Source of the DNA: a virus
Reading direction: 5' to 3' (one strand)
Length of the DNA: 40,512 nucleotides
Virus record (IMG/VR): IMGVR_UViG_3300021090_000057
Span: 1-40,512 of that record
Shown here: positions 1 through 40,512 of the stretch, in pieces
Numbering within the stretch: position 1 is the stretch's first letter
Layout: the number at the start of each line of letters is the position of its first letter
Translations under genes and position numbers: made by a program
The notes under the pieces: model-generated
What the model was told of the DNA's origin: nothing
What the model saw: only the letters and a program-made list of their open reading frames with translations
The model's database searches: none

Positions 1-1659
1 CGCCGCATCGATGATCAGCGGGATGTTATCTGCCAGCGTGGTCACAATTGTGATAATTGCCTGCACGACGGCAGGGATCAGCGTAGGCAGTGCGTCCGCC
101 AATCCGGTTGCCAGGGCAATGATCGCCTGGAGCGCGGCATCGATGATCATTGGCAGATTCTCGATGATCGCATTCACGATCGTGAGCAGGATCTGCACAC
201 CTGCCTGCAGCAATGTGGGCAATGCCTGCACGAGGAAGTTCAAGAGCGAGGTAATGATCTCGGTTGCGGCGGTCAGCATCTGGGGCAGGGCTGCGATGAT
301 TGCATCCATAATGGACTGCATGATCGTCAAGCCTGCCTGCAGAAATTTGGGTGCCTGGTTGGCAATGTCGGTGGCGATCTCGGTGATCAACCCTGTTAGA
401 CCTTCCGCCATCTTCCCAAAATCGCCATTGGCGCCACGGATGATGTCTGAGAATTCCTTCAGGTATTTCCCCACACCATCCGGACCGAACACCTGCTGGA
501 AGACCGGCAGAAAGTCTGCCGCGAGTGTTCCCAGCGTGCCTTTGAGTCCCGCCTGCAGGCTCGCCATTGTATCGTCGAAGGCTTCGAGCGCGGCTACATC
601 CTCTTCGGACATCACGGCGCCTAGTTCATGGGCTTGTTTTGTCAACCGCTCCATTTCTGCAGGGCTTGTTTTGATAATCCCATTCATCTCCTGCGCGCTT
701 TTGCCTAAGATCTGCATCGCCAGGGCATCCCGCTCTGTAGGGTTCTGGATCCTGCCCAGCGCAGAAATGACATCATCAAAGACTGCCTGGGTATCTCGTA
801 AATGCCCAGCCGAGTCTGTTGTACTAACTCCCAACTTGTTAAATGCCAGCGCCATATCGCCCACAGCAGCAACTTCATCTTCGCTCTTACCTTCAGCAAT
901 TGCTTGATCGAATTTCTTCTGCTGGTCTGTGGCAGAGCTCATCGAACGAACCAAACGCGATTGGGCACCAACAATCGAGTCAAAACTTGTCCCCACCTGG
1001 TCGCCGATGAATTTCAACTCCTGCAAGCGAGTTGTTGATATCCCCGTTTGCACGCTCATATCCACCAGCTCTGCAGCTGCTTCGGAGGCTTTGAATACCA
1101 GGGCACTGATCCCGGCCACAGCCGCGATCGCAGCAGCACCCAATGCAGCAATTCCAGCCACAGCTCCCGCAGCAGCCACGCCAACACCAACCATGACACC
1201 TTTGAAGACTTTCATCTTCGTGCTAGTCTCGTCGGTATGCTCCCCAAGCTCCTCTGTGGAATCGCCCGCTTCATCGGTCCCCTCTTTCATGTTTTGTAGA
1301 TTTTCTTCGGTGCCTGACAGCTCCACCTGCATTTTGTTGAGCGTCTCGGTCTCTTTGTTGAGCTTGATCTCTGCATCCTGCGCGGCGCGGCTGTTTTCCC
1401 CGTTCTCCTGCACGAGGCGCTTATGCTCAGCAGCCAGGGCAGCCACTTTTAGTTTTTGGACATCGATCTGACTTGTGAGACTTTTGACACGGTTCTCAAG
1501 CCCCGTCGCATCCTTGGTCCAATCCCCAAGCGCGGAGGCGGAGGCTTTGAAGCCACTCTCTAAAACGCGAAGTTCCCGATTTGCAGCAGCCAGGGCTGTC
1601 TTGAAATCAGAAGTGTCAATTCCGAGGTTTCCGGATAATCTTTCGACTTCACTATCCAT
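1..1659 (-). CDS. Tape measure protein, N-terminal 553 codons (continues at the right end of the window)
   Basis: The gene starts at the ATG at 1659 (MDSEVERLSG), with AGGATCATACTC upstream. It runs leftward off base 1 without a stop. Residues about 10-110 are a charged heptad-like coiled coil. Residues about 120-155 are an Ala/Gly/Val-rich hydrophobic stretch, followed by a phage tail minor protein-type region. The C-terminal half is a long run of amphipathic repeats built on ALPxLIxAxxQII. Tape measure proteins set siphovirus tail length and are ejected with the DNA. The gene lies directly after the tail chaperone region and before distal tail genes, as expected. The remaining 214 residues are at 39863-40507, and the two parts join in frame once the 5-base end overlap is removed, giving 767 residues, short for this family. 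Confidence 0.9.
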   Translation of the reverse strand, partial: MDSEVERLSGNLGIDTSDFKTALAAANRELRVLESGFKASASALGDWTKDATGLENRVKSLTSQIDVQKLKVAALAAEHKRLVQENGENSRAAQDAEIKLNKETETLNKMQVELSGTEENLQNMKEGTDEAGDSTEELGEHTDETSTKMKVFKGVMVGVGVAAAGAVAGIAALGAAAIAAVAGISALVFKASEAAAELVDMSVQTGISTTRLQELKFIGDQVGTSFDSIVGAQSRLVRSMSSATDQQKKFDQAIAEGKSEDEVAAVGDMALAFNKLGVSTTDSAGHLRDTQAVFDDVISALGRIQNPTERDALAMQILGKSAQEMNGIIKTSPAEMERLTKQAHELGAVMSEEDVAALEAFDDTMASLQAGLKGTLGTLAADFLPVFQQVFGPDGVGKYLKEFSDIIRGANGDFGKMAEGLTGLITEIATDIANQAPKFLQAGLTIMQSIMDAIIAALPQMLTAATEIITSLLNFLVQALPTLLQAGVQILLTIVNAIIENLPMIIDAALQAIIALATGLADALPTLIPAVVQAIITIVTTLADNIPLIIDAA

Positions 1660-1700
1660 ATGAGTATGATCCTATACCCACAAAATGATTATTTATTGCT

Positions 1701-2714
1701 TCACGGGTCTAATACTTTTGCTTCGTCAAAGTAGGTTGTTTGTCCGTCTTCTCCAATTGCCCAAAAGTTTACAAACGGATTGGCATATGGCACATATAAA
1801 TCAATGGTGGTTTTCCCCCAAACCGCATCATTTGCGTCCACGTGTATTTCTCCGGGCCATGCTCCTGCCGTATCGCTCACTGTAACAAGTCCCATAGAGG
1901 TACCGTTTATATGCCACACCGTCAGGTCTTTATGGGTGTTTGCTGGCAGGGTGATTTGCTGAGATGCACAACCTATCGCGCCGCCGTTTAGCGTAATTCG
2001 CAACCGATTATTTACCACACCCCCTGCAATGGAGGCGAGTATAGCGTCATACATACTTGACCAACCGTCTGTATTTGCAAAATCACCATTGGCAATAAAG
2101 TTGCGGGGAATATTGTTGGTGACCGTCTGCGCAGTCACATCGTCCAGGATCGTGCCATCCACTTCGCTGGCGATCCCACCGGTGAGATCGTCATATTCCC
2201 AGGTCACCACTTCCCCAAATGCGACTTCTGGAATGACATAGTGCACCACTTTATGATCGTCCTGGCGTGTGGCAGTATCAATCACAACAGCCACATCATC
2301 CACCTTGATCGTCACGCCGGCGGTGAAATCATCCGATGCCACTTCTGTGGAGAAGGTCACAACCAGGGTGGTCGCATCCACAGCACCGATCTCTGCAGAA
2401 GCATAGGAAGGTGTATCCAGGAAGACCAGATTCCGACCCTCGTTGCGGATAAGAAGCCCGGCAGAGTCATACAGGATCTCTTCCACCCGATAACCCTGTG
2501 CCAGGTAGCTCGCCACGGCGCCAGGGCGCACACGGATTGAATCAAAGGCGGAAACCATCAATACCTGGGACGTGGTGTCCAGACCCTCCCCGCCTTCGCT
2601 ATAGCGAATGCCTATGACCTGCCAGCCGTCCGCCTGATAGGTGCCCAGCGCATCAGGATGGACGTTCATCAATGCGCTGTCCTTGACCATCAACAACTGG
2701 GTGAGCTGTGCCAT
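1701..2714 (-). CDS. Virion-associated protein: repeated N-terminal motif, Ig-like domain, carbohydrate-binding-like C-terminus
   Basis: This 337-residue protein lies between the tail assembly chaperone and the tape measure gene, where most siphoviruses have nothing. The start ATG has GGAG 8 bases upstream and follows the frameshifted chaperone stop by 10 bases. Residues 1-95 hold two copies of a motif like MxVxPxAxxxYxxxGWxV. Residues about 110-200 look like a bacterial Ig-like strand-rich domain (TTLVVTFSTEVASDD at its start). Residues about 205-335 begin NFIANGDFANTDGW, the way many CBM-like jelly-roll domains begin, and end in FDEAKVLD. I infer a tail-tube or tail-surface decoration that may bind host glycans. 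The family assignment is by pattern only. Confidence 0.65.
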   Translation of the reverse strand: MAQLTQLLMVKDSALMNVHPDALGTYQADGWQVIGIRYSEGGEGLDTTSQVLMVSAFDSIRVRPGAVASYLAQGYRVEEILYDSAGLLIRNEGRNLVFLDTPSYASAEIGAVDATTLVVTFSTEVASDDFTAGVTIKVDDVAVVIDTATRQDDHKVVHYVIPEVAFGEVVTWEYDDLTGGIASEVDGTILDDVTAQTVTNNIPRNFIANGDFANTDGWSSMYDAILASIAGGVVNNRLRITLNGGAIGCASQQITLPANTHKDLTVWHINGTSMGLVTVSDTAGAWPGEIHVDANDAVWGKTTIDLYVPYANPFVNFWAIGEDGQTTYFDEAKVLDP

Positions 2715-2724
2715 GTTCGTACTC

Positions 2725-3248
2725 CTATAGCCAATCTACCTGATCCGCATAGGCGCGCTTGTGTCCATTTCCGCCGAAACGCGCCTCTTTCCATTGGGGA
2801 TAACGAAACACGAACGGGATAAGGCTTTCGATATCGGTTTGATCGATCTCGCGCAGGCTCCAGTGGAACAGCTCCACCAGGCTGCATTTGAGATCCAGAA
2901 ACCATTTCCCATCTCCGTCTATTTCTTCTTCGGAGATGGGCCCGGAGGGTTTGCCCTGGCAAATTCCAGGGTGAGGTTATTGGCTCGAGCCAGGATGGAC
3001 CGCAGCACCGCTATGCATTCGATCAGGTCAGTCTGTTTCTTGACTTCCTCGCGCGTGAACTTGTTGCCATAGAACTCCACGATGAAATCAAAGAGTCCAT
3101 CCGCATTGTCCTGACCGTCCTCGCTCATCTGCTTCTGCAAGTTGATGGCCATATCCAGCAGGTAGGAGGGAATGCGAGTGCGGCGCTTGGTATCGATCAC
3201 CTCATCATCGTCATTGTAAAAATTAAGCTCAATAGGTGCTGCATCCAT
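2725..3248 (-). CDS. Tail assembly chaperone, long product made by -1 frameshift (gpGT-like)
   Basis: The heptamer GGGCCCA (minus strand, 2943 to 2937) has the X XXY YYZ form and is in phase with the gpG reading frame (CCG GGC CCA). After a -1 shift the frame is open for 70 codons (ISEEEIDGDGKWFLDL to YADQVDWL) and stops at 2725, 10 bases before the next start. The extension includes the WSLREIDQTDIESLIP block resembling known T-domain extensions. The fusion would have about 174 residues (104 plus 70). There is no start codon that would let the extension be a separate gene. This matches the lambda gpG/gpGT scheme; the shift is inferred, not shown. Confidence 0.75.
2919..3248 (-). CDS. Tail assembly chaperone, short product (gpG-like)
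   Basis: This 109-residue acidic protein sits between the major tail protein and the tape measure region, the invariant place for siphovirus tail assembly chaperones. It starts at 3248 (MDAAPIELNFYN), directly after the tail protein stop. The body is helical, and the C-terminus is Pro/Lys rich (NPPGPSPKKK) before the TAG at 2919-2921. Chaperones of this type coat the tape measure protein during tail assembly and are absent from the virion. A longer frameshifted product is described separately. Confidence 0.8.
   Translation of the reverse strand: MDAAPIELNFYNDDDEVIDTKRRTRIPSYLLDMAINLQKQMSEDGQDNADGLFDFIVEFYGNKFTREEVKKQTDLIECIAVLRSILARANNLTLEFARANPPGPSPKKK
2937..2943 (-). promoter_or_regulatory. 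Candidate -1 ribosomal frameshift heptamer GGGCCCA
   Basis: On the minus strand the seven bases read G GGC CCA in the chaperone frame, so both tRNAs can re-pair after slipping back one base (GGC to GGG, CCA to CCC). An in-frame purine-rich stretch and a stop codon follow 16 bases later. GC-only slippery sites are less common than GGGAAAC or AAAAAAG types. Confidence 0.6.
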
Positions 3249-3251
3249 GTC

Positions 3252-4166
3252 TTAGGCCGTAGTGAAATCGTACGCGGTAATTGCCAGCGTCTGGCCATAG
3301 ATATCGGTTGCGCCCGACACGGTGATGAGATAGGTGGTGGAAGCGCTTAGATTGGAATTGGGATTGATCGTGATGATCTTGTTGGTCCCATCGATCGTTA
3401 TTGCAGCTGCAATGACCGCGCCCGCGTCGCTCACAAGAGAAATGCCGGTCACGCCAGTCCGCAACGCATTGTTGAACGTAAGAGTCGGGGAGACACTGAC
3501 AGCCACACCCGTGGCAGCATCAGCTGGTGACGGGGTGCAGGTCAAGGCGCTGGCTGAACCAGCCAGGGGCACCTGAACCGCATCGAACCAGGTTGTGGCA
3601 CTGAAGCCTGTGGTATCTTCGTCGCCAATCACGCGCTTGACCCCATCCAACAACGACGCATCGCCTAATAGATCAAATGGATGAACTGTCTTCACCGCGG
3701 TGTAGCTGATCTTCGCGGTCTTTGGATCGGGTGTATCGGTCTTCGTGGCTTGCTCTTCGCCTGGAGCAGCGAATTTGCCTTTTAGATATTGGAAGTAGCG
3801 ATAGCTGCCGTTGGATTTTTCCGAACGAAAAGACAATGCGACATCGGGAGGGTTGCCCCCGTTGTCAAACATGCGACCGCTCGCAGCATCATACGTCTTA
3901 CCCAGGAGGACGGATAGCACCTCCACCGGAATTCCGGTGGTTTCGAGATCGATCTTGGTCTCGCCCTCGCTGGTCATCACATCATAGGGACCATCGTCCG
4001 CATACTGGGTCTTGGAATTGCTGGCAGGCGCAGCGTTCGCGTTGATGAGCGGCGCCATGTAGGCAGGCGTGCCGGCTGTATAGGCATCGACATCATCCTG
4101 GGTCACCAGGGCATAGTAGAGATCGCGCAACCCCAGTGTGCTTTTGTATTCACCTTGTGCTATCAT
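3252..4166 (-). CDS. Major tail protein with C-terminal Ig-like domain
   Basis: This 304-residue tail tube subunit matches the phi13-type major tail protein pattern. It has an N-terminal tube domain (residues about 1-205) with TTGIPVEVLSVLLGKTYD and an FRSEKSNGSYRYFQYLKGKF block. From residue about 210 to the end it carries a bacterial Ig-like (Big_5/SwmB-like) domain beginning CTPSPADAATGVAVSVSPTL and ending YDFTTA. Such Ig domains decorate tail tubes and may bind cell surfaces weakly. AGGAG lies 6 bases upstream of the ATG. It sits between the tail terminator and the chaperone, as usual. Confidence 0.88.
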   Translation of the reverse strand: MIAQGEYKSTLGLRDLYYALVTQDDVDAYTAGTPAYMAPLINANAAPASNSKTQYADDGPYDVMTSEGETKIDLETTGIPVEVLSVLLGKTYDAASGRMFDNGGNPPDVALSFRSEKSNGSYRYFQYLKGKFAAPGEEQATKTDTPDPKTAKISYTAVKTVHPFDLLGDASLLDGVKRVIGDEDTTGFSATTWFDAVQVPLAGSASALTCTPSPADAATGVAVSVSPTLTFNNALRTGVTGISLVSDAGAVIAAAITIDGTNKIITINPNSNLSASTTYLITVSGATDIYGQTLAITAYDFTTA

Positions 4167-4175
4167 AAAAAACTC

Positions 4176-4517
4176 CTATACAAATATGTATTCTTTCGCC
4201 AGGCCATAATGACCCGTCTGCGGATCCTGGGGGAGCTGGCGTTCTCGACCTTTTTCAAACTCAGCCGCGAGCATGGCCGCATCCACATTCGGGAGTGAGA
4301 CCAGACCGGTCCTGCTGAAAATAGAGACCTGGATCAAATGCGAGCGTTCGGTCTCCCCGTCATCGGCGTTCTGCTCCGGGAGACTGATGATCAGCTGGTA
4401 CGTGATGAATGTATCCGGAAGAGTCGTGTTGCTCTTGTAGGGCGCCAATGAATAAGCCACAGCCGGGCTGAGAGTGCTCAGGGCAGTCTTCACGCGCTCG
4501 AAGATCGTGGTGGTCAC
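4176..4517 (-). CDS. Tail terminator / tail completion protein
   Basis: This 113-residue protein starts with GTG overlapping the stop of the upstream gene (GTGA overlap). It has a helical N-terminus (IFERVKTALSTL), then PDTFITYQLI and a strand pattern ending in a basic helix. This fits small head-tail completion or tail terminator proteins (gpU/DUF3168-like). The position after the HK97 gp10-like gene and before the major tail protein supports that role. Homology is judged from order and pattern, not from a search. Confidence 0.7.
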   Translation of the reverse strand: MTTTIFERVKTALSTLSPAVAYSLAPYKSNTTLPDTFITYQLIISLPEQNADDGETERSHLIQVSIFSRTGLVSLPNVDAAMLAAEFEKGRERQLPQDPQTGHYGLAKEYIFV

Positions 4518-4906
4518 ACGAAACCCTCCCCTTTCAGGGAATTTCGCATCGCGCGCATGGCTGCGGCTTTTTTGGCTTTGAGCGCAGGCCGGATGTAGGG
4601 CTGAGCTTCCACAGAAGACGATCCATATTCCTGGACGTTGCCATAAATGGCAGTCTCTTTATCGCCGGTCATCATGCCGATCTCCACGTAGGAAAAATTA
4701 CCATCCCTGTGCGGACCATCGATGCCCAGGTGAGCTTCGAGGTTATGCGTGTCCTTCGGCACCAGGACTTTCATCTCTGCCAGGATCGGCTCAGCGCCGG
4801 CTAAAAGCGCGCGCTGGGCAGCTGCATCCACATCCACACCGGCACGTGCCAGGTCTTCAAGATATTTGCCCAGGTTGCTCAGCTCAAGTTTGCCGGTGGT
4901 TGCCAT
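4514..4906 (-). CDS. HK97 gp10-like head-tail joining protein
   Basis: This 130-residue protein carries the gp10-family signature of a helical N-terminus followed by APILAEMKVLVPKDTHNLEAHL, then a strand region ending VQEYGSSSVEAQPYIRPAL, which is the characteristic E(Y/F)G...pfl/yiRPAl motif. These proteins join neck and tail. It starts on a TGATG overlap with the previous gene and overlaps the next one by 4 bases, so the connector genes are translationally coupled. Confidence 0.85.
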   Translation of the reverse strand: MATTGKLELSNLGKYLEDLARAGVDVDAAAQRALLAGAEPILAEMKVLVPKDTHNLEAHLGIDGPHRDGNFSYVEIGMMTGDKETAIYGNVQEYGSSSVEAQPYIRPALKAKKAAAMRAMRNSLKGEGFV

Positions 4907-5253
4907 CAGACACTGCCTTTCACGCGTTCGACAATCAACTCGACAAAGCGCCGTTGATCACGCACAGGATCGATGGAGAGGATCTGCCAATTTTCACCGC
5001 CTTTGATCACTCGCCAGGTCTCCTTGATATCCGTGCGATGGCGGATGGTGACAGTCGCGCGCTGCACATCCTTGAGAGCTTCATTCGTCACAGCTTCCTG
5101 ACCATGGGAATTGATCCAGCGCGCGTAGACTGTTGGATTGGGTGTCACGTTTGCATAACTCGTGCTCTGCGCGCCGCCTGTGTCTTCTGAGATCGTAGGA
5201 CTCTGCAGAGTGATCTGCGTCCGCATTTCGGCAGCGTTGATCGTGTAGCTCAC
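4906..5253 (-). CDS. Head closure protein (head-tail adaptor, SPP1 gp16-like)
   Basis: This 115-residue protein begins with GTG (MSYTINAAEMRTQITLQ) overlapping the upstream stop. The arrangement MRxxITLQ, then a conserved VYARWINSHGQE, then DIKETWRVIKGGENWQILSIDPVRDQRRFVELIVE fits the phage head-tail adaptor/head closure family, a small beta barrel that plugs the connector. Its place after the gp6-like connector and before gp10 agrees. Confidence 0.85.
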   Translation of the reverse strand: MSYTINAAEMRTQITLQSPTISEDTGGAQSTSYANVTPNPTVYARWINSHGQEAVTNEALKDVQRATVTIRHRTDIKETWRVIKGGENWQILSIDPVRDQRRFVELIVERVKGSV

Positions 5254-5765
5254 GGCAGCACATCCTCTCCAGGCGATTTCAGGAACGCCACATAAATATT
5301 TGCGGAGAGATTACTGCTGTTCGTTTGCTGGAGAGCTCCACAGACGGAGATCCTGCTTTCAAATTTCAATTTTTGATCTCCGCTGACGCCATACACACCG
5401 ACCAGGCTGATCACATCATCACCGACTTCGGCGCCATGGAGACTGATGCCCCCCACGCCGCTGAGACCATAGAACTGATATTTTCGATACTTCAACGCTT
5501 CCGCTTCGAGCTGGCTCAATGTTTGGTTGATTCCAAATTGAGGCGCATCCGGTCCTGCCTGAGCGGGATTGTCGTACCACTGCACCAGCAGGATCCCAGC
5601 TGCAACTTTGGCAACCGGATTGATCGTTGTGTCTGCGGTCCAATCTCTACCGGTTGCGCGCTTGATGAAATCGTCGATCTGCGGCAACAGCATCAACATC
5701 ACAGCATCGCTGGTGTCTGTGCGGACAAAATTTGCGCCTTCAGCAGCGGTGAGGATGTTAGTCAT
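5250..5765 (-). CDS. Head-tail connector protein (gp6-like)
   Basis: This 171-residue protein has a helical N-terminal half with QIDDFIKRATGRDWT and VAKVAAGILLVQWYDNPAQ, the arrangement found in gp6-like DNA packaging/connector proteins that form a ring under the portal. The C-terminal half is Ser/Gly rich and longer than in minimal connectors. It directly follows the 86-residue ORF after the coat gene, with its ATG 3 bases after that stop. Confidence 0.8.
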   Translation of the reverse strand: MTNILTAAEGANFVRTDTSDAVMLMLLPQIDDFIKRATGRDWTADTTINPVAKVAAGILLVQWYDNPAQAGPDAPQFGINQTLSQLEAEALKYRKYQFYGLSGVGGISLHGAEVGDDVISLVGVYGVSGDQKLKFESRISVCGALQQTNSSNLSANIYVAFLKSPGEDVLP

Positions 5766-5767
5766 TG

Positions 5768-6028
5768 TTATTCAGCGCCTTTTTTGGATCGCCTTGTAAC
5801 TCTCTCTACAACCTTATCGACGTTTCCAGGAGTTTGATCCGATTTGCCGGGCAAATCGTCAGCCGGGCTTTTCGCCTTTGACTCGATAGGCACTGCCTGG
5901 ATTGGGGGTGCAGGCTCTGGAGGACGGTCGATCACGACCCAGCCCTCCAGCTTATAAGCCTCGACCTTTTCAGGAGGGACGTTCATGCGTCCCTCACCCT
6001 CTTTTTGCATCAGGGCATGATCAGACAT
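5768..6028 (-). CDS. Small protein between coat and connector with a YxxxGWxVI motif
   Basis: This 86-residue protein has a AAGG ribosome site upstream. Residues 12-35 (RMNVPPEKVEAYKLEGWVVI) match in spacing the motif that occurs twice at the N-terminus of the virion protein at 1701-2714. The rest is Pro/Lys rich and disordered-looking. Small proteins in this position are often head decoration or fibre-anchoring proteins. Function is unknown; the shared motif suggests a common binding module. Confidence 0.6.
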   Translation of the reverse strand: MSDHALMQKEGEGRMNVPPEKVEAYKLEGWVVIDRPPEPAPPIQAVPIESKAKSPADDLPGKSDQTPGNVDKVVERVTRRSKKGAE

Positions 6029-6063
6029 AATTCTGCCTTTCTCTCACAAGCGATGGTGAAGTC

Positions 6064-7224
6064 CTAACCTAACAGTATTGCAATGGCTTCGGGTTTCACA
6101 GCCTTTGAGCCCCACGCCAGGGATACCTCGATCAGTACAAGGTGATATCCAGGATAGACCGAAAGTAGGAAGGAGATTCCACTGTACGGATCGGTGATGA
6201 TCTCATGCTCACCCAAAGCGCCCTCTTTCGGAAGTTCAGGAACGCGGGTCAGACAATGGATTGCATTGCGCTCGAAAGCGAAGTTGCCGGTGTAGTTGTT
6301 TCCAACTGCGACCGGATCATTATTTACCCAGGCGACCCGGTTGCCAGGCTTGGCAAGAACAATATCGCCATCGCCATCACCGGCGAAACCAGTATTGACC
6401 ACGTACTTGTTCGTGTCACGCGCGGTCTTGGTGTTGGTAAGGATATCGCCAGCCAGAATCGTTCCCGTGCCAGTGTCTACATGAACGGTTGTTGATCCCG
6501 CAGCATAGCCGGCGGTTAGATCCGCCAGATAATTCGCAGCCGTGCCCTTGGGGTGAGCTATGATCTGAGAAGACTCATGAAAATCAAAACCTTGCAATCG
6601 TCCAAGATTTCCCTCGCGCAGCAGCTCCGCTGATCCAGCCTCGTTTACCTTGAACAAGCTACTTTGTTTGCTGCGGATATTTGTTCCAGTTGATGTGTTA
6701 AGCACAAAGTGCATGTCGCTTGTCCACGCACCGTTGTCCACCAGGATCTGACGGACTTGTGCAACATCTGAGAGATCGGCTGCGGTGCCAAATGGCGTTG
6801 CGCCGGCCGTGCCATAGGCGCGGGAGGCGCCCTGTTTCGCAGCCAGGAATAGATCATACTCAACTAAATTGATGATGCTTCTGAATGCCTGCGCGAGCTG
6901 ATCCTGCTTCACGTTATCGTAGATTTTGCTGATCGATTTTTGTTCCTCCCCGCGCCAGACAAATGGCGCCTTGTAGGCCTTGCTGATGGCCATTTGTCCA
7001 TAACCAACAGTCTGACCTGCTGGTTCGGAGGGGACCATGGCAGGCGTGACAGCGGTGGGAACGATCGTGGGAACAATTGGATAGGTAATGTTCTGGTTCA
7101 ATGCCACCATGTCGGCGGATGGGTCCATAAAGACCGCACCACAAAAGCCAATTTGCTCGCGTAGTACACGATCGGCAGCAATCTGGGCATCTAACACAAG
7201 ACCTGTTAATGTATTTGCGGTCAT
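6064..7224 (-). CDS. Major capsid protein, P22 coat-like
   Basis: This 386-residue protein starts at an ATG with AAGGAG 9 bases upstream. It lacks an N-terminal delta domain. The order of blocks fits the P22 coat family of HK97-fold capsid proteins: VRQILVDNGAWTSDMHFVLN, then LGRLQGFDFHESSQI, a strand-rich inserted domain with LADLTAGYAAGSTTVHVDTG (I-domain-like), then a C-terminal YPGYHLVLIEVSLAWG. The inserted domain in P22 stabilises the monomer. The gene follows a protease and a scaffold-like gene. P22-type coats are mostly known from podoviruses but also occur in siphoviruses. Confidence 0.88.
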   Translation of the reverse strand: MTANTLTGLVLDAQIAADRVLREQIGFCGAVFMDPSADMVALNQNITYPIVPTIVPTAVTPAMVPSEPAGQTVGYGQMAISKAYKAPFVWRGEEQKSISKIYDNVKQDQLAQAFRSIINLVEYDLFLAAKQGASRAYGTAGATPFGTAADLSDVAQVRQILVDNGAWTSDMHFVLNTSTGTNIRSKQSSLFKVNEAGSAELLREGNLGRLQGFDFHESSQIIAHPKGTAANYLADLTAGYAAGSTTVHVDTGTGTILAGDILTNTKTARDTNKYVVNTGFAGDGDGDIVLAKPGNRVAWVNNDPVAVGNNYTGNFAFERNAIHCLTRVPELPKEGALGEHEIITDPYSGISFLLSVYPGYHLVLIEVSLAWGSKAVKPEAIAILLG

Positions 7225-7264
7225 GTTGTTTACTCCTTATCTAATGATCTTCTTCAATTTGTCT

Positions 7265-7334
7265 ATCGCTTCTAGCAAAGGCTAATCGCTAATTTGCCCA
7301 CCGCTTTTAGCAAAGGCTAAACGATCTCTTGGCG
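7265..7334. repeat. Imperfect 35-bp tandem duplication at the end of the scaffold-like gene
   Basis: Two adjacent copies begin TTAGCCTTTGCTA on the minus strand and match at about 28 of 35 positions. Thirty-five is not a multiple of three, so the second copy starts out of frame and supplies the TAG stop of the gene. Read in the original frame, the second copy gives an alternative ending LAFARSDRQIEEDH. Confidence 0.6.
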
Positions 7335-7674
7335 AGAGCGCTCGATACTCATTGAGCCTCAAGCTCTTCGGGGTTATGAATTTCTTCCCCGGTGATCGAT
7401 TCTCCTGGTCCGTTTGATTGGCGGGATCGGGTGGCGTGGTGAAGAGCGAAGCCGTGTTGTCATTCACCAGCGACGCATCCCGCATACTGGCATACAACTT
7501 ATTGGCTTCTTCGGCTTTGGTCTTTGCCTCGTCCAGCGCGGGGCGCAGCTCAAGAGCCTTCTTCTTGCCTTCATCCGTCCCTTCGTTGAAGGCGGCATCC
7601 ATTTCAGCCAGGATGCGCTTCACTTCATCATCCGCTTTCAGCGCGGCATCGTAATAGGGTTTTAGGTTTGGCAT
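7282..7674 (-). CDS. Scaffold-like protein (separate delta-domain type)
   Basis: The ATG at 7674 (MPNLKPYYDAALKADDEV) is preceded by AAGGAG; a longer frame upstream would overlap the protease gene and is not coding-like. The 130-residue product is a charged coiled coil over residues 8-75, a flexible Pro/Asn-rich linker, and a basic C-terminus (LSPRDRLAFAKSGGQISD). Its position between protease and coat fits an internal scaffold or a delta domain encoded separately. The C-terminal coding end lies at a 35-bp imperfect tandem duplication described separately. Confidence 0.7.
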   Translation of the reverse strand: MPNLKPYYDAALKADDEVKRILAEMDAAFNEGTDEGKKKALELRPALDEAKTKAEEANKLYASMRDASLVNDNTASLFTTPPDPANQTDQENRSPGKKFITPKSLRLNEYRALSPRDRLAFAKSGGQISD

Positions 7675-7684
7675 AGAAATCTCC

Positions 7685-8740
7685 TTACTTGAAAATTTGA
7701 ACGTAGTCACGCAGGCGCTGCGCCTCGTGCTCAAAATCAGCCCGGGTTGAATTGCTGGCATCCAACTCTTGCGGATCATTGATAGATTTATTGGCCACGC
7801 CAACGCGTGGCGAACTTGCATTGAACAAACGATCGATGGTTTCCTGTAAGGTCCCCACCCGGTCAGCCATACCCAGCTCAAGCGCTTGCTGAGCGCCAAC
7901 CACACGTCCCTCACCAAAACCATTTCTCACATCTGCGGGTTTCACGCCACGATTGCGCGCGACTGAATTCACGAACGCATCGTAATAATCACCCACTCTT
8001 GCATCGATGGCTGATCTGGCTTCCTCGGTCAGTGGCTGGTACGGATTCCCCTCCACTTTGAATTTACCCTTGCTGATCAGCGAAACTTTGACACCCGCCT
8101 TTTCGAGAGCCGCGCTCATATCCTGATGGACGGCGAACACACCGATCGATCCCACTTCACTGGATGGGCTGACAACGACCTCATCGGCAGCCGTCCCGAT
8201 CCAATAGGCAGCCGAAGCCATCATGTGATTGACCACTGCGATGACCGGCTTCTGTCCGCGCGCATCGAAGATCTGCGTGGAAAGTTCAGCGATGCCTCCC
8301 ACCTGTCCGCCTGGGCTGTTCACATCCAGGATGATCCCGTTGACATTTGGATCGTTGACCAGCTCCGAAAACTGTGCGCCAAAACGCTCCGCGCTGGTCG
8401 CTCCAGACATGTCCGTCATCAGGTTTGCCCTGGGGAAGATCGTCCCGAAAAGCGGCAGCACAGCCACACTCTGCACCTGACGAGCGGGTGGACGGGCTGC
8501 TCCATGAATTCGGGCCTGTATTTCCTCCGCCTCCAGTTTTTCACCGGATACATGCCGGATCACGATCTCCTGCAGGATGATCAACTGACGAGGCAGGATC
8601 GCCCAGGGAGTCTCCATAAAAGCCTGCAAAACATAAAATCTCGTCATTGCCCGTTCCTCGCGCGAATCAAGCGCCTCCTCCAACCTGGAATCCGCACCCA
8701 TCTGATACGCTACCTGCTCGATTGCTTTAGACCTTGGCAT
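7685..8740 (-). CDS. Head maturation protease, S49/ClpP-like
   Basis: I choose the ATG at 8740 (MPRSKAIEQ) because GGAG lies 9 bases upstream; a TTG five codons earlier is possible. The product has 351 residues. The C-terminal two thirds is a signal peptide peptidase A-type domain with LDVNSPGGQVGG (oxyanion/Gly loop), MMASAAYW with the candidate nucleophile Ser176, and VGSIGVF, with a candidate general base Lys in ISKGKFKVEGNPY about 50 residues later. S49-type enzymes cleave scaffold and procapsid proteins in many phages. The gene overlaps the portal gene end and precedes the scaffold-like gene. Confidence 0.9.
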   Translation of the reverse strand: MPRSKAIEQVAYQMGADSRLEEALDSREERAMTRFYVLQAFMETPWAILPRQLIILQEIVIRHVSGEKLEAEEIQARIHGAARPPARQVQSVAVLPLFGTIFPRANLMTDMSGATSAERFGAQFSELVNDPNVNGIILDVNSPGGQVGGIAELSTQIFDARGQKPVIAVVNHMMASAAYWIGTAADEVVVSPSSEVGSIGVFAVHQDMSAALEKAGVKVSLISKGKFKVEGNPYQPLTEEARSAIDARVGDYYDAFVNSVARNRGVKPADVRNGFGEGRVVGAQQALELGMADRVGTLQETIDRLFNASSPRVGVANKSINDPQELDASNSTRADFEHEAQRLRDYVQIFK

Positions 8741-9950
8741 TTTGTGGCGCTCCAATCTCGCCGTTATTACGGCTCATCCAGAACTTGTCACCATCCAGAT
8801 AACTGTTCTCATCTTCCAGTTCGCGCGCTTGGTTCGGCTGCATCGTACCTGAGCCGATCCGGATGGCATACAACTCCGCGCGGCTCTTGGCATTCGTGCG
8901 CAGGATCGCGGCGCGGTTGAATTTGAAATATGCACTCTGTTGATCCGCTTCGCTCAGCCAGTGCAGACGCCCGGCTTGTTCCAACTGCACCAGATGCGGG
9001 TCTAATGTTGATTTGAGATAGTCCAGGTCCTGCTGTTCGTTGCTCTGATAGCTTTGCTTCCCCAGGTTTAACTTGTACCCCGGGTACTTGAAATAATTGG
9101 CGATCTCCAGATCGGTGTTGTTCATGCTTTCCATGAATTGCGCATCCCTGAATTGCATCGTGATCGGCTCGAACTTCGTGACCTTATTGTCGAAGACGAT
9201 CAGATTGCCTGCGTTATCCGAACCGCTGACTCCATCGCTGTATGCATCCCGATATTTGTCCCGCCCACCTTTATCGAGCAGTGCATTGACCTGGATATAG
9301 GCCGCCGGGTTCAACCCCTGCCCTTGCACGCTGCTCTGTGTCGCAGACATTCCCATCCGCAACCCGACAGTCTCGCGCGCATACTCCAGCACAGACCGGC
9401 CCCAGATGCCATTCGTCGAATTGATCATCACAGGCGCCACTTCGACAGACGGAATAAATTTCTTTTCCCCGTTGGGAAACCGCACTTCGTACCACAGATA
9501 ACCGTCCGGGTCCAATTTCGGCGCGGTCACGTTGGTGGGTAGGATGAATAACTCACGCAAGGCAGGTGGAGGCGGCTGCCAGATCAACGAATTTCCCCAG
9601 GACAAAAGCCACATCGCAACGGTTTTCTTGAACACGAATGGATTCATCCAGCGGTTCGGAGAGACCTCCAGTAGATACGAAATATTCCGCACATTCGCAT
9701 CCGGCGGGATGCGTTCGGTCTTGCCGTTCGCACTGCGAAACATCTGCAATGGCATACTGGCGATATCGTCGCTGATGCCATTCAAACAACGGAAATATGT
9801 TGCGACCCTTTTTGCCAACTCCGGATTGATCGGCTGCCGTGACCTGGTCTGAGCGCGTCCCGCGTAGAGGCTGCCGCCCTGATCGGGAACGCCTTGCATT
9901 TTCGCAGGTGGTTCAGCCTTCGCGTAAGTCAATGCACCGGTGACGATCAT
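8727..9950 (-). CDS. Portal protein, HK97-type
   Basis: This 407-residue protein starts at an ATG with AAGGAG upstream. The arrangement VATYFRCLNGISDDIASMPL, then LLSWGNSLIW, a short LPTNVTAP strand region, and IWGRSVLEYARETVGL, fits phage portal proteins of the HK97 family. The helical wing ends in a C-terminus rich in Asn/Glu. The portal forms the 12-fold vertex through which DNA is packaged. Its stop overlaps the protease start. Confidence 0.92.
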   Translation of the reverse strand: MIVTGALTYAKAEPPAKMQGVPDQGGSLYAGRAQTRSRQPINPELAKRVATYFRCLNGISDDIASMPLQMFRSANGKTERIPPDANVRNISYLLEVSPNRWMNPFVFKKTVAMWLLSWGNSLIWQPPPPALRELFILPTNVTAPKLDPDGYLWYEVRFPNGEKKFIPSVEVAPVMINSTNGIWGRSVLEYARETVGLRMGMSATQSSVQGQGLNPAAYIQVNALLDKGGRDKYRDAYSDGVSGSDNAGNLIVFDNKVTKFEPITMQFRDAQFMESMNNTDLEIANYFKYPGYKLNLGKQSYQSNEQQDLDYLKSTLDPHLVQLEQAGRLHWLSEADQQSAYFKFNRAAILRTNAKSRAELYAIRIGSGTMQPNQARELEDENSYLDGDKFWMSRNNGEIGAPQNAKV

Positions 9951-9990
9951 CCCGCACGCTCCTTCCTAAAGCTGTATGTAACGTGCGGGA

Positions 9991-10146
9991 TCATTGGTTA
10001 GCCTTTGCCTTTCCGATCAGAAAACCAAACAATAAACAAAAAATGCCGGCAGAAAAAAAAGCAGCTGCAGGATGAAGAAGGTAGGCTCCAGTAGTGATCA
10101 AGGCTGCTCCCAGCCAGTAGAAAATATCATCAAGATAATTCCTCAC
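9991..10146 (-). CDS. Small membrane protein, two hydrophobic segments
   Basis: The GTG at 10146 overlaps the TGA of the preceding gene (GTGA), giving a 51-residue product beginning MRNYLDDIFYWLG. Two hydrophobic segments (residues about 8-24 and 28-45) are separated by a short HPA turn, and the end is basic (IGKAKANQ). This hairpin-in-membrane plan could be a small holin or accessory protein. No family is recognised. Confidence 0.6.
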   Translation of the reverse strand: MRNYLDDIFYWLGAALITTGAYLLHPAAAFFSAGIFCLLFGFLIGKAKANQ

Positions 10147-10688
10147 CGGTATGCCCCAAAGAGATCCACTAGTGGACCGCTCATGGCTCTGATCCGCTCC
10201 GGATGCGGCACGCTGTTTCGGCAGTCCTCCACCCACGGACGGATATAGAAATCAAGCGGATAATCGAACATCGGTGAATGATAGGTGGAGGGTAGGCAAT
10301 GTTTCACCGGTCCCTGATAGCAGTCCATCCCGCACAGGATGACCGGATCACATCCCAGCCACAGCGCGAACCAGGTGGCTGTGTTCGAGCTAAAAAATCC
10401 AGTCCAGACATTCGCAACATCGAAGATGACATCCGTAGTCGGTTCCGGGCTGACATGCACCGCGCGGTGAGCGCGCACTGCTTCCACCTGCAGCGGATTG
10501 GTTTCCGGTGTATCGTTGTAGACCATGAAATCAGGCTGGCAATAATAGAACGCGTGATAGTTGACGGCGATCAGCACTGCTTCAGGAGGCACGCGCTGTA
10601 GGTCATCCGGCAGGCTTGGACCTCCGCCCAGGATTGCAGCTGGCTGCCCAATGAAAAGATCGCGCATTTCCGAAAGAGGTTTTTTCAA
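10143..10688 (-). CDS. GGGPSL-motif Rossmann-like protein (DUF115/MptE-like)
   Basis: The start is the TTG at 10688 with AGGGG 7 bases upstream; the next ATG (residue 8) has no clear ribosome site. The 181-residue product has the motif AAILGGGPSLPDD near residue 18, then AVLIAVNYHAFYY and PDFMVYND, a nucleotide-sugar or pterin-type Rossmann arrangement seen in DUF115/MptE-like and flagellin glycosylation accessory proteins. A Cys/His-rich CGMDCYQGPVKHC stretch follows. Why such a protein lies between terminase and portal is unknown; modification of virion or host-surface sugars is one guess. Confidence 0.6.
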   Translation of the reverse strand: MKKPLSEMRDLFIGQPAAILGGGPSLPDDLQRVPPEAVLIAVNYHAFYYCQPDFMVYNDTPETNPLQVEAVRAHRAVHVSPEPTTDVIFDVANVWTGFFSSNTATWFALWLGCDPVILCGMDCYQGPVKHCLPSTYHSPMFDYPLDFYIRPWVEDCRNSVPHPERIRAMSGPLVDLFGAYR

Positions 10689-10691
10689 GCA

Positions 10692-10802
10692 TCATCCCCT
10701 GAAAATTTTGCCAACTAGCCAGCTTCCAACACTCCAACCAAAACCAGCACAAGCGCCAGCTGCGATCAGCCACACAAAATTCAATGCAGTCCAGTCAAAC
10801 AT
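10692..10802 (-). CDS. Very small membrane protein (36 residues)
   Basis: The ATG at 10802 lies inside the last codons of the upstream gene, whose end supplies AAAGGAGT as ribosome site. The product MFDWTALNFVWLIAAGACAG continues through a Gly-rich hydrophobic span to a basic end (GKIFRG) and stops at 10692. A single transmembrane helix with glycine spacing suggests oligomerisation in the membrane. It may belong with the neighbouring two-span protein as a lysis helper; this is inference. Confidence 0.5.
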   Translation of the reverse strand: MFDWTALNFVWLIAAGACAGFGWSVGSWLVGKIFRG

Positions 10803-11151
10803 TCATACTCCTTTCGACGAGCGCATGGATCGCATCAGCCAGGCGGATGATCGCAGCCGCTATCGAGGCATCGTCACTGGTGCCCAGCTCGATCACATCC
10901 ACGTATTCGATATCTGCATCCCTGACCCGGCACCAGGCTGTCTTGTAGGGCGGCTTGAGAAAGATCGGGGGATTGGGCACCAACCAGGCGTAGGGAATCC
11001 CGCCAACCGAGACAACGCGATAGGCTTCCAGAACGGTTCCAGCCGGGGCAGCTGAACTGACTTCCCTGGCGCCCTTACTGCGGGGGATCGGCTTATCCAG
11101 GATCACGAGTCCCGCTGTGACTTTGACGATTAACAGATATTTCGCTTCCAT
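10795..11151 (-). CDS. Hypothetical 118-residue protein of the late operon
   Basis: The ATG at 11151 (MEAKYLLIVKVTAGL) has AAGGA 4 bases upstream and is the first gene after the promoter/leader at 11161-11276. Residues 5-95 are strand-rich with YRVVSVGGIPYAWLVPNPPIF, then a C-terminal helix (SIAAAIIRLADAIHALVER). No recognised family. Its location at the head of the structural block makes a virion or assembly role likely. Confidence 0.6.
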   Translation of the reverse strand: MEAKYLLIVKVTAGLVILDKPIPRSKGAREVSSAAPAGTVLEAYRVVSVGGIPYAWLVPNPPIFLKPPYKTAWCRVRDADIEYVDVIELGTSDDASIAAAIIRLADAIHALVERSMNV

Positions 11152-11160
11152 GTGTTCCTT

Positions 11161-11276
11161 AAACGCAAACGCCCAATGACCTAAAGAGATCATTGGGCGC
11201 GTCCTCCAACTGAGTGTGTCCCGGACTGCACCAGGACCGCAACGAGTTATTTAATTGATTGGCATTATAACTCCGA
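11161..11276 (-). promoter_or_regulatory. Late promoter and hairpin leader, copy 1
   Basis: Reading leftward, a TATAAT (11264-11269) is followed by GCCAATCAATTAAATAACTC, then an imperfect hairpin (11218-11237) and a perfect 10-bp-stem hairpin (CGCCCAATGA, 11170-11179, with TCATTGGGCG, 11190-11199) before the ATG at 11151. The same ordered pieces occur at 15251-15353, so this is probably a paralogous regulatory leader. A weak -35 (GATGAC-like) lies about 16 bases upstream of the -10. Confidence 0.6.
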
Positions 11277-11295
11277 ATTCAGGGGGTCATCTCGG

Positions 11296-11457
11296 CTATC
11301 TCATAACTGCCAGACAATATTCACAAGTGGTTTTCTCTGCCTGGACTGAAAACTCTTTCTTGGTGTTGCTCTTATGACCGCATAAAGCCACATATGCATC
11401 TGCCAATCCAGGGACAACCTCAAGACGAACGAGAAGATGAATGGTTACTCTGATCAA
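11296..11457 (-). CDS. Small zinc-finger-like protein
   Basis: The likely start is the TTG at 11457 with AAGGA 5 bases upstream, giving 53 residues (MIRVTIHLLVRLEVV at the start). The C-terminal half has CGH then, 17 residues on, CEYC, a spacing seen in many small phage proteins of the form TLCG...TCxxCLxxM that probably bind one zinc. The longer upstream frame runs through repeat array A and is rejected as coding. Confidence 0.5.
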   Translation of the reverse strand: MIRVTIHLLVRLEVVPGLADAYVALCGHKSNTKKEFSVQAEKTTCEYCLAVMR

Positions 11458-11572
11458 TCTTGTCCTTCTTCCGGAAGCGAGATCCAAACAAGGCGAAATC
11501 TTGTGTTCCCGGGGAGCTCCGATCGAATACAAGAAATCTTGTCCTTCAGCTGGGCTGGATATCCAAACAAGA
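11458..11572. repeat. TCTTGT-N24-ACAAGA array A (three units)
   Basis: Units at 11458-11493 (right half ACAAGG), 11499-11534 and 11537-11572, each with exactly 24 bases between the half-sites and 2-5 bases between units. Spacers contain internal palindromes such as TCCGGA, GGAGCTCC and GGATATCC. The array begins 4 bases after the stop of the membrane protein at 11576-11782. Confidence 0.8.
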
Positions 11573-11575
11573 TTG

Positions 11576-11782
11576 TTACTTCCTTTTTTCAATTGAAAAA
11601 CCAAGCATGAGAATCAAAGTCGCAAACAGCACGTGTCCATCTGAAAAAGCAGCGAGGGCGCACAATGAAGTAAAAAGGTAAATCCAACAAAGTGGCTCCT
11701 GTGACCACTCTCGGACCCGATCAACAAAAGCCATCATTGTTTCAATAAAAAGACCGCGAATATTTCGAAGGGAATTTATCAT
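11576..11782 (-). CDS. Small membrane protein downstream of the large terminase
   Basis: The ATG at 11782 (MINSLRNIRGLFIETMMAF) gives 68 residues with one or two hydrophobic stretches (WIYLFTSLCALAAF and LFATLILMLGFSI) and a basic end. There is no strong ribosome site; a TATAAT lies just upstream. It sits between repeat arrays A and B, which makes it look like an inserted cargo rather than a core late gene. Function unknown. Confidence 0.45.
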   Translation of the reverse strand: MINSLRNIRGLFIETMMAFVDRVREWSQEPLCWIYLFTSLCALAAFSDGHVLFATLILMLGFSIEKRK

Positions 11783-11806
11783 GATCCAATTATACTCATG
11801 CAGCTT

Positions 11807-11881
11807 TCTTGTATGGCGCCAGGTCCGCCGGCAGAGACAAGACAGTCTTGTCCCCGAGCTCAGCTGGATATCCAAACAAGA
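11807..11881. repeat. TCTTGT-N24-ACAAGA array B (two units)
   Basis: Units at 11807-11842 and 11846-11881, both with 24-base spacers. The first spacer begins ATGGCGCCAGGTCCGCC, identical to spacers in arrays C and G; the second ends GGATATCCAA as in array A. The array ends 4 bases from the stop of the large terminase. Confidence 0.8.
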
Positions 11882-11884
11882 TTT

Positions 11885-13813
11885 CTACAACCCAAACTCA
11901 TCCGAATTCACGTACTCCTGGTACCGGGTCTGCTCGCGCAGTGGCTGGATCCGGAACAAACCATCGATGCCGGCAGCCAGCAGGTCCACGCGCTTTGTGT
12001 CGCCGGCGTGTTTCTTCGAAATCATAATATTTTCTTTTGTATCGACAATCTCCTGCGCGTTGCTCACACACCAGGTGAGCAGCGGCGATCCATCGTGTAC
12101 AAGTTTTCCACTGGCTACCGCCTCCCGAAATAATTTTGTTGGCTCATTGAGATTCGGCATCGTCTGCCGCACTTCGATGGTGGTATAGCCCAGATCATCC
12201 AGCTCGTTCTTCAGATGTGTCGCGTTGTATGGATCATAACAAAATTCATGCATCTGCCAGCCATTCAGCGCCGCGTAATGATACTTCAGCAGCCTGGTCA
12301 TTGTTCGTTTTTTTTCTTTTTCATCATCCACAGCCAATTCATCGGCGAGCAGCTTCCCGTTGATGGCTTCGATCTGATCGATCAATGTTTGATAATCGGT
12401 CACATCTCCCTGGGTGATCGTCAGCCAACCGGCTTTCGCCCAATCCCGATAGGGGATCTTGTCTGTTTTCCGGTGTCGATCGACCGCGCCCTCCGGCATG
12501 AATCCGTGAGCTGTGATCCCGATCCGATCATTCGGCAGTGCGAACACATACCCAAGCGCTGTGAGATCGATCTTCTTGGAGAGATCGCCGCCCACGATGC
12601 ACAAGAGTCCGCGCGTCATTCCCAGGAATGCTTCACGCGACACCGCGCATTTGTCCCACTGGCTTTGCTGGCTGCCCTCACCCACCATGTAGTCGCCCAT
12701 GTAGCTGTGCTCATTGCCGTGCTGCCATTTATTTAAGTTCTTGATCCGGAACGAACGGATCTTCTCCGGAATTTTCGAACCGAACGCAGTGTCATGCTGC
12801 TGCTTTAATTTCTCCAACCCTTTCGGGGTGCTCGCGCGCAGTGGATTGGACTTAATCCAATTACGAGGATCGTGCTCATCATCATGCTCATCCATTTCGC
12901 GGATGATGACAAAATAACGTTCGTTTTTCGTCGCGTCGTCTTTATCGCTCACCGCTCCCTCGAGGATCAGCTTGCAGTATTCGTATTCCTGATGACATGG
13001 GCTCTCGACATCATCGCCCGCGGTGGTGATCGTAAAGATCAACGGCTGCGCCCTCTGTCCCTGCGCAGTAGACATCAGATCAAATAATTTGGATGTTGGG
13101 TGAGCATGATACTCATCGATGAATGCACATGACGGATTGAATGAATCTTTGTTCTTGACTTCACCCGAGAAGGCTTTCATTTCGCCACCGCGCGTCCGAT
13201 GGCTCATCTCGTACTTGGCAATGCGTAAGCGTTTGCGAAGGTCCCGGCTTTTTTCTCCCATCGTCATCGAGTAGTTATACAACACGCGCGCCTGGCTGCG
13301 GTCCACTGCCGTGCAATAGACCGAGGGTGATGCCTCCATATCTCCCACCATCATATAGAGTCCAATGCCCGCGCCGCGCGTGGTCTTGGCATTCTTGCGA
13401 GCTTCGGTCACGAATGCCATATTGAATCTGCGCAGGCCTGTTTCACGGCCATTGCTACGCTTGATTTTCTCCAACCTGGAGACCCAGCCGAAAATGCAGC
13501 TCACTTCGAAAACATGGGCGGGAATCAAATCAATCGGCTGCCCCGCAAATTGACCTTCCACGTGTACCAGATGCTTGAACCATTCTTTCGAAACAAAGAT
13601 TGCCTGTTTCTCATCGAAAATCCATTGCCACTCCGGATCGCGCGGCGGGACCGGTCTGCCCGTTGCCTTTTCGATTCGCCTGGCGAGTAATCCCGGCAGC
13701 TGCCCAGCGCTCGCCAGGTCATAAAGATGACGCAAACATGCAAGCTGTTCCCATCTGCCTGTGACGATGGTTTGCTCCACCGCGTTCACTGCATACTGAG
13801 TGGCCGGATGCAT
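11885..13813 (-). CDS. terL: Terminase large subunit
   Basis: This 642-residue ATPase/nuclease motor starts at an ATG with GGAGTAGG upstream. The ATPase domain has a Walker A-type loop ARKNAKTT (residues 138-145) and Walker B CAFIDE (229-234), with an ITTAG coupling motif later. The C-terminal nuclease has GGDLSKKIDLTALG near residue 425 and later acidic clusters. This is the Terminase_1 (HK97-type) family, which translocates DNA into the procapsid and cuts it. It is unusually followed immediately by a repeat array instead of the portal gene. Confidence 0.95.
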   Translation of the reverse strand: MHPATQYAVNAVEQTIVTGRWEQLACLRHLYDLASAGQLPGLLARRIEKATGRPVPPRDPEWQWIFDEKQAIFVSKEWFKHLVHVEGQFAGQPIDLIPAHVFEVSCIFGWVSRLEKIKRSNGRETGLRRFNMAFVTEARKNAKTTRGAGIGLYMMVGDMEASPSVYCTAVDRSQARVLYNYSMTMGEKSRDLRKRLRIAKYEMSHRTRGGEMKAFSGEVKNKDSFNPSCAFIDEYHAHPTSKLFDLMSTAQGQRAQPLIFTITTAGDDVESPCHQEYEYCKLILEGAVSDKDDATKNERYFVIIREMDEHDDEHDPRNWIKSNPLRASTPKGLEKLKQQHDTAFGSKIPEKIRSFRIKNLNKWQHGNEHSYMGDYMVGEGSQQSQWDKCAVSREAFLGMTRGLLCIVGGDLSKKIDLTALGYVFALPNDRIGITAHGFMPEGAVDRHRKTDKIPYRDWAKAGWLTITQGDVTDYQTLIDQIEAINGKLLADELAVDDEKEKKRTMTRLLKYHYAALNGWQMHEFCYDPYNATHLKNELDDLGYTTIEVRQTMPNLNEPTKLFREAVASGKLVHDGSPLLTWCVSNAQEIVDTKENIMISKKHAGDTKRVDLLAAGIDGLFRIQPLREQTRYQEYVNSDEFGL

Positions 13814-13825
13814 CCTACTCCATCG

Positions 13826-13951
13826 TTATTTAACCTGACACATAGTAAGCACCGATTGCAACAACTCCTCTGCAACAGTATATGCATCGCTGCTTAACTT
13901 ATGGCGTACGATATCGCCGGGTCTCAAACTCACATATTGATCTTGATTCAT
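13826..13951 (-). CDS. Small 41-residue protein between terminase subunits
   Basis: The ATG at 13951 has AAGGA upstream. The product (MNQDQYVSLRPGDIVRHKLS start) contains a RPGDIVRHKLSSDAYTV strand pattern like small SH3-barrel phage proteins and stops 12 bases before the large terminase start. Functional assignment is not possible. Confidence 0.55.
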   Translation of the reverse strand: MNQDQYVSLRPGDIVRHKLSSDAYTVAEELLQSVLTMCQVK

Positions 13952-13966
13952 AGCTATATCCTTTCA

Positions 13967-14428
13967 TCAATCAAACTTCTCCCCGAATTCATCTTTGGGC
14001 GGTTCATCCGCGCGCTTTTTGATCAAACGCGTGCGCGCGTCCGGAGTGAAACCTAATCTCTCCGAATATTCCAGGATCCGCCGCATATAGGTTTGCAGGA
14101 TTCGGTGATCATCAATTGTGAAACGCGTCTTCGAAGAAATCTTCTTGTATTTCGATACCCCTTCGCAGAACAATGCCAGGATCTCACTATCCAGCGCATC
14201 GAGCATATCCTTGCCACCATTCAGCCCGGCGATCTCAGTGATTTTCTTATCCCAGATCTCGCGCGCTGATTTGCTCAGCCAGATCGGAGGCTGGATGCTC
14301 GATTTATCCTCGCGCTCGAAGGCTTTTGCAGCTTCCTCGCGCGCTGATTTCTCTTTCGCAGTCCAGTGTTTTCCTCCATTTTTCTTCCCCACATCCATGG
14401 TTTTCGCAGCAACGGTCCTGGCAGGCAT
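13967..14428 (-). CDS. terS: Terminase small subunit, P27-like
   Basis: This 153-residue protein has a basic N-terminus, then a helical core (IWLSKSAREIWDKKITEI, ILALFCEGVSKYKKI) and a C-terminal basic tail with PPKDEFGEKFD. The W.s..Ar..W pattern is typical of phage P27-family small terminases. These recognise the packaging start site. It lies between the HNH nuclease and the large terminase, the order found in cos-packaging phages. Confidence 0.85.
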   Translation of the reverse strand: MPARTVAAKTMDVGKKNGGKHWTAKEKSAREEAAKAFEREDKSSIQPPIWLSKSAREIWDKKITEIAGLNGGKDMLDALDSEILALFCEGVSKYKKISSKTRFTIDDHRILQTYMRRILEYSERLGFTPDARTRLIKKRADEPPKDEFGEKFD

Positions 14429-14561
14429 CTCAGCTCATGACCTCAACTCAACCCCAAAAACCATTGAAAGCGGATTGGGGACACTTTCACGCGTTGGCAG
14501 CCACCGCCGTTCTATCCCCTCCGCTCGAAACTTTTTTTGAGGGGGGCTATAGATATCGTGA
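14429..14561. other. Gene-free gap between small terminase and HNH nuclease: candidate packaging (cos) region
   Basis: No ORF fits here. The notable feature is an inverted repeat CCCCTC (14516-14521) / GAGGGG (14539-14544) with an A/T-rich centre, followed by a run of six G. The neighbouring HNH and terS genes are those that flank cos in HK97-like phages. I cannot place the cut points, so this remains a candidate. Confidence 0.35.
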
Positions 14562-14903
14562 TTACACATGCCAAACTTCTTCTGCTGTCTTGTTGGAATG
14601 ATGCGGCTTGCATAATGATTGCAAGTTACCCTGGTCAAAGAACAGCTGCGGATCGCCATGGTGCGGCGTGATGTGATCGACCTCGGATGCCATCACATGC
14701 GCATTCGTTGCCAAGCATTCAACACACCACGGCTCCTTGGCCAGCTGGGCCACACGCATAGACTTCCACTGCTGACTGTTGTACAGCTTCTTGACCGCAG
14801 GATCACGGACCACGATCTTGGTCGAATGAGCAAGGCATCTCCCACCCTTGACCAGCACATTGCAGCCTGGATAGGTGCACTTCCGCAGGGACGCGTATGG
14901 CAT
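14562..14903 (-). CDS. HNH endonuclease (terminase-associated)
   Basis: This 113-residue protein has an N-terminal zinc-like CTYPGCN...C...H cluster (residues 9-26), then CVECLA, the catalytic EVDHI (H at about 77) and NLQSLCKPHHSNKT, a standard HNH arrangement. Small HNH proteins next to terminase are required for cos cleavage and packaging in several phages (HK97 gp74 type). It begins 4 bases downstream of the holin-like gene stop. Confidence 0.9.
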   Translation of the reverse strand: MPYASLRKCTYPGCNVLVKGGRCLAHSTKIVVRDPAVKKLYNSQQWKSMRVAQLAKEPWCVECLATNAHVMASEVDHITPHHGDPQLFFDQGNLQSLCKPHHSNKTAEEVWHV

Positions 14904-14906
14904 TGC

Positions 14907-15224
14907 TCAGCGCAGACTCCGATAGCCAGGCGTGCGCCGCCTGTTGAGGATGAATGCAGTACCGACACCTGCCAACGCCAGCACGATCAGGTGGATGATT
15001 GTCAAGAGTATTTGGTCAGGAATAAACGCGAGCAACTTTAAACCAAACTCAAATACAGTGACTACAATCGCAGCCAGGACAGCAGCCAGTTCAACGGCAA
15101 AGCCTCGTAGGTCTAATCCCCATCGCACAAACACATAGCTGAAAGCGGCAGTAAGCAACGACGTGATCAATCCCAGGATCAAGATCTTGGCTTCATCAGG
15201 CAATGCGACGAAAGAAGCAAACAT
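14907..15224 (-). CDS. Holin-like membrane protein, first gene of the late operon
   Basis: The ATG at 15224 has GGAG 9 bases upstream. The 105-residue product has three hydrophobic segments (residues about 13-34, 40-62, 70-92) and a basic, Arg-rich C-terminus (LNRRRTPGYRSLR). This plan fits class I holins or other small phage membrane proteins, but no signature is decisive and no endolysin was found beside it. It is the first gene after the hairpin leader at 15251-15353. Confidence 0.5.
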   Translation of the reverse strand: MFASFVALPDEAKILILGLITSLLTAAFSYVFVRWGLDLRGFAVELAAVLAAIVVTVFEFGLKLLAFIPDQILLTIIHLIVLALAGVGTAFILNRRRTPGYRSLR

Positions 15225-15250
15225 AATTATTCTCCTTGTTTAAACGACAA

Positions 15251-15353
15251 CACCCGACATAGATAATCTATATCGGGTGCATCAACCGACAGACCGTCTC
15301 AGTCTAAAACCGAGACTGCAACAAGTATTCAATTGGCGTTGGCATTATAGCTG
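15251..15353 (-). promoter_or_regulatory. Late promoter and hairpin leader, copy 2
   Basis: A minus-strand TATAAT (15344-15349) is followed by GCCAACGCCAATTGAATACT, close to the sequence in copy 1, then a hairpin with CAGTCT (15300-15305) and AGACTG (15313-15318), then a near-perfect 29-bp hairpin (15251-15279; CACCCGA/TCGGGTG plus ATAGAT/ATCTAT). An overlapping GTCTC/GAGAC pairing makes alternative folds possible. The -10 abuts the stop of the upstream gene. Confidence 0.6.
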
Positions 15354-15668
15354 ACAACGCTGCGCCAGCTGCAGAGCGGCTGCTCTTGCAATCTTCCACT
15401 GCTTCAGGTAATGGACACAACTCAGATAAGTGCATTTGATCCTGCGCGCATCCCCGATGATCTCAGCACGGATGTGGACGCTCTCCGGAGGAATGACACT
15501 GGACGCAAGAGAAACTTCATACACAGCCAGCGCAGTCAACTGTTGACCCTCGTCTTGCACATAATGCAGCTCACCAATGATATGACTGTGTGGATAATCG
15601 CTGAGCTGATCACCTCTCACGCACTCACCAGTGCATAGAAAAAACTTTCGAATCTTCGATGTGTTCAT
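15345..15668 (-). CDS. Hypothetical 107-residue protein
   Basis: The ATG at 15668 (MNTSKIRKFFLCTGE) lies 3 bases after the stop of the coiled-coil gene; no clear ribosome site is visible, so coupling is likely. The product is strand-rich in the middle (ELHYVQDEGQQLTALAVYEV) and ends in a helix with several Cys and Arg. It is the last gene of the early operon before the late promoter at 15344. Unknown function. Confidence 0.55.
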   Translation of the reverse strand: MNTSKIRKFFLCTGECVRGDQLSDYPHSHIIGELHYVQDEGQQLTALAVYEVSLASSVIPPESVHIRAEIIGDARRIKCTYLSCVHYLKQWKIARAAALQLAQRCQL

Positions 15669-15670
15669 GT

Positions 15671-16273
15671 CTATCGTGCAAACGCCGCAGCTAGCAGCGG
15701 AATGACCCAGGAGCGGATGATCTCCAGGATGAGCAGGAGCAGGAGTGCTTGAATGACTCCGGCGAATGGCGGCTTGGTTATAAAGTCCCACCTGCCTGGT
15801 GTTGTACTGGCTTTTACAGCCTTGATACCTCGCTGAGATTCACCCACGCCCTTCTCAGCTTTCTGTTTTGAGATGATCGCCTGGTCGCGTTCGGCTTCCG
15901 TGCGTTCCAACCGGTTGAGCAGGAAATCATCCATGATCTCCAACATGAATCTATCATGCTGATTTGTGATGGTCGCTTTTTGCTTCGCCAGCGCTACCCG
16001 TTTCTCCCGGACCTGCTCAATGGACGCTTCCATGCGCTCGATGGTGGAGTGTGCCATGTCCCGCTCTGCCTCGCTACTATGGAGCTGTCCCAACATAAAC
16101 TGCTCTGCCAGTGCGGTGATCTTGTCGTCCGTTTGAGTAAGGCGCTTCTCGAACACTGCCAGCCGGGCACTGATATTCCTCTCCATACTCCACGCAGCTG
16201 CCGGTGGTTCGGTCGCAGCTGCGTGGGTCTGCGGTTTCTGGTATCTGCGCTCGCGGGTCGCCTTGGTGGGCAT
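15671..16273 (-). CDS. Coiled-coil protein with C-terminal membrane anchor
   Basis: This 200-residue protein has a basic N-terminal tail, a long charged coiled coil from about residue 30 to 145, and one strongly hydrophobic segment (IQALLLLLILEIIRSWVIPLLAA) near the end. The topology is that of a tail-anchored protein. It follows the HD-GYP gene by 1 base, so the two are probably co-translated. No domain recognised. Confidence 0.6.
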   Translation of the reverse strand: MPTKATRERRYQKPQTHAAATEPPAAAWSMERNISARLAVFEKRLTQTDDKITALAEQFMLGQLHSSEAERDMAHSTIERMEASIEQVREKRVALAKQKATITNQHDRFMLEIMDDFLLNRLERTEAERDQAIISKQKAEKGVGESQRGIKAVKASTTPGRWDFITKPPFAGVIQALLLLLILEIIRSWVIPLLAAAFAR

Positions 16274-16274
16274 G

Positions 16275-17246
16275 TTAGCTTGCCATCATTTTCATAAAAG
16301 CATCCACGACATTTGGATCGTAAAGTTCACCGGACTTCGCCTGGATATAGTCCAGAGTGAATTTTTTCGATAACGCAATCCGATAAGGCCGGTTGCTTGT
16401 CATTGCATCGAACACATCCACGACCGTGAACAACCGCGCACACTGCGGGATCTCATATTCTCTCAAACCTCTTGGATAACCGCTTCCATTCCACAATTCA
16501 TGATGACAGTAGGGAATATCCAGCGCGCACCCCTGCAGAAACTTGATTGGAAAAAGGATTGTATAAGCAATCTGTGGATGCAGCTGCATTAATTCAATCT
16601 CCTCAAGATCCAGCTTGCCAGGTTTATGCAGGATGGCATCCGAGACAGCCATCTTGCCTATATCATGCAAGAGCGCACCGCGCCGGAATCCAATTAACTC
16701 GCTGTCTCTGAAATCCATTGCCCGTGCCAGCTTATCAGCCAAGCCTACGAGACGGAGAGAATGACCAACTGTTTCTTTGTCACGGAATTCCAATGCCCTT
16801 GACCAGCTCTGCAACGTCTGATCATAAACTTGCAGGACTTCAGCGTTAGCCTTTCCAAGTTTATGGATAAGTTTTTTTTGCATCGTGGTGTTTTGAAACA
16901 CAGAGACAAAAGTGTCCTGCTCAAACGAATACACTGAAATGTCGAACCACATTTCAAGTTCAGGGAGATACTGCTCAAAACGCTCATGCCGTTGTGTCCT
17001 TGCTACACGCGCATAAGTTTCCAGTAGGAGTGGATTGCTTTTATGGATCCCGGGAATCACTTCGGAAACTTGCCTATTCACCACATCTTTCAGTCCGGTT
17101 TGTAATTCAAATGCCGGGTTGACAGAAATATATTTCCAATCCACCGCCTTTTCCCCATCATAAATGATCTGACAATAAGCCAGACCGTCGATCATGTGCT
17201 CGAACAAAACTTTGTGCAGATGGCCGTTTGGTTTATTAAATGGCAT
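16275..17246 (-). CDS. PAS/HD-GYP phosphodiesterase-like protein
   Basis: I place the start at the ATG at 17246 (MPFNKPNGHLHKVLFEHM), because a terminator-like hairpin occupies 17296-17327; the longer frame from 17336 would begin before it. The 323-residue product has a PAS-like sensor (residues about 10-120: LAYCQIIYD, YISVNPAFELQTGL) and an HD-GYP domain with LLHDIGKMAVSDAILHKPG (HD at 194-195) and HHELWNGSGYP (248-258). All key metal-binding residues look intact. HD-GYP enzymes hydrolyse cyclic di-GMP or cGAMP. The domain is rare in phages and pairs here with a GGDEF-type protein at 28138-28662. Confidence 0.85.
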   Translation of the reverse strand: MPFNKPNGHLHKVLFEHMIDGLAYCQIIYDGEKAVDWKYISVNPAFELQTGLKDVVNRQVSEVIPGIHKSNPLLLETYARVARTQRHERFEQYLPELEMWFDISVYSFEQDTFVSVFQNTTMQKKLIHKLGKANAEVLQVYDQTLQSWSRALEFRDKETVGHSLRLVGLADKLARAMDFRDSELIGFRRGALLHDIGKMAVSDAILHKPGKLDLEEIELMQLHPQIAYTILFPIKFLQGCALDIPYCHHELWNGSGYPRGLREYEIPQCARLFTVVDVFDAMTSNRPYRIALSKKFTLDYIQAKSGELYDPNVVDAFMKMMAS

Positions 17247-17268
17247 TGATGATGATCCGTTTACTTCC

Positions 17269-17327
17269 GAACAGACCTGCTCCAACATTAAAAAGGGACA
17301 GACCTCATAAAGAGAGCAGGTCTGTCC
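17269..17327 (-). terminator. Terminator/attenuator hairpin ahead of the HD-GYP gene
   Basis: On the minus strand, GGACAGACC (17327-17319) pairs perfectly with GGTCTGTCC (17304-17296) and is followed by five T (17294-17290): a rho-independent terminator. The same 5' arm, extended to 14 bases (17327-17314), can instead pair with GAGCAGGTCTGTTC (17282-17269) with one G-U pair. Two mutually exclusive folds suggest regulated read-through into the HD-GYP gene. Confidence 0.65.
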
Positions 17328-17386
17328 ACTTCGCATTCTAATGCATTATCAAGACAAGGCAATAGGCGATTAGGTTACAGTTTTTG

Positions 17387-17402
17387 TCTCCGACGTCGGA
17401 GA
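17387..17402. repeat. Perfect 16-bp palindrome TCTCCGACGTCGGAGA after gene 17413-17739
   Basis: The palindrome lies 11 bases past the stop of the minus-strand gene ending at 17413. Its core TCCGACGTCGGA recurs at 30471-30484, also just past a gene end. No T-run follows on either strand, so it is not a classical terminator. Confidence 0.6.
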
Positions 17403-17412
17403 TTGGCTTGTG

Positions 17413-17739
17413 TTACTCTTTGATCGGGGGAACAACGTTGTGCCCATGTCCGGGTGGCTTCGCTGACTTGGCTCCCCTCCACTTCCTGAATGCGAGCATG
17501 ATGCCGGCTGCGGCTTGCTGGTTTTGCTTCAGGTCCTGCTCCACGAATTCAAATATAAACGCATCGCCTTCCGCTCCCTCGGCTGCTTCTAGTAAGTTAA
17601 GCGCCAGGTCCCTGGCTGCGTCGGGTTCGAGTTGGATCGGGTGGTCCTTCGGTTGGTTTTCTATTTCGAGTTGCACGAAGGCTTTGCGTGTGTTGGCTCC
17701 ATAGCCGGTCGTGACCATGAAGGTTATCTCTTTACTCAT
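17413..17739 (-). CDS. Hypothetical 108-residue early protein
   Basis: The ATG (MSKEITFMVTTGYGANTR) has GGAG upstream. A strand-rich N-terminus is followed by LEPDAARDLALNLLEAAEGAEGDAFIFEFV, a pattern seen in small phage early proteins, and a Gly/Pro/His-rich tail. Unknown function. It precedes the terminator in front of the HD-GYP gene, so it may end its own transcript. Confidence 0.6.
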   Translation of the reverse strand: MSKEITFMVTTGYGANTRKAFVQLEIENQPKDHPIQLEPDAARDLALNLLEAAEGAEGDAFIFEFVEQDLKQNQQAAAGIMLAFRKWRGAKSAKPPGHGHNVVPPIKE

Positions 17740-17754
17740 CGCTTGTTCTCCTTT

Positions 17755-18273
17755 CTACTTCTTCGCGATTTTCAAGCCTTCATCGTATGCGCTTCGAAGC
17801 CGCTTGAAATCATTCTCATCACCACCAGCATCCGGATGATGGACCTTCGATAGCGCCCGAAACGCGTTTCTGATATCCGCCTTGGATGCGTCAGGCTTTA
17901 CACCAAGAATTTCATACCAGGGAGATTTGCCGCTCCCCAGCATCAGCACACTATCATCAGGCGTCGCAATAAAGCCCGCGAAGACACTATCGAACTCCTC
18001 ATCGAAGGATGTCTCACTCATGTCCACGCCATAAAGCTCAAGCGCGCGGTAGAGAAAATCGATTTGAAGTCCGATCGCACGCAGGTTGTCAATTGAGTCT
18101 TCCCAACGCGTGCACTCACGTACATAACGCCTGCCGGTACGATCAAAGATGACCTTCACTCCCCCACCCATCACGTCCTGCTCGATGCGCAGTGACGTGG
18201 CTCCGATCTTGGTCATGATCCTTTGAAGATCTTTGACTGTTGTTTGTTGTGTTGCTGAAAATCTACGAGCCAT
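17755..18273 (-). CDS. J-domain protein 1
   Basis: This 172-residue protein has an N-terminal region of unknown type (residues 1-105) and a C-terminal J-domain: SPWYEILGVKPDASKADIRN, then HPD at 146-148 and a last helix DENDFKRLRSAYDEGL. J-domains stimulate host DnaK ATPase, and the HPD tripeptide is essential and present. Phage J-domain proteins can recruit Hsp70 to replication or assembly complexes. It overlaps the upstream gene start by a few bases. A second J-domain protein is at 19936-20397. Confidence 0.85.
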   Translation of the reverse strand: MARRFSATQQTTVKDLQRIMTKIGATSLRIEQDVMGGGVKVIFDRTGRRYVRECTRWEDSIDNLRAIGLQIDFLYRALELYGVDMSETSFDEEFDSVFAGFIATPDDSVLMLGSGKSPWYEILGVKPDASKADIRNAFRALSKVHHPDAGGDENDFKRLRSAYDEGLKIAKK

Positions 18274-18574
18274 TATTGTTTCTTCCTCTCAATTTCCATC
18301 GTAAGGCCTGCCTAGTTATATTCGCCATTGCTTCGATGATGGATTGCGATTGTCTCCACTCACGAGACCTGGGTGGTTTCTTCAAGCCCAGCACGATCAA
18401 TAACCCTTCATCCTTCGGCAGCCAGTCACCTCTGCTGTTCGCTATGCGGTTCAAAGTTCCAGGTTTTACGCCCGGATAATCGTCACGCGCGATAGTGCGA
18501 TATGACCGTCTGTTTTGATTTTGCCGCAAGATGCGATTTGCGAGTTTTTTGGCACCCACCTTGCCATTGGTCAT
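18263..18574 (-). CDS. Hypothetical HTH-like early protein
   Basis: The start is the ATG at 18574 with AAAGGGG 9 bases upstream; an ATG at 18583 is also possible. The product has about 103 residues, with a basic N-terminus and a helical segment (YRTIARDDYPGVKPGTLNRI) that could be a helix-turn-helix, then LPKDEGLLIVLGL. A 19-bp perfect palindrome lies about 28-46 bases upstream of the chosen ATG (18602-18620), so the gene is a good candidate for operator control. Confidence 0.55.
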   Translation of the reverse strand: MTNGKVGAKKLANRILRQNQNRRSYRTIARDDYPGVKPGTLNRIANSRGDWLPKDEGLLIVLGLKKPPRSREWRQSQSIIEAMANITRQALRWKLRGRNNNGS

Positions 18575-18601
18575 TTTACGCATCCCCTTTCGCCCAGGGG
18601 G

Positions 18602-18620
18602 GTGTCACAACTTGTGACAC
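18602..18620. promoter_or_regulatory. Perfect 19-bp palindrome, candidate operator
   Basis: GTGTCACAA-C-TTGTGACAC lies in the 86-base gap (18584-18669) ahead of the HTH-like gene. Just downstream, CCCCT and AAGGGG can form a small hairpin that would cover that gene's ribosome site. A related but imperfect TGTCACA pair occurs at 32365-32382. Confidence 0.5.
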
Positions 18621-18669
18621 GCATCCTGGGACTTGTCTCGCGGCTGATCAGGACTGGTTTTGGCATCGC

Positions 18670-18969
18670 CTAGAATTTCAGCTGTTCCGCGCGCTGTAGG
18701 GCAAAGCGCGCGCTCATCCTGTAGCGGCTGCCGTTCTGCTCCGGGACGGGTTGGACTTTCTGCACCGTATAGGGAAAATGACTCATCACCGTTTCCCATT
18801 CCTTGAGACTTGGAAACTTATCATCGCGTGTGATCGCCAGATGGACATCACTCTTGAGATATACCAGCTCGATTCGCAGACCTCTGCCAAGTTTTCTAAC
18901 GACCTTCTGTCCAGCCTTCGCCTTTGCTTCAGCGAATTGATCCTCGAGGATTTCATGCAATCTGTTCAT
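18670..18969 (-). CDS. Hypothetical 99-residue early protein
   Basis: The ATG (MNRLHEILEDQFAEAKA) has AAAGGA upstream. A helical start is followed by a compact strand/helix region with GLRIELVYLKSDVHLAITRD and a C-terminal YRMSARFALQRAEQLKF. Unknown; coding is supported by a good ribosome site, its fit in the operon and ordinary codon usage. Confidence 0.6.
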   Translation of the reverse strand: MNRLHEILEDQFAEAKAKAGQKVVRKLGRGLRIELVYLKSDVHLAITRDDKFPSLKEWETVMSHFPYTVQKVQPVPEQNGSRYRMSARFALQRAEQLKF

Positions 18970-19013
18970 GGTTATTTTCCTTTCTTCAAAATTCCTACTT
19001 GGAGGATATTGCC

Positions 19014-19421
19014 CTAGTCATCTTCAAATTCTTGGTGATGAAAGAGATCTTCATCGAGATCCCATTCATCACCAGAAAGCTCATCATCCGTCAGCGAAAA
19101 CAGCATGCCTTGATCAGTCGAGCTCACGCTCACACCCTCCGCCAGGATTGGCACTCCCTTATCTAATTCCCATGCTACTTCAGCGGGATGAATATCGAAT
19201 CTCCTGGCAATGCTCACCACCAGCTTCTCGCGTTGCTCGTCAGTGATCGCAGCCAGATCTAGCATATACACCTCTGCATTCTCATGCTCAGGCACATTCG
19301 CCTTCGCTGGCAGAATCGATTTAATCGGCATGGTCGCATTTTCAAAAACCTCAATCCATAGAGCACGTCGCTGCTCATCGTGGATTGTTGCAGTAGTGGT
19401 CCATTCATCTTTTGTGTTCAT
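19014..19421 (-). CDS. Acidic hypothetical protein
   Basis: The ATG at 19421 (MNTKDEWTTTATIHDEQ) has AGAGGA upstream; the frame can be extended 13 codons into repeat array C but this is not credible. The 135-residue product has a conserved-looking middle (YMLDLAAITDEQREKLVVSI) and a very acidic tail (DELSGDEWDLDEDL). An acidic DNA-mimic role is possible but unproven. Confidence 0.6.
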   Translation of the reverse strand: MNTKDEWTTTATIHDEQRRALWIEVFENATMPIKSILPAKANVPEHENAEVYMLDLAAITDEQREKLVVSIARRFDIHPAEVAWELDKGVPILAEGVSVSSTDQGMLFSLTDDELSGDEWDLDEDLFHHQEFEDD

Positions 19422-19432
19422 ATTTTCCTCTT

Positions 19433-19558
19433 TCTTGTTTCGAGATCTGCGCAGCTGCAAGACAAGAGTGTCTTGTATGGCGCCAGGTCCGCCTGGCTAA
19501 ACAAGAAATTCCTACTTGGAAATCTTGTTCCTGCAGGGAGCTCCGCTCGCACACAAGA
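19433..19558. repeat. TCTTGT-N23/24-ACAAGA array C (three units)
   Basis: Units at 19433-19467 (23-base spacer), 19471-19506 and 19523-19558 (24-base spacers). Gaps between units are 3 and 16 bases; the longer gap carries its own TTCC/GGAA palindrome. The middle spacer begins ATGGCGCCAGGTCCGCC. The array starts 6 bases beyond the stop of the DUF6788-like gene and ends 11 bases before the next start. Confidence 0.8.
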
Positions 19559-19564
19559 CGTTAT

Positions 19565-19939
19565 TCACTTCGCATGCCCGTTGAATTGCGACAGTCCCAG
19601 GGATGTGAGAACTGCCGAAGCAGCATACTCACCCGTTTCGAGCGCATTCACCGCGCGCAGTTCCGCATCCGCTTTGTGAAGTGCTGCCTGAGCTTCATCC
19701 CGTTGTTTGATGATCTTCGCCTTGATGGCTTTCAGTTTTGCGCCACTGGCTTTGACCAATGCCACATGCGCGGTCACCGACTCAGGCAGATGAATGCCCA
19801 CATATTTCGCCGCGCCATTATCAGCATACGAATACCAATATGGACCATGCCCATCGCCGGTGTTGCATTTGCAGCCCGGCTTTCCACACTTCCGATACTG
19901 CTGGCGATATTGCACGCCATTAACTTTGATATCACTCAT
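19565..19939 (-). CDS. DUF6788-like zinc-binding protein
   Basis: This 124-residue protein begins MSDIKVNGVQYRQQYRKCG and has the family signature YRKCGKPGCKC followed by HGPYWYSY, then YVGIHLPE. The four Cys suggest a zinc knuckle. The second half is a charged helix. DUF6788 proteins occur on mobile elements and have no known function. It overlaps the J-domain gene upstream by 4 bases. Confidence 0.75.
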   Translation of the reverse strand: MSDIKVNGVQYRQQYRKCGKPGCKCNTGDGHGPYWYSYADNGAAKYVGIHLPESVTAHVALVKASGAKLKAIKAKIIKQRDEAQAALHKADAELRAVNALETGEYAASAVLTSLGLSQFNGHAK

Positions 19940-20397
19940 GGTTGCACCATCCTTAGAGCAAGTTGATAATATTCTTGCAGGTTCAAAAACCCTTCGTGAG
20001 TTCCGCCCGTGTCGGGATGTTCTTTCAGTGCGGCTTCGTGATATGCGCGTTTCACGTCCTCAACAGTGGCTTCTCTTGTCAACCCCAAGACTTTTAGACA
20101 ATCAGGGATATAAGCACTCCACTCTGCCCGCTTTAGATCGTATTGCCTTTTCCCCTCCTCGGTCTGAAAGTGTACACACCATGTTCCATCGTGCCAATAA
20201 ACCCCTCCTTCGGCTTCGAGTTTGGCGCGGTCTAATCTCATGGTTTTGTGCCACGGTCCTCCGTAGGTATATTCAACGAAAACACATTTCTTTGTTTTTT
20301 TCAGGATGCGATACGCCCGCCATTCGTCAGGGACGCGGCTATCATCGTGATCCATGTGCCACTCATAAAGAAATTCAGTTGCTTGGGTTGCGTTCAT
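19936..20397 (-). CDS. J-domain protein 2
   Basis: This 153-residue protein has an N-terminal region with several strands (YTYGGPWHKTMRLDRAKLE) and a C-terminal J-domain: CLKVLGLTREATVEDVKRAY, HPD at residues 127-129, then a last helix FLNLQEYYQLALRMV. The N-terminal part is unlike that of J-domain protein 1. Having two different J-domain proteins suggests that engaging host DnaK matters in the early phase. Confidence 0.85.
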   Translation of the reverse strand: MNATQATEFLYEWHMDHDDSRVPDEWRAYRILKKTKKCVFVEYTYGGPWHKTMRLDRAKLEAEGGVYWHDGTWCVHFQTEEGKRQYDLKRAEWSAYIPDCLKVLGLTREATVEDVKRAYHEAALKEHPDTGGTHEGFLNLQEYYQLALRMVQP

Positions 20398-20606
20398 GAC
20401 TCATCTCCATCCTCGATCATCCCCAGAAGATCATCACCATACAACGCGTGCTCGAACTCCGGAAACATTTCCCGATGCAGCTGATTGACCTCGCTCAGCA
20501 CACGTCGGATCATATTCATCCGCTCAGGCGTGACTCCCAGCGTCAGCGCCTGGTAGGTGAATAACCACAGCCCGCTCAGCTTACTTCCCAACAATAGCGC
20601 TTTCAT
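20394..20606 (-). CDS. Small hypothetical protein next to the insertion sequence
   Basis: The ATG at 20606 (MKALLLGSKLSGLWLF) gives 70 residues, ending acidic (YGDDLLGMIEDGDES), with a helical PERMNMIRRVLSEVNQLH. The frame continues upstream into the IS end, but those codons come from the terminal repeat. Before IS insertion this ATG lay 12 bases past the stop of the gene at 22585-22923; the IS now separates the two but breaks neither. Confidence 0.55.
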   Translation of the reverse strand: MKALLLGSKLSGLWLFTYQALTLGVTPERMNMIRRVLSEVNQLHREMFPEFEHALYGDDLLGMIEDGDES

Positions 20607-20609
20607 TTG

Positions 20610-20617
20610 AAATTTAT
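20610..20617. repeat. Target site duplication, left copy (AAATTTAT)
   Basis: The 8 bases AAATTTAT flank the IS on the left and repeat at 22581-22588 on the right. IS1595-family elements make 8-bp duplications. Confidence 0.9.
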
Positions 20618-20622
20618 GGTAA

Positions 20623-20811
20623 CTATATACATGTCTCACCTGATTGATTATCTCCGCCCTCTTTCTCTACCCAAAATTTTGGGTAATCAAGAATGCCGCT
20701 TTCAAGGTCTGCTATGTAAATTTCATAGCAATCACAGCACACAAGAGAGCCATCTTGATAGATGTCTGTTTTGCATAAAGTGCATGTTCTATTTGGGGTT
20801 ATTGACTCCAT
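20623..20811 (-). CDS. IS passenger: small Cys-rich protein
   Basis: The 62-residue product begins MESITPNRTCTLCKTDIY and has paired CTLC and CCDC motifs, a likely zinc ribbon. AAGGA lies 9 bases upstream of the ATG. The gene ends within the left terminal repeat, so the repeat provides its stop. Function unknown; a role in transposition or target choice is a guess. Confidence 0.6.
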   Translation of the reverse strand: MESITPNRTCTLCKTDIYQDGSLVCCDCYEIYIADLESGILDYPKFWVEKEGGDNQSGETCI

Positions 20812-20884
20812 GTTTCTTTTTCCTTTTCTTCTTGGGTTTCGGTTTCTCGATTTCCTTTGGAGGCACTTTGATTAGTTTCTTCAT
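20789..20884 (-). CDS. Possible Lys-rich 31-residue ORF of the IS
   Basis: From the ATG at 20884 the frame reads MKKLIKVPPKEIEKPKPKKK and on to a stop at 20789, overlapping the next gene. The extreme Lys/Pro content suits a nucleic-acid-binding peptide, but no good ribosome site is visible and the A-rich run may simply serve the next gene. Confidence 0.35.
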   Translation of the reverse strand: MKKLIKVPPKEIEKPKPKKKRKKKHGVNNPK

Positions 20885-20897
20885 CAGGTCATCAAAC

Positions 20898-21860
20898 TTA
20901 CCGAAAGAGTCTGAGTTGCTTGTATTCGGTTTTTTGGATGAGTTGGGCATACTTCAATCGCTTTCCCGCAACCATCGAAAGCACTTCGGTAAACCGTGTG
21001 CTGTCGTTGCCACGTCTATTATTGAATCGGAATGTTTGCTCATCAAGATAACGAAACAGATGAGCCGCTTCACAACTTACATAAGTCCCGCGAAGGGAAC
21101 GCTTGAACAAAGACCAGTAATTTTCAATGCCATTCGTGTGAATGTTTCCCTTCACGTATTCGGTAGCATGGTCAATGCTTTCATGGATGAATTCATCCAT
21201 GCCGTTATAGGATTGCAGGGCATCCGTGAAAAGGTTAGAACCTGCTTCAACGCTCTTTCGGATTTCGGGTTGCAGGGTTTTCTTCTTGGTGTTTCTCACC
21301 ACTTTTGTTTTTACCTTGCTGGATTTATCCCCCGCGTTCCTTTCCAACAGACCAAACACAATAGCCTTACCAACCGTCCCGCGCCCTTGAACTCCCATTG
21401 CTTCGCGCTTCCACTTGTGCATGTTTTCAGCCTTGCCGCCTATGTAGGTTTCATCGGCTTCAACTTCGCCACTCAGGGTTTCAAATGTTCCCGATTGCAT
21501 AGCCAAGCGGATGCGATGCAACATAAACCAAGCGGTCTTTTGAGTCACTCCAAGAGCGCGGGCAATCTCGCACGAGCTAATACCGTTCTTCGCATTGGCA
21601 ATCATCCAAACACAGGGAAGCCATTTATTCAAGCCGATAGGACTATTCTCGAAGATCGTACCGACCTTGACGCTAAACTGCTTCTTGCAGGCTTTACACT
21701 TCCAAGTTTGGCGGGTGGTCAGATATGAGTGTTCTTTGCCTCCACACTTGGGGCATACAACCCCATCAGACCAACGCAGGCTTACAAGATAGTCATGCGC
21801 TACGTCTTTATCGGCAAAGTAGATTATGGCTTGCTGTAGTGTTTGCGGTTTGTCAGTCAT
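20898..21860 (-). CDS. IS1595-family transposase
   Basis: The likely start is the ATG at 21860 (MTDKPQTLQQAIIYFAD), which overlaps the previous stop and has AAAAGG upstream. The 320-residue protein has an N-terminal zinc ribbon (CPKC at 36-39, CKAC at 55-58), an HTH (ISSCEIARALGVTQKTAW), and an ISXO2-type DDE-like domain: EADETYIGG (D136), LFTDALQSY (D213) and NGIENYWSLFKR (N243/E246). All expected blocks are intact, so it is probably active. Confidence 0.93.
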   Translation of the reverse strand: MTDKPQTLQQAIIYFADKDVAHDYLVSLRWSDGVVCPKCGGKEHSYLTTRQTWKCKACKKQFSVKVGTIFENSPIGLNKWLPCVWMIANAKNGISSCEIARALGVTQKTAWFMLHRIRLAMQSGTFETLSGEVEADETYIGGKAENMHKWKREAMGVQGRGTVGKAIVFGLLERNAGDKSSKVKTKVVRNTKKKTLQPEIRKSVEAGSNLFTDALQSYNGMDEFIHESIDHATEYVKGNIHTNGIENYWSLFKRSLRGTYVSCEAAHLFRYLDEQTFRFNNRRGNDSTRFTEVLSMVAGKRLKYAQLIQKTEYKQLRLFR

Positions 21861-22170
21861 CAGGGTGTAACCTTTTCCAAATTTCATTTACTATGAGTTT
21901 CGGTTCTTCTGGTTTAGGCTGTTCTTCTGTTTCCAGATCAGGATTTATTTCTTTGAGAAACTTTCTATTGACTCTTGACTTGGAAGCGTACAAGCAATTC
22001 AAGGCACGTATTATCAACTGGAAATCTTTACGGGCATCACCTGTAAGAAAAGACTCGAACACTTCGCGTTCGCCTTTGTATGCTCGAAACTTCTTGTTGA
22101 ATTCTGGTTCGGGGGCGGGTTTTCGTCCCGCCCCTTCTCTCTTGCCACCATGCGTTTTTTTGTTCATCAT
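21853..22170 (-). CDS. IS passenger: GGKREGAGRK-type DNA-binding-like protein
   Basis: This 105-residue protein starts MMNKKTHGGKREGAGRK, an N-terminal motif common in small mobile-element proteins that look DNA-binding, followed by a helical core (DFQLIIRALNCLYASKSR) and a C-terminal acidic/proline tail. It overlaps the transposase start. Function unknown. Confidence 0.65.
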   Translation of the reverse strand: MMNKKTHGGKREGAGRKPAPEPEFNKKFRAYKGEREVFESFLTGDARKDFQLIIRALNCLYASKSRVNRKFLKEINPDLETEEQPKPEEPKLIVNEIWKRLHPDD

Positions 22171-22174
22171 GGCT

Positions 22175-22459
22175 TTACTTCCAGAGTTTCCAGCCGTCTA
22201 CGGGTTCATCTTTGACATCGGTCACAATCTGGGGGAACCACATGCGGAGCCATCGCTTATTGCTTTCGTGCCACTCGCAAAGCGTTCCGTCCTCGAAGTG
22301 GCTATTGCACAGTTGTTTGATTTCAACCGCAAAGCGTTCGGTTTTTTTGCCATGCATGTTTTCGTCAACGACGGTAACAAAATTGGCTTGATAAATAACC
22401 TTGTCGTCAAAACCCTTGACTCCGTTGTAGTACCTGACTTCGTGAATTTGCTTGTTCAT
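22175..22459 (-). CDS. IS passenger: hypothetical 94-residue protein
   Basis: The start ATG (MNKQIHEVRYYNGVKGF) has AAAGGA upstream. The product is strand-rich with two Cys in LCNSHFEDGTLCEWHE and Trp-rich C-terminal half. It is the first gene of the IS transcript. No family recognised. Confidence 0.6.
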   Translation of the reverse strand: MNKQIHEVRYYNGVKGFDDKVIYQANFVTVVDENMHGKKTERFAVEIKQLCNSHFEDGTLCEWHESNKRWLRMWFPQIVTDVKDEPVDGWKLWK

Positions 22460-22584
22460 GATTGCGTTTCCTTTCGTTTGTTAGTTTCTTGTCCGTTGAA
22501 TTCAGTATACTACAATCAAGAGCAGAAAACATTACAAATTCATTGCAGGAATTCACAGGTGAGACATGTATATAGTTACCAAAT

Positions 22585-22923
22585 TTATTTTGTTCCAACA
22601 TGTTGCAGCTCCTTGATCGCCTGGTCGAATTCCAACTTGGAGATTGGGCGCGTCCCATCCACGATGCAATTCAACCCGCGCTCACCGCCCGGCTCGAAGA
22701 CACTGAATGCCCTCACCCACAAAAAACCTGGACTGATATCCCGCGCCTCGCTCAACACCTGGCAGTAGAACGCGGGCATATTCCGAAACTGCTCCGTGCG
22801 GCCATCGCTGTGGATGATGCCGGCAATCGGTTGCTCGTTCACGTAGCAATCGCCAGGCTTCAACGCCATTTGCCAGCCCTGGGCTTCCACATCTTCCCCG
22901 CTCAGCATATTTTGAAATCTCAT
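22585..22923 (-). CDS. Hypothetical 112-residue early protein
   Basis: The product begins MRFQNMLSGEDVEAQGWQMA and has a strand-rich core (YVNEQPIAGIIHSDGRTEQF, FLWVRAFSVFEPGGERG), suggesting a small beta fold, and a helical end. It overlaps the winged-helix gene by 4 bases. Its stop TAA falls inside the right target duplication of the IS, so the gene is intact. Unknown function. Confidence 0.6.
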   Translation of the reverse strand: MRFQNMLSGEDVEAQGWQMALKPGDCYVNEQPIAGIIHSDGRTEQFRNMPAFYCQVLSEARDISPGFLWVRAFSVFEPGGERGLNCIVDGTRPISKLEFDQAIKELQHVGTK

Positions 22924-23600
22924 TCTTCCTCGCTTTCAGCATCGTCATGCTGCGGTCTTGGAATTCCCTTGATTTCTTCGAGCCAGGACCGCGGCATCTC
23001 GTTGTTCTGAATCCGTATAATTGCCAAGCCTAGTCTTTCACCATCTCGCAGATCGCCGACATGCGCCTTGATCAATTCAGGACTGACATGCTCCAGGAGA
23101 GAGATCTGGGATGCCTTCGGTTCTCCAATCATCACAGATTGGCACATCGCCAAATTTTTCCCAAATGTCACGCCATGGGTCAAATAGAGCGTTGAAGGAG
23201 TGCCAGGTCGCGGAATTTCCGCGACCTGGGTGTCTACTACTACTACTGAATCTATTAATCTATTACTTAAGTCTATAGTAGTAGTAGTAGTAGTAGGGCC
23301 AGAACGCGGAATTTCCGCGACCTGGAATTTGGCGGTTTCCAATTTTGGCTGTGTGAAACCTGGCAAAAGGTCTGCCCCGGGGATCCATAAGACCCGTCCA
23401 TGTGCGGCAATCTGCTTTCCGATGAGTCCCATGCCCTTGAGCTGCTTCAGCCCGTCGCGTGCGGTTTCCTGGTTGAGACCGGTCCACGTGCGGACTTCAT
23501 CCAGATCTAAAGCGGCTCGGGCGAATAGGAAAGCCAAAACGATCTGCGCAAGACTGCCCTTGGTTGAACGCACCATTAAGATTTGATGATCTGTGGACAT
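22920..23600 (-). CDS. Winged-helix protein, candidate replication initiator containing the origin
   Basis: The ATG at 23600 (MSTDHQILMVRSTKGSLA) gives 226 residues. Residues about 15-75 look like a winged helix (LDLDEVRTWTGLNQETARDG, LKGMGLIGKQIAAHGRVLWI). The middle (residues 93-131) has the peptide QVAEIPR twice, flanking a Thr run and an LSNRLIDSVVVV stretch. The DNA under this part carries two 27-bp palindromes and an A/T-rich centre, as in lambda-like phages whose origin lies within the initiator gene. The C-terminus is acidic. No recognised initiator family, so the role is inferred from origin-like DNA and position. Confidence 0.55.
   Translation of the reverse strand: MSTDHQILMVRSTKGSLAQIVLAFLFARAALDLDEVRTWTGLNQETARDGLKQLKGMGLIGKQIAAHGRVLWIPGADLLPGFTQPKLETAKFQVAEIPRSGPTTTTTTIDLSNRLIDSVVVVDTQVAEIPRPGTPSTLYLTHGVTFGKNLAMCQSVMIGEPKASQISLLEHVSPELIKAHVGDLRDGERLGLAIIRIQNNEMPRSWLEEIKGIPRPQHDDAESEEE
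23203..23325. other. Candidate replication origin inside the winged-helix gene
   Basis: Two palindromes of 27 bp centred 96 bp apart (23203-23229, perfect, half CCAGGTCGCGGAA; 23299-23325, two changes) flank a segment with (CTA)4 (23234-23245), an A/T-rich stretch and (TAG)7 (23276-23296). Iteron-like palindromes around an A/T-rich, hairpin-forming core inside a DNA-binding protein gene fit an origin. Confidence 0.55.
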
Positions 23601-23607
23601 AATAGTC

Positions 23608-24366
23608 TCACTGCTTGTTTTCCACTTGCGTCCCAACAGGAATCCCCACGATCTCCACACCCTTGTCAGTCGTTTTGATCGCACCTTGCCTAAGCAACTT
23701 GTCACGTCGTTGCTGGATCGCTTGTCGAGACTTGCCGAAAGTATCCGCAACTTGCTGATCACTTGCTTGCGGGTTGTCACGCCAGTATGCAAGCAAGGCT
23801 TCATCTTGCACGACTTGCTTGTCAGCTTGCTTTCTTGCTTGCACAACTTGCGGCTGCAACTTGTTAGCTTGCTTTGCAGCTTGCGCCTGCAACTTGGCCT
23901 TTGCTTGCTGTCTCTCCACTCTTTCTTGCCTTGCTTGCTCTCTACCCTGGTTGCGTTCCTGGATCTTGATGGACAGATCTGCGCGGAGCGCATAAAGCCA
24001 GGCGCCCGCCACACCCATCAGGATGAACGGCATCGGAGCATAGACTGCCAGTTGAGGAAAGATGTGAGTCAAGACCGTCATCAGCAAAGCCACCACTGTG
24101 TATAAGACAGTCGCAGCATAGGCCTGACCCACCGGCGCGCTTAACTTCTGCGCCTTCTCATTGACAGTTAGACGGTAATTGAAATCCCGCATCTGGATGG
24201 CCGTATTGACCGCCACGAAACCAAGTCCTTCGATCACCAGCGCGCTGACCACCGCCACGGGAAATGGAAAACGTAAAACATCTATCGTCGCCTGTCCAAC
24301 CATCCAGGCTGTTGGCACCGGTGCCAACAAGGGAAGATATTGCAAAACTCGATCTTCAAGTTTCAT
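23608..24366 (-). CDS. Membrane/coiled-coil/HTH protein
   Basis: This 252-residue protein has AGGAG upstream. Residues 10-130 hold about four hydrophobic segments (LPLLAPVPTAWMVG, VAVVSALVIEGLGFVAV, VLYTVVALLMTVL, FILMGVAGAWLYAL). Residues 135-200 are a Gln/Lys/Ala coiled coil, and the end is an HTH (SDQQVADTFGKSRQAIQQRR). Such a layout could tether DNA to the membrane. The coding DNA is rich in the pentamer CTTGC. No family recognised. Confidence 0.6.
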   Translation of the reverse strand: MKLEDRVLQYLPLLAPVPTAWMVGQATIDVLRFPFPVAVVSALVIEGLGFVAVNTAIQMRDFNYRLTVNEKAQKLSAPVGQAYAATVLYTVVALLMTVLTHIFPQLAVYAPMPFILMGVAGAWLYALRADLSIKIQERNQGREQARQERVERQQAKAKLQAQAAKQANKLQPQVVQARKQADKQVVQDEALLAYWRDNPQASDQQVADTFGKSRQAIQQRRDKLLRQGAIKTTDKGVEIVGIPVGTQVENKQ

Positions 24367-24369
24367 AGC

Positions 24370-24810
24370 TCAGCTCCTGAAATAATCCACTAGCCACTGC
24401 TCAACTAGATAAAGACTCAGCCCAAACCAAATAATAACTATGGCTTTCGCCACAAGCCACTCAATGTCATTTGGAAGTGCCCACATGAGACCGAAGGGGA
24501 TCCCACTGCCAAATAAACTGATCATGACCAACGCAGCCTGTCGTTTTATTTCGTAGGCTGCACTTTGGGCTATTTCCTCATGTTCCTCAAAATATCCAAT
24601 CGGTTTCGGCCATCTTCCGATTCTGTTGTGTTTGCTATGGTTGCAAAATTCACAGGCTGTTACAAGATTGTCGATTGATGTTTCACCACCTTTGCTGAAC
24701 GGATACACATGATCAGCATGAAATGGTCCATCTTTATCTCCGCAATAACGGCAGGTGTAGTTGTCTCGTTCAAATACCCTTTTCCGGATTTCTGGATCCA
24801 TACGTTTCAT
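24370..24810 (-). CDS. HNH endonuclease with C-terminal membrane segments
   Basis: The ATG at 24810 (MKRMDPEIRKRVFERDNY) overlaps the previous stop (TGATG); an earlier ATG at 24828 is less likely. The N-terminal half is a classic HNH domain: CRYCG, ADHVYPFSKGG, NLVTACEFCNHSKHNR. The C-terminal half has two hydrophobic segments (ALVMISLFGSGIPFGLMWAL and LVAKAIVIIWFGLSLYLV). A membrane-anchored HNH nuclease is unusual and might act on incoming DNA. Confidence 0.75.
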   Translation of the reverse strand: MKRMDPEIRKRVFERDNYTCRYCGDKDGPFHADHVYPFSKGGETSIDNLVTACEFCNHSKHNRIGRWPKPIGYFEEHEEIAQSAAYEIKRQAALVMISLFGSGIPFGLMWALPNDIEWLVAKAIVIIWFGLSLYLVEQWLVDYFRS

Positions 24811-24989
24811 CAGATCACCTTGATCCATACAGATTTTCGTTTCTTCGCTTTTGGTTTGACGTGGCGCTTTTTCGGTGCCGTGCGTTTGACGACCAGGCGA
24901 TAGCCTTTCAGCTTGGGACGGACAATGGCATACACCAGGAAGAGCGCCAGCGCAGCCAGGATTCCAAGGAGGAGGTAGAACCCAAACAT
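24810..24989 (-). CDS. Small membrane protein with basic tail
   Basis: The 59-residue product starts MFGFYLLLGILAALALFLVY, a single hydrophobic helix, followed by a strongly basic tail rich in Lys/Arg (KRTAPKKRHVKPKAKKRK). The topology suggests a membrane anchor with a nucleic-acid- or lipid-facing tail. It overlaps the HNH gene start. Function unknown. Confidence 0.5.
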   Translation of the reverse strand: MFGFYLLLGILAALALFLVYAIVRPKLKGYRLVVKRTAPKKRHVKPKAKKRKSVWIKVI

Positions 24990-24998
24990 TTCAGTCTC

Positions 24999-25088
24999 CT
25001 ATCTCATGAAAATCACGGCAACGACCATCATGATGCCGCCCACGAACATGATGAAACCCAGGAGGATATCGATACGATTGTTTTCCAT
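24999..25088 (-). CDS. Very small membrane protein (29 residues)
   Basis: The ATG at 25088 has AAAAAAGGAGCAATC upstream, a strong ribosome site just after the stop of the FtsK-like gene. The product MENNRIDILLGFIMFVGGIM continues through one hydrophobic helix to IFMR. Good spacing and ribosome site favour a real gene; its function is unknown. Confidence 0.5.
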   Translation of the reverse strand: MENNRIDILLGFIMFVGGIMMVVAVIFMR

Positions 25089-25103
25089 GATTGCTCCTTT
25101 TTT

Positions 25104-25186
25104 CTACTACTACTACCCAGCCACAGCGTCTGAATCGGGCGAAATATGCCTGTTTTCAGTAGTAGTAGTAGTAGTAGTAGTAGTAG
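25104..25186. repeat. (CTA)4 ... (TAG)9 inverted trinucleotide repeat at the end of the FtsK-like gene
   Basis: (CTA)4 at 25104-25115 and (TAG)9 at 25160-25186 flank 44 bases and can form a hairpin. The left block supplies the stop codon of the gene. The arrangement repeats the one at 23234-23296. Confidence 0.7.
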
Positions 25187-26423
25187 AGGTTAAATACTCA
25201 ATTACCTGATCAACCTTTCGGCACCAGGAGTTACCTGCATAAGCCTTTCCTAATAGCTGAGACACTTTGCTTTTGCTCATCGACGGAAACCATTGCTCAC
25301 GGATTGATCCTGCCAATTGGATGATCTCGCTACCTTCTGGCAGTATCTCCATAACAATCGGCAGATGTTCATGCATCTCCACGTCGACCGTTGCAGCTTG
25401 CGCGCTGACCAGCTGGCGGACCGCATCCGAGACCGGCGGATAGATCACCTGGAAAGATTGGAACTCGATCAGCTTGCCTTTCCAACTGATCAGTCCGCGT
25501 CCCAGCACATCCGGCAGCGCTTCTGCACCCTTGTAACCCAGCATCGTCACGCTGTCGTTGTGATGAGGCACGCGGAACGCAACCCGCGTCGAGAGATTGG
25601 TCTTCGCAAACATCTCCGCCTGGGTGGGTTGGTTCGTGGCAATGATCGGATAGAGTCCCACATAGCGGTAAATGCGGATCATCTGCTTGAGCAGGATCTT
25701 GACGCTATCGGGCAGGTCCGCAGCTTCATCCACGAACAGAGCCACCGGCAGAATGAGATCGTTGGGATGGTGCTCATTGTGATCCCAGATATTCACGCAT
25801 CCGCTCCTGGCTAGTTGCTGTTCACGTTCTGCGAACAAAGTCTGCAGCGCTTCGAACTCCTCCGCCTTGAGCATCAGATGGAAGTTTGGCTGATCTGCAT
25901 AGCGCATGAATTCAATGGAATGTTTTCCGTCCCAGGCGTACACGAGCGTTTTGCCTCCGTGCAGCAGTGCCTGGATCCATGCATGCTCTTCACCGGTCTT
26001 GCCCATGCCAGTGGAGCCACCGATCAGGAACGAGATCCCACCCATGAGCGGGATCCATAACGGACCATTCTCGGTCATGCCTACCGGCAAATGCCAGGCA
26101 GAGGTTTGCTGTGAGAAGTCCAGTGCAACCGATGCATCGAGCGCGATCGGCACACGCGGCGTTTCAAGCCCCACCTGCAGGAAGAGCCCGCGTGTATTTG
26201 TGCGAACGACTCTGCGACCCTCGAGCCGCGTGGAAAGGTCATGGATAAAGCCCTCATTGACCCGCTCCAGTTTGATGGCAGCCGGATCAAACGCCACGAT
26301 GATTCGGTTGCTTCTCTGCCACAGATAGAACACGGTGCCGGTGGTGTAGTGCATAGCCTTGGTCTGGATCAACAGGTTCAGCGTTTTGAACGCCACCCGC
26401 TGGATAAAATCATTGGTCATCAT
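25113..26423 (-). CDS. FtsK/TraB-like DNA translocase ATPase
   Basis: This 436-residue protein has Walker A GGSTGMGKT (135-143) and Walker B LPVALFVDEA (about 226-235), then TNQPTQAEMF in the sensor region, the pattern of FtsK-type motor domains. A small HTH-like region (SKSKVSQLLGKAYAG) and a Thr run precede the end. There is no N-terminal membrane domain; instead it overlaps a membrane lipoprotein gene. FtsK-like motors move double-stranded DNA in plasmid transfer and in some phages. Role here unknown; it may work with the neighbouring membrane proteins. Confidence 0.8.
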   Translation of the reverse strand: MMTNDFIQRVAFKTLNLLIQTKAMHYTTGTVFYLWQRSNRIIVAFDPAAIKLERVNEGFIHDLSTRLEGRRVVRTNTRGLFLQVGLETPRVPIALDASVALDFSQQTSAWHLPVGMTENGPLWIPLMGGISFLIGGSTGMGKTGEEHAWIQALLHGGKTLVYAWDGKHSIEFMRYADQPNFHLMLKAEEFEALQTLFAEREQQLARSGCVNIWDHNEHHPNDLILPVALFVDEAADLPDSVKILLKQMIRIYRYVGLYPIIATNQPTQAEMFAKTNLSTRVAFRVPHHNDSVTMLGYKGAEALPDVLGRGLISWKGKLIEFQSFQVIYPPVSDAVRQLVSAQAATVDVEMHEHLPIVMEILPEGSEIIQLAGSIREQWFPSMSKSKVSQLLGKAYAGNSWCRKVDQVIEYLTSTTTTTTTTTENRHISPDSDAVAG

Positions 26424-27400
26424 TTTGTTTCAATCTCCTTCCAGTCCTGGTCGAGCACCGTGATGATGTCGCCATTGATGACGTTCAGATCACTGGTATC
26501 ACCGTCCAGAACTTTGTATCGGTTTTCCAGGTTGGAGGCAGACAATTGTTTCATCATTGCCTGTCCCGCCAGTTGTTTTTGTTGTTTCGTCTCGGACGCG
26601 GAAGCTGGAAGACCACGTGTTGCAAGATCGATCATCTGATCCCGCTCAGTGGTTGCATCCTGGCGCACGGCAGTGACTGCCGGCAGTTGAGGTGGCACTC
26701 CGAACTTCTTCTCCACCCAGAATGCGAGCATCCTCGCAAGCACATCATTGGAGATCGATCCTCGATAATTGGGGCTGCGGTCAATATCTGTAAAGCTGCC
26801 CTGGACGATATCCAACAATGGCACAACGTTACCGCGCGCATCCACCTTCGCCGGTTGATATCGCTGCCAGCGACTGGTCCACATCAGGACAATGGCCAGC
26901 GAGAGGACCACAATGAAAAATGCGTATCCAGGCAACTTGCCCTGGAAGTCGTTGATGGCCTTTTGTCGTTCCAATCTCAGATCGTCTTCGATGGCCTGAT
27001 TAGCCATCTGTGTGCCCTGTGCATTCAGCAGCGCGAATGCCGCGGTAGATGTGGCATTCGGTGTGGGGGTCCAATAACTGGCAGTCTGTGTGGCTGCTGC
27101 GACCTGCGTCTCCTGGATGCTCTGTGCGGTCACTGTCCAGTATTGCTGCTGGATTGCCATCGCTGCGACCGTCTCTGTGATGTGCATAATGGGCGCTCCC
27201 GCAGTGGCAGTCAAGGCTTGTTCCTGCCATTGGGCCTGCTGAAGTGCGGCATTGGCGGTCATCCGGTTGCCATTGGCGCCAGTGTAGAGATCACCGCCTG
27301 GCATTTGATCGTAAGGGACTGCGGGAACACATGCCGCGAAAGCAGCGACCCCGAATAAGAGCAATATGAGGATGAGAATTTTCGCGTGAGCGTAGTGCAT
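26420..27400 (-). CDS. Lipoprotein with internal transmembrane segment
   Basis: This 326-residue protein begins MHYAHAKILILILLLFGVAA and reaches AAFAAC, a lipobox-like end of a signal peptide. A long Ala/Gln/Thr-rich extracellular-like region (residues 40-160) is followed by a membrane segment near residues 160-180 (YAFFIVVLSLAIVLMW) and a cytoplasmic-type C-terminal domain. It overlaps the FtsK-like gene by 4 bases, so the two products may form a membrane complex. No family recognised. Confidence 0.6.
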   Translation of the reverse strand: MHYAHAKILILILLLFGVAAFAACVPAVPYDQMPGGDLYTGANGNRMTANAALQQAQWQEQALTATAGAPIMHITETVAAMAIQQQYWTVTAQSIQETQVAAATQTASYWTPTPNATSTAAFALLNAQGTQMANQAIEDDLRLERQKAINDFQGKLPGYAFFIVVLSLAIVLMWTSRWQRYQPAKVDARGNVVPLLDIVQGSFTDIDRSPNYRGSISNDVLARMLAFWVEKKFGVPPQLPAVTAVRQDATTERDQMIDLATRGLPASASETKQQKQLAGQAMMKQLSASNLENRYKVLDGDTSDLNVINGDIITVLDQDWKEIETK

Positions 27401-27411
27401 AATGTCCGTCC

Positions 27412-27843
27412 TTATTTCCTCAACCAGGGGAAGAGTTCTTCCACCGGTGAATCTTCCACATCCTGAGTCTGCGCAGGCAACGCCGGTGATGGTGGATTCA
27501 ACGCTCGCAGAGATCGAAGCAGCTCCAACTGCACCAGGTCATTGATCGTCAACTGCGGACCATCGCGCGGAGCAGTCATTGAGCGTTGAGAATGAGCTGC
27601 TGCTGGCTGACTTCTGCGTTTGTAAATAATCCAGAGCACGCCCGCGATCAGCATCAGCACAAAGATAATCACAAGTGTCAGCGTCAGGATCGTGATCAGA
27701 TTCCCCCAGGCTGAAACCTGTGCGACCTTGGCTGTCTCGATCTGTGCCTGGGCCTGTTGGGCCGTCGCATAAGATTGCGCGCTTGAAGAGACCCCGGAGA
27801 TGACCACGATGATCAGTAAAACAATGATCACAATATAGAGCAT
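27412..27843 (-). CDS. Membrane protein with two hydrophobic segments
   Basis: The 143-residue product begins MLYIVIIVLLIIVVISGVSS, then a Gln/Ala helix, a second segment (ITILTLTLVIIFVLMLIAG) and a basic KRRSQP stretch before a Pro-rich C-terminus. It is directly downstream of a zinc-ribbon gene and precedes the lipoprotein gene. The three membrane proteins and the ATPase form one tight operon. Function unknown. Confidence 0.55.
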   Translation of the reverse strand: MLYIVIIVLLIIVVISGVSSSAQSYATAQQAQAQIETAKVAQVSAWGNLITILTLTLVIIFVLMLIAGVLWIIYKRRSQPAAAHSQRSMTAPRDGPQLTINDLVQLELLRSLRALNPPSPALPAQTQDVEDSPVEELFPWLRK

Positions 27844-27844
27844 C

Positions 27845-28144
27845 TCAGTCTCCCTCTCCCAGAATCATTTCCAAAGTCATTTGTCGAATCGGTTGATAAG
27901 ATTTCCACGCCCCGTTCCCAGGGAATGGGTCCTGGCGTGCAGTGCCGTTTTCGCGGAGTCGCTTCTGAGCGGCTTTGATATCACCGTCGAAATATTTATC
28001 TGCCAGCCCATGCAGACCTAAGTGACCCAGGAAGCTGTGATAGACACGGCCCTGCATCGACGCTCCACACCGTGGACAAAAGTCCGGAGCGGGCTTGCTG
28101 ATGACTGCCTTACCGCCCATTGATTGGATTTTTCTTTTTAGCAT
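27845..28144 (-). CDS. Hypothetical protein with single CPRCG motif
   Basis: The 99-residue product begins MLKRKIQSMGGKAVISKPAP and holds FCPRCGASMQGRVYHSFLGH, a zinc-ribbon-like half with His as possible further ligands. The C-terminal half is helical. Its ATG lies inside the end of the GGDEF gene, after the shared leader AAGGAGATCTACCAC, so the last codons of the upstream gene are the ribosome site of this one. Confidence 0.55.
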   Translation of the reverse strand: MLKRKIQSMGGKAVISKPAPDFCPRCGASMQGRVYHSFLGHLGLHGLADKYFDGDIKAAQKRLRENGTARQDPFPGNGAWKSYQPIRQMTLEMILGEGD

Positions 28145-28662
28145 GTGGTAGATCTCCTTTCTGCGCCGCGCGCCTCCTTGGTAAGAAACATTTTGTGGAT
28201 GGCCGGTTCCAGGTTGACATCCAGATCCGGAGAGATCACAGGCACGATGGCAAAGATCGCGGTCAAATTTTGCTTTTTCAGCTCGGCAATCAAGCGTTGC
28301 ATTATTACTTCTGGATCGAGCGTCTGACGCAGATCGCCGATTAATAGCGAATCGCCCTCGATGAGACAGACTAGAAATTCATCTCCTGAGTTAAGCTGGC
28401 CCGCTACATAATCGGTCAATCGCAGGATCGACAGGACCTGCTTCATCATGGCATCGAAAGTTGCGTAATCTCTGTGTGCTTTGTTTATGTCGTGCACGCC
28501 ATCGACATCAAAAAAAATGATCCAGCGGGCACGGTCCGCAATCTCGGGCCAGATTAGTTTTTTGAATCCGGCCTTGCTATAACATCCAAACGCGTCATTC
28601 CAGGCTAGCTCCCGGATCAGTGCGTCTGATTCTTCTTGAGTTCGTATTTTTTGTGGGAACAT
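28138..28662 (-). CDS. Small GGDEF-type protein (SGDEF), possible diguanylate cyclase
   Basis: This 174-residue single-domain protein begins MFPQKIRTQEESDALIREL. The order WNDAFGCYSKAGFKKL, WIIFFDVDGVHDIN (metal Asp52 and Asn60), RLTDYVAG and NSGDEFLVCL (92-96) follows the GGDEF fold. The signature is SGDEF, a variant found in some active cyclases, and the FKxxND stretch is changed to VHDIN. An RxxD (RLTD) precedes the signature but is 2 residues too far to be a normal inhibitory site. It has no sensor domain. A role in making cyclic dinucleotide, or as a signal-binding decoy, is inferred. Confidence 0.7.
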   Translation of the reverse strand: MFPQKIRTQEESDALIRELAWNDAFGCYSKAGFKKLIWPEIADRARWIIFFDVDGVHDINKAHRDYATFDAMMKQVLSILRLTDYVAGQLNSGDEFLVCLIEGDSLLIGDLRQTLDPEVIMQRLIAELKKQNLTAIFAIVPVISPDLDVNLEPAIHKMFLTKEARGAERRSTTC

Positions 28663-28694
28663 ATTGGTAGATCTCCTTGGTATTTATTTTGGAT

Positions 28695-28919
28695 TTATGC
28701 TTCTTGCGAATCCCGCTTTGTGCCCTGCTTGTAGATCGTGCCTTTGCAGATCATCTCGCAGTCGTAATCGATCTTTGTCCAGGTGGGATAAATGACATTG
28801 AGAAAATCATGCAGGCCTGCCCAGAGCATGAAGAGCGGTCCCGGAAAACTTTCAACCTTCCCGCTGTCATAAGTGACTGTATAGTTGGCTGTGAGGGGTA
28901 ACATGTCTTTTATGTTCAT
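28695..28919 (-). CDS. Hypothetical 74-residue protein, first gene of the early operon
   Basis: The ATG at 28919 (MNIKDMLPLTANYTVTYDSG) has AAAGGAGATCCACCACA upstream, one mismatch from the leader shared with its neighbours. The product is strand-rich and Trp/Tyr-containing. It is the first gene of the leftward early operon, downstream of a candidate promoter at 28944-28973. Function unknown. Confidence 0.6.
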   Translation of the reverse strand: MNIKDMLPLTANYTVTYDSGKVESFPGPLFMLWAGLHDFLNVIYPTWTKIDYDCEMICKGTIYKQGTKRDSQEA

Positions 28920-28943
28920 TGTGGTGGATCTCCTTTTGCTTTT

Positions 28944-28973
28944 AGTAAAGCTTGATGTAAAATCAGATTGCAA
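28944..28973 (-). promoter_or_regulatory. Candidate early leftward promoter
   Basis: On the minus strand TTGCAA (28968-28973), an 18-base spacer and TTTACT (28944-28949) precede the gene at 28919. The -35 overlaps the foot of the large hairpin at 28971-29021, so hairpin formation or opposing transcription could influence it. The match to consensus is moderate. Confidence 0.35.
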
Positions 28974-29021
28974 CTGCCCTGCTGGGCTCTTCGTGGTAGA
29001 TCTGCATCAGCAGGGCAGTTG
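28971..29021 (+). ncRNA. Strong hairpin with a loop complementary to a shared ribosome site; candidate antisense RNA
   Basis: CAACTGCCCTGCTG (28971-28984) and CAGCAGGGCAGTTG (29008-29021) form a perfect 14-bp stem. The 23-base loop (28985-29007) contains GTGGTAGATCT (28993-29003). If made from the plus strand, that loop is perfectly complementary to AGATCTACCAC in the leader of the gene at 28144 and to 10 bases of the leaders of the GGDEF gene and hicB. No transcription data; it may instead be a leader structure of the integrase mRNA. Confidence 0.5.
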
Positions 29022-29028
29022 TACTTTC

Positions 29029-29085
29029 ATCGGCGACGGTCATCGCCGATCCGCATAACAGGCTGGGGGGCTATCCCTGCCTGTT
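29029..29085 (+). promoter_or_regulatory. Two further hairpins ahead of the integrase gene
   Basis: ATCGGCGA (29029-29036) pairs with TCGCCGAT (29043-29050), and AACAGGC (29057-29063) with GCCTGTT (29079-29085) plus an inner GGG/CCC. With the larger hairpin at 28971-29021 they make a three-stem leader that ends 26 bases before the integrase ATG. Confidence 0.5.
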
Positions 29086-29111
29086 CATGCCATTCCAACA
29101 CCAGGTGAAAA

Positions 29112-29969
29112 ATGAATGACGATCTCGAAAACTTCCTCGCTTCCAATCCCTATTCGGATTCAACACTTCGCACCTATCGAGACATTCTGAGGCGCATCTT
29201 CGCAAGGAGCCAAGATCTCGCGAAGATGACAGCCTCAGAACTACTAACTATTTTGAAGCAAAGCAGTTGGGGAAACGCTCGCCAGTGTCTTGCATTGGCA
29301 GCGACACAAAAATTTCTTTCGTGGAAATATGGACATGCACATCCCGCCTTGATCGCCAAGCTGAAACGTATCCAGGGGAAGCCGCAAAGGTCGCTCGATC
29401 CTGAAACCGCCCTGAAGCTGCTTGCCTCGTTTGACCCCTACGCCGCAAAAGGTGCCCGAGATCTCGCAATATGTTCACTCGTGCTGGATACTGGTCTGCG
29501 AGAGTCTGAAATTTGCAGACTGCAACAGGCATACACAAATCTTGAGCATCGCACATTGCAAGTCATCGTGAAAGGCGGTCAGTGGGAGGCGGCAATCTTT
29601 GGCGAAGCGACTGCCATGCGGATTGATCGTTGGATGTCGTTCCGTAAGATTGCCGATGGTCAGGGCTTTCTATTCACGCATGTTCAAACAGGAAAAGGGC
29701 TTACGCCCGAGGGACTCTATTCGATTGCCAGGGAATGGGGTCGGAAGATTGGCATACAGCTTTGTTTTCACGACCTGCGCCGTTCGACGGCTGTGATGGG
29801 TGTCTTGAATGGCTTATCTGAACGCGCCATGATGGAGCTGTATCGCTGGAAATCGTCTACGATGATCAAGCGTTACACCAGGAATCTTAGATTGGAGCAA
29901 CTTAGACAATTTCTGGTGGTAGATAGCCTTCTCAAGCTTCCTCCGCCTGATGACCAAGAAAAGGTATAA
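29112..29969 (+). CDS. int: Tyrosine integrase
   Basis: This 285-residue site-specific recombinase begins MNDDLENFLASNPYSDSTLR with AGGTGAAA upstream. Its catalytic domain has Arg130 (TGLRESEI), Lys154 (VKGGQ), HDLRR (His220, Arg223), Trp246 in place of the second His, and nucleophile Tyr255 (KRYTR). The N-terminal SAM-like domain (residues 1-90) is compact, and no arm-binding domain is obvious. The attP candidate lies 30 bases after its stop. It integrates and, with an excisionase-like partner, excises the prophage. Confidence 0.93.
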   Translation: MNDDLENFLASNPYSDSTLRTYRDILRRIFARSQDLAKMTASELLTILKQSSWGNARQCLALAATQKFLSWKYGHAHPALIAKLKRIQGKPQRSLDPETALKLLASFDPYAAKGARDLAICSLVLDTGLRESEICRLQQAYTNLEHRTLQVIVKGGQWEAAIFGEATAMRIDRWMSFRKIADGQGFLFTHVQTGKGLTPEGLYSIAREWGRKIGIQLCFHDLRRSTAVMGVLNGLSERAMMELYRWKSSTMIKRYTRNLRLEQLRQFLVVDSLLKLPPPDDQEKV

Positions 29970-29996
29970 TCTTCATACCCAAAAATTAACTTGGGA

Positions 29997-30046
29997 ACGC
30001 TTGCTTCCCAAGCAAGATATCGTGGGTTCGAGTCCCATCACCCGCT
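29997..30046 (+). other. attP: attP core: 3' half of a tRNA-Gly(CCC) gene
   Basis: Bases 30000-30016 form an anticodon arm (stem CTTGC/GCAAG, loop TTCCCAA, anticodon CCC), 30022-30038 a T-arm (GTGGG TTCGAGT CCCAT), and 30039-30046 the 3' acceptor strand and discriminator (CACCCGCT). The D-arm and 5' acceptor strand are missing, so this is not a complete tRNA gene. A partial tRNA 3' end beside an integrase is the usual sign of attP. Confidence 0.85.
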
Positions 30047-30113
30047 TTCGCTAGGTAAAACTAAAGCTATTTAGTTGTTAAGGTGCTTACTCACCTGACG
30101 CCTAGCCAAAGCT

Positions 30114-30152
30114 GGGCGCCTGCTGTTTGCCGCAGCGGGCGCCTTGCGTTTT
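30114..30152 (+). terminator. Terminator after integrase/attP
   Basis: GGCGCC (30115-30120) and GGCGCC (30138-30143), with inner GCTG/CAGC pairing, form a strong stem followed by TTGCGTTTT. It lies between converging integrase and HTH genes. The T-run is interrupted, so efficiency is uncertain. Confidence 0.55.
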
Positions 30153-30154
30153 AA

Positions 30155-30373
30155 CTAGGATTGATCGGACTGACCTTGCTCGTTCTCTTTCATGAGCTTC
30201 AACACGCGCTCGAGCTCGCTGACCGGAATAAAAACGGGTGAGGTCCTGCCTTGGAAAGGATCTTTCTTGAAACCTTTCACCTTGCCGGACTGCACCCATT
30301 TGGTCACAGTGAAGCGCGAGACACCTACTTTGGCTGCAAATTGTGGAACTGTCATCAGGTCTGTCTTAGTCAT
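30155..30373 (-). CDS. HTH (excisionase/AlpA-like) protein 1
   Basis: From the ATG at 30373 the product has 72 residues (MTKTDLMTVPQFAAKVGVSR) and is a MerR-like winged helix: VPQFAAKVGVSRFTVTKWVQ as recognition region, then GKVKGF and a basic wing, and an acidic C-terminal helix. Such small proteins act as excisionases or DNA-binding regulators. A GTG two codons upstream is possible. The promoter -10 lies only 6 bases from the start, so the mRNA is probably leaderless. Confidence 0.7.
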   Translation of the reverse strand: MTKTDLMTVPQFAAKVGVSRFTVTKWVQSGKVKGFKKDPFQGRTSPVFIPVSELERVLKLMKENEQGQSDQS

Positions 30374-30379
30374 ACGCAC

Positions 30380-30408
30380 ATCTTAGTATACTTATGCTCT
30401 GCCGTCAA
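30380..30408 (-). promoter_or_regulatory. Promoter of HTH protein 1 (leaderless mRNA type)
   Basis: Minus-strand TTGACG (30403-30408), 17-base spacer and TAAGAT (30380-30385). Only six bases separate the -10 from the ATG at 30373, so transcription would start at or next to the start codon. Confidence 0.6.
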
Positions 30409-30425
30409 GGGTTGAAACATTGCAA

Positions 30426-30468
30426 TCTTGTAATACAAAGAATCAGATCCAGCGCGCGGAAAACAAGA
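30426..30468. repeat. TCTTGT-N31-ACAAGA unit D, next to palindrome TTCCGACGTCGGAA
   Basis: TCTTGT (30426-30431) and ACAAGA (30463-30468) enclose 31 bases. The perfect 14-bp palindrome TTCCGACGTCGGAA (30471-30484) follows, ending 5 bases from the stop of the membrane protein at 30490. Confidence 0.6.
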
Positions 30469-30489
30469 CGTTCCGACGTCGGAAAAGAT

Positions 30490-30987
30490 TCACCCTCTTG
30501 GGATCCATGCCAGGAAAAGGATGAGCAAAACAATAACTGGTAGAAGAAATAAGGCAATCCTTTCCAAACGAACAAACCTCTTGACAATCGGGGTGTTTTT
30601 TTCAATGGCTTGCAGAATTGCACTGATGTACATGGATTCCATTTCTTCGTCGTTCATGTTTTGAAAAGTTTCCGTCAACTGTTTCCAGACCGCATTTAAT
30701 GGTGGATACACATAAACGGGCCACATTCCTGCGATGCACACGATGATGAGCGCGAGATAGAGCAGAGCGATCACGATTAGCACACCCTGGTAAACAGGCA
30801 GCCAGGTAGCAGAGATCGGCTTGGTAAAAAGCTGAAGTGCGCCGATCAGAGAAACGATCAAACTAGATGAGCCGAATATCGTCTTGATCGTTGCCTTGAT
30901 CGAATCGATGCCATTCGATTGACCCTGATACATCCGCTGCATTTCGATGAGTGGAAAGTCGAGATAAGAATGTTTTGTTGTAGTCAT
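30490..30987 (-). CDS. Membrane protein with three hydrophobic segments
   Basis: The ATG at 30987 (MTTTKHSYLDFPLIEMQRMY) has AAAGGAG 6 bases upstream. The 165-residue product has hydrophobic segments near residues 40-58, 68-92 and 145-163, with a soluble stretch containing NMNDEEMESMYISAILQAIE between the second and third. It lies in the lysogeny region beside hicBA, where phages often keep exclusion or superinfection-immunity membrane proteins. No family recognised. Confidence 0.55.
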   Translation of the reverse strand: MTTTKHSYLDFPLIEMQRMYQGQSNGIDSIKATIKTIFGSSSLIVSLIGALQLFTKPISATWLPVYQGVLIVIALLYLALIIVCIAGMWPVYVYPPLNAVWKQLTETFQNMNDEEMESMYISAILQAIEKNTPIVKRFVRLERIALFLLPVIVLLILFLAWIPRG

Positions 30988-31010
30988 GTGCAACTCCTTT
31001 AGGACTCAAT

Positions 31011-31136
31011 ATGCCAAACGAGAATTCAAAACCAAAACCTCAACCGAAGCCAATTCCGCGTCCAACACCGCCCGTGCCTGAAGAGCCACAGGAAGTGAAA
31101 GGCGGTGATAATCCCAAGCCACTGCCGCCAAAGTGA
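31011..31136 (+). CDS. Possible proline-rich 41-residue protein
   Basis: The frame from the ATG at 31011 reads MPNENSKPKPQPKPIPRPTP and ends PLPPK. AGGA lies upstream, but only 23 bases separate this start from the divergent ATG at 30987, leaving no room for separate promoters. It is coding-like in composition, but an anonymous low-complexity ORF; keep as tentative. Confidence 0.35.
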   Translation: MPNENSKPKPQPKPIPRPTPPVPEEPQEVKGGDNPKPLPPK

Positions 31137-31150
31137 TTTTAGCAGAGCGA

Positions 31151-31186
31151 TCTTGTCCCTGGGACCCAGCTGCCAGGCATACAAGA
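31151..31186. repeat. TCTTGT-N24-ACAAGA unit E
   Basis: A single unit with a 24-base spacer (CCCTGGGACCCAGCTGCCAG start), followed by a TCTCC/GGAGA hairpin (31188-31202) and a degenerate ACGAGA. It lies between the proline-rich ORF and the hicB promoter. Confidence 0.7.
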
Positions 31187-31211
31187 ATCTCCGAGTTGGA
31201 GAAACGAGACA

Positions 31212-31240
31212 TTCAACGTTGAATAGCCGCGGGGTATAAT
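31212..31240 (+). promoter_or_regulatory. hicBA promoter with palindromic operator
   Basis: The perfect 12-bp palindrome TTCAACGTTGAA (31212-31223) lies 11 bases upstream of TATAAT (31235-31240), where a HicB-type repressor could block RNA polymerase. The leader then carries AAGGAGATCTACCAA before the hicB ATG. Confidence 0.5.
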
Positions 31241-31265
31241 TTAGGAACGAAAGGAGATCTACCAA

Positions 31266-31478
31266 ATGACTCAGACTCTCACTGCCATCCTCCACAAAGA
31301 AGATGATCTGTACGTAGCCGATTGCCCTGAAGTGGGGACCGTCAGCCAGGGACCAACTGTCGAAGAAGCGATTGCTAATCTCAGAGAAGCGACTGAACTT
31401 TATCTTGAAGAATTCCCACTCCCCGAAATAAACCATCCGTTATTGACCACCTTCGAGGTGGCGATAACCCATGCCTAA
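31266..31478 (+). CDS. hicB: HicB-type antitoxin
   Basis: This 70-residue protein has the partial RNase H-like HicB fold: LTAILHKEDDLYVADCPEVG, then TVEEAIANLREATELYLEEF. HicB neutralises HicA and represses the operon; the DNA-binding part is missing in this short form, so operator binding may need HicA or another protein. Its end overlaps hicA by 8 bases. The start has AAGGAGATCTACCAA upstream. Confidence 0.85.
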   Translation: MTQTLTAILHKEDDLYVADCPEVGTVSQGPTVEEAIANLREATELYLEEFPLPEINHPLLTTFEVAITHA

Positions 31479-31707
31479 TCTTCCGCACCTATCGGGTCGG
31501 GAAATTATTCGCGCGCTCGAGCGCCTTGGCTTTGTGCAGGCCCGCCAGCGCGGCAGCCACGTGGTCCTGAAGAAGTCCACGCCAGAGGGAACTGTAGGTT
31601 GCGTAGTGCCATTGCATAGCGAAGTAGCAATCGGGACTTTGCGCAGCATTCTCAAACAGGCTCATGTTTCAGCAGAAGAATTTATCCAGGCAGTGAAGGA
31701 GGGTTAG
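31471..31707 (+). CDS. hicA: HicA-type mRNA interferase toxin
   Basis: This 78-residue protein follows the HicA (YcfA) pattern: LSGREIIRALERLGFVQARQ, then RGSHVVLKK with the catalytic His in GSH, and VVPLHSEVAIGTLRSILKQA. HicA cleaves mRNA when free of HicB. The antitoxin-first gene order is common in phages. It ends 10 bases before repeat array F. Confidence 0.87.
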   Translation: MPNLPHLSGREIIRALERLGFVQARQRGSHVVLKKSTPEGTVGCVVPLHSEVAIGTLRSILKQAHVSAEEFIQAVKEG

Positions 31708-31717
31708 CGCGCGGCAA

Positions 31718-31797
31718 TCTTGTCCCAGCAGTTCCGGATCCGGAGATATCCAAACAAGATATCTTGTTTAGCCGGCGGACCAGGTCGCAGCGCAAGA
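31718..31797. repeat. TCTTGT-N-ACAAGA array F (two units)
   Basis: Units at 31718-31759 (30-base spacer, containing the 12-bp palindrome TCCGGATCCGGA) and 31762-31797 (24-base spacer, right half GCAAGA). They meet as the perfect palindrome AACAAGATATCTTGTT. The second spacer is an inverted relative of the ATGGCGCCAGGTCCGCC spacer. It lies between converging hicA and an HTH gene. Confidence 0.7.
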
Positions 31798-31842
31798 AGC
31801 GCGCGAAAACAGAACATGTGTTCGGCGCGCGAAAAAAGCCTA

Positions 31843-32103
31843 CTATTCTGCTTTTGTTTCGGGGGGATTTGTAGGGGTGTAGAAAAAGCCGCGTTGAGTC
31901 CGACGCAGCTCGAAGAACGCATCCACATCGCTTTTTGGGATGCGCCAACGAGATTTGATATGCGGATTGATCCGGTAGGCATTAGGAAAATGACCAGCCC
32001 CTGCCCAGCGCGCAATCGTTGCAGGACTCACGCCCAGCAGCTCCGCGACCTCTTCACAGGACAAAGCTTCAGGTTCAACCAATACCATCTCCATCTGTAG
32101 CAT
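31843..32103 (-). CDS. HTH (excisionase/MerR-like) protein 2
   Basis: The 86-residue product has CEEVAELLGVSPATIARWAG, then GHFPNAYRINPHIKSRWRIP and DVDAFFELRR, a helix-turn-helix with wing as in helix_turn_helix_17/excisionase proteins. It starts at the ATG at 32103, or at residue 4. Its promoter -10 is 6 bases away, like HTH protein 1. It may be an excisionase or a regulator of the hicBA/late switch. Confidence 0.75.
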   Translation of the reverse strand: MLQMEMVLVEPEALSCEEVAELLGVSPATIARWAGAGHFPNAYRINPHIKSRWRIPKSDVDAFFELRRTQRGFFYTPTNPPETKAE

Positions 32104-32109
32104 GATTTA

Positions 32110-32137
32110 ATTATAACGTTTGTTCTATTAAATTCAA
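32110..32137 (-). promoter_or_regulatory. Promoter of HTH protein 2 (leaderless mRNA type)
   Basis: Minus-strand TTGAAT (32132-32137), 16-base spacer and a perfect TATAAT (32110-32115), with six bases to the ATG at 32103. Confidence 0.65.
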
Positions 32138-32641
32138 TTATTCCGCCCCTTACAAAACCATTTCATGCGCGTGTAGTCAATAAGCCTCGCGACCCCGGCC
32201 CGCGCGCTCGTTCCCTTCGTGATGGCACAGCCCCCTCCAGCCCCTGCCAGCCCTCTAAGGTCACGGAGCTCCACGTGAGATGTAGTGGCTACGCGATGTA
32301 TATGATAGACCAAGGCACACCGCGCGGGGAAGTGGCTAGATCGATCTAGGATGCCCGGAATCGATGTCACAAACGTGTCACATTTCGCGTGGCGACGAAA
32401 AGTAACCCAAACTACCTTCAAACTGAAAATGCCCCTAGATGCCCACAGGAGCGTCTTCCTCGAATCGAGGGTCTATCCGAAGCCGCAAATACAAGACGGC
32501 TCTTGTATGCTCAGCTCGAATGGCCTGAAACAAGATGATCTTGTATGGCGCCAGGTCCGCCTGGTGAAACAAGAATAATCTTGTTCGCTCGAGCGGACCG
32601 ATCGTAAACAAGAAAGCCTGTCACTGATTACTGTCCACTGC
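32138..32641. other. Gene-free stretch of about 500 bases upstream of the HTH promoter
   Basis: No credible gene is seen on either strand. It contains a GC-rich segment, the perfect 14-bp palindrome CTAGATCGATCTAG (32336-32349), a pair of TGTCACA motifs (32365-32382) resembling the operator at 18602-18620, and repeat array G (32501-32613). It looks like a control and repeat region between the late operon end and the lysogeny genes. Confidence 0.5.
32501..32613. repeat. TCTTGT-N23/24-ACAAGA array G (three units)
   Basis: Units at 32501-32535 (23-base spacer), 32539-32574 (24) and 32579-32613 (23), separated by 3 and 4 bases, plus an unpaired ACAAGA at 32491-32496. The middle spacer begins ATGGCGCCAGGTCCGCC, as in arrays B and C. 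The array lies 29 bases beyond the stop of the last late gene. Confidence 0.8.
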
Positions 32642-33115
32642 CTACCACCCAGCCACCTTCCGCACATCCCAGGCGTGCAAATAAGCCAGGCAGGCGAAGC
32701 CCATCTTCCTGCCATCGAAGATCGTCAACGGAATGGAGATCTCCGCAAATGGTTTGCCACTTGGCTTGATCGCCCCCTCGGGCAGCTCGTGCCCCGGACC
32801 ATTCTGAACCTCGATCCACACTCTTTCCTCTTTCGTTTTTATTTTCAACACTCGCGCGATTGCAACCTGGTTGGCATCCATCCCGCCTTTGTGATCGATC
32901 CAATCAACCGGCTTTCCCCAGGATAGATCGCTCATGATCACGCGCGCGTCATCCGCATCCAGGAAGGCATATGCGGTATTGTTTGCACCGTGACCCTTCT
33001 CAAACTGCCCAATAAAAAATCGAAGCTTCCCGCGTGTCAGGGAATCTTCGATGTGCAGAAACCGCGTCCTGGTCATGTGTGAAAAAATGCGAGGGCGCGC
33101 TGTGGGTGTGCTCAT
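32642..33115 (-). CDS. Hypothetical 157-residue protein, last gene of the late operon
   Basis: The product begins MSTPTARPRIFSHMTRTRFL; a start at residue 14 is also possible. It is strand-rich with DDARVIMSDLSWGKPVDWID, a VLKIKTKEERVWIEVQ hairpin and FAEISIPLTIFDGRKMGF near the end, which resembles small phage single-strand-binding or beta-barrel proteins but is not specific. No family recognised. Confidence 0.55.
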   Translation of the reverse strand: MSTPTARPRIFSHMTRTRFLHIEDSLTRGKLRFFIGQFEKGHGANNTAYAFLDADDARVIMSDLSWGKPVDWIDHKGGMDANQVAIARVLKIKTKEERVWIEVQNGPGHELPEGAIKPSGKPFAEISIPLTIFDGRKMGFACLAYLHAWDVRKVAGW

Positions 33116-33135
33116 TTCCCGATTCTAAACCCTCG

Positions 33136-33228
33136 TTATTTCCACACCAAAAGCACAAACGAGACAGTAATACATAACGCTAATTCAATCAACAGTCCGT
33201 TGATGATCCCGCGAATGAGCGGATTCAT
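33136..33228 (-). CDS. Possible 30-residue membrane peptide
   Basis: From the ATG at 33228 the frame reads MNPLIRGIINGLLIELALCI and ends FVLLVWK, a single membrane helix. No clear ribosome site is seen. Position after a short coiled-coil gene in the late operon would suit a lysis peptide. Tentative. Confidence 0.35.
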   Translation of the reverse strand: MNPLIRGIINGLLIELALCITVSFVLLVWK

Positions 33229-33248
33229 TGAACGATTAAAGACATCAT

Positions 33249-33440
33249 CTATTTCTTGACCGGCTTCTTGGCTGACGGCTGGGAGCTGACTTCTTCCGCT
33301 GGCTCGGTCGGCATGGCTTCGATCTTTCGCGCCAAAATGTCCAGCCTCTCCATGAGCTTCTGCACCGTCTCCCGATTGCCTGAAAACTGTGCGCTGTTCA
33401 ATAAATCCAGGAGCAATTTTTTTTCTTCTTGAGTGAACAT
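33249..33440 (-). CDS. Small late protein (63 residues)
   Basis: The ATG at 33440 (MFTQEEKKLLLDLLNSAQFS) has AAGGAGACCG directly upstream. The pattern GNRETVQKLMERLDILARKI is common in short phage helical proteins. The Pro/Lys-rich tail is disordered. Unknown role. The inverted-repeat element starts 17 bases upstream, between this gene and the fibre gene. Confidence 0.65.
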   Translation of the reverse strand: MFTQEEKKLLLDLLNSAQFSGNRETVQKLMERLDILARKIEAMPTEPAEEVSSQPSAKKPVKK

Positions 33441-33448
33441 CGGTCTCC

Positions 33449-33456
33449 TTATGTTA
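33449..33456. repeat. Target site duplication of the 581-bp element, left copy (TTATGTTA)
   Basis: TTATGTTA at 33449-33456 repeats at 34038-34045 on the other side of the element. The stop TAA of the fibre gene lies inside the right copy. Confidence 0.85.
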
Positions 33457-34037
33457 GGTGACAACATACTTGACACAGAAACTTCATACTCCATGCCATG
33501 ACACTTTGCCGTCATCGGTGAACTCAAAAGTTAATCCCAAATGCGATTCAATTATCGCTTTTTCTTCGGGCGTAGCATCCATCAGATGGACAGTGTAAAA
33601 CTTGCCATGCGTTGTTTGCGAGGCAGGCATTCCCGGCTCATGCCAGTGACCATCAGGTGTCTTTATCCAATCCCTGCGATGGTCGTCCGGTAAAAAGTTT
33701 GCGGAGGCTCGAATTTCAAGCAGTCCTGCGTGCGGATTAGGGATGCCATCGAAATACGACTTGTGCGGCCAGCCATATTTCCAATCAGCCCATTCACCAC
33801 GCGCACCTGCCTGGATTGCGGCAACCACATCAGACGGGTGCATTGAGCCGCAGTAGCCACAATTGCGTAACCTGCCCGTCCAATATCGCTCCCCCTTCGC
33901 AATATCAGGCGGTTCTGCATTGTCCCAAGACACGCGACCATCAGGCCACATACCTTGTCCTATTAGATTCATTCCATCACGGTGAGCAATGCTATATTCC
34001 ATGTTTACTCCTTTTCTGTGTCAAGTATGTTGTTACC
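33457..34037. mobile_element. 581-bp non-autonomous transposon-like element carrying one gene
   Basis: The element has 25-bp terminal inverted repeats matching at 24 of 25 positions (33457-33481 and 34013-34037; inner strand begins GGTAACAACATACTTGACAC), flanked by the 8-bp duplication TTATGTTA. The ends start GGTRAC like the IS1595-family element in this genome, and that family also makes 8-bp duplications. There is no transposase; the only gene is at 33484-34002. It would need a transposase supplied in trans. Confidence 0.8.
33484..34002 (-). CDS. Cargo protein of the 581-bp element
   Basis: This 172-residue protein (MEYSIAHRDGMNLIGQGMWP start) has AAAAGGAG upstream inside the element. It contains NCGYCGSMHPSDVVAAIQAG, a zinc-binding-like CxxC...H, then WADWKYGWPHKSYFDGIP and a C-terminal TPEEKAIIESHLG. 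Similar proteins occur in phages but I cannot name a family. Filling almost the whole element between the repeats marks it as cargo rather than a phage core gene. Confidence 0.65.
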   Translation of the reverse strand: MEYSIAHRDGMNLIGQGMWPDGRVSWDNAEPPDIAKGERYWTGRLRNCGYCGSMHPSDVVAAIQAGARGEWADWKYGWPHKSYFDGIPNPHAGLLEIRASANFLPDDHRRDWIKTPDGHWHEPGMPASQTTHGKFYTVHLMDATPEEKAIIESHLGLTFEFTDDGKVSWHGV

Positions 34038-34042
34038 TTATG

Positions 34043-36637
34043 TTATGTCACGATCAGCCTGTAGCAAACATTTGCGGAATACGAGAACGTGCCAGGTGAG
34101 CCCACTTTTGCATAATAAATCGCCATACCATAAGAATATGCTGGGTTGGGGGTATCAGCGGCAGAGTCATGATCAGTAAAAACATCATGTGTATCAGCAC
34201 TGGAGTTGAATGCTCTGAATTGTGCAACGCCTACACCGAGATGAAGTGTTTTTAGTGTGACTGTCCAATAATTCGAGCCGTTATTAGTCCCAGTGATGTA
34301 GGTGGACACCGAAACTCTTGTAACATAAATTGCATAATCACCACGAATACGTGAACCATTTCCCGAATCGCCATCAACCGCAAATCCGGACGCATACGGA
34401 AAGAAGTGGGAAAGCTCGAAATCTGTCAGCCAGCGCGTTCCATCATAGAAACAGGACCATCCCAGATCAGTCCTGAAAAATCTATCCCCTGTGCTTGGAG
34501 AGCCGGGGAACGACGTACCCTCGCCGCCTCTTATTTTCCCTGTGACTTTCATATCCCCTGTCACCTTGAGTTTGTACCCACTCTCCGCCGCACCACCCAT
34601 GCCGATGGCATCCAAACCGGCATCGACGATCAAGAGGCTGTTGTCAGTATCGCCCCTTATAATCGTGTCTTTATCCGCGCCCCCTTCGTTGATGATTACT
34701 GCACCCTCTAAGGCTGTGTCACCAGTCACTTTTAGCTTTTTGCCGCTGGCTACCCCGCCTCCAATCGCGACTGCATCCAATCCCGCGTCAATCTTAAAAA
34801 GGTTTGGATCTGTGTCCCCTTCAATACGAAAATCTATATCCGTTCCGCTTTCGTTAAATACGGTAGTTTTTCCGGCTGCCGCCGCCCAGATGACAACCTC
34901 ACCGCCCATGGAAATCTGACTGCCTGCTGTTCCTATTGTTAAGTCCATCCGGGCAACGTCTGCATTGTCTGGATCTTCAAAAACCTTTACATAGCGGGCG
35001 CTTCCGTCCGTGGTTTTTATTTGTAGTTTTACCGATTTCCCTATGTTGTTATTTATCAACTGTATGGCATCATCGCTCACCGCGTGCAGGTACATGCTAA
35101 TAACGCCCGCGGCGTTTTTAAAGCCCAGGACCTGCACGTCATTCGAGAATGTAATACCAGTTGAATTCATCACCACGTTTCCCCCGCCGGCTGTGATCGC
35201 GCCGGCCACTGTGGACATTTCCGCCTGTATCGTCTGTGCGTTCCACGTCGCGCCCTGGGTGACGAGCTGAATGGACGCAGAAGCACCTGCGACCAGTTCG
35301 ATACGGCTGTCTCCATTGTGCCCGATCACCACAAACGGCGTGTCTTTCAACCAACCGTTCGCCCCCGTCCCATCCACGTTGCGAGTCACGTTGTAGGTCG
35401 TTCCCGAAACCAACGACCCTATCAGCATCCACTCCAGGTTGTTCGAGCCGGCACTGTCCGGCCCCTGAATTTTTATCCAGTCGCCAACCGTCAGAGATTT
35501 CCCAAAATTCACCGTCGTAGCGCCCGAGGATACATCCGCCCCGAGTTTGCCTGCGTCCTTACTGACGATGATATTCCCTGCAACTGCCATTTGATTACTG
35601 GAGGTCAGCAAAAATGTTTTTAGTTCTCCGCGCGCCACGATGTTGTTGAACTCGGCATCGCCGGTGTCTGCTGAGATGTTGAAGCCAGACAGGCCTGTGG
35701 AGAAATTGCTTGATCTTACCCGCTTGTTGGCACCGTCGATCTCAATGTATGTCCCACCTGTGTCGCCGATCTGGATCTTGGGAGTGGTGGAATCCAGGAC
35801 GATCCCTACCAGGCCGCTTAATTTTCTCAGGTATGAACTGGAGATTGTCCATCCGCCGATGGCTCCACTGGTCGCGGTGATGCTTCCCGATATGGTTGCG
35901 CTGCTAGCGACCATATCCCCGTTCTCGTAGACCCGGAATGAGGCAAGAGTCGGATTTCCGCTTCCGGCAAAGATGCGGATGTCGTTTCCACCAGTGACTG
36001 CTGAAGATAGCCCCACAACCCCTGCCGCGTCGATGATCGTTGCGCTGGCAATGTGCCACCCGCCGATCTCACCCGAGGTCGCATTGATAACTCCTGTGAT
36101 CTGGGCATTAGAAGCAACTACTAGCCCGGATTCATATACTCGGAAGTCCGCATTGGCAAAGTCCGTATCTCCAGCAAAGAAGCGAATATCATCCCCGCCT
36201 GTGATGGTCGAGAGAAGCCCTGCGCTGCCTGCTGCGTCGGTAAGGGCATCTTCGCCTAGTACCCAGCCGCCGATAGTCCCTGAGGCTGCATGGATCCCAT
36301 CCTCATCCAGCCACACAGCGCCACCAGCTGCATATAACTTCCCATCATCGGCATCTACATAAAACGTGACAGTGCCTGTCTCATCGAATGCAGCCAGGTT
36401 GGCGTTGATATTAAACTCAGCGTCCAGGCTTATGGCGCTCATGACCAGGCGCACAATCCCATCTGCTGCCACGGCACGGAAATCCGTCGAACGAGGAGCA
36501 GGAAACTGAGATGGCGCTGCATTGATGGTAATGTTTGGCACTGGACGCTGGAACGCCTCGTTTTTCACTTTCATCCGTCGAAGAAGGTTGCGTAACTCCC
36601 TGGGATCGGTGTTATTGATAATGTCTTCTGCGTTCAT
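34043..36637 (-). CDS. Tail fibre / receptor-binding protein with internal repeats
   Basis: This 864-residue protein follows the tail hub gene and overlaps it by 4 bases. After an N-terminal attachment region come about 2.5 copies of a roughly 70-residue unit based on ATSGxIGGWxIxxxx...DIRxFAG...FRVYExG (residues about 110-290), then further fibre-like regions, including two copies of a LxIVDAGLDAIxxGG...GYKLKVTGD unit (residues about 590-680). A C-terminal globular domain (residues about 715-864) ends in VCYRLIVT. This is the typical build of a trimeric fibre with a C-terminal receptor tip. Its stop lies inside the target duplication of the 581-bp element. Confidence 0.8.
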   Translation of the reverse strand: MNAEDIINNTDPRELRNLLRRMKVKNEAFQRPVPNITINAAPSQFPAPRSTDFRAVAADGIVRLVMSAISLDAEFNINANLAAFDETGTVTFYVDADDGKLYAAGGAVWLDEDGIHAASGTIGGWVLGEDALTDAAGSAGLLSTITGGDDIRFFAGDTDFANADFRVYESGLVVASNAQITGVINATSGEIGGWHIASATIIDAAGVVGLSSAVTGGNDIRIFAGSGNPTLASFRVYENGDMVASSATISGSITATSGAIGGWTISSSYLRKLSGLVGIVLDSTTPKIQIGDTGGTYIEIDGANKRVRSSNFSTGLSGFNISADTGDAEFNNIVARGELKTFLLTSSNQMAVAGNIIVSKDAGKLGADVSSGATTVNFGKSLTVGDWIKIQGPDSAGSNNLEWMLIGSLVSGTTYNVTRNVDGTGANGWLKDTPFVVIGHNGDSRIELVAGASASIQLVTQGATWNAQTIQAEMSTVAGAITAGGGNVVMNSTGITFSNDVQVLGFKNAAGVISMYLHAVSDDAIQLINNNIGKSVKLQIKTTDGSARYVKVFEDPDNADVARMDLTIGTAGSQISMGGEVVIWAAAAGKTTVFNESGTDIDFRIEGDTDPNLFKIDAGLDAVAIGGGVASGKKLKVTGDTALEGAVIINEGGADKDTIIRGDTDNSLLIVDAGLDAIGMGGAAESGYKLKVTGDMKVTGKIRGGEGTSFPGSPSTGDRFFRTDLGWSCFYDGTRWLTDFELSHFFPYASGFAVDGDSGNGSRIRGDYAIYVTRVSVSTYITGTNNGSNYWTVTLKTLHLGVGVAQFRAFNSSADTHDVFTDHDSAADTPNPAYSYGMAIYYAKVGSPGTFSYSANVCYRLIVT

Positions 36638-37665
36638 AACAAAGATCCTCTCAGGACCGTGCGCATCGTGCGCTTTGTCTCATCCAGTGCCATTGCCAAT
36701 AATCTGACAGTCCCTCGCCAGCCCTTTTTTCCTCCAGGAAGATAGATCTCCGATGCATGTGCAATCAGACGATTCCCAGCCCGCAAGTTCGCGAAAGCAT
36801 CGCCAATGTCAAGCACATCTACGGTGAGATTGAGATACGGCATGGACACGTTGCTCAGGTAATTCTGAGTGTACTGGTTGAGCGCCGACAACTGGGCAAC
36901 ATCCCGAAACTGGATAACTTCGCTGCGAGTGCGGTAGATATTCTGCGACGCCTGGTCTTCGAACACATCAGTCTCCAACTGCTCCGATTCCGATGTCTGG
37001 CCACTAATGCCTCTCACGCGGTTGATCGCGCCACCATCCACAACAGCATCGACCACCTTCATGTTGCCGTTGTCACCATCGTGCAGCATGAATCCCGTGT
37101 TGACGCCCAGCCCCAAGCCAATATCTGCAAAGATCGACAAATGATTATGTGTATCGCGTTGGGGTCTCATCACCATTTCGTAACCCGAATCTTCCAGGAG
37201 TTTGATCATTTGATCCCAGATGTTTGCTTGCTCGATCACGATCGTCTTTTGATCCTGGACGTTCCCCGTAGTTCCCAGGGAGATATACATTGGCTCCTGC
37301 TCGTTCGCCAGGTGAATCATTTCGCCGATCACGCTGGCCATGGGACCCACCACCGCCAGGCTGCGTTCTGCAGAACGCAGGCTCAACAAGTATTCGGCAT
37401 TATAGAAGGTCATTTCCACAGGTGGAGAAACTTTCCACGGCATATCGATCACCCCCGCCCAGGCAGGCAAGGGAGGCTCTTCGACGAGGACCATCCTGCC
37501 CAGCTGCAGCCAGGGCTGTCCGGCAACATCCGTGGGAATGATTACTGACGTTTGTCCTCCATCGCTCACGCCGGTGTTGCCCAAAAGGATCCAACCCCGA
37601 TTACACTCCGCGTTGAATTGCCCAACAGGATTATTGTTAAGATCAAAGACAATGATGCGGCTCAT
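36634..37665 (-). CDS. Tail hub / tail-associated protein
   Basis: The start is the ATG at 37665 (MSRIIVFDLNNNPVGQFN), overlapping the upstream stop (ATGA). The 343-residue product has GWILLGNTGVSDGGQTSVII, a WAGVIDMPWKVSPPVEMTFY block, and VDGGAINRVRGISGQ, a pattern found in gp27-like baseplate hub and siphovirus tail-associated proteins. It lies between the distal tail protein and the fibre. Confidence 0.75.
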   Translation of the reverse strand: MSRIIVFDLNNNPVGQFNAECNRGWILLGNTGVSDGGQTSVIIPTDVAGQPWLQLGRMVLVEEPPLPAWAGVIDMPWKVSPPVEMTFYNAEYLLSLRSAERSLAVVGPMASVIGEMIHLANEQEPMYISLGTTGNVQDQKTIVIEQANIWDQMIKLLEDSGYEMVMRPQRDTHNHLSIFADIGLGLGVNTGFMLHDGDNGNMKVVDAVVDGGAINRVRGISGQTSESEQLETDVFEDQASQNIYRTRSEVIQFRDVAQLSALNQYTQNYLSNVSMPYLNLTVDVLDIGDAFANLRAGNRLIAHASEIYLPGGKKGWRGTVRLLAMALDETKRTMRTVLRGSLL

Positions 37666-39857
37666 AACCGCCTCACATACCAACCTAGATCGATCTCCAG
37701 TGTGCCCAGATCCGCGGCAGTGATCCGAATGGTATTTGTGGCTCCACCCTGCAGCCGAATAAAGACAGACCGCCCTTCGTCGTCCAGAGTCAGTGAGCCA
37801 AAAGCGCTGTATCCGTCATATTGCACGAGGTTGGATTCCCCATCGAAGCTAAAGGTCTTATTGAGCCCCATGGGAAAGTTCAAATAGACGGTATCTCCAG
37901 TGGTCTCATTTGTCAGTGTAGCCACGAGCGGGATCGCGTCTGATTCTCCCAGAAATGCGCCGGCGGGGATGTTGGATGAATCGAACGCGGCAGTGCAGGT
38001 GAGAGCTTCAATGGCGGCACTGGCTGCAAACGCGGAAGGATAGCCTCCTCGAAACAGCAACATGATATGTTTGGTTCCGGTGGGTGTGCTGGTGGGTGTG
38101 CTGTTATTCGTCCAGTTTTGCCAGCTCGGTGAGGCGGAAGGTGACGCTTCGGTGAAAAGAGGAGCGTAGTAGCCTCCATCCAGGCTGCTGTACATGCCTG
38201 CCTCGAAGAGCCAGTTCTCATTGCTCCTGTATTTTTTTCCCGTCATCGTAATGCTGGTGATTCCAGCGTTGCGATTGAACGTGGCGGTGAACTCAACATT
38301 CTCCGCCCCCCAGCTTCCACCAATCTGGTAAAAGTTCATGACCTGGAAATAAATAGCAGGCGTGAGATCCGCCGGGTCAGCAGCCAACAACCGACTGTAT
38401 ATCCCCAGCGAGCGCTTGCTCGCATTCCAGTGCGCAGTGCGGTTGGACCAGGCTTCGCCAGAATATGGATAAGCATTGACGAAGAACGGATAACCGGCCC
38501 CACCCCAGACCCATTGTGTGTTGCTTGAATTCGCCAGGTCGATCAACGGCTTGGTGAGATCATAATTCGCATCATTGGTAGATGGAGCCGAGACGCTGGA
38601 ATTTCCATACTTCATCAGGAGCGGATACTGGATGTATAAAAACGACACAGCCGCGCTGTGCGATTCTTCCGTGGTTCCAAACAGGCCACGCTGTGAAACG
38701 ATCAGCCGGCAGGTTGCCGGATCTGTGTCGGAATAAGCAAACCATTCATTGCCATGATAGACAATTCCGGATTTTGGCATTTCACTGATCTGCGCTTTTG
38801 TGTCGTCGGTCACCGTGAATTTAAGCTCGCTCACCACACCTACACCCGACACACTGGTCAACAACGGGAGCGAGAACCCTTTCGCCAGGTCTAGATTGAT
38901 CCATACTTTTGTAGTCGTTGTGTTTGGACCCGAGATCCAGCGCTTGAACTCCTGCCCGGTGGACATATTCACAATGCGCAGATCGGCACAATTCGCCAGC
39001 ATCTTCGAGACCTTGATCTCTGCATTATCGGAATGGGAAGCTACCGTGGTGCCACCGGTCCCGCGCGTGACACCTGTGAGATTGCCCGAGGTCGTGCCTG
39101 TTTTGCCGGTCCAACTGATTTGCTCAGTGTCCACATATCCCATGCCAGCGCTGGGGATGGCGCCTGTCACCGTGTCATAAGCAATGGTCGTGACGCTGTT
39201 ATTGATCCCACCATTCAGTTGACATTTATTCGCGCTATCTGCGATCAGCGCTGCGGTATTGACCGTGATGCACCAGGGGAGCAAACCATGCACGAGTCCT
39301 GGTGTATTGGGCAGCTGATAAATATTTTGGTAGAGGTAGCCGTTCGAAGGACCAGCCACTGCAGTGATATCCACACTGAGAAAGGTTTCATCTTTTCCAG
39401 CAACGGCGATATCCTGAGTTTCGGTGGTGCCCGTTGCGGTCCACGTGGCTTGTGTGCTCTCTGTGACCGCGCGCCAGGTGGATGTTCCGGTTTGTAAAAT
39501 AACTGTGAAATACGGACTGCCCTCATCCTGGACAACATTCACCACTCTGCAGGCGAGCTGGTAGTCAACCCCATCATCCACAAACGAGACAACGAGAATG
39601 ACCTGTGTCCCGCGTTTGAACCAGGTCTTGAGTTGCGAGATCAACGCATAACGATTTGCATAGTTCCGAATTTGGATGCTCAAAACCTTGTTCTGCACAT
39701 CGACAGTAAACAGGCCGGCATCGATGGAATCGGCATTGGATTGCTCAAGGAAAACCGGCGCCGCACTTGCCACCCCGTGAGGGTTGAGGAGCATGGCGCG
39801 GTAATTTGTTCCATCGTTGATCGCGTGACCATTCGCGGTTTTTACAGTGAGGATCAT
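37662..39857 (-). CDS. Distal tail protein
   Basis: This 731-residue protein starts 6 bases from the tape measure stop. The N-terminus (residues about 1-130) is strand-rich with ILSIQIRNYANRYALISQLK and VILVVSFVDDGVDYQLACRV, as in siphovirus distal tail proteins. The long middle region has several Gly/Thr-rich domains (LTGVTRGTGGTTVASH) and a Trp/Tyr-rich part that could bind glycans. It is about twice the size of a minimal distal tail protein, implying extra receptor-contact domains. Confidence 0.7.
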   Translation of the reverse strand: MILTVKTANGHAINDGTNYRAMLLNPHGVASAAPVFLEQSNADSIDAGLFTVDVQNKVLSIQIRNYANRYALISQLKTWFKRGTQVILVVSFVDDGVDYQLACRVVNVVQDEGSPYFTVILQTGTSTWRAVTESTQATWTATGTTETQDIAVAGKDETFLSVDITAVAGPSNGYLYQNIYQLPNTPGLVHGLLPWCITVNTAALIADSANKCQLNGGINNSVTTIAYDTVTGAIPSAGMGYVDTEQISWTGKTGTTSGNLTGVTRGTGGTTVASHSDNAEIKVSKMLANCADLRIVNMSTGQEFKRWISGPNTTTTKVWINLDLAKGFSLPLLTSVSGVGVVSELKFTVTDDTKAQISEMPKSGIVYHGNEWFAYSDTDPATCRLIVSQRGLFGTTEESHSAAVSFLYIQYPLLMKYGNSSVSAPSTNDANYDLTKPLIDLANSSNTQWVWGGAGYPFFVNAYPYSGEAWSNRTAHWNASKRSLGIYSRLLAADPADLTPAIYFQVMNFYQIGGSWGAENVEFTATFNRNAGITSITMTGKKYRSNENWLFEAGMYSSLDGGYYAPLFTEASPSASPSWQNWTNNSTPTSTPTGTKHIMLLFRGGYPSAFAASAAIEALTCTAAFDSSNIPAGAFLGESDAIPLVATLTNETTGDTVYLNFPMGLNKTFSFDGESNLVQYDGYSAFGSLTLDDEGRSVFIRLQGGATNTIRITAADLGTLEIDLGWYVRRL

Positions 39858-39862
39858 GGACT

Positions 39863-40512
39863 TTAATACCTGCGACCTTTCAGCCTGGCGCCCAGGCTGC
39901 CGCTGGGCGTGGCACCCTGCAGGACAACCGGCGCATAAAACGAGAAGTTATCGTTCTGGGTGTTCGTATTGGAGACCTGGGATGGACCGCTGGCTGTGGC
40001 AGCTGCGATACGCTGCGCAGCGAAGCCGAACATCTGTTCGACGTCCCGCAACTTCTTCAAGCCGCCCAATCCAACAGAACCGATCAGGTTTTCTCCAATG
40101 CCCATCCCGATCGTGGAGGGCGAACTGATCCCCAGCAGATTCTTGATCTTAGCGATCATGCCGTTGATTAGATTGGTCACAGCCTCATACAAAAATCCGG
40201 CTGCATTCTTGATCCCATCACCCAGACCTTGCACGAATTTCTTTCCCAGCTCGGGCAGCGTCTCAATGAACTTTGCCAGCGTGTTGCCCAGGCGGGCGAT
40301 CAGCTCGCCCATCGCCACGATCAGCACGGGGATCGCAGCCACAATACCCGTTGCCAGCATCCCAATTAACTGACCCGCTGCGCTGAAGATCAACGGCAGC
40401 GCATCGATCAACGCATTGAGAATGGTATCGATGATCTCTGGCAGTGCAGCAATGAGAACTGGAAGAGCAATAATCAGACCTTGAGCCAGTCCCAGAATGA
40501 GTTTGAGCGCCG
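39863..40512 (-). CDS. Tape measure protein, C-terminal part (continuation of the gene at 1-1659)
   Basis: This reading frame has no start of its own that makes sense. It enters from the right edge and ends at a stop at 39863. The first residues after the junction (LKLILGLAQGLIIALP) continue the ALPxLIxA repeat pattern of the other fragment exactly when bases 40508-40512 are taken as identical to bases 1-5. With plain end-to-end joining the frame would hit a stop within about 13 codons. After the hydrophobic repeats comes a short region with LLGISSPSTIGMGIGENLIGS, typical of the C-terminus of siphovirus tape measure proteins, then a low-complexity tail ending GARLKGRRY. The next gene (distal tail) starts 6 bases further on. 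Confidence 0.9.
   Translation of the reverse strand, partial: ALKLILGLAQGLIIALPVLIAALPEIIDTILNALIDALPLIFSAAGQLIGMLATGIVAAIPVLIVAMGELIARLGNTLAKFIETLPELGKKFVQGLGDGIKNAAGFLYEAVTNLINGMIAKIKNLLGISSPSTIGMGIGENLIGSVGLGGLKKLRDVEQMFGFAAQRIAAATASGPSQVSNTNTQNDNFSFYAPVVLQGATPSGSLGARLKGRRY

Follow-up and report, generated by a model that had tools for sequence, protein, structure and literature searches.

The 40,512-nucleotide viral DNA analysed here (IMG/VR record IMGVR_UViG_3300021090_000057; referred to simply as the window) contains dispersed units in which TCTTGT and ACAAGA enclose a spacer, and the question was what such units could be. When the pattern TCTTGT-N(20–34)-ACAAGA was searched in the window, 13 exact matches were obtained, compared to a mean of 0.03 (maximum 1) in 100 dinucleotide shuffles. 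Together with two units that carry one mismatch each, this gives 15 units in seven clusters (Table 1), in agreement with the original prediction. A near-match at 22487, inside an IS1595 element, was left out of the count. The spacer was mostly 24 nt long, with 23, 30, and 31 nt also occurring, and blocks of spacer sequence were reused among the units; both the fixed spacing and the recycling had been claimed from the first inspection. The outer six letters are constant and the distance between the arms is fixed, the interior being free to change. The mixed orientation claimed earlier carries no information, because the arms form a perfect inverted repeat. Each phage has about a dozen repeats, lying directly 3′ of gene ends. 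The pattern fits no repeat family known to us, and literature searches gave no described match.

Table 1. Units and neighboring genes in the window
Feature	Positions	Strand	Spacer	Remarks
Unit A1	11458..11493		N24	right arm ACAAGG, one mismatch
Unit A2	11499..11534		N24	gtt-CCCGGG-GAGCTC-CGATCG-aat; clearest triple-palindrome spacer
Unit A3	11537..11572		N24	
Unit B1	11807..11842		N24	
Unit B2	11846..11881		N24	3 nt past TerL stop; TerL on minus strand
Unit C1	19433..19467		N23	
Unit C2	19471..19506		N24	
Unit C3	19523..19558		N24	6 nt past DUF6788 gene stop
Unit D	30426..30468		N31	immediately upstream of Xis-like gene promoter
Unit E	31151..31186		N24	
Unit F1	31718..31759		N30	10 nt past HicA stop
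Unit F2	31762..31797		N24	right arm GCAAGA, one mismatch
Unit G1	32501..32535		N23	
Unit G2	32539..32574		N24	
Unit G3	32579..32613		N23	28 nt past Whirly-fold gene stop
DUF6788 (PF20586) gene	19565..19939	-		124 aa; conserved Cys/His and HGPYWY motif, predicted long helix
Predicted Whirly/MRP/PUR-fold protein gene (ssDNA/RNA-binding fold)	32642..33115	-		157 aa
HTH_17 (Xis/AlpA-like) protein gene	31843..32082	-		79 aa
Xis/Cox-like HTH protein gene	30155..30373	-		72 aa; promoter adjoins unit D

A pattern search in related phages, suggested as a check on the original prediction, found the family in about 25 uncultured phage records, with 119 distinct spacers. The carriers are a group of uncultured temperate phages, near-complete unit-rich members having 10–16 units each, and the family was absent from more distant relatives. 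When inverted hexamers were scanned for de novo, TCTTGT alone stood out in unit-rich phages; the unit-less ones had no comparable family with fixed spacing. GTDB genomes were searched with the exact block TCTTGTATGGCGCCAGG alone; the 13 matches were all chance-like and none was a full unit, the reach of this narrow scan being that one unit block. In plasmid and phage collections, the only matches were distant ones to TerL, and the first 25 kb had no close match at the DNA level. Many AT-rich single matches from the array-pattern scan were judged to be chance.

The spacer has a definite layout: 3 nt, three contiguous palindromic hexamers, and 3 nt. At least two of the three slots were palindromic in 59 of the 88 units with 24-nt spacers (9.3 in shuffles), and all three in 27 (0.8 in shuffles). 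Over 105 nonredundant spacers, 152 palindromic hexamers were counted against 42.8 expected. The original prediction had noted inner palindromes but had missed this main feature, the three contiguous slots. The word TGGCCA was found in all three slots (34 contexts), in most cases precisely at positions 10, 16, and 22. Blocks common to pairs of units stop at slot ends; the common prefix of such pairs peaks at 8–9 nt, falls to nearly zero at 12, and rises again at 13–16. Words also change in place with the palindromes kept, as at the end of the Whirly gene, where CGCCGGCG in G002 corresponds to GCCGCGGC in G004, and in L032, which has CCACCAGGTGG where a similar unit of L131 has TGCACCAGGTGCA. 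Moreover, the use of GGCC in units tracks its genome-wide avoidance (rho 0.83, p 0.011, eight records). The interior thus appears to be under selection as double-stranded DNA: its words vary yet remain palindromes, and GGCC is avoided inside units by the same phages that avoid it elsewhere. The lack of fold selection and of G.U asymmetry (see below) points the same way. A CRISPR array, with constant repeats, unrelated spacers, and cas genes, is ruled out by the palindromic, block-recycling spacers, as had been anticipated; Pfam and PHROG scans of the window proteins gave no cas match.

The claimed placement at gene ends was confirmed both in the window, where, counting genes of 60 aa or more, units lie 4, 4, 11, 22, and 29 nt after the stop, and across eight records, in which 26 of 51 clusters begin 0–30 nt after a stop (null 14.2 ± 3.0). 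The claim that units are only non-coding is true of the window but not of all relatives, since in G004, G007b, and G049 the gene before a unit takes its last codons from it. Units vary in presence at orthologous junctions, and they bracket small accessory genes subject to turnover. Relatives carry at least five unrelated small ORFs in the bracketed slot after TerL; L031/L037 have one of these ORFs and no units. In G049 a unit follows the TerL stop although TerL is only 29% identical, and diverged phages retain the unit positions after the DUF6788 and Whirly genes. In five of eight records a unit adjoins the Xis promoter, the gaps to the −35 element being 7, 17, 17, 18, and 27 nt, in steps of about one helical turn; L261, L262, and L263 have no unit there. 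At this site at least, the 31-nt spacer unit hints at a regulatory function.

Among the neighboring genes, that for DUF6788 was present in 7/8 unit-rich and 0/13 unit-poor records. In viral contigs, near-full-length DUF6788 matches were confined to eight loci, every one of them in a unit-bearing phage, and a unit follows or overlaps the gene in each unit-rich record that has it, with one exception. Four distant homologues were checked and had no such arrays. The predicted model gave no structural match to any known DNA-binding protein, and no paper in the literature searched names DUF6788. It is the best candidate for a partner that would bind or mobilise the units, a role as reader to which its association with them points; the link may reflect shared ancestry within a small clade. 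Units follow the stop of the Whirly-fold gene in most unit-rich phages. This gene occurs without units too, and the case for its product as the reader is weakened by L261 and G007a, in which the protein is present with none or one unit. The HTH_17 protein common to unit-rich phages was likewise found in unit-poor ones. Among the window proteins scanned (a subset of the ORFs), the only transposase or recombinase matches were the IS1595 transposase and a tyrosine integrase, with no RAYT-type transposase; no recombinase besides an ordinary integrase was identified, and G032 has units but does not share this integrase. A tRNA-Gly(CCC)-like attachment site lies beside the integrase.

Because the units lie flush behind stops and enclose accessory genes that are gained and lost, exchange at gene boundaries is their most likely role. 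The units would be double-stranded DNA sites belonging to this clade of temperate phages. A symmetric, at least dimeric protein would recognise the inverted arms TCTTGTNY...RNACAAGA at their fixed distance, and the interior would be kept as three short palindromes in a row, reading the same in either orientation. At such boundary sites the flanking gene cassettes, and the units themselves, might be exchanged wherever palindromic words between the arms match, through recombination or annealing that is independent of orientation, with the phage-encoded DUF6788 as the candidate partner. A mechanism based on protein-recognised boundary or exchange sites is moderately likely; of the three suggestions made originally, a site for a DNA-binding protein was the best supported, binding being deduced from the pattern of the sites. 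The full combination of a symmetric arm reader, exchange at gene boundaries, and DUF6788 as best candidate partner is put forward tentatively, as a possible account that falls short of probable. Its boldest form, which is doubtful, is a site class selected for a row of palindromes of almost any sequence, with three contiguous 6-bp dyads between fixed arms being read by DUF6788 as double strand and serving orientation-independent exchange. If so, palindromicity itself would be conserved rather than one sequence, which raises the question of what reads symmetry without a fixed sequence; DUF6788 would gain a function, and a single 36-bp site together with one small gene as candidate would open modular gene exchange at phage gene boundaries to direct test. 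Several points count against exchange: neither a product of exchange nor an empty site whose ends were exact was encountered, the integrase was the only recombinase identified, arm blocks are shared within genomes to a modest degree only, and a recombinase working in three registers would be unusual.

Integron attC sites share with the units a gene-end location, conserved boxes, and a variable interior, but their recognition depends on a folded single strand whose arms are long and complementary. This structured strand has extrahelical bases and is read by IntI, whereas the inner palindromes of the units are loopless and not fold-selected. The closest described analogue is the dRS3 repeats, or neisserial intergenic mosaic elements (NIMEs), of Neisseria, a phage integrase target proposed to mediate recombination (PMC3898611). 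Like these, the units have 6-bp terminal inverted repeats and a variable interior of fixed length, and form intergenic arrays. The dRS3/NIME consensus, however, is the 20-bp ATTCCC(N8)GGGAAT, unlike TCTTGT/ACAAGA arms around 23–31 nt, and its almost 700 copies are in a host chromosome rather than in phages. No palindrome grammar is reported in PMC3898611 for the N8 interior, whereas the units have one, and no RS-like elements lie between the units here.

The first alternative to boundary exchange is that a phage repressor binds the arms genome-wide and, in the lysogen, halts transcript elongation where genes end; the unit beside the Xis promoter would then serve as an operator. Cluster A mycobacteriophages such as L5 and Bxb1 have 20–30 repressor sites (stoperators) dispersed in this way, some of them at promoters (including an early promoter) and most not (PMC6550527). 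The 10–16 gene-end units per phage, and the helical spacing at the Xis promoter in five records, resemble that arrangement. Stoperators, however, are 13-bp, nearly constant, and mostly oriented with transcription, whereas the units are 36-bp with symmetric arms and a changing palindromic interior. The three slots and the differences within one genome are left unexplained, no repressor is perfectly linked to the units, and three records have no promoter unit. This account is rather unlikely.

It is unlikely that the units are self-spreading miniature elements of REP or MITE type, tolerating gene-end insertion and mobilised in trans, either by DUF6788 or by an enzyme of the host. Copy number does vary, as does occupancy of orthologous junctions, and a possible single partner gene adjoins the units, much as REP sequences and REPINs, which are dispersed extragenic inverted repeats, go with a RAYT (PMC3116915). 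Within genomes there is also a modest excess of shared arm blocks (3.4% vs 1.4%; 4/500 shuffles). But copies within a genome share little beyond the 12 arm bases, no target duplication was seen, interior words change in place, and the positions after the DUF6788 and Whirly genes persist. REPINs have conserved sequence and predicted hairpins, unlike the units, and no RAYT was found among the window proteins scanned. The REP-like suggestion of the original prediction fits the distribution but nothing beyond it.

A 3′-end RNA element (terminator, processing, or stability hairpin) would agree with the location after stops and with the outer stem, predicted in the folds of 98/111 units; in L261, a near relative, the Whirly and HTH genes are followed by ordinary hairpins at the places where other phages carry units. 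Nevertheless, the spacers of the 111 units fold no better than shuffled ones (mean z +0.14 as RNA, +0.02 as DNA), so that the proposed hairpin-in-hairpin is not supported. The sense strand showed no asymmetry of G.U over A.C (6 vs 7), and no Rfam match to the units was found. The units are not canonical intrinsic terminators (GC-rich hairpin and T-run), as originally argued, since no T-run follows them; canonical terminators have the same density in phages with and without units. Such a role, including the RNA stability element first suggested, is highly improbable.

Least credible of all are arrays of restriction or methylation sites serving as decoys or epigenetic marks, for although the words are typical of type II sites, with CCWGG exceeding CCSGG (42 vs 12) and GGWCC exceeding GGSCC (13 vs 4), the common words CATG, CTAG, and GTAC are not enriched, and the GGCC correlation, the opposite of that for a decoy, rules the decoy out.

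The pattern TCTTGT-N(20-34)-ACAAGA occurred 13 times exactly in the window, compared with 0.03 expected, and two further units carried one mismatch. The 15 units in seven clusters described in the original prediction were thus recovered. The window, a virus record of 40.5 kb, codes for a tailed temperate phage, with a portal and a P22-like major head protein besides the features listed in the table.

Features of the window
Position	Strand	Feature	Remark
11499-11534		Repeat unit A2	
11885-13813		Terminase large subunit (TerL)	
16275-17336		HD-GYP-like (HD_5) protein	Phage-encoded; resembles c-di-GMP phosphodiesterase response regulators
19565-19939		DUF6788 gene	
20617-22581		IS1595-family insertion sequence	Perfect 26-bp terminal inverted repeats
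20898-21887	-	ISXO2-like transposase	Of the IS1595-family element
23203-23229		27-nt near-perfect palindrome, first copy	
23299-23325		Second copy	
29112-29969		Tyrosine integrase	
about 29993-30046		tRNA-Gly-like 3' part	CCC anticodon loop
31471-31707		HicA-type toxin gene	
32642-33115	-	157-aa protein gene	Predicted Whirly/MRP/PUR fold

A terminase search yielded 29 related loci in IMG/VR, and a scan for the array pattern yielded 95 stretches, many of which were AT-rich chance matches. Unit-bearing records contained 5-16 units each (contigs of at least 20 kb that cover the early region), and the reversed control pattern had zero matches in them. No units were found in more distant terminase relatives, and GTDB genomes, scanned with one unit block only, gave just chance-like matches. 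The spacer set comprised 119 distinct sequences, or 105 once near-duplicates were dropped.

The 24-nt spacers follow a 3+6+6+6+3 layout that gives three contiguous palindromic hexamers (slots), as in unit A2 (gtt-CCCGGG-GAGCTC-CGATCG-aat). In the 105 nonredundant spacers, 152 palindromic hexamers were counted, compared with 42.8 in shuffles, and within the 36 bp of a unit, palindrome centres peaked at 12, 18, and 24. At least two slots were palindromic in 59 of the 88 24-nt units (9.3 in shuffles) and all three in 27 (0.8 in shuffles). Strictly contiguous hexamer-palindrome pairs reached 4.65 per kb inside units versus 0.20 per kb elsewhere. Only a restricted set of words is used (TGGCCA, CAGCTG, CTCGAG, GATATC, GCCGGC, GGCGCC, CGATCG, CTGCAG, GGATCC, CCWGG, and GGWCC); CTAG and GTAC are nearly missing. 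TGGCCA was found in 34 different contexts, in most cases at precisely position 10, 16, or 22, and prefixes common to unit pairs end at slot ends. Most 30/31-nt spacers have a central GATC.

It had been proposed that each unit can fold as a hairpin within a hairpin. With the arms fixed, spacer folding energy equalled that of shuffles (mean z +0.14 for RNA, +0.02 for DNA), and among single-mismatch palindromes, neither G.U nor A.C was favoured on the sense strand (6 vs 7); the proposal was therefore not supported. Contacts were enriched only at distances 3 and 5, as expected from loopless 6-bp palindromes. Moreover, GGCC in units followed the GGCC avoidance of the respective genome outside them (rho 0.83, p 0.011, n=8); it is strongly avoided in the window (56 observed, 152 expected), and its observed/expected ratio in other phages of the group ranged from 0.09 to 0.96. 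From these four results, we conclude that the spacer interior is selected as double-stranded DNA.

Interiors turn over while units stay behind the same genes. Directly behind the DUF6788 gene, five different interiors were seen (window, G002/G031, G003, G004, and G032, the latter being related phage records). At the end of the 157-aa protein gene, the G004 counterpart of CGCCGGCG in G002 is GCCGCGGC; likewise, CCACCAGGTGG of locus L032 can be compared with TGCACCAGGTGCA of a similar L131 unit. In comparisons of similar units, redundant ones included, 163 palindrome pairs had changed on both sides and were still complementary, against about 60 (one third of 179) expected on a simple assumption of independence; this excess is indicative only.

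With conservative gene calling, 26 of the 51 clusters from eight records were located no more than 30 nt past a stop codon of a gene that reads towards them, compared with 14.2 ± 3.0 (maximum 21) in 200 random non-coding placements. The rule also held in G049, where the terminase in front of the units is just 29% identical. Across relatives, the junction after TerL holds at least five unrelated small ORFs, usually followed by units and often bracketed by them; in loci L031 and L037, one of these ORFs is present without any unit. Runs of inverted GTGAC/GTCAC motifs with small inner palindromes also occur after TerL (L047:1166-1600, and L030), and are possibly a second repeat family. Five of the eight records have a unit upstream of the promoter of the Xis gene, at 7, 17, 17, 18, and 27 nt from the -35 box. 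The helical spacing pattern is suggestive only, several cases being homologous by descent.

Gene content was compared between eight unit-rich and 13 unit-poor or unit-less records. DUF6788 is a small gene tightly associated with the unit family: it was present in 7/8 of the former and 0/13 of the latter, a contrast weaker than the bare counts because several of the records without units are incomplete or consist mostly of structural genes. The single unit-rich record that lacked it is itself incomplete, a contig of 21 kb. Among individual cases, the most informative is phage G007a (34 kb): it has the Whirly, HTH, Xis, and integrase genes but lacks DUF6788, and the palindromes of its only unit are poorly formed. 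All eight loci with near-full-length DUF6788 matches in viral contigs belong to unit-bearing phages. The 67.7-kb contig IMGVR_UViG_3300021090_000015 (L033, L039) combines the genomes of two related phages: one of them has DUF6788 and 13 units, whereas DUF6788 is missing from the other, which has one unit. The DUF6788 model (pLDDT 88, pTM 0.58) has a small beta region, conserved Cys/His, and a long helix; no structural match was found in the PDB. The fold predicted for the 157-aa protein (pLDDT 91) is a single-strand nucleic-acid-binding fold, with WHY1, StWhy2, MRP1/2, and PURA among the top structure matches; no convincing Pfam, PHROG, or NCBIfam match was obtained. Its gene is present also in phages without units.

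The units are a clade-specific repeat family of gene ends, with a palindrome grammar at the double-strand level. Their arms may be bound by a protein, DUF6788 would be a candidate reader of the units, and the units may serve exchange at gene boundaries. The main rival to exchange is a stoperator-like role, and both roles might exist side by side. Among described families, dRS3/NIME of Neisseria comes closest: it shares 6-bp inverted ends, a fixed variable interior, and intergenic arrays, and its being a recombination target we count as a likeness to the putative exchange role of the units. It differs in arms and length, and no palindromic interior is reported for it in PMC3898611, whereas unit interiors are palindromic.

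The tRNA-Gly-like 3' part directly after the integrase is probably the phage attachment site and could serve to identify the host; ARAGORN called no whole tRNA there. The two copies of the 27-nt palindrome, CCAGGTCGCGGAATTTCCGCGACCTGG, are spaced 69 nt apart.

Follow-up and report, generated by a model that had tools for sequence, protein, structure and literature searches.

A probable replication origin inside the putative initiator gene of a temperate tailed phage, with inverted triplet tracts between palindromes

According to our analysis, the cassette at positions 23203-23325 of the window (the whole analysed stretch of 40,512 nucleotides, IMG/VR virus record IMGVR_UViG_3300021090_000057) probably serves a temperate tailed phage as its origin of theta-type replication, lies inside the phage's own proposed initiator gene and would be opened stepwise. 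Its origin function appears likely because of the comparative anatomy of the cassette and its two independent links, to oriC-like loci and to families of phage initiators. An earlier note on this DNA had proposed a replication origin candidate in the winged-helix gene, and this proposal is supported: relatives keep the layout, and inverted triplet tracts are also met at oriC-like loci and in phage initiator genes. The record carries HK97-type head, portal, terminase and tail genes, and these structural genes, together with that of a tyrosine integrase (29112-29969), mark the phage as temperate and tailed. The host phylum is probably Chloroflexota, our best guess, since a homologue of the proposed initiator (L047) sits in a Chloroflexota genome. 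The window proteins that were scanned included no recognisable helicase, primase or helicase loader. The GC skew of the window gave no clear origin signal and is uninformative here, because nearly all window genes share one strand.

The cassette begins with a perfect palindrome, CCAGGTCGCGGAATTTCCGCGACCTGG (23203-23229; 13-bp arms, 1-bp loop), proposed as an initiator-binding site. Four bp inward of it lies the (CTA)4CT arm, CTACTACTACTACT (23234-23247), which is DnaA-trio-like, with 3'-GAT-5' repeats on the minus strand. It is followed by an A/T-rich core (23248-23275; 78% A+T), the proposed unwinding element, and by the (TAG)7 arm (23276-23296), the inverted partner of (CTA)4CT, which ends 2 bp short of the second palindrome, CCAGAACGCGGAATTTCCGCGACCTGG (23299-23325). 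The latter is an imperfect near copy of the first, with two left-arm bases changed, and the two stand 96 bp apart centre to centre. The earlier note had described near-identical palindromes around an A/T-rich core with inverted CTA and TAG tracts, and this description of 23203-23325 is confirmed, the copies differing by two bases; so is its statement that both copies encode the peptide QVAEIPR, which they do on the minus strand within the open reading frame 22920-23600, where the triplet tracts encode homopolymers. The arrangement is real and well beyond chance. The 13-bp palindrome arm is the longest in the window (maximum of 11 in Markov shuffles), perfect runs of four triplet units start at 33 positions, compared with 0.3 in shuffles (about 100-fold), and the flank-to-flank repeat reached p = 0.005, which is the floor of the 200-shuffle test. 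A 30-bp stretch in the core region with 24 A/T is equalled or surpassed at only 44 of 40,482 window positions.

The open reading frame on the minus strand at 22920-23600 encodes a protein of 226 amino acids, for which we infer the role of initiator. According to an alignment with six relatives, it has three parts: a winged-helix domain at the N-terminus, a linker and, at the C-terminus, a conserved domain with the pattern GVTF..GIGEPKASQIS..V.PE.I.AHV..GLAI.RI, and it is the linker (about residues 92-133) that the origin cassette encodes. The N-terminus gave a weak match to winged-helix chains in a PDB profile search. No family was matched by the whole protein in Pfam and PHROG profile searches, and no relative of known function was detectable for the C-terminal domain among Pfam, PHROG and PDB profiles; the relative L006 reached only E=0.049 against an O-like PHROG.

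A single-protein scan revealed no close relatives in viral contigs, INPHARED phages or PLSDB plasmids, so that neither a minimal plasmid nor a homologue with an annotation or experimental record was obtained. The strict pattern (CTA)4 N20-50 (TAG)4 was sought across 2.9 million viral contigs and was present at only seven loci, four of them (L002, L005, L006 and L008) in the linker of a winged-helix open reading frame. The triplets of L002 and L006 are flanked on each side by a palindrome specific to the locus, the flanking repeats of L008 are imperfect, and in L005 the palindromes are repeated on one side only. Because these loci had been picked by their triplets, a search by protein homology only was also run. 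It yielded L024/L025, L052 and L047, of which L024, L052 and L047 are 37-44% identical to the window protein; L047 was the one homologue in a scan of 400 Chloroflexota genomes. All of them keep the order palindrome, inverted triplets, core, inverted triplets, palindrome, with CTT/AAG in place of CTA/TAG in L047. Few loci came from the pattern scans, and protein homology contributed three independent ones. The loss of palindromes in relatives, which the earlier note had named as evidence against an origin, was not observed: L024, L052 and L047 retain palindromes, triplets and spacing. Palindrome centres lie 82-102 bp apart in ten loci (besides the window, L024 92, L052 92, L002 93, L047 88 and L006 83 bp). 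The palindrome sequences themselves vary among the relatives (CGCGGAAATTCCGCG, CTCCGATTTAATCGGAG, ATCCGAAAATTTCGGAAT, GGTGAAAATTTCACC) at an unchanged position, as expected if the initiator and its site change together. Throughout the examined DNA (421 kb, including duplicate loci), inverted triplet pairs occurred only at the searched-for loci, at the homologues and at a second site of the window.

The same triplets are met at chromosomal origins. TAG repeats at oriC are known as the DnaA-trio (3'-GAT-5'), along which a DnaA filament is seeded from adjacent DnaA boxes (PMC6669920, PMC8287927). In a chromosomal scan for strict inward (CTA)4..(TAG)4 that covered 84,980 bacterial and archaeal species, each represented by a single genome, 14 loci were found, and in 12 of them (L009, L011-L015 and L017-L022) the CTA-core-TAG cassette adjoins DnaA boxes within 150 bp. 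These boxes stand on one side only in all but L022 and are usually parted from the triplets by a few G/C-rich bases. Because of the DnaA-box clusters, we infer that the 12 loci look like chromosomal oriC; the taxa include Cyanobacteria, Treponema, Bipolaricaulota, Atribacteria, a bifidobacterium and others. Among 244 cyanobacterial genomes, the DnaA-box layout accompanied four of six inward matches versus none of four outward ones. At oriC-like loci of several phyla, an A/T-rich core lies between DnaA-trio tracts, (CTA)n and (TAG)n, that face each other, and such paired trios may be relevant to the loading of two helicases.

Like the basal origin unwinding system (BUS) with DnaA-trios of oriC (PMC6669920, PMC8287927), the phage cassette has 3'-GAT-5' trios that begin a few bp from a protein-binding site, which in the phage is a predicted one, and enter an A/T-rich segment. 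The trio rule calls for three or more trinucleotides 3'-NAN-5', with GAT preferred (PMC8287927), and four or more per side are present in the window. The difference concerns the flanks: no DnaA boxes were found within 150 bp of the window tract, whereas the rule wants a box within about 16 bp, and the palindromes take the place of the boxes on both sides, 2-4 bp from the triplets. Seen from the palindrome, the predicted binding site, the trios are oriented 3'->5' outward in the window, L002, L006, L024, L052 and L047, whereas the polarity is reversed, or the triplets are different, in some related phages. The open-licence literature, which largely leaves out the subscription journals, yielded no description of phage origins with trio-like tracts.

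The reversed polarity was revealed by an outward scan of viral contigs for (TAG)4..(CTA)4, intended as a negative control. It returned six loci, four of which (L028, L030, L032 and L033) lie in winged-helix genes and have flanking palindromes, spaced by 90, 99, 82 and 102 bp, respectively. The encoded proteins share a homologous N-terminal domain with the window family (hhalign 97.8%) and, in at least L028, L030 and L033, end in a different C-terminal domain; a further viral scan for relatives of L030 and L033 returned only those two contigs again. The triplets in these four related loci follow the order TAG..CTA, and the polarity from box to trio is therefore broken there. A reversed-letter control, ATC..GAT, gave five records, two of them the same sequence in opposite orientation. 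Three of the loci carry inverted ATC/GAT tracts inside genes resembling replication initiators (L034:1955-2002, L035:4926-4983 and L038:5197-5254): the L035 frame matches the PHROG "DnaD-like helicase loader" (E=4.8e-22), that of L038 matches the PHROG "O-like" (replication initiation; E=9.8e-6), and that of L034 has a weak match to a replication initiation protein. Iteron-like repeats adjoin the tracts in L035 and L038. Both scans were accordingly rejected as pure negative controls, as both also match initiator-like genes, and the DnaA-trio-specific reading is weakened thereby. Pairs of inverted triplets are thus seen repeatedly in initiator genes that belong to different families. They were absent from seven typical O/DnaD-like phage initiators (L040-L046), however, and are therefore not general to the O/DnaD-like class.

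Further inverted CTA/TAG or TAG/CTA pairs were noticed at L003:4335-4381, L007:10654-10697, L023:10821-10857, L029:3104-3149 and L031:1504-1552. No long initiator-like open reading frame was seen spanning these five pairs, which are possible intergenic origins; in L023, TTATAACGTTATA palindromes lie directly upstream of the triplet pair.

For the window cassette, we propose the following order of events, in which the first, second and last steps are modelled on lambda O. The winged-helix domain would bind both palindromes, probably as one dimer on each, and the binding would distort the 96-bp segment between their centres, so that the A/T-rich core melts. The exposed 5'-TAG-3' repeats, which read 3'-GAT-5' away from each palindrome, would then be held open by one filament per strand, formed by DnaA, the initiator of the host, or by an AAA+ protein of similar kind. 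Finally, the C-terminal domain would recruit or position the host replicative helicase, one per strand, leading to bidirectional replication. The capture of the TAG strands by a DnaA-type protein is the least certain of these steps, and we place it slightly short of an even chance. A more general formulation is also tentative and somewhat short of even: these phages would form a class with a symmetric, two-sided oriC-unwinding module in the initiator gene, in which phage-specific palindromes replace DnaA boxes, two DnaA-trio tracts aim at a common A/T-rich core, and the phage initiator passes the melted strands to host DnaA or to another AAA+ protein that takes three bases per subunit. If this is true, phages use the bacterial trio-based code for strand opening, with its control rewired to their own initiator. 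The signature of palindrome, triplets, core, inverted triplets and palindrome would then help to recognise those origins and initiators of uncultured phages that homology does not reveal, and a testable question arises for chromosomes as well, namely, whether two facing DnaA-trio tracts at oriC serve to load a helicase onto each strand.

The alternative that survives best, which we still regard as unlikely, also places an origin inside the gene and takes the triplet arms for inverted repeats that form a hairpin or cruciform on each strand, e.g., for primosome or helicase loading, rather than for three-base units that DnaA binds in single-stranded DNA. Such repeats would explain both polarities, CTA..TAG and TAG..CTA, as well as the other triplets (CTT/AAG in L047; ATC/GAT in L034, L035 and L038), and the reversed polarity and the alternative triplets fit a hairpin and a general three-base reader equally well. 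However, a hairpin requires no three-base period, as any 12-bp inverted repeat suffices, yet the relatives found by homology retain triplets, and the chromosomal oriC-like loci show the same triplets beside DnaA boxes in a single polarity.

The origin reading as a whole gains from the comparison with lambda, where ori lies in the middle of the O gene (PMC7466680). In both cases the origin is in mid-initiator gene (here, the cassette 23203-23325 inside the frame 22920-23600), repeats bound by the initiator, as predicted for the phage cassette, stand beside an A/T-rich tract, and an origin-encoded linker splits an N-terminal DNA-binding part from a C-terminal part; the palindrome pair and the A/T-rich core are also kept in relatives. 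In contrast, the window protein has no detectable sequence homology to lambda O, and its Pfam and PHROG searches returned no O or Phage_rep_O family. Lambda ori has four adjacent iterons on one side, whereas the window has two palindromes, one on either side of the core, and the inverted triplet tracts of the window are absent from the description of lambda. The comparison "as in lambda O" made in the earlier note thus holds for the anatomy and fails for the sequence. The DnaD-like and O-like phage initiators (PHROG 6493, 391, 428 and 270) likewise combine a winged-helix protein with origin repeats in the linker, and a few (L035 and L038) also have inverted tracts, of ATC/GAT, in contrast to the seven typical ones; the window protein, however, matches none of these four PHROGs. 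Bacillus DnaD recognises TnnT motifs that face the trios on the other strand (PMC10201434), and a DnaD-like reading of the cassette is possible because CTACTACTA contains TnnT motifs.

Binding of palindromes is common among winged-helix proteins, and profile searches with the window protein gave faint matches (E 0.24-0.31) to regulators of transcription and to AspA, a partition protein of archaea. The palindromes could accordingly be operators or a partition (centromere-like) site for the winged-helix protein, serving autoregulation or segregation and not replication. This appears rather improbable, as the sites lie mid-gene, away from the position of a promoter, and the layout of a core with inverted triplets recurs at oriC-like loci and in phage O/DnaD-like initiator genes. 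Moreover, the integrase in the window makes a partition system less needed, and no ParA was recognised in the window.

The window alone cannot separate a DNA signal from a peptide repeat, because both of its palindromes encode QVAEIPR. In the relatives, the two copies lie in different frames and encode different peptides: DSDLIGV and NPIKSES in L024, ESDLIGV and TPIKSES in L052, NPKISEP and SENFGI in L047, and RRISDS and SENFR in L032. Because of these differences in frame and peptide, selection at the palindromes acts on the DNA and not on the peptide. The idea of the earlier note that DNA and protein are constrained together therefore stands for the DNA, whereas its shared-peptide part does not extend to these four loci. 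It is very improbable that the cassette is a functionless by-product, produced by repetition at the protein level and by slippage of triplets within a disordered linker (TTTTTT..VVVV), to which the shared peptide and the homopolymers of the window would correspond, since this is already contradicted by the frames and peptides of L024, L052, L047 and L032, the pairs are exact inverted complements that recur at similar spacing, and similar cassettes adjoin DnaA-box clusters in chromosomes.

Several minor observations concern the surroundings of the cassette. An IS1595-like transposase gene (20898-21887), recognised only by eye from its zinc ribbon and DDE-type domain, lies inside the phage immediately downstream of the replication region. 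On the other side, 17 CTTGC pentamers are clustered within about 250 bp (23685-23938; 69 across the whole window) in the minus-strand gene for a membrane protein with a C-terminal helix-turn-helix (23608-24366); the cluster may reflect repeated codons of a Q/A/K-rich segment or constitute a set of binding repeats.

The sole other inverted triplet pair of the window, (CTA)4 / 42 bp / (AGT)9 at 25104-25187, is found at the 3' end of an FtsK-like gene (25113-26423) and has no flanking palindromes. L024 has an inverted pair (~3810-3862) at the same place in the homologous FtsK/SpoIIIE-like gene; the proteins are 70% identical, the peptide at the pair has diverged, the pair has been kept, and the TAG arm overlaps the stop codon in both. 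A second opening site and a strand-loading site are possibilities for 25104-25187. A (CTA)4..(TAG)4 pair also occurs within an FtsK/HerA-like gene of an Oscillochloris MAG (L016:4276-4344), where it separates the ATPase part from the C-terminal helix-turn-helix part, with AGCCCCTAC repeats nearby.

Follow-up and report, generated by a model that had tools for sequence, protein, structure and literature searches.

A divergent mini-GGDEF protein of a temperate phage and its suggestive association with a phage HD-GYP protein

Phages sequester or destroy bacterial nucleotide signals. The locus described here raises the question of whether a phage might also make one: a small reading frame with the landmarks of a GGDEF diguanylate cyclase lies in a viral contig of 40,512 nucleotides, referred to in the following as the window. 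We call the protein and its relatives mini-GGDEF. The features discussed are collected in Table 1.

Table 1. Coordinates of the discussed features in the window
Feature	Position	Strand	Support
Terminase large subunit (phrog_9), phage backbone marker	11885..13813	-	PHROGs match
HD-GYP protein, 353 aa, proposed hydrolase partner	16275..17336	-	HD_5 1e-28; HDIGK and HHExxxGxGYP intact
Zinc-ribbon-like gene, 99 aa, directly downstream of mini-GGDEF, 7-base overlap	27845..28144	-	Weak Pfam only
Mini-GGDEF protein, 174 aa, single-domain, SGDEF signature	28138..28662	-	ORF, profiles, fold
SGDEF signature codons (residues 92–96)	28376..28390	-	Computed from ORF; SGDE invariant in seven relatives
Tyrosine integrase, divergent from mini-GGDEF operon	29112..29969	+	Phage_integrase 1.4e-20 (Pfam)

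The phage and the mini-GGDEF locus

The window corresponds to a virus record of IMG/VR, in which a PHROGs search detected terminase, major head protein and integrase; this supports the description of the gene as phage-encoded. Long minus-strand open frames, probably parts of a tape-measure gene, occupy both contig ends; as the reading frame is not continuous across the two ends, we take the contig to be probably near-complete but not closed. Terminase and transposase were of no help in naming a host, their matches all being below 60% identity and scattered over many taxa. The transposase-like gene, of the IS1595 family (20898–21887; annotated matches up to 43% identity), is an insertion in the phage. 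The window also encodes two separate DnaJ-domain proteins (17755–18273 and 19936–20397), an HNH endonuclease domain (1.9e-13) followed by hydrophobic stretches (24370–24828) and, by inspection alone, a HicB/HicA-like pair of two adjoining small ORFs on the plus strand (31266–31707). On the plus strand, triplet runs of the GTGGTG type (23200–23330 and 25110–25210) correspond to poly-Thr stretches of two phage proteins read from the minus strand. An Rfam search for riboswitches gave none; its sole match was mir-230, far below the gathering score.

The mini-GGDEF gene was found at the position given by the first-pass annotation, coding on the minus strand; across the same interval, several stops interrupt the plus strand. 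All four landmarks that had been read from it are present in the order expected of GGDEF proteins: FFDVD (residues 50–54), DIN (58–60), RLTD (81–84) and SGDEF (92–96). A strong Shine–Dalgarno sequence, ccAAGGAGatctaccaatATG, precedes the ORF.

The gene belongs to a row of leftward genes next to the divergent integrase, and we infer an early-region position for it. The zinc-ribbon-like gene also lies downstream of mini-GGDEF in L006 and G010. Another contig, G012, whose terminase is 90% identical to that of the window, keeps the order of integrase and zinc-ribbon-like gene but lacks mini-GGDEF in the interval; mini-GGDEF is therefore an accessory gene. A short ORF precedes it in L002, L008 and L009; Pfam marks this ORF as HTH-like in L008 and, weakly, in L002. 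Further along, an FtsK/SpoIIIE-like ATPase (phrog_1358, 3.6e-19) and two predicted membrane proteins form a gene row (25113–27843) that G010 and G012 share; G005 also has the membrane protein encoded at 26420–27400. In L009, a member of the 8xMP octameric membrane protein family (4.8e-14; 5382–5903) is encoded about 2 kb from the mini-GGDEF gene.

Mini-GGDEF is a divergent GGDEF family

Searched alone, the window protein gave nothing significant in Pfam, PHROGs or PADLOC, and a PF00990 search of the window gave no match. Scans of viral contigs in IMG/VR recovered relatives 38–54% identical to it (L002, L003, L006, L007, L008 and L009), all with SGDE invariant, so that the landmarks go beyond chance. 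Additional relatives were L010, which is cut off, the distant L004 and one member in G010. A three-member profile (A1) reached DosC at 4e-4, while a seven-member profile (A3) had DosC as its best match at 7.6e-7, plus about 30 GGDEF structures and mostly GGDEF proteins thereafter. The GGDEF model itself, proposed as a check by the first-pass annotation, matched five of the seven members (best 1.5e-6), the window member taken alone giving no match. The silence of the window protein in Pfam is explained by the weakness of a single divergent sequence as a query, a problem that the family profile solved.

An AlphaFold model of mini-GGDEF (pLDDT 77, pTM 0.72) superimposed on GGDEF domains with Z scores of 13–14.7, SadC giving Z 14.7 and an rmsd of 2.3 over 134 residues. 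The best 50 structure matches listed were all GGDEF proteins, in agreement with Foldseek, and neither Cas10 nor mCpol appeared among the matches listed. The non-cyclase fold that had been named as grounds for rejecting the assignment thus did not appear, and profile and model together back the description of a single-domain GGDEF-type protein. We conclude that mini-GGDEF is a divergent GGDEF family. It shares with the diguanylate cyclases DosC, SadC and PleD (PF00990) the fold, the motif order, the metal acids, the guanine-site Asn, the RxxD and the C-terminal Lys, but differs from them in having SGDE with two inserted residues, a His or Asn in place of a lysine, no sensor domain and a phage as carrier.

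Small proteins of this kind had been called rare in phages. This holds for the mini-GGDEF family, for which 50,697 phage records gave a single weak match. GGDEF proteins of other phages exist: those of Bacillus phage G (gp350), SP-15 and Bordetella phage CN1 matched the mini-GGDEF model in fold, yet at 12–18% identity, and the search of the phage collection did not link them to it by sequence. In two scans, sequenced genomes confirmed no mini-GGDEF relative and hence gave neither a prophage copy nor a host; a search of plasmids found none. GGDEF cyclases also occur on another type of mobile element, genomic islands and ICEs (PMC10672970); these elements are non-phage and the protein is a different one.

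The fold common to mCpol and GGDEF proteins (PMC12657218) brings up a defence role carried by the prophage, in which the cyclase would act with a membrane effector as in Panoptes. Like mini-GGDEF, the mCpol protein OptS of that system is small and single-domain, with a cyclase fold related to that of PleD, and a protein of 167 aa containing two hydrophobic stretches is encoded 2 kb away (30490–30993). On the other hand, mCpol is nearly without the GGDEF motif whereas the mini-GGDEF family keeps SGDE, no mCpol or effector model was matched, no effector was recognised, and the 167-aa protein lacks a homologue in the other mini-GGDEF contigs compared. We consider such a system very improbable. 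The absence of mCpol among the Pfam and PADLOC results for the seven members is still compatible with a distant kinship.

Active-site residues and the case for catalysis

Active-site residues were mapped by sequence alignment only, through the DosC alignment and PleD numbering. Across the seven sequences D52, D54, N60, R81, D84, S92, G93, D94, E95 and K162 were invariant. By PleD numbering, we take D52 and D94 to be the metal acids, N60 and D70 to be guanine contacts, and R81 and D84 to form the RxxD pair. The position of D70 is D or N in the family, and the lysine of DxDxFK is replaced by H or N. Other departures from the consensus were a Ser where the first Gly would be, the absence of the Asp that follows N60, a two-residue insertion before SGDE and a variable F96. 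An enrichment of invariant columns in the active site (p 4e-4) was kept out of the argument because the positions had been picked after the alignment was seen.

A serine at the first signature position has been found in both active and inactive proteins. The SGDEF proteins ECA3270 and MbaA are reported to be active, whereas in VCA0965 a serine at this position abolished activity (PMC3974145, PMC8079147). Both active proteins are cellular and do not belong to the mini-GGDEF family, and MbaA has sensor and EAL-type domains. Because some SGDEF proteins are active, catalysis by mini-GGDEF is plausible as judged from its residues.

The same departures, including the loss of the lysine, would also suit a degenerate GGDEF protein that does no catalysis and binds GTP or c-di-GMP, at the active site or the RxxD site, to act as a receptor or to regulate either the early operon or a host protein. 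The RxxD is invariant, and degenerate GGDEF proteins do serve as c-di-GMP receptors (PMC3974145). However, the C-terminal lysine, the Asn of the guanine site and the two metal acids are all invariant, residues that a protein acting only as a receptor could do without, and we regard this explanation as somewhat unlikely.

The HD-GYP protein and possible roles in the host

The most informative piece of context for mini-GGDEF is the HD-GYP protein of the same phage, encoded 11 kb away. Homologues occur in the mini-GGDEF contigs G002, G005, G007 and G010. Six mini-GGDEF contigs are 30 kb or longer (G000, G002, G004, G005, G007 and G010), and five of them have an HD-GYP gene, G004 being the exception. 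The 168-kb G003, with only the distant relative L004, had no HD-GYP match. All the HD-GYP proteins compared (window, G002, G005, G007 and G010) retain intact HD and HHExxxGxGYP motifs. Their N-termini vary: PAS-like in the window, where the domain is weakly supported (PAS_8 0.015, below the cut-off), receiver-like by inspection in G002, G007 and G010, and none in G005.

The contigs with both genes are otherwise diverse. Their large terminases belong to phrog_9 (window), phrog_38 (G005 and G007) and phrog_2 (G002), and that of G010 is 92% identical to the window's. When compared with the 42 window genes, G002 had in common only mini-GGDEF and HD-GYP, plus weak matches for an integrase and a fibre, and G007 only mini-GGDEF, HD-GYP and one more. 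The presence of both genes in one phage and in otherwise unrelated phages suggests that these phages adjust the internal signalling of their hosts.

Both genes might instead be common cargo of the phages of one host group or habitat and not work together. HD-GYP genes occur without mini-GGDEF in G012, in the fragments G011, G016 and G035 and in eight further contigs, G004 shows the reverse, and the association gave a Fisher p of 0.12 over ten contigs of at least 30 kb. Set against this are the three terminase families with nearly unrelated backbones and the rarity of HD-GYP in the phage collection (28 of 50,697 records, in a collection where the hosts differ; 27 of the 28 carry only the name 'Bacteriophage sp.' or uncultured). 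Such a coincidence seems to us rather unlikely, and the association is suggestive, with host or kinship bias as a possible contributor. A hypergeometric figure against 2.9 million contigs was not counted as evidence because kinship and host were uncontrolled and the scans reach close relatives only. G036 has HD-GYP and, within a frame of 393 aa, a GGDEF match; it was excluded because this may be bacterial DNA from the flank.

The explanation that we prefer, tentatively and at slightly less than an even chance, is that mini-GGDEF is a minimal, sensor-less GGDEF-family cyclase of a temperate phage, encoded by an integrase-side accessory gene, which with the HD-GYP protein shifts the host's cyclic-dinucleotide level. 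Mini-GGDEF would dimerise, bind GTP and make a cyclic dinucleotide, most likely c-di-GMP and possibly a mixed one, and the separately controlled HD-GYP protein would hydrolyse such molecules. The two would thus form a phage-borne module, mini-GGDEF making or sensing cyclic dinucleotides and HD-GYP removing them, that may act in infection or lysogeny. The GGDEF profile and fold, the invariant D52, N60, G93, D94, E95, K162 and RxxD, the co-occurrence with HD-GYP and the active SGDEF proteins all speak for this explanation. Against it stand the lost lysine and Asp, the insertion, the variable F96, the result with VCA0965, the distance between the genes, G004, the HD-GYP genes found alone and the Fisher value. 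In a bolder version, several unrelated temperate phages assembled the same two-part controller, an unregulated, phage-specific mini-cyclase of possibly mixed specificity and a sensor-gated HD-GYP, steering host state or the choice between lysis and lysogeny; this we hold to be doubtful.

The HD-GYP protein could also serve counter-defence by destroying the cyclic nucleotides of host immunity, with mini-GGDEF binding such signals or flooding the cell with a decoy. For jumbo phages, HD-GYP proteins are predicted to act on cyclic nucleotides in this way (PMC7824862), and phage sponges and decoy nucleotides exist (PMC12657218), but a cyclase would be an unusual anti-defence protein. We hold this role to be quite improbable. 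In contrast to those of the jumbo phages, the HD-GYP proteins here are found in temperate phages, on contigs of about 40–60 kb, with PAS or receiver-like N-termini and alongside mini-GGDEF.

Phage GGDEF and phage HD-GYP proteins were each known already; a literature search of incomplete coverage found no paper describing the pairing in phages, and the pairing of HD-GYP with the mini-GGDEF family appears to be new. If the preferred explanation is true, a phage would have make-type and break-type proteins, in otherwise unrelated genomes, and phages would actively set a cyclic-dinucleotide messenger. Mini-GGDEF would then illustrate the extent of divergence that a working GGDEF domain tolerates, and both proteins are small and directly testable.

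Two further observations concern the contigs compared. L018 and L019 have HD-GYP genes 84% identical to that of the window, with one in-frame TAA in the matched stretch. Two large terminases, both full-length, are encoded in the 67.7-kb record G004 (L027 and L033), with 87% and 80% identity to that of the window; the record is either two adjoining prophages or a joined contig.

Follow-up and report, generated by a model that had tools for sequence, protein, structure and literature searches.

Phage evolution poses the question of how lone accessory genes ('morons') are acquired in the absence of neighbouring homology. The locus described here raises it in a concrete form, namely how a single small gene bracketed by repeats came to lie between a tail-fibre-like gene and a small late gene. 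The window, meaning the whole stretch of DNA that was analysed, is an IMG/VR virus record (IMGVR_UViG_3300021090_000057) of 40,512 bases, and it encodes terminase, portal, coat, tail tube and a tyrosine recombinase. A sequence resembling the 3' half of a tRNA (GGGTTCGAGTCCC, at about 29985-30050) is located just behind the tyrosine recombinase gene and may be the phage attachment site.

The 581-bp cassette and its cargo gene

The cassette occupies positions 33457-34037 of the window (581 bp), and spans 33449-34045 once both target site duplications are counted. Its left terminal inverted repeat (GGTGACAACATACTTGACACAGAAA, 33457-33481, plus strand) and its right one (reverse complement GGTAACAACATACTTGACACAGAAA, 34013-34037, minus strand) are 25 bp long and identical at 24 of 25 positions, and the repeat has no further occurrence in the window. 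A perfect 8-bp direct repeat, TTATGTTA, flanks the element at 33449-33456 and 34038-34045. A first-pass annotation had described a 581-bp element with one cargo gene and no transposase, placed between the fibre gene and a small late gene; recomputation returned the same boundaries, the same repeat identity, the same duplication and the same neighbours.

The only ORF in the cassette is the cargo gene (172 aa, 33484-34002, minus strand), which covers 89% of the element and leaves 36 nt before its start and 27 nt after its stop. Mononucleotide shuffling of the element, repeated 300 times, never produced an ORF of this length. An AAAGGAG ribosome site follows straight after the right repeat, just upstream of the ATG. 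As no transposase is encoded within the 581 bp, the unit itself is not an insertion sequence. Its inverted repeats resemble those of an IS family, it has a target site duplication and a passenger gene without a transposase, and it is by anatomy a mobile insertion cassette (MIC).

No family match to the cargo was found in Pfam, PHROG, NCBIfam or PADLOC, and no significant match among PDB sequences; its AlphaFold model (4 sequences, mean pLDDT 66) gave no meaningful Foldseek match. Its relatives, at 51% (L004), 39% (L005), 29% (L006) and 36% (LR745208), are ordinary phage genes that share the motifs CxxCGS and ADWKYGWPHK with it. The records of L004-L006 showed no cassette-type ends.

Insertion site and related phages

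The cargo is co-oriented with the genes on either side, which are the 864-aa tail-fibre-like gene upstream (34043-36637, minus strand) and a 63-aa late gene downstream (33249-33440, minus strand), whose ribosome site GGAG comes directly after the left duplication. Read on the minus strand, the duplication is TAACATAA, and its right copy holds the TAA stop codon of the fibre gene. Joined without the cassette, the flanks form a tight natural junction of about 14 bases, composed of the fibre TAA, CATAA, GGAG, ACCG and the ATG of the 63-aa gene. The insertion therefore disrupts nothing, and the cargo joins the operon in its reading direction.

Two relatives possess the same tail region without the element. 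In L008/L009 a fibre with 61% identity precedes the 63-aa gene, which is 76% identical at nucleotide level over 140 bp; because a short ORF separates the two genes in L009, this denotes absence at the matching region and not an exact empty site. In L150 (contig of L011) the tail genes are in the same order, and no cassette-type ends lie behind the fibre. The exact pre-insertion site was found in neither L008/L009 nor L150, and a search by the 349-aa gene yielded no further relatives. The look for empty sites proposed with the first-pass annotation was thus rewarded with relatives lacking the element. The repeats and duplication are not conserved at this place in all relatives; such conservation would have spoken against insertion.

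The order of the small late genes that follow the fibre differs between the window and L009: a similar membrane-like ORF of about 30 aa comes after the 63-aa gene in the former (about 33138-33228, minus strand) and before it in the latter (about 7057-7149, plus strand).

The resident IS1595 element

The window also carries an IS1595-family element of 1963 bp (20618-22580, minus strand) with a perfect 26-nt inverted repeat (GGTAACTATATACATGTCTCACCTG) and the 8-bp duplication AAATTTAT. Duplications of 8 bp, usually A/T-rich, are known for this family (PMC12561309), and the element conforms to this. Its transposase (329 aa, 20898-21887, minus strand) has the IS1595-type zinc ribbon and DDE domain (PF12760 and PF12762) and scores above the Pfam and NCBIfam cut-offs (NF033547, 194.5 bits against a cut-off of 75). 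The motifs DET, FTD, HTNGIENYWSLFK and FRFN are present, with the N of HxNGIEN and the K that follows, and the series equals that printed for ISApl4 (PMC12561309). Passenger ORFs of 94, 105, 53 and 62 aa lie on both sides of the transposase gene; a Pfam scan of two of them returned no family match. L150 has an IS1595 element of its own (16724-18819), at a genome place different from that in the window, and its flanks share AAATCT, which is 6 and not 8 bp.

The resident ends agree with the cassette ends at 16 of 22 positions, a value equalled in none of 20,000 permutations, whereas IS1595 elements of other contigs agree at up to 20 of 22. The cassette ends fit the motif that bounds IS1595 elements of other viral contigs (e.g. 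L010, L012, L013, L016 and L025), each with an 8-bp target site duplication. For plasmid IS1595 elements at 39-43% identity, ends could be located for one of four. Because the resident ends match less well than those found elsewhere, IS1595 is well supported as the enzyme family, but the individual enzyme is not, and the resident transposase may be regarded as a candidate partner of the cassette. The proposal that the element moves with an IS1595-type enzyme therefore stands as to the family, through the type of the ends and the transposase in the record, and not as to the resident enzyme.

Cassettes of the same type in IMG/VR

Ends with 8-bp duplications, taken from IMG/VR relatives of the resident transposase, were the starting point for a scan of IMG/VR for the common end motif, and pairs were kept when at least 7 of 8 bases were duplicated. 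This gave 38 pairs in 130 loci; the reversed motif, used as a control, gave 0. Among the 38 pairs are a few composites made of nested or tandem units. An IS1595 transposase, whole or in part, is contained in about 20 elements, which range from 0.8 to 3.5 kb. Fifteen transposase-less elements of 245-735 bp, that of the window included, are distributed over 11 records (10 besides the window's); as they were found by way of the end motif, this sample gives no measure of how common they are, and some of the records may be plasmid or host fragments classed as viral by IMG/VR.

The duplications of the 15 cassettes are perfect in 14 cases and match at 7 of 8 bases in one, with an A/T content of 72% over all of them. 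Their cargoes are small, unrelated to one another and nearly all without a Pfam match. A cassette was considered filled when a ribosome-site start was within 95 nt of one end and a stop within 35 nt of the other. By this rule 10 of the 15 are filled by one small gene that has a ribosome site, compared with 21 of 803 stretches drawn at random from these loci, and in the ten cassettes the gene starts 35 to 41 nt from the end. The remaining five contain two or three small genes, or less regular content. No IS1595 transposase was found in 9 of the 11 cassette-bearing records, and the enzyme therefore probably acts in trans.

The first-pass annotation had seen a route for swapping small cargo genes after the fibre. 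A special role for that place is not supported: the cassette of the window is the single case there, and the others are located at various gene junctions or inside a transposase gene. The latter is found in L016, where a 361-bp cassette (3528-3888, 100-aa gene, duplication CAAGTAAA) splits the IS1595 transposase gene of an element that has its own target site duplication. Four cassettes occur in the L041/L103 record, and two of these form a tandem. In this tandem (L041, 4601-5380) two different cassettes of 511 and 245 bp are separated by the 8-mer AAAGGCAG, which also stands on the outer side of each; the second unit may have entered the duplication of the first, or both may have chosen the same site. 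The cassette at 560-1266 of L059 has a 116-aa ORF that matches phrog_8036 and the PADLOC PDC-S13 model, and at least one cargo is thus related to a candidate defence protein.

The search of phage and host genomes for the terminal repeats, also suggested at first pass, succeeded for the general end motif, which bounds 14 further IMG/VR cassettes, and not for the exact 18-bp core of the cassette ends, with 0 occurrences in IMG/VR. One match to the core, inside a coding-like stretch of a Ruminococcus contig, was judged to be chance. The end motif gave one lone match in 299 genomes of the bacterial phylum of that contig and is hence not common there. No cassette was found in plasmids, and the pattern of end plus AAGGAG yielded no new pairs. 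A second copy of the window's cassette was found neither in IMG/VR nor in plasmids, so that no transposition event of this cassette was seen directly.

Proposed mechanism and alternative explanations

The 581-bp unit is very probably a non-autonomous mobile insertion cassette of IS1595 type, moved in trans by an IS1595-family transposase. A DDE transposase of this family, supplied in trans by a resident element or by the host, would recognise the two GGTRACAACATACTTGACAC ends, move the segment between them and insert it at an A/T-rich target cut with an 8-bp stagger, which would give the TTATGTTA duplication. The cassette would bring a ribosome site and one gene with no obvious promoter; promoter-like sites in the region are no commoner than in shuffles. 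It appears to have inserted at the fibre gene's stop codon in operon direction, so that the fibre, the cargo and the downstream gene would all still be translatable from the late transcript, and the cargo would be expressed from this transcript of the recipient operon. Transposition, action in trans and read-through of the operon are what we infer here from sequence.

Decay of a complete element is improbable as an explanation. The unit would then be a now fixed remnant of an IS1595 element that kept its passenger and lost its transposase by deletion, and small passenger ORFs do lie beside the transposase in the IS1595 element of the window and in other autonomous elements, from which deletion could give such units. 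Both ends, the duplication and the ORF are nevertheless intact while nothing of a transposase remains, and the 14 other units, with different genes, are mostly built equally tightly. Deletion may be the origin of the cassettes, yet their intact ends argue for continued movability.

Less likely still is an integron-like or recombinase-driven gene cassette, placed by site-specific recombination and not by DDE transposition. The single promoterless genes, the tandem units of L041 separated by the same 8-mer and the tyrosine recombinase encoded in the window would all suit it. Site-specific recombination, on the other hand, makes no target duplications, and every unit has long IS1595-like inverted ends and its own, differing 8-bp duplication. 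That the repeats and the duplication are chance, or a regulatory or terminator structure around a normal late gene, hardly deserves consideration: the left end coincides in part with a weak terminator-like stem, but terminator-like sites are near the shuffle mean in number, 25-bp repeats are expected 0 times (100 dinucleotide shuffles), and elsewhere the same motif forms the ends of IS1595 transposase elements that have 8-bp duplications.

Tentatively, and with rather less than even confidence, we suggest that genes are shuttled among uncultured phages by a system of IS1595 transposases and transposase-less single-gene cassettes, in which small promoterless accessory genes are moved in trans into junctions between the genes of expressed operons, where they can pile up. 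If so, its function would be much like that of an integron without the array integrase, with units composed of an end, a ribosome site, a gene and an end. This repeated design, together with clean duplications and IS1595-type ends, provides a concrete and searchable route for moron gain. As almost no cargo matches a known family, small phage accessory genes could be listed by their brackets rather than by homology.

Comparison with known systems

Integron gene cassettes resemble these units in that single promoterless genes are moved into an expressed place, but the units described here differ from them in their DDE-type inverted ends and target duplications. MITEs are likewise small and non-autonomous, with IS-like ends and a target site duplication. 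They are non-coding as a rule, whereas the cassettes are mostly coding and so depart from MITEs in carrying cargo.

Passenger genes are an established trait of IS1595 elements (Siguier 2009, as cited in PMC3129680 and PMC12561309). The cassettes have in common with IS1595 elements the end motif, the 8-bp A/T-rich duplication and the passenger genes, and the cassette of the window differs from IS1595 insertion sequences in having no transposase in the unit. Its ends also differ from those of ISApl4 (GGGGCTGTACTAGA; PMC12561309), a member of the IS1016 subgroup. Among the titles and abstracts covered by our literature search on IS1595 or non-autonomous passenger-gene elements in phages, with subscription papers mostly outside its scope, none reports such cassettes.

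The closest counterparts are the MICs, transposase-less cassettes with passenger genes (De Palmenaer 2004, as cited in PMC3129680), with MIC231 of Bacillus cereus (as cited in ISsaga, PMC3129680) and a qnrS2 cassette (PMC5444012) as examples. The window cassette shares with them IS-family inverted repeats, a target duplication, a passenger gene, the lack of a transposase and presumed mobilisation in trans. Cassettes of the window type differ from the cited MICs in their IS1595-type ends, in their presence in viral records and in being filled end to end, mostly by one or two tiny genes. We know of no assignment of either the MIC231 or the qnrS2 cassette to the IS1595 family or to a phage. MICs are thus known as a kind, and the IS1595-type, phage-borne, mostly single-gene form filled from end to end appears to be new.
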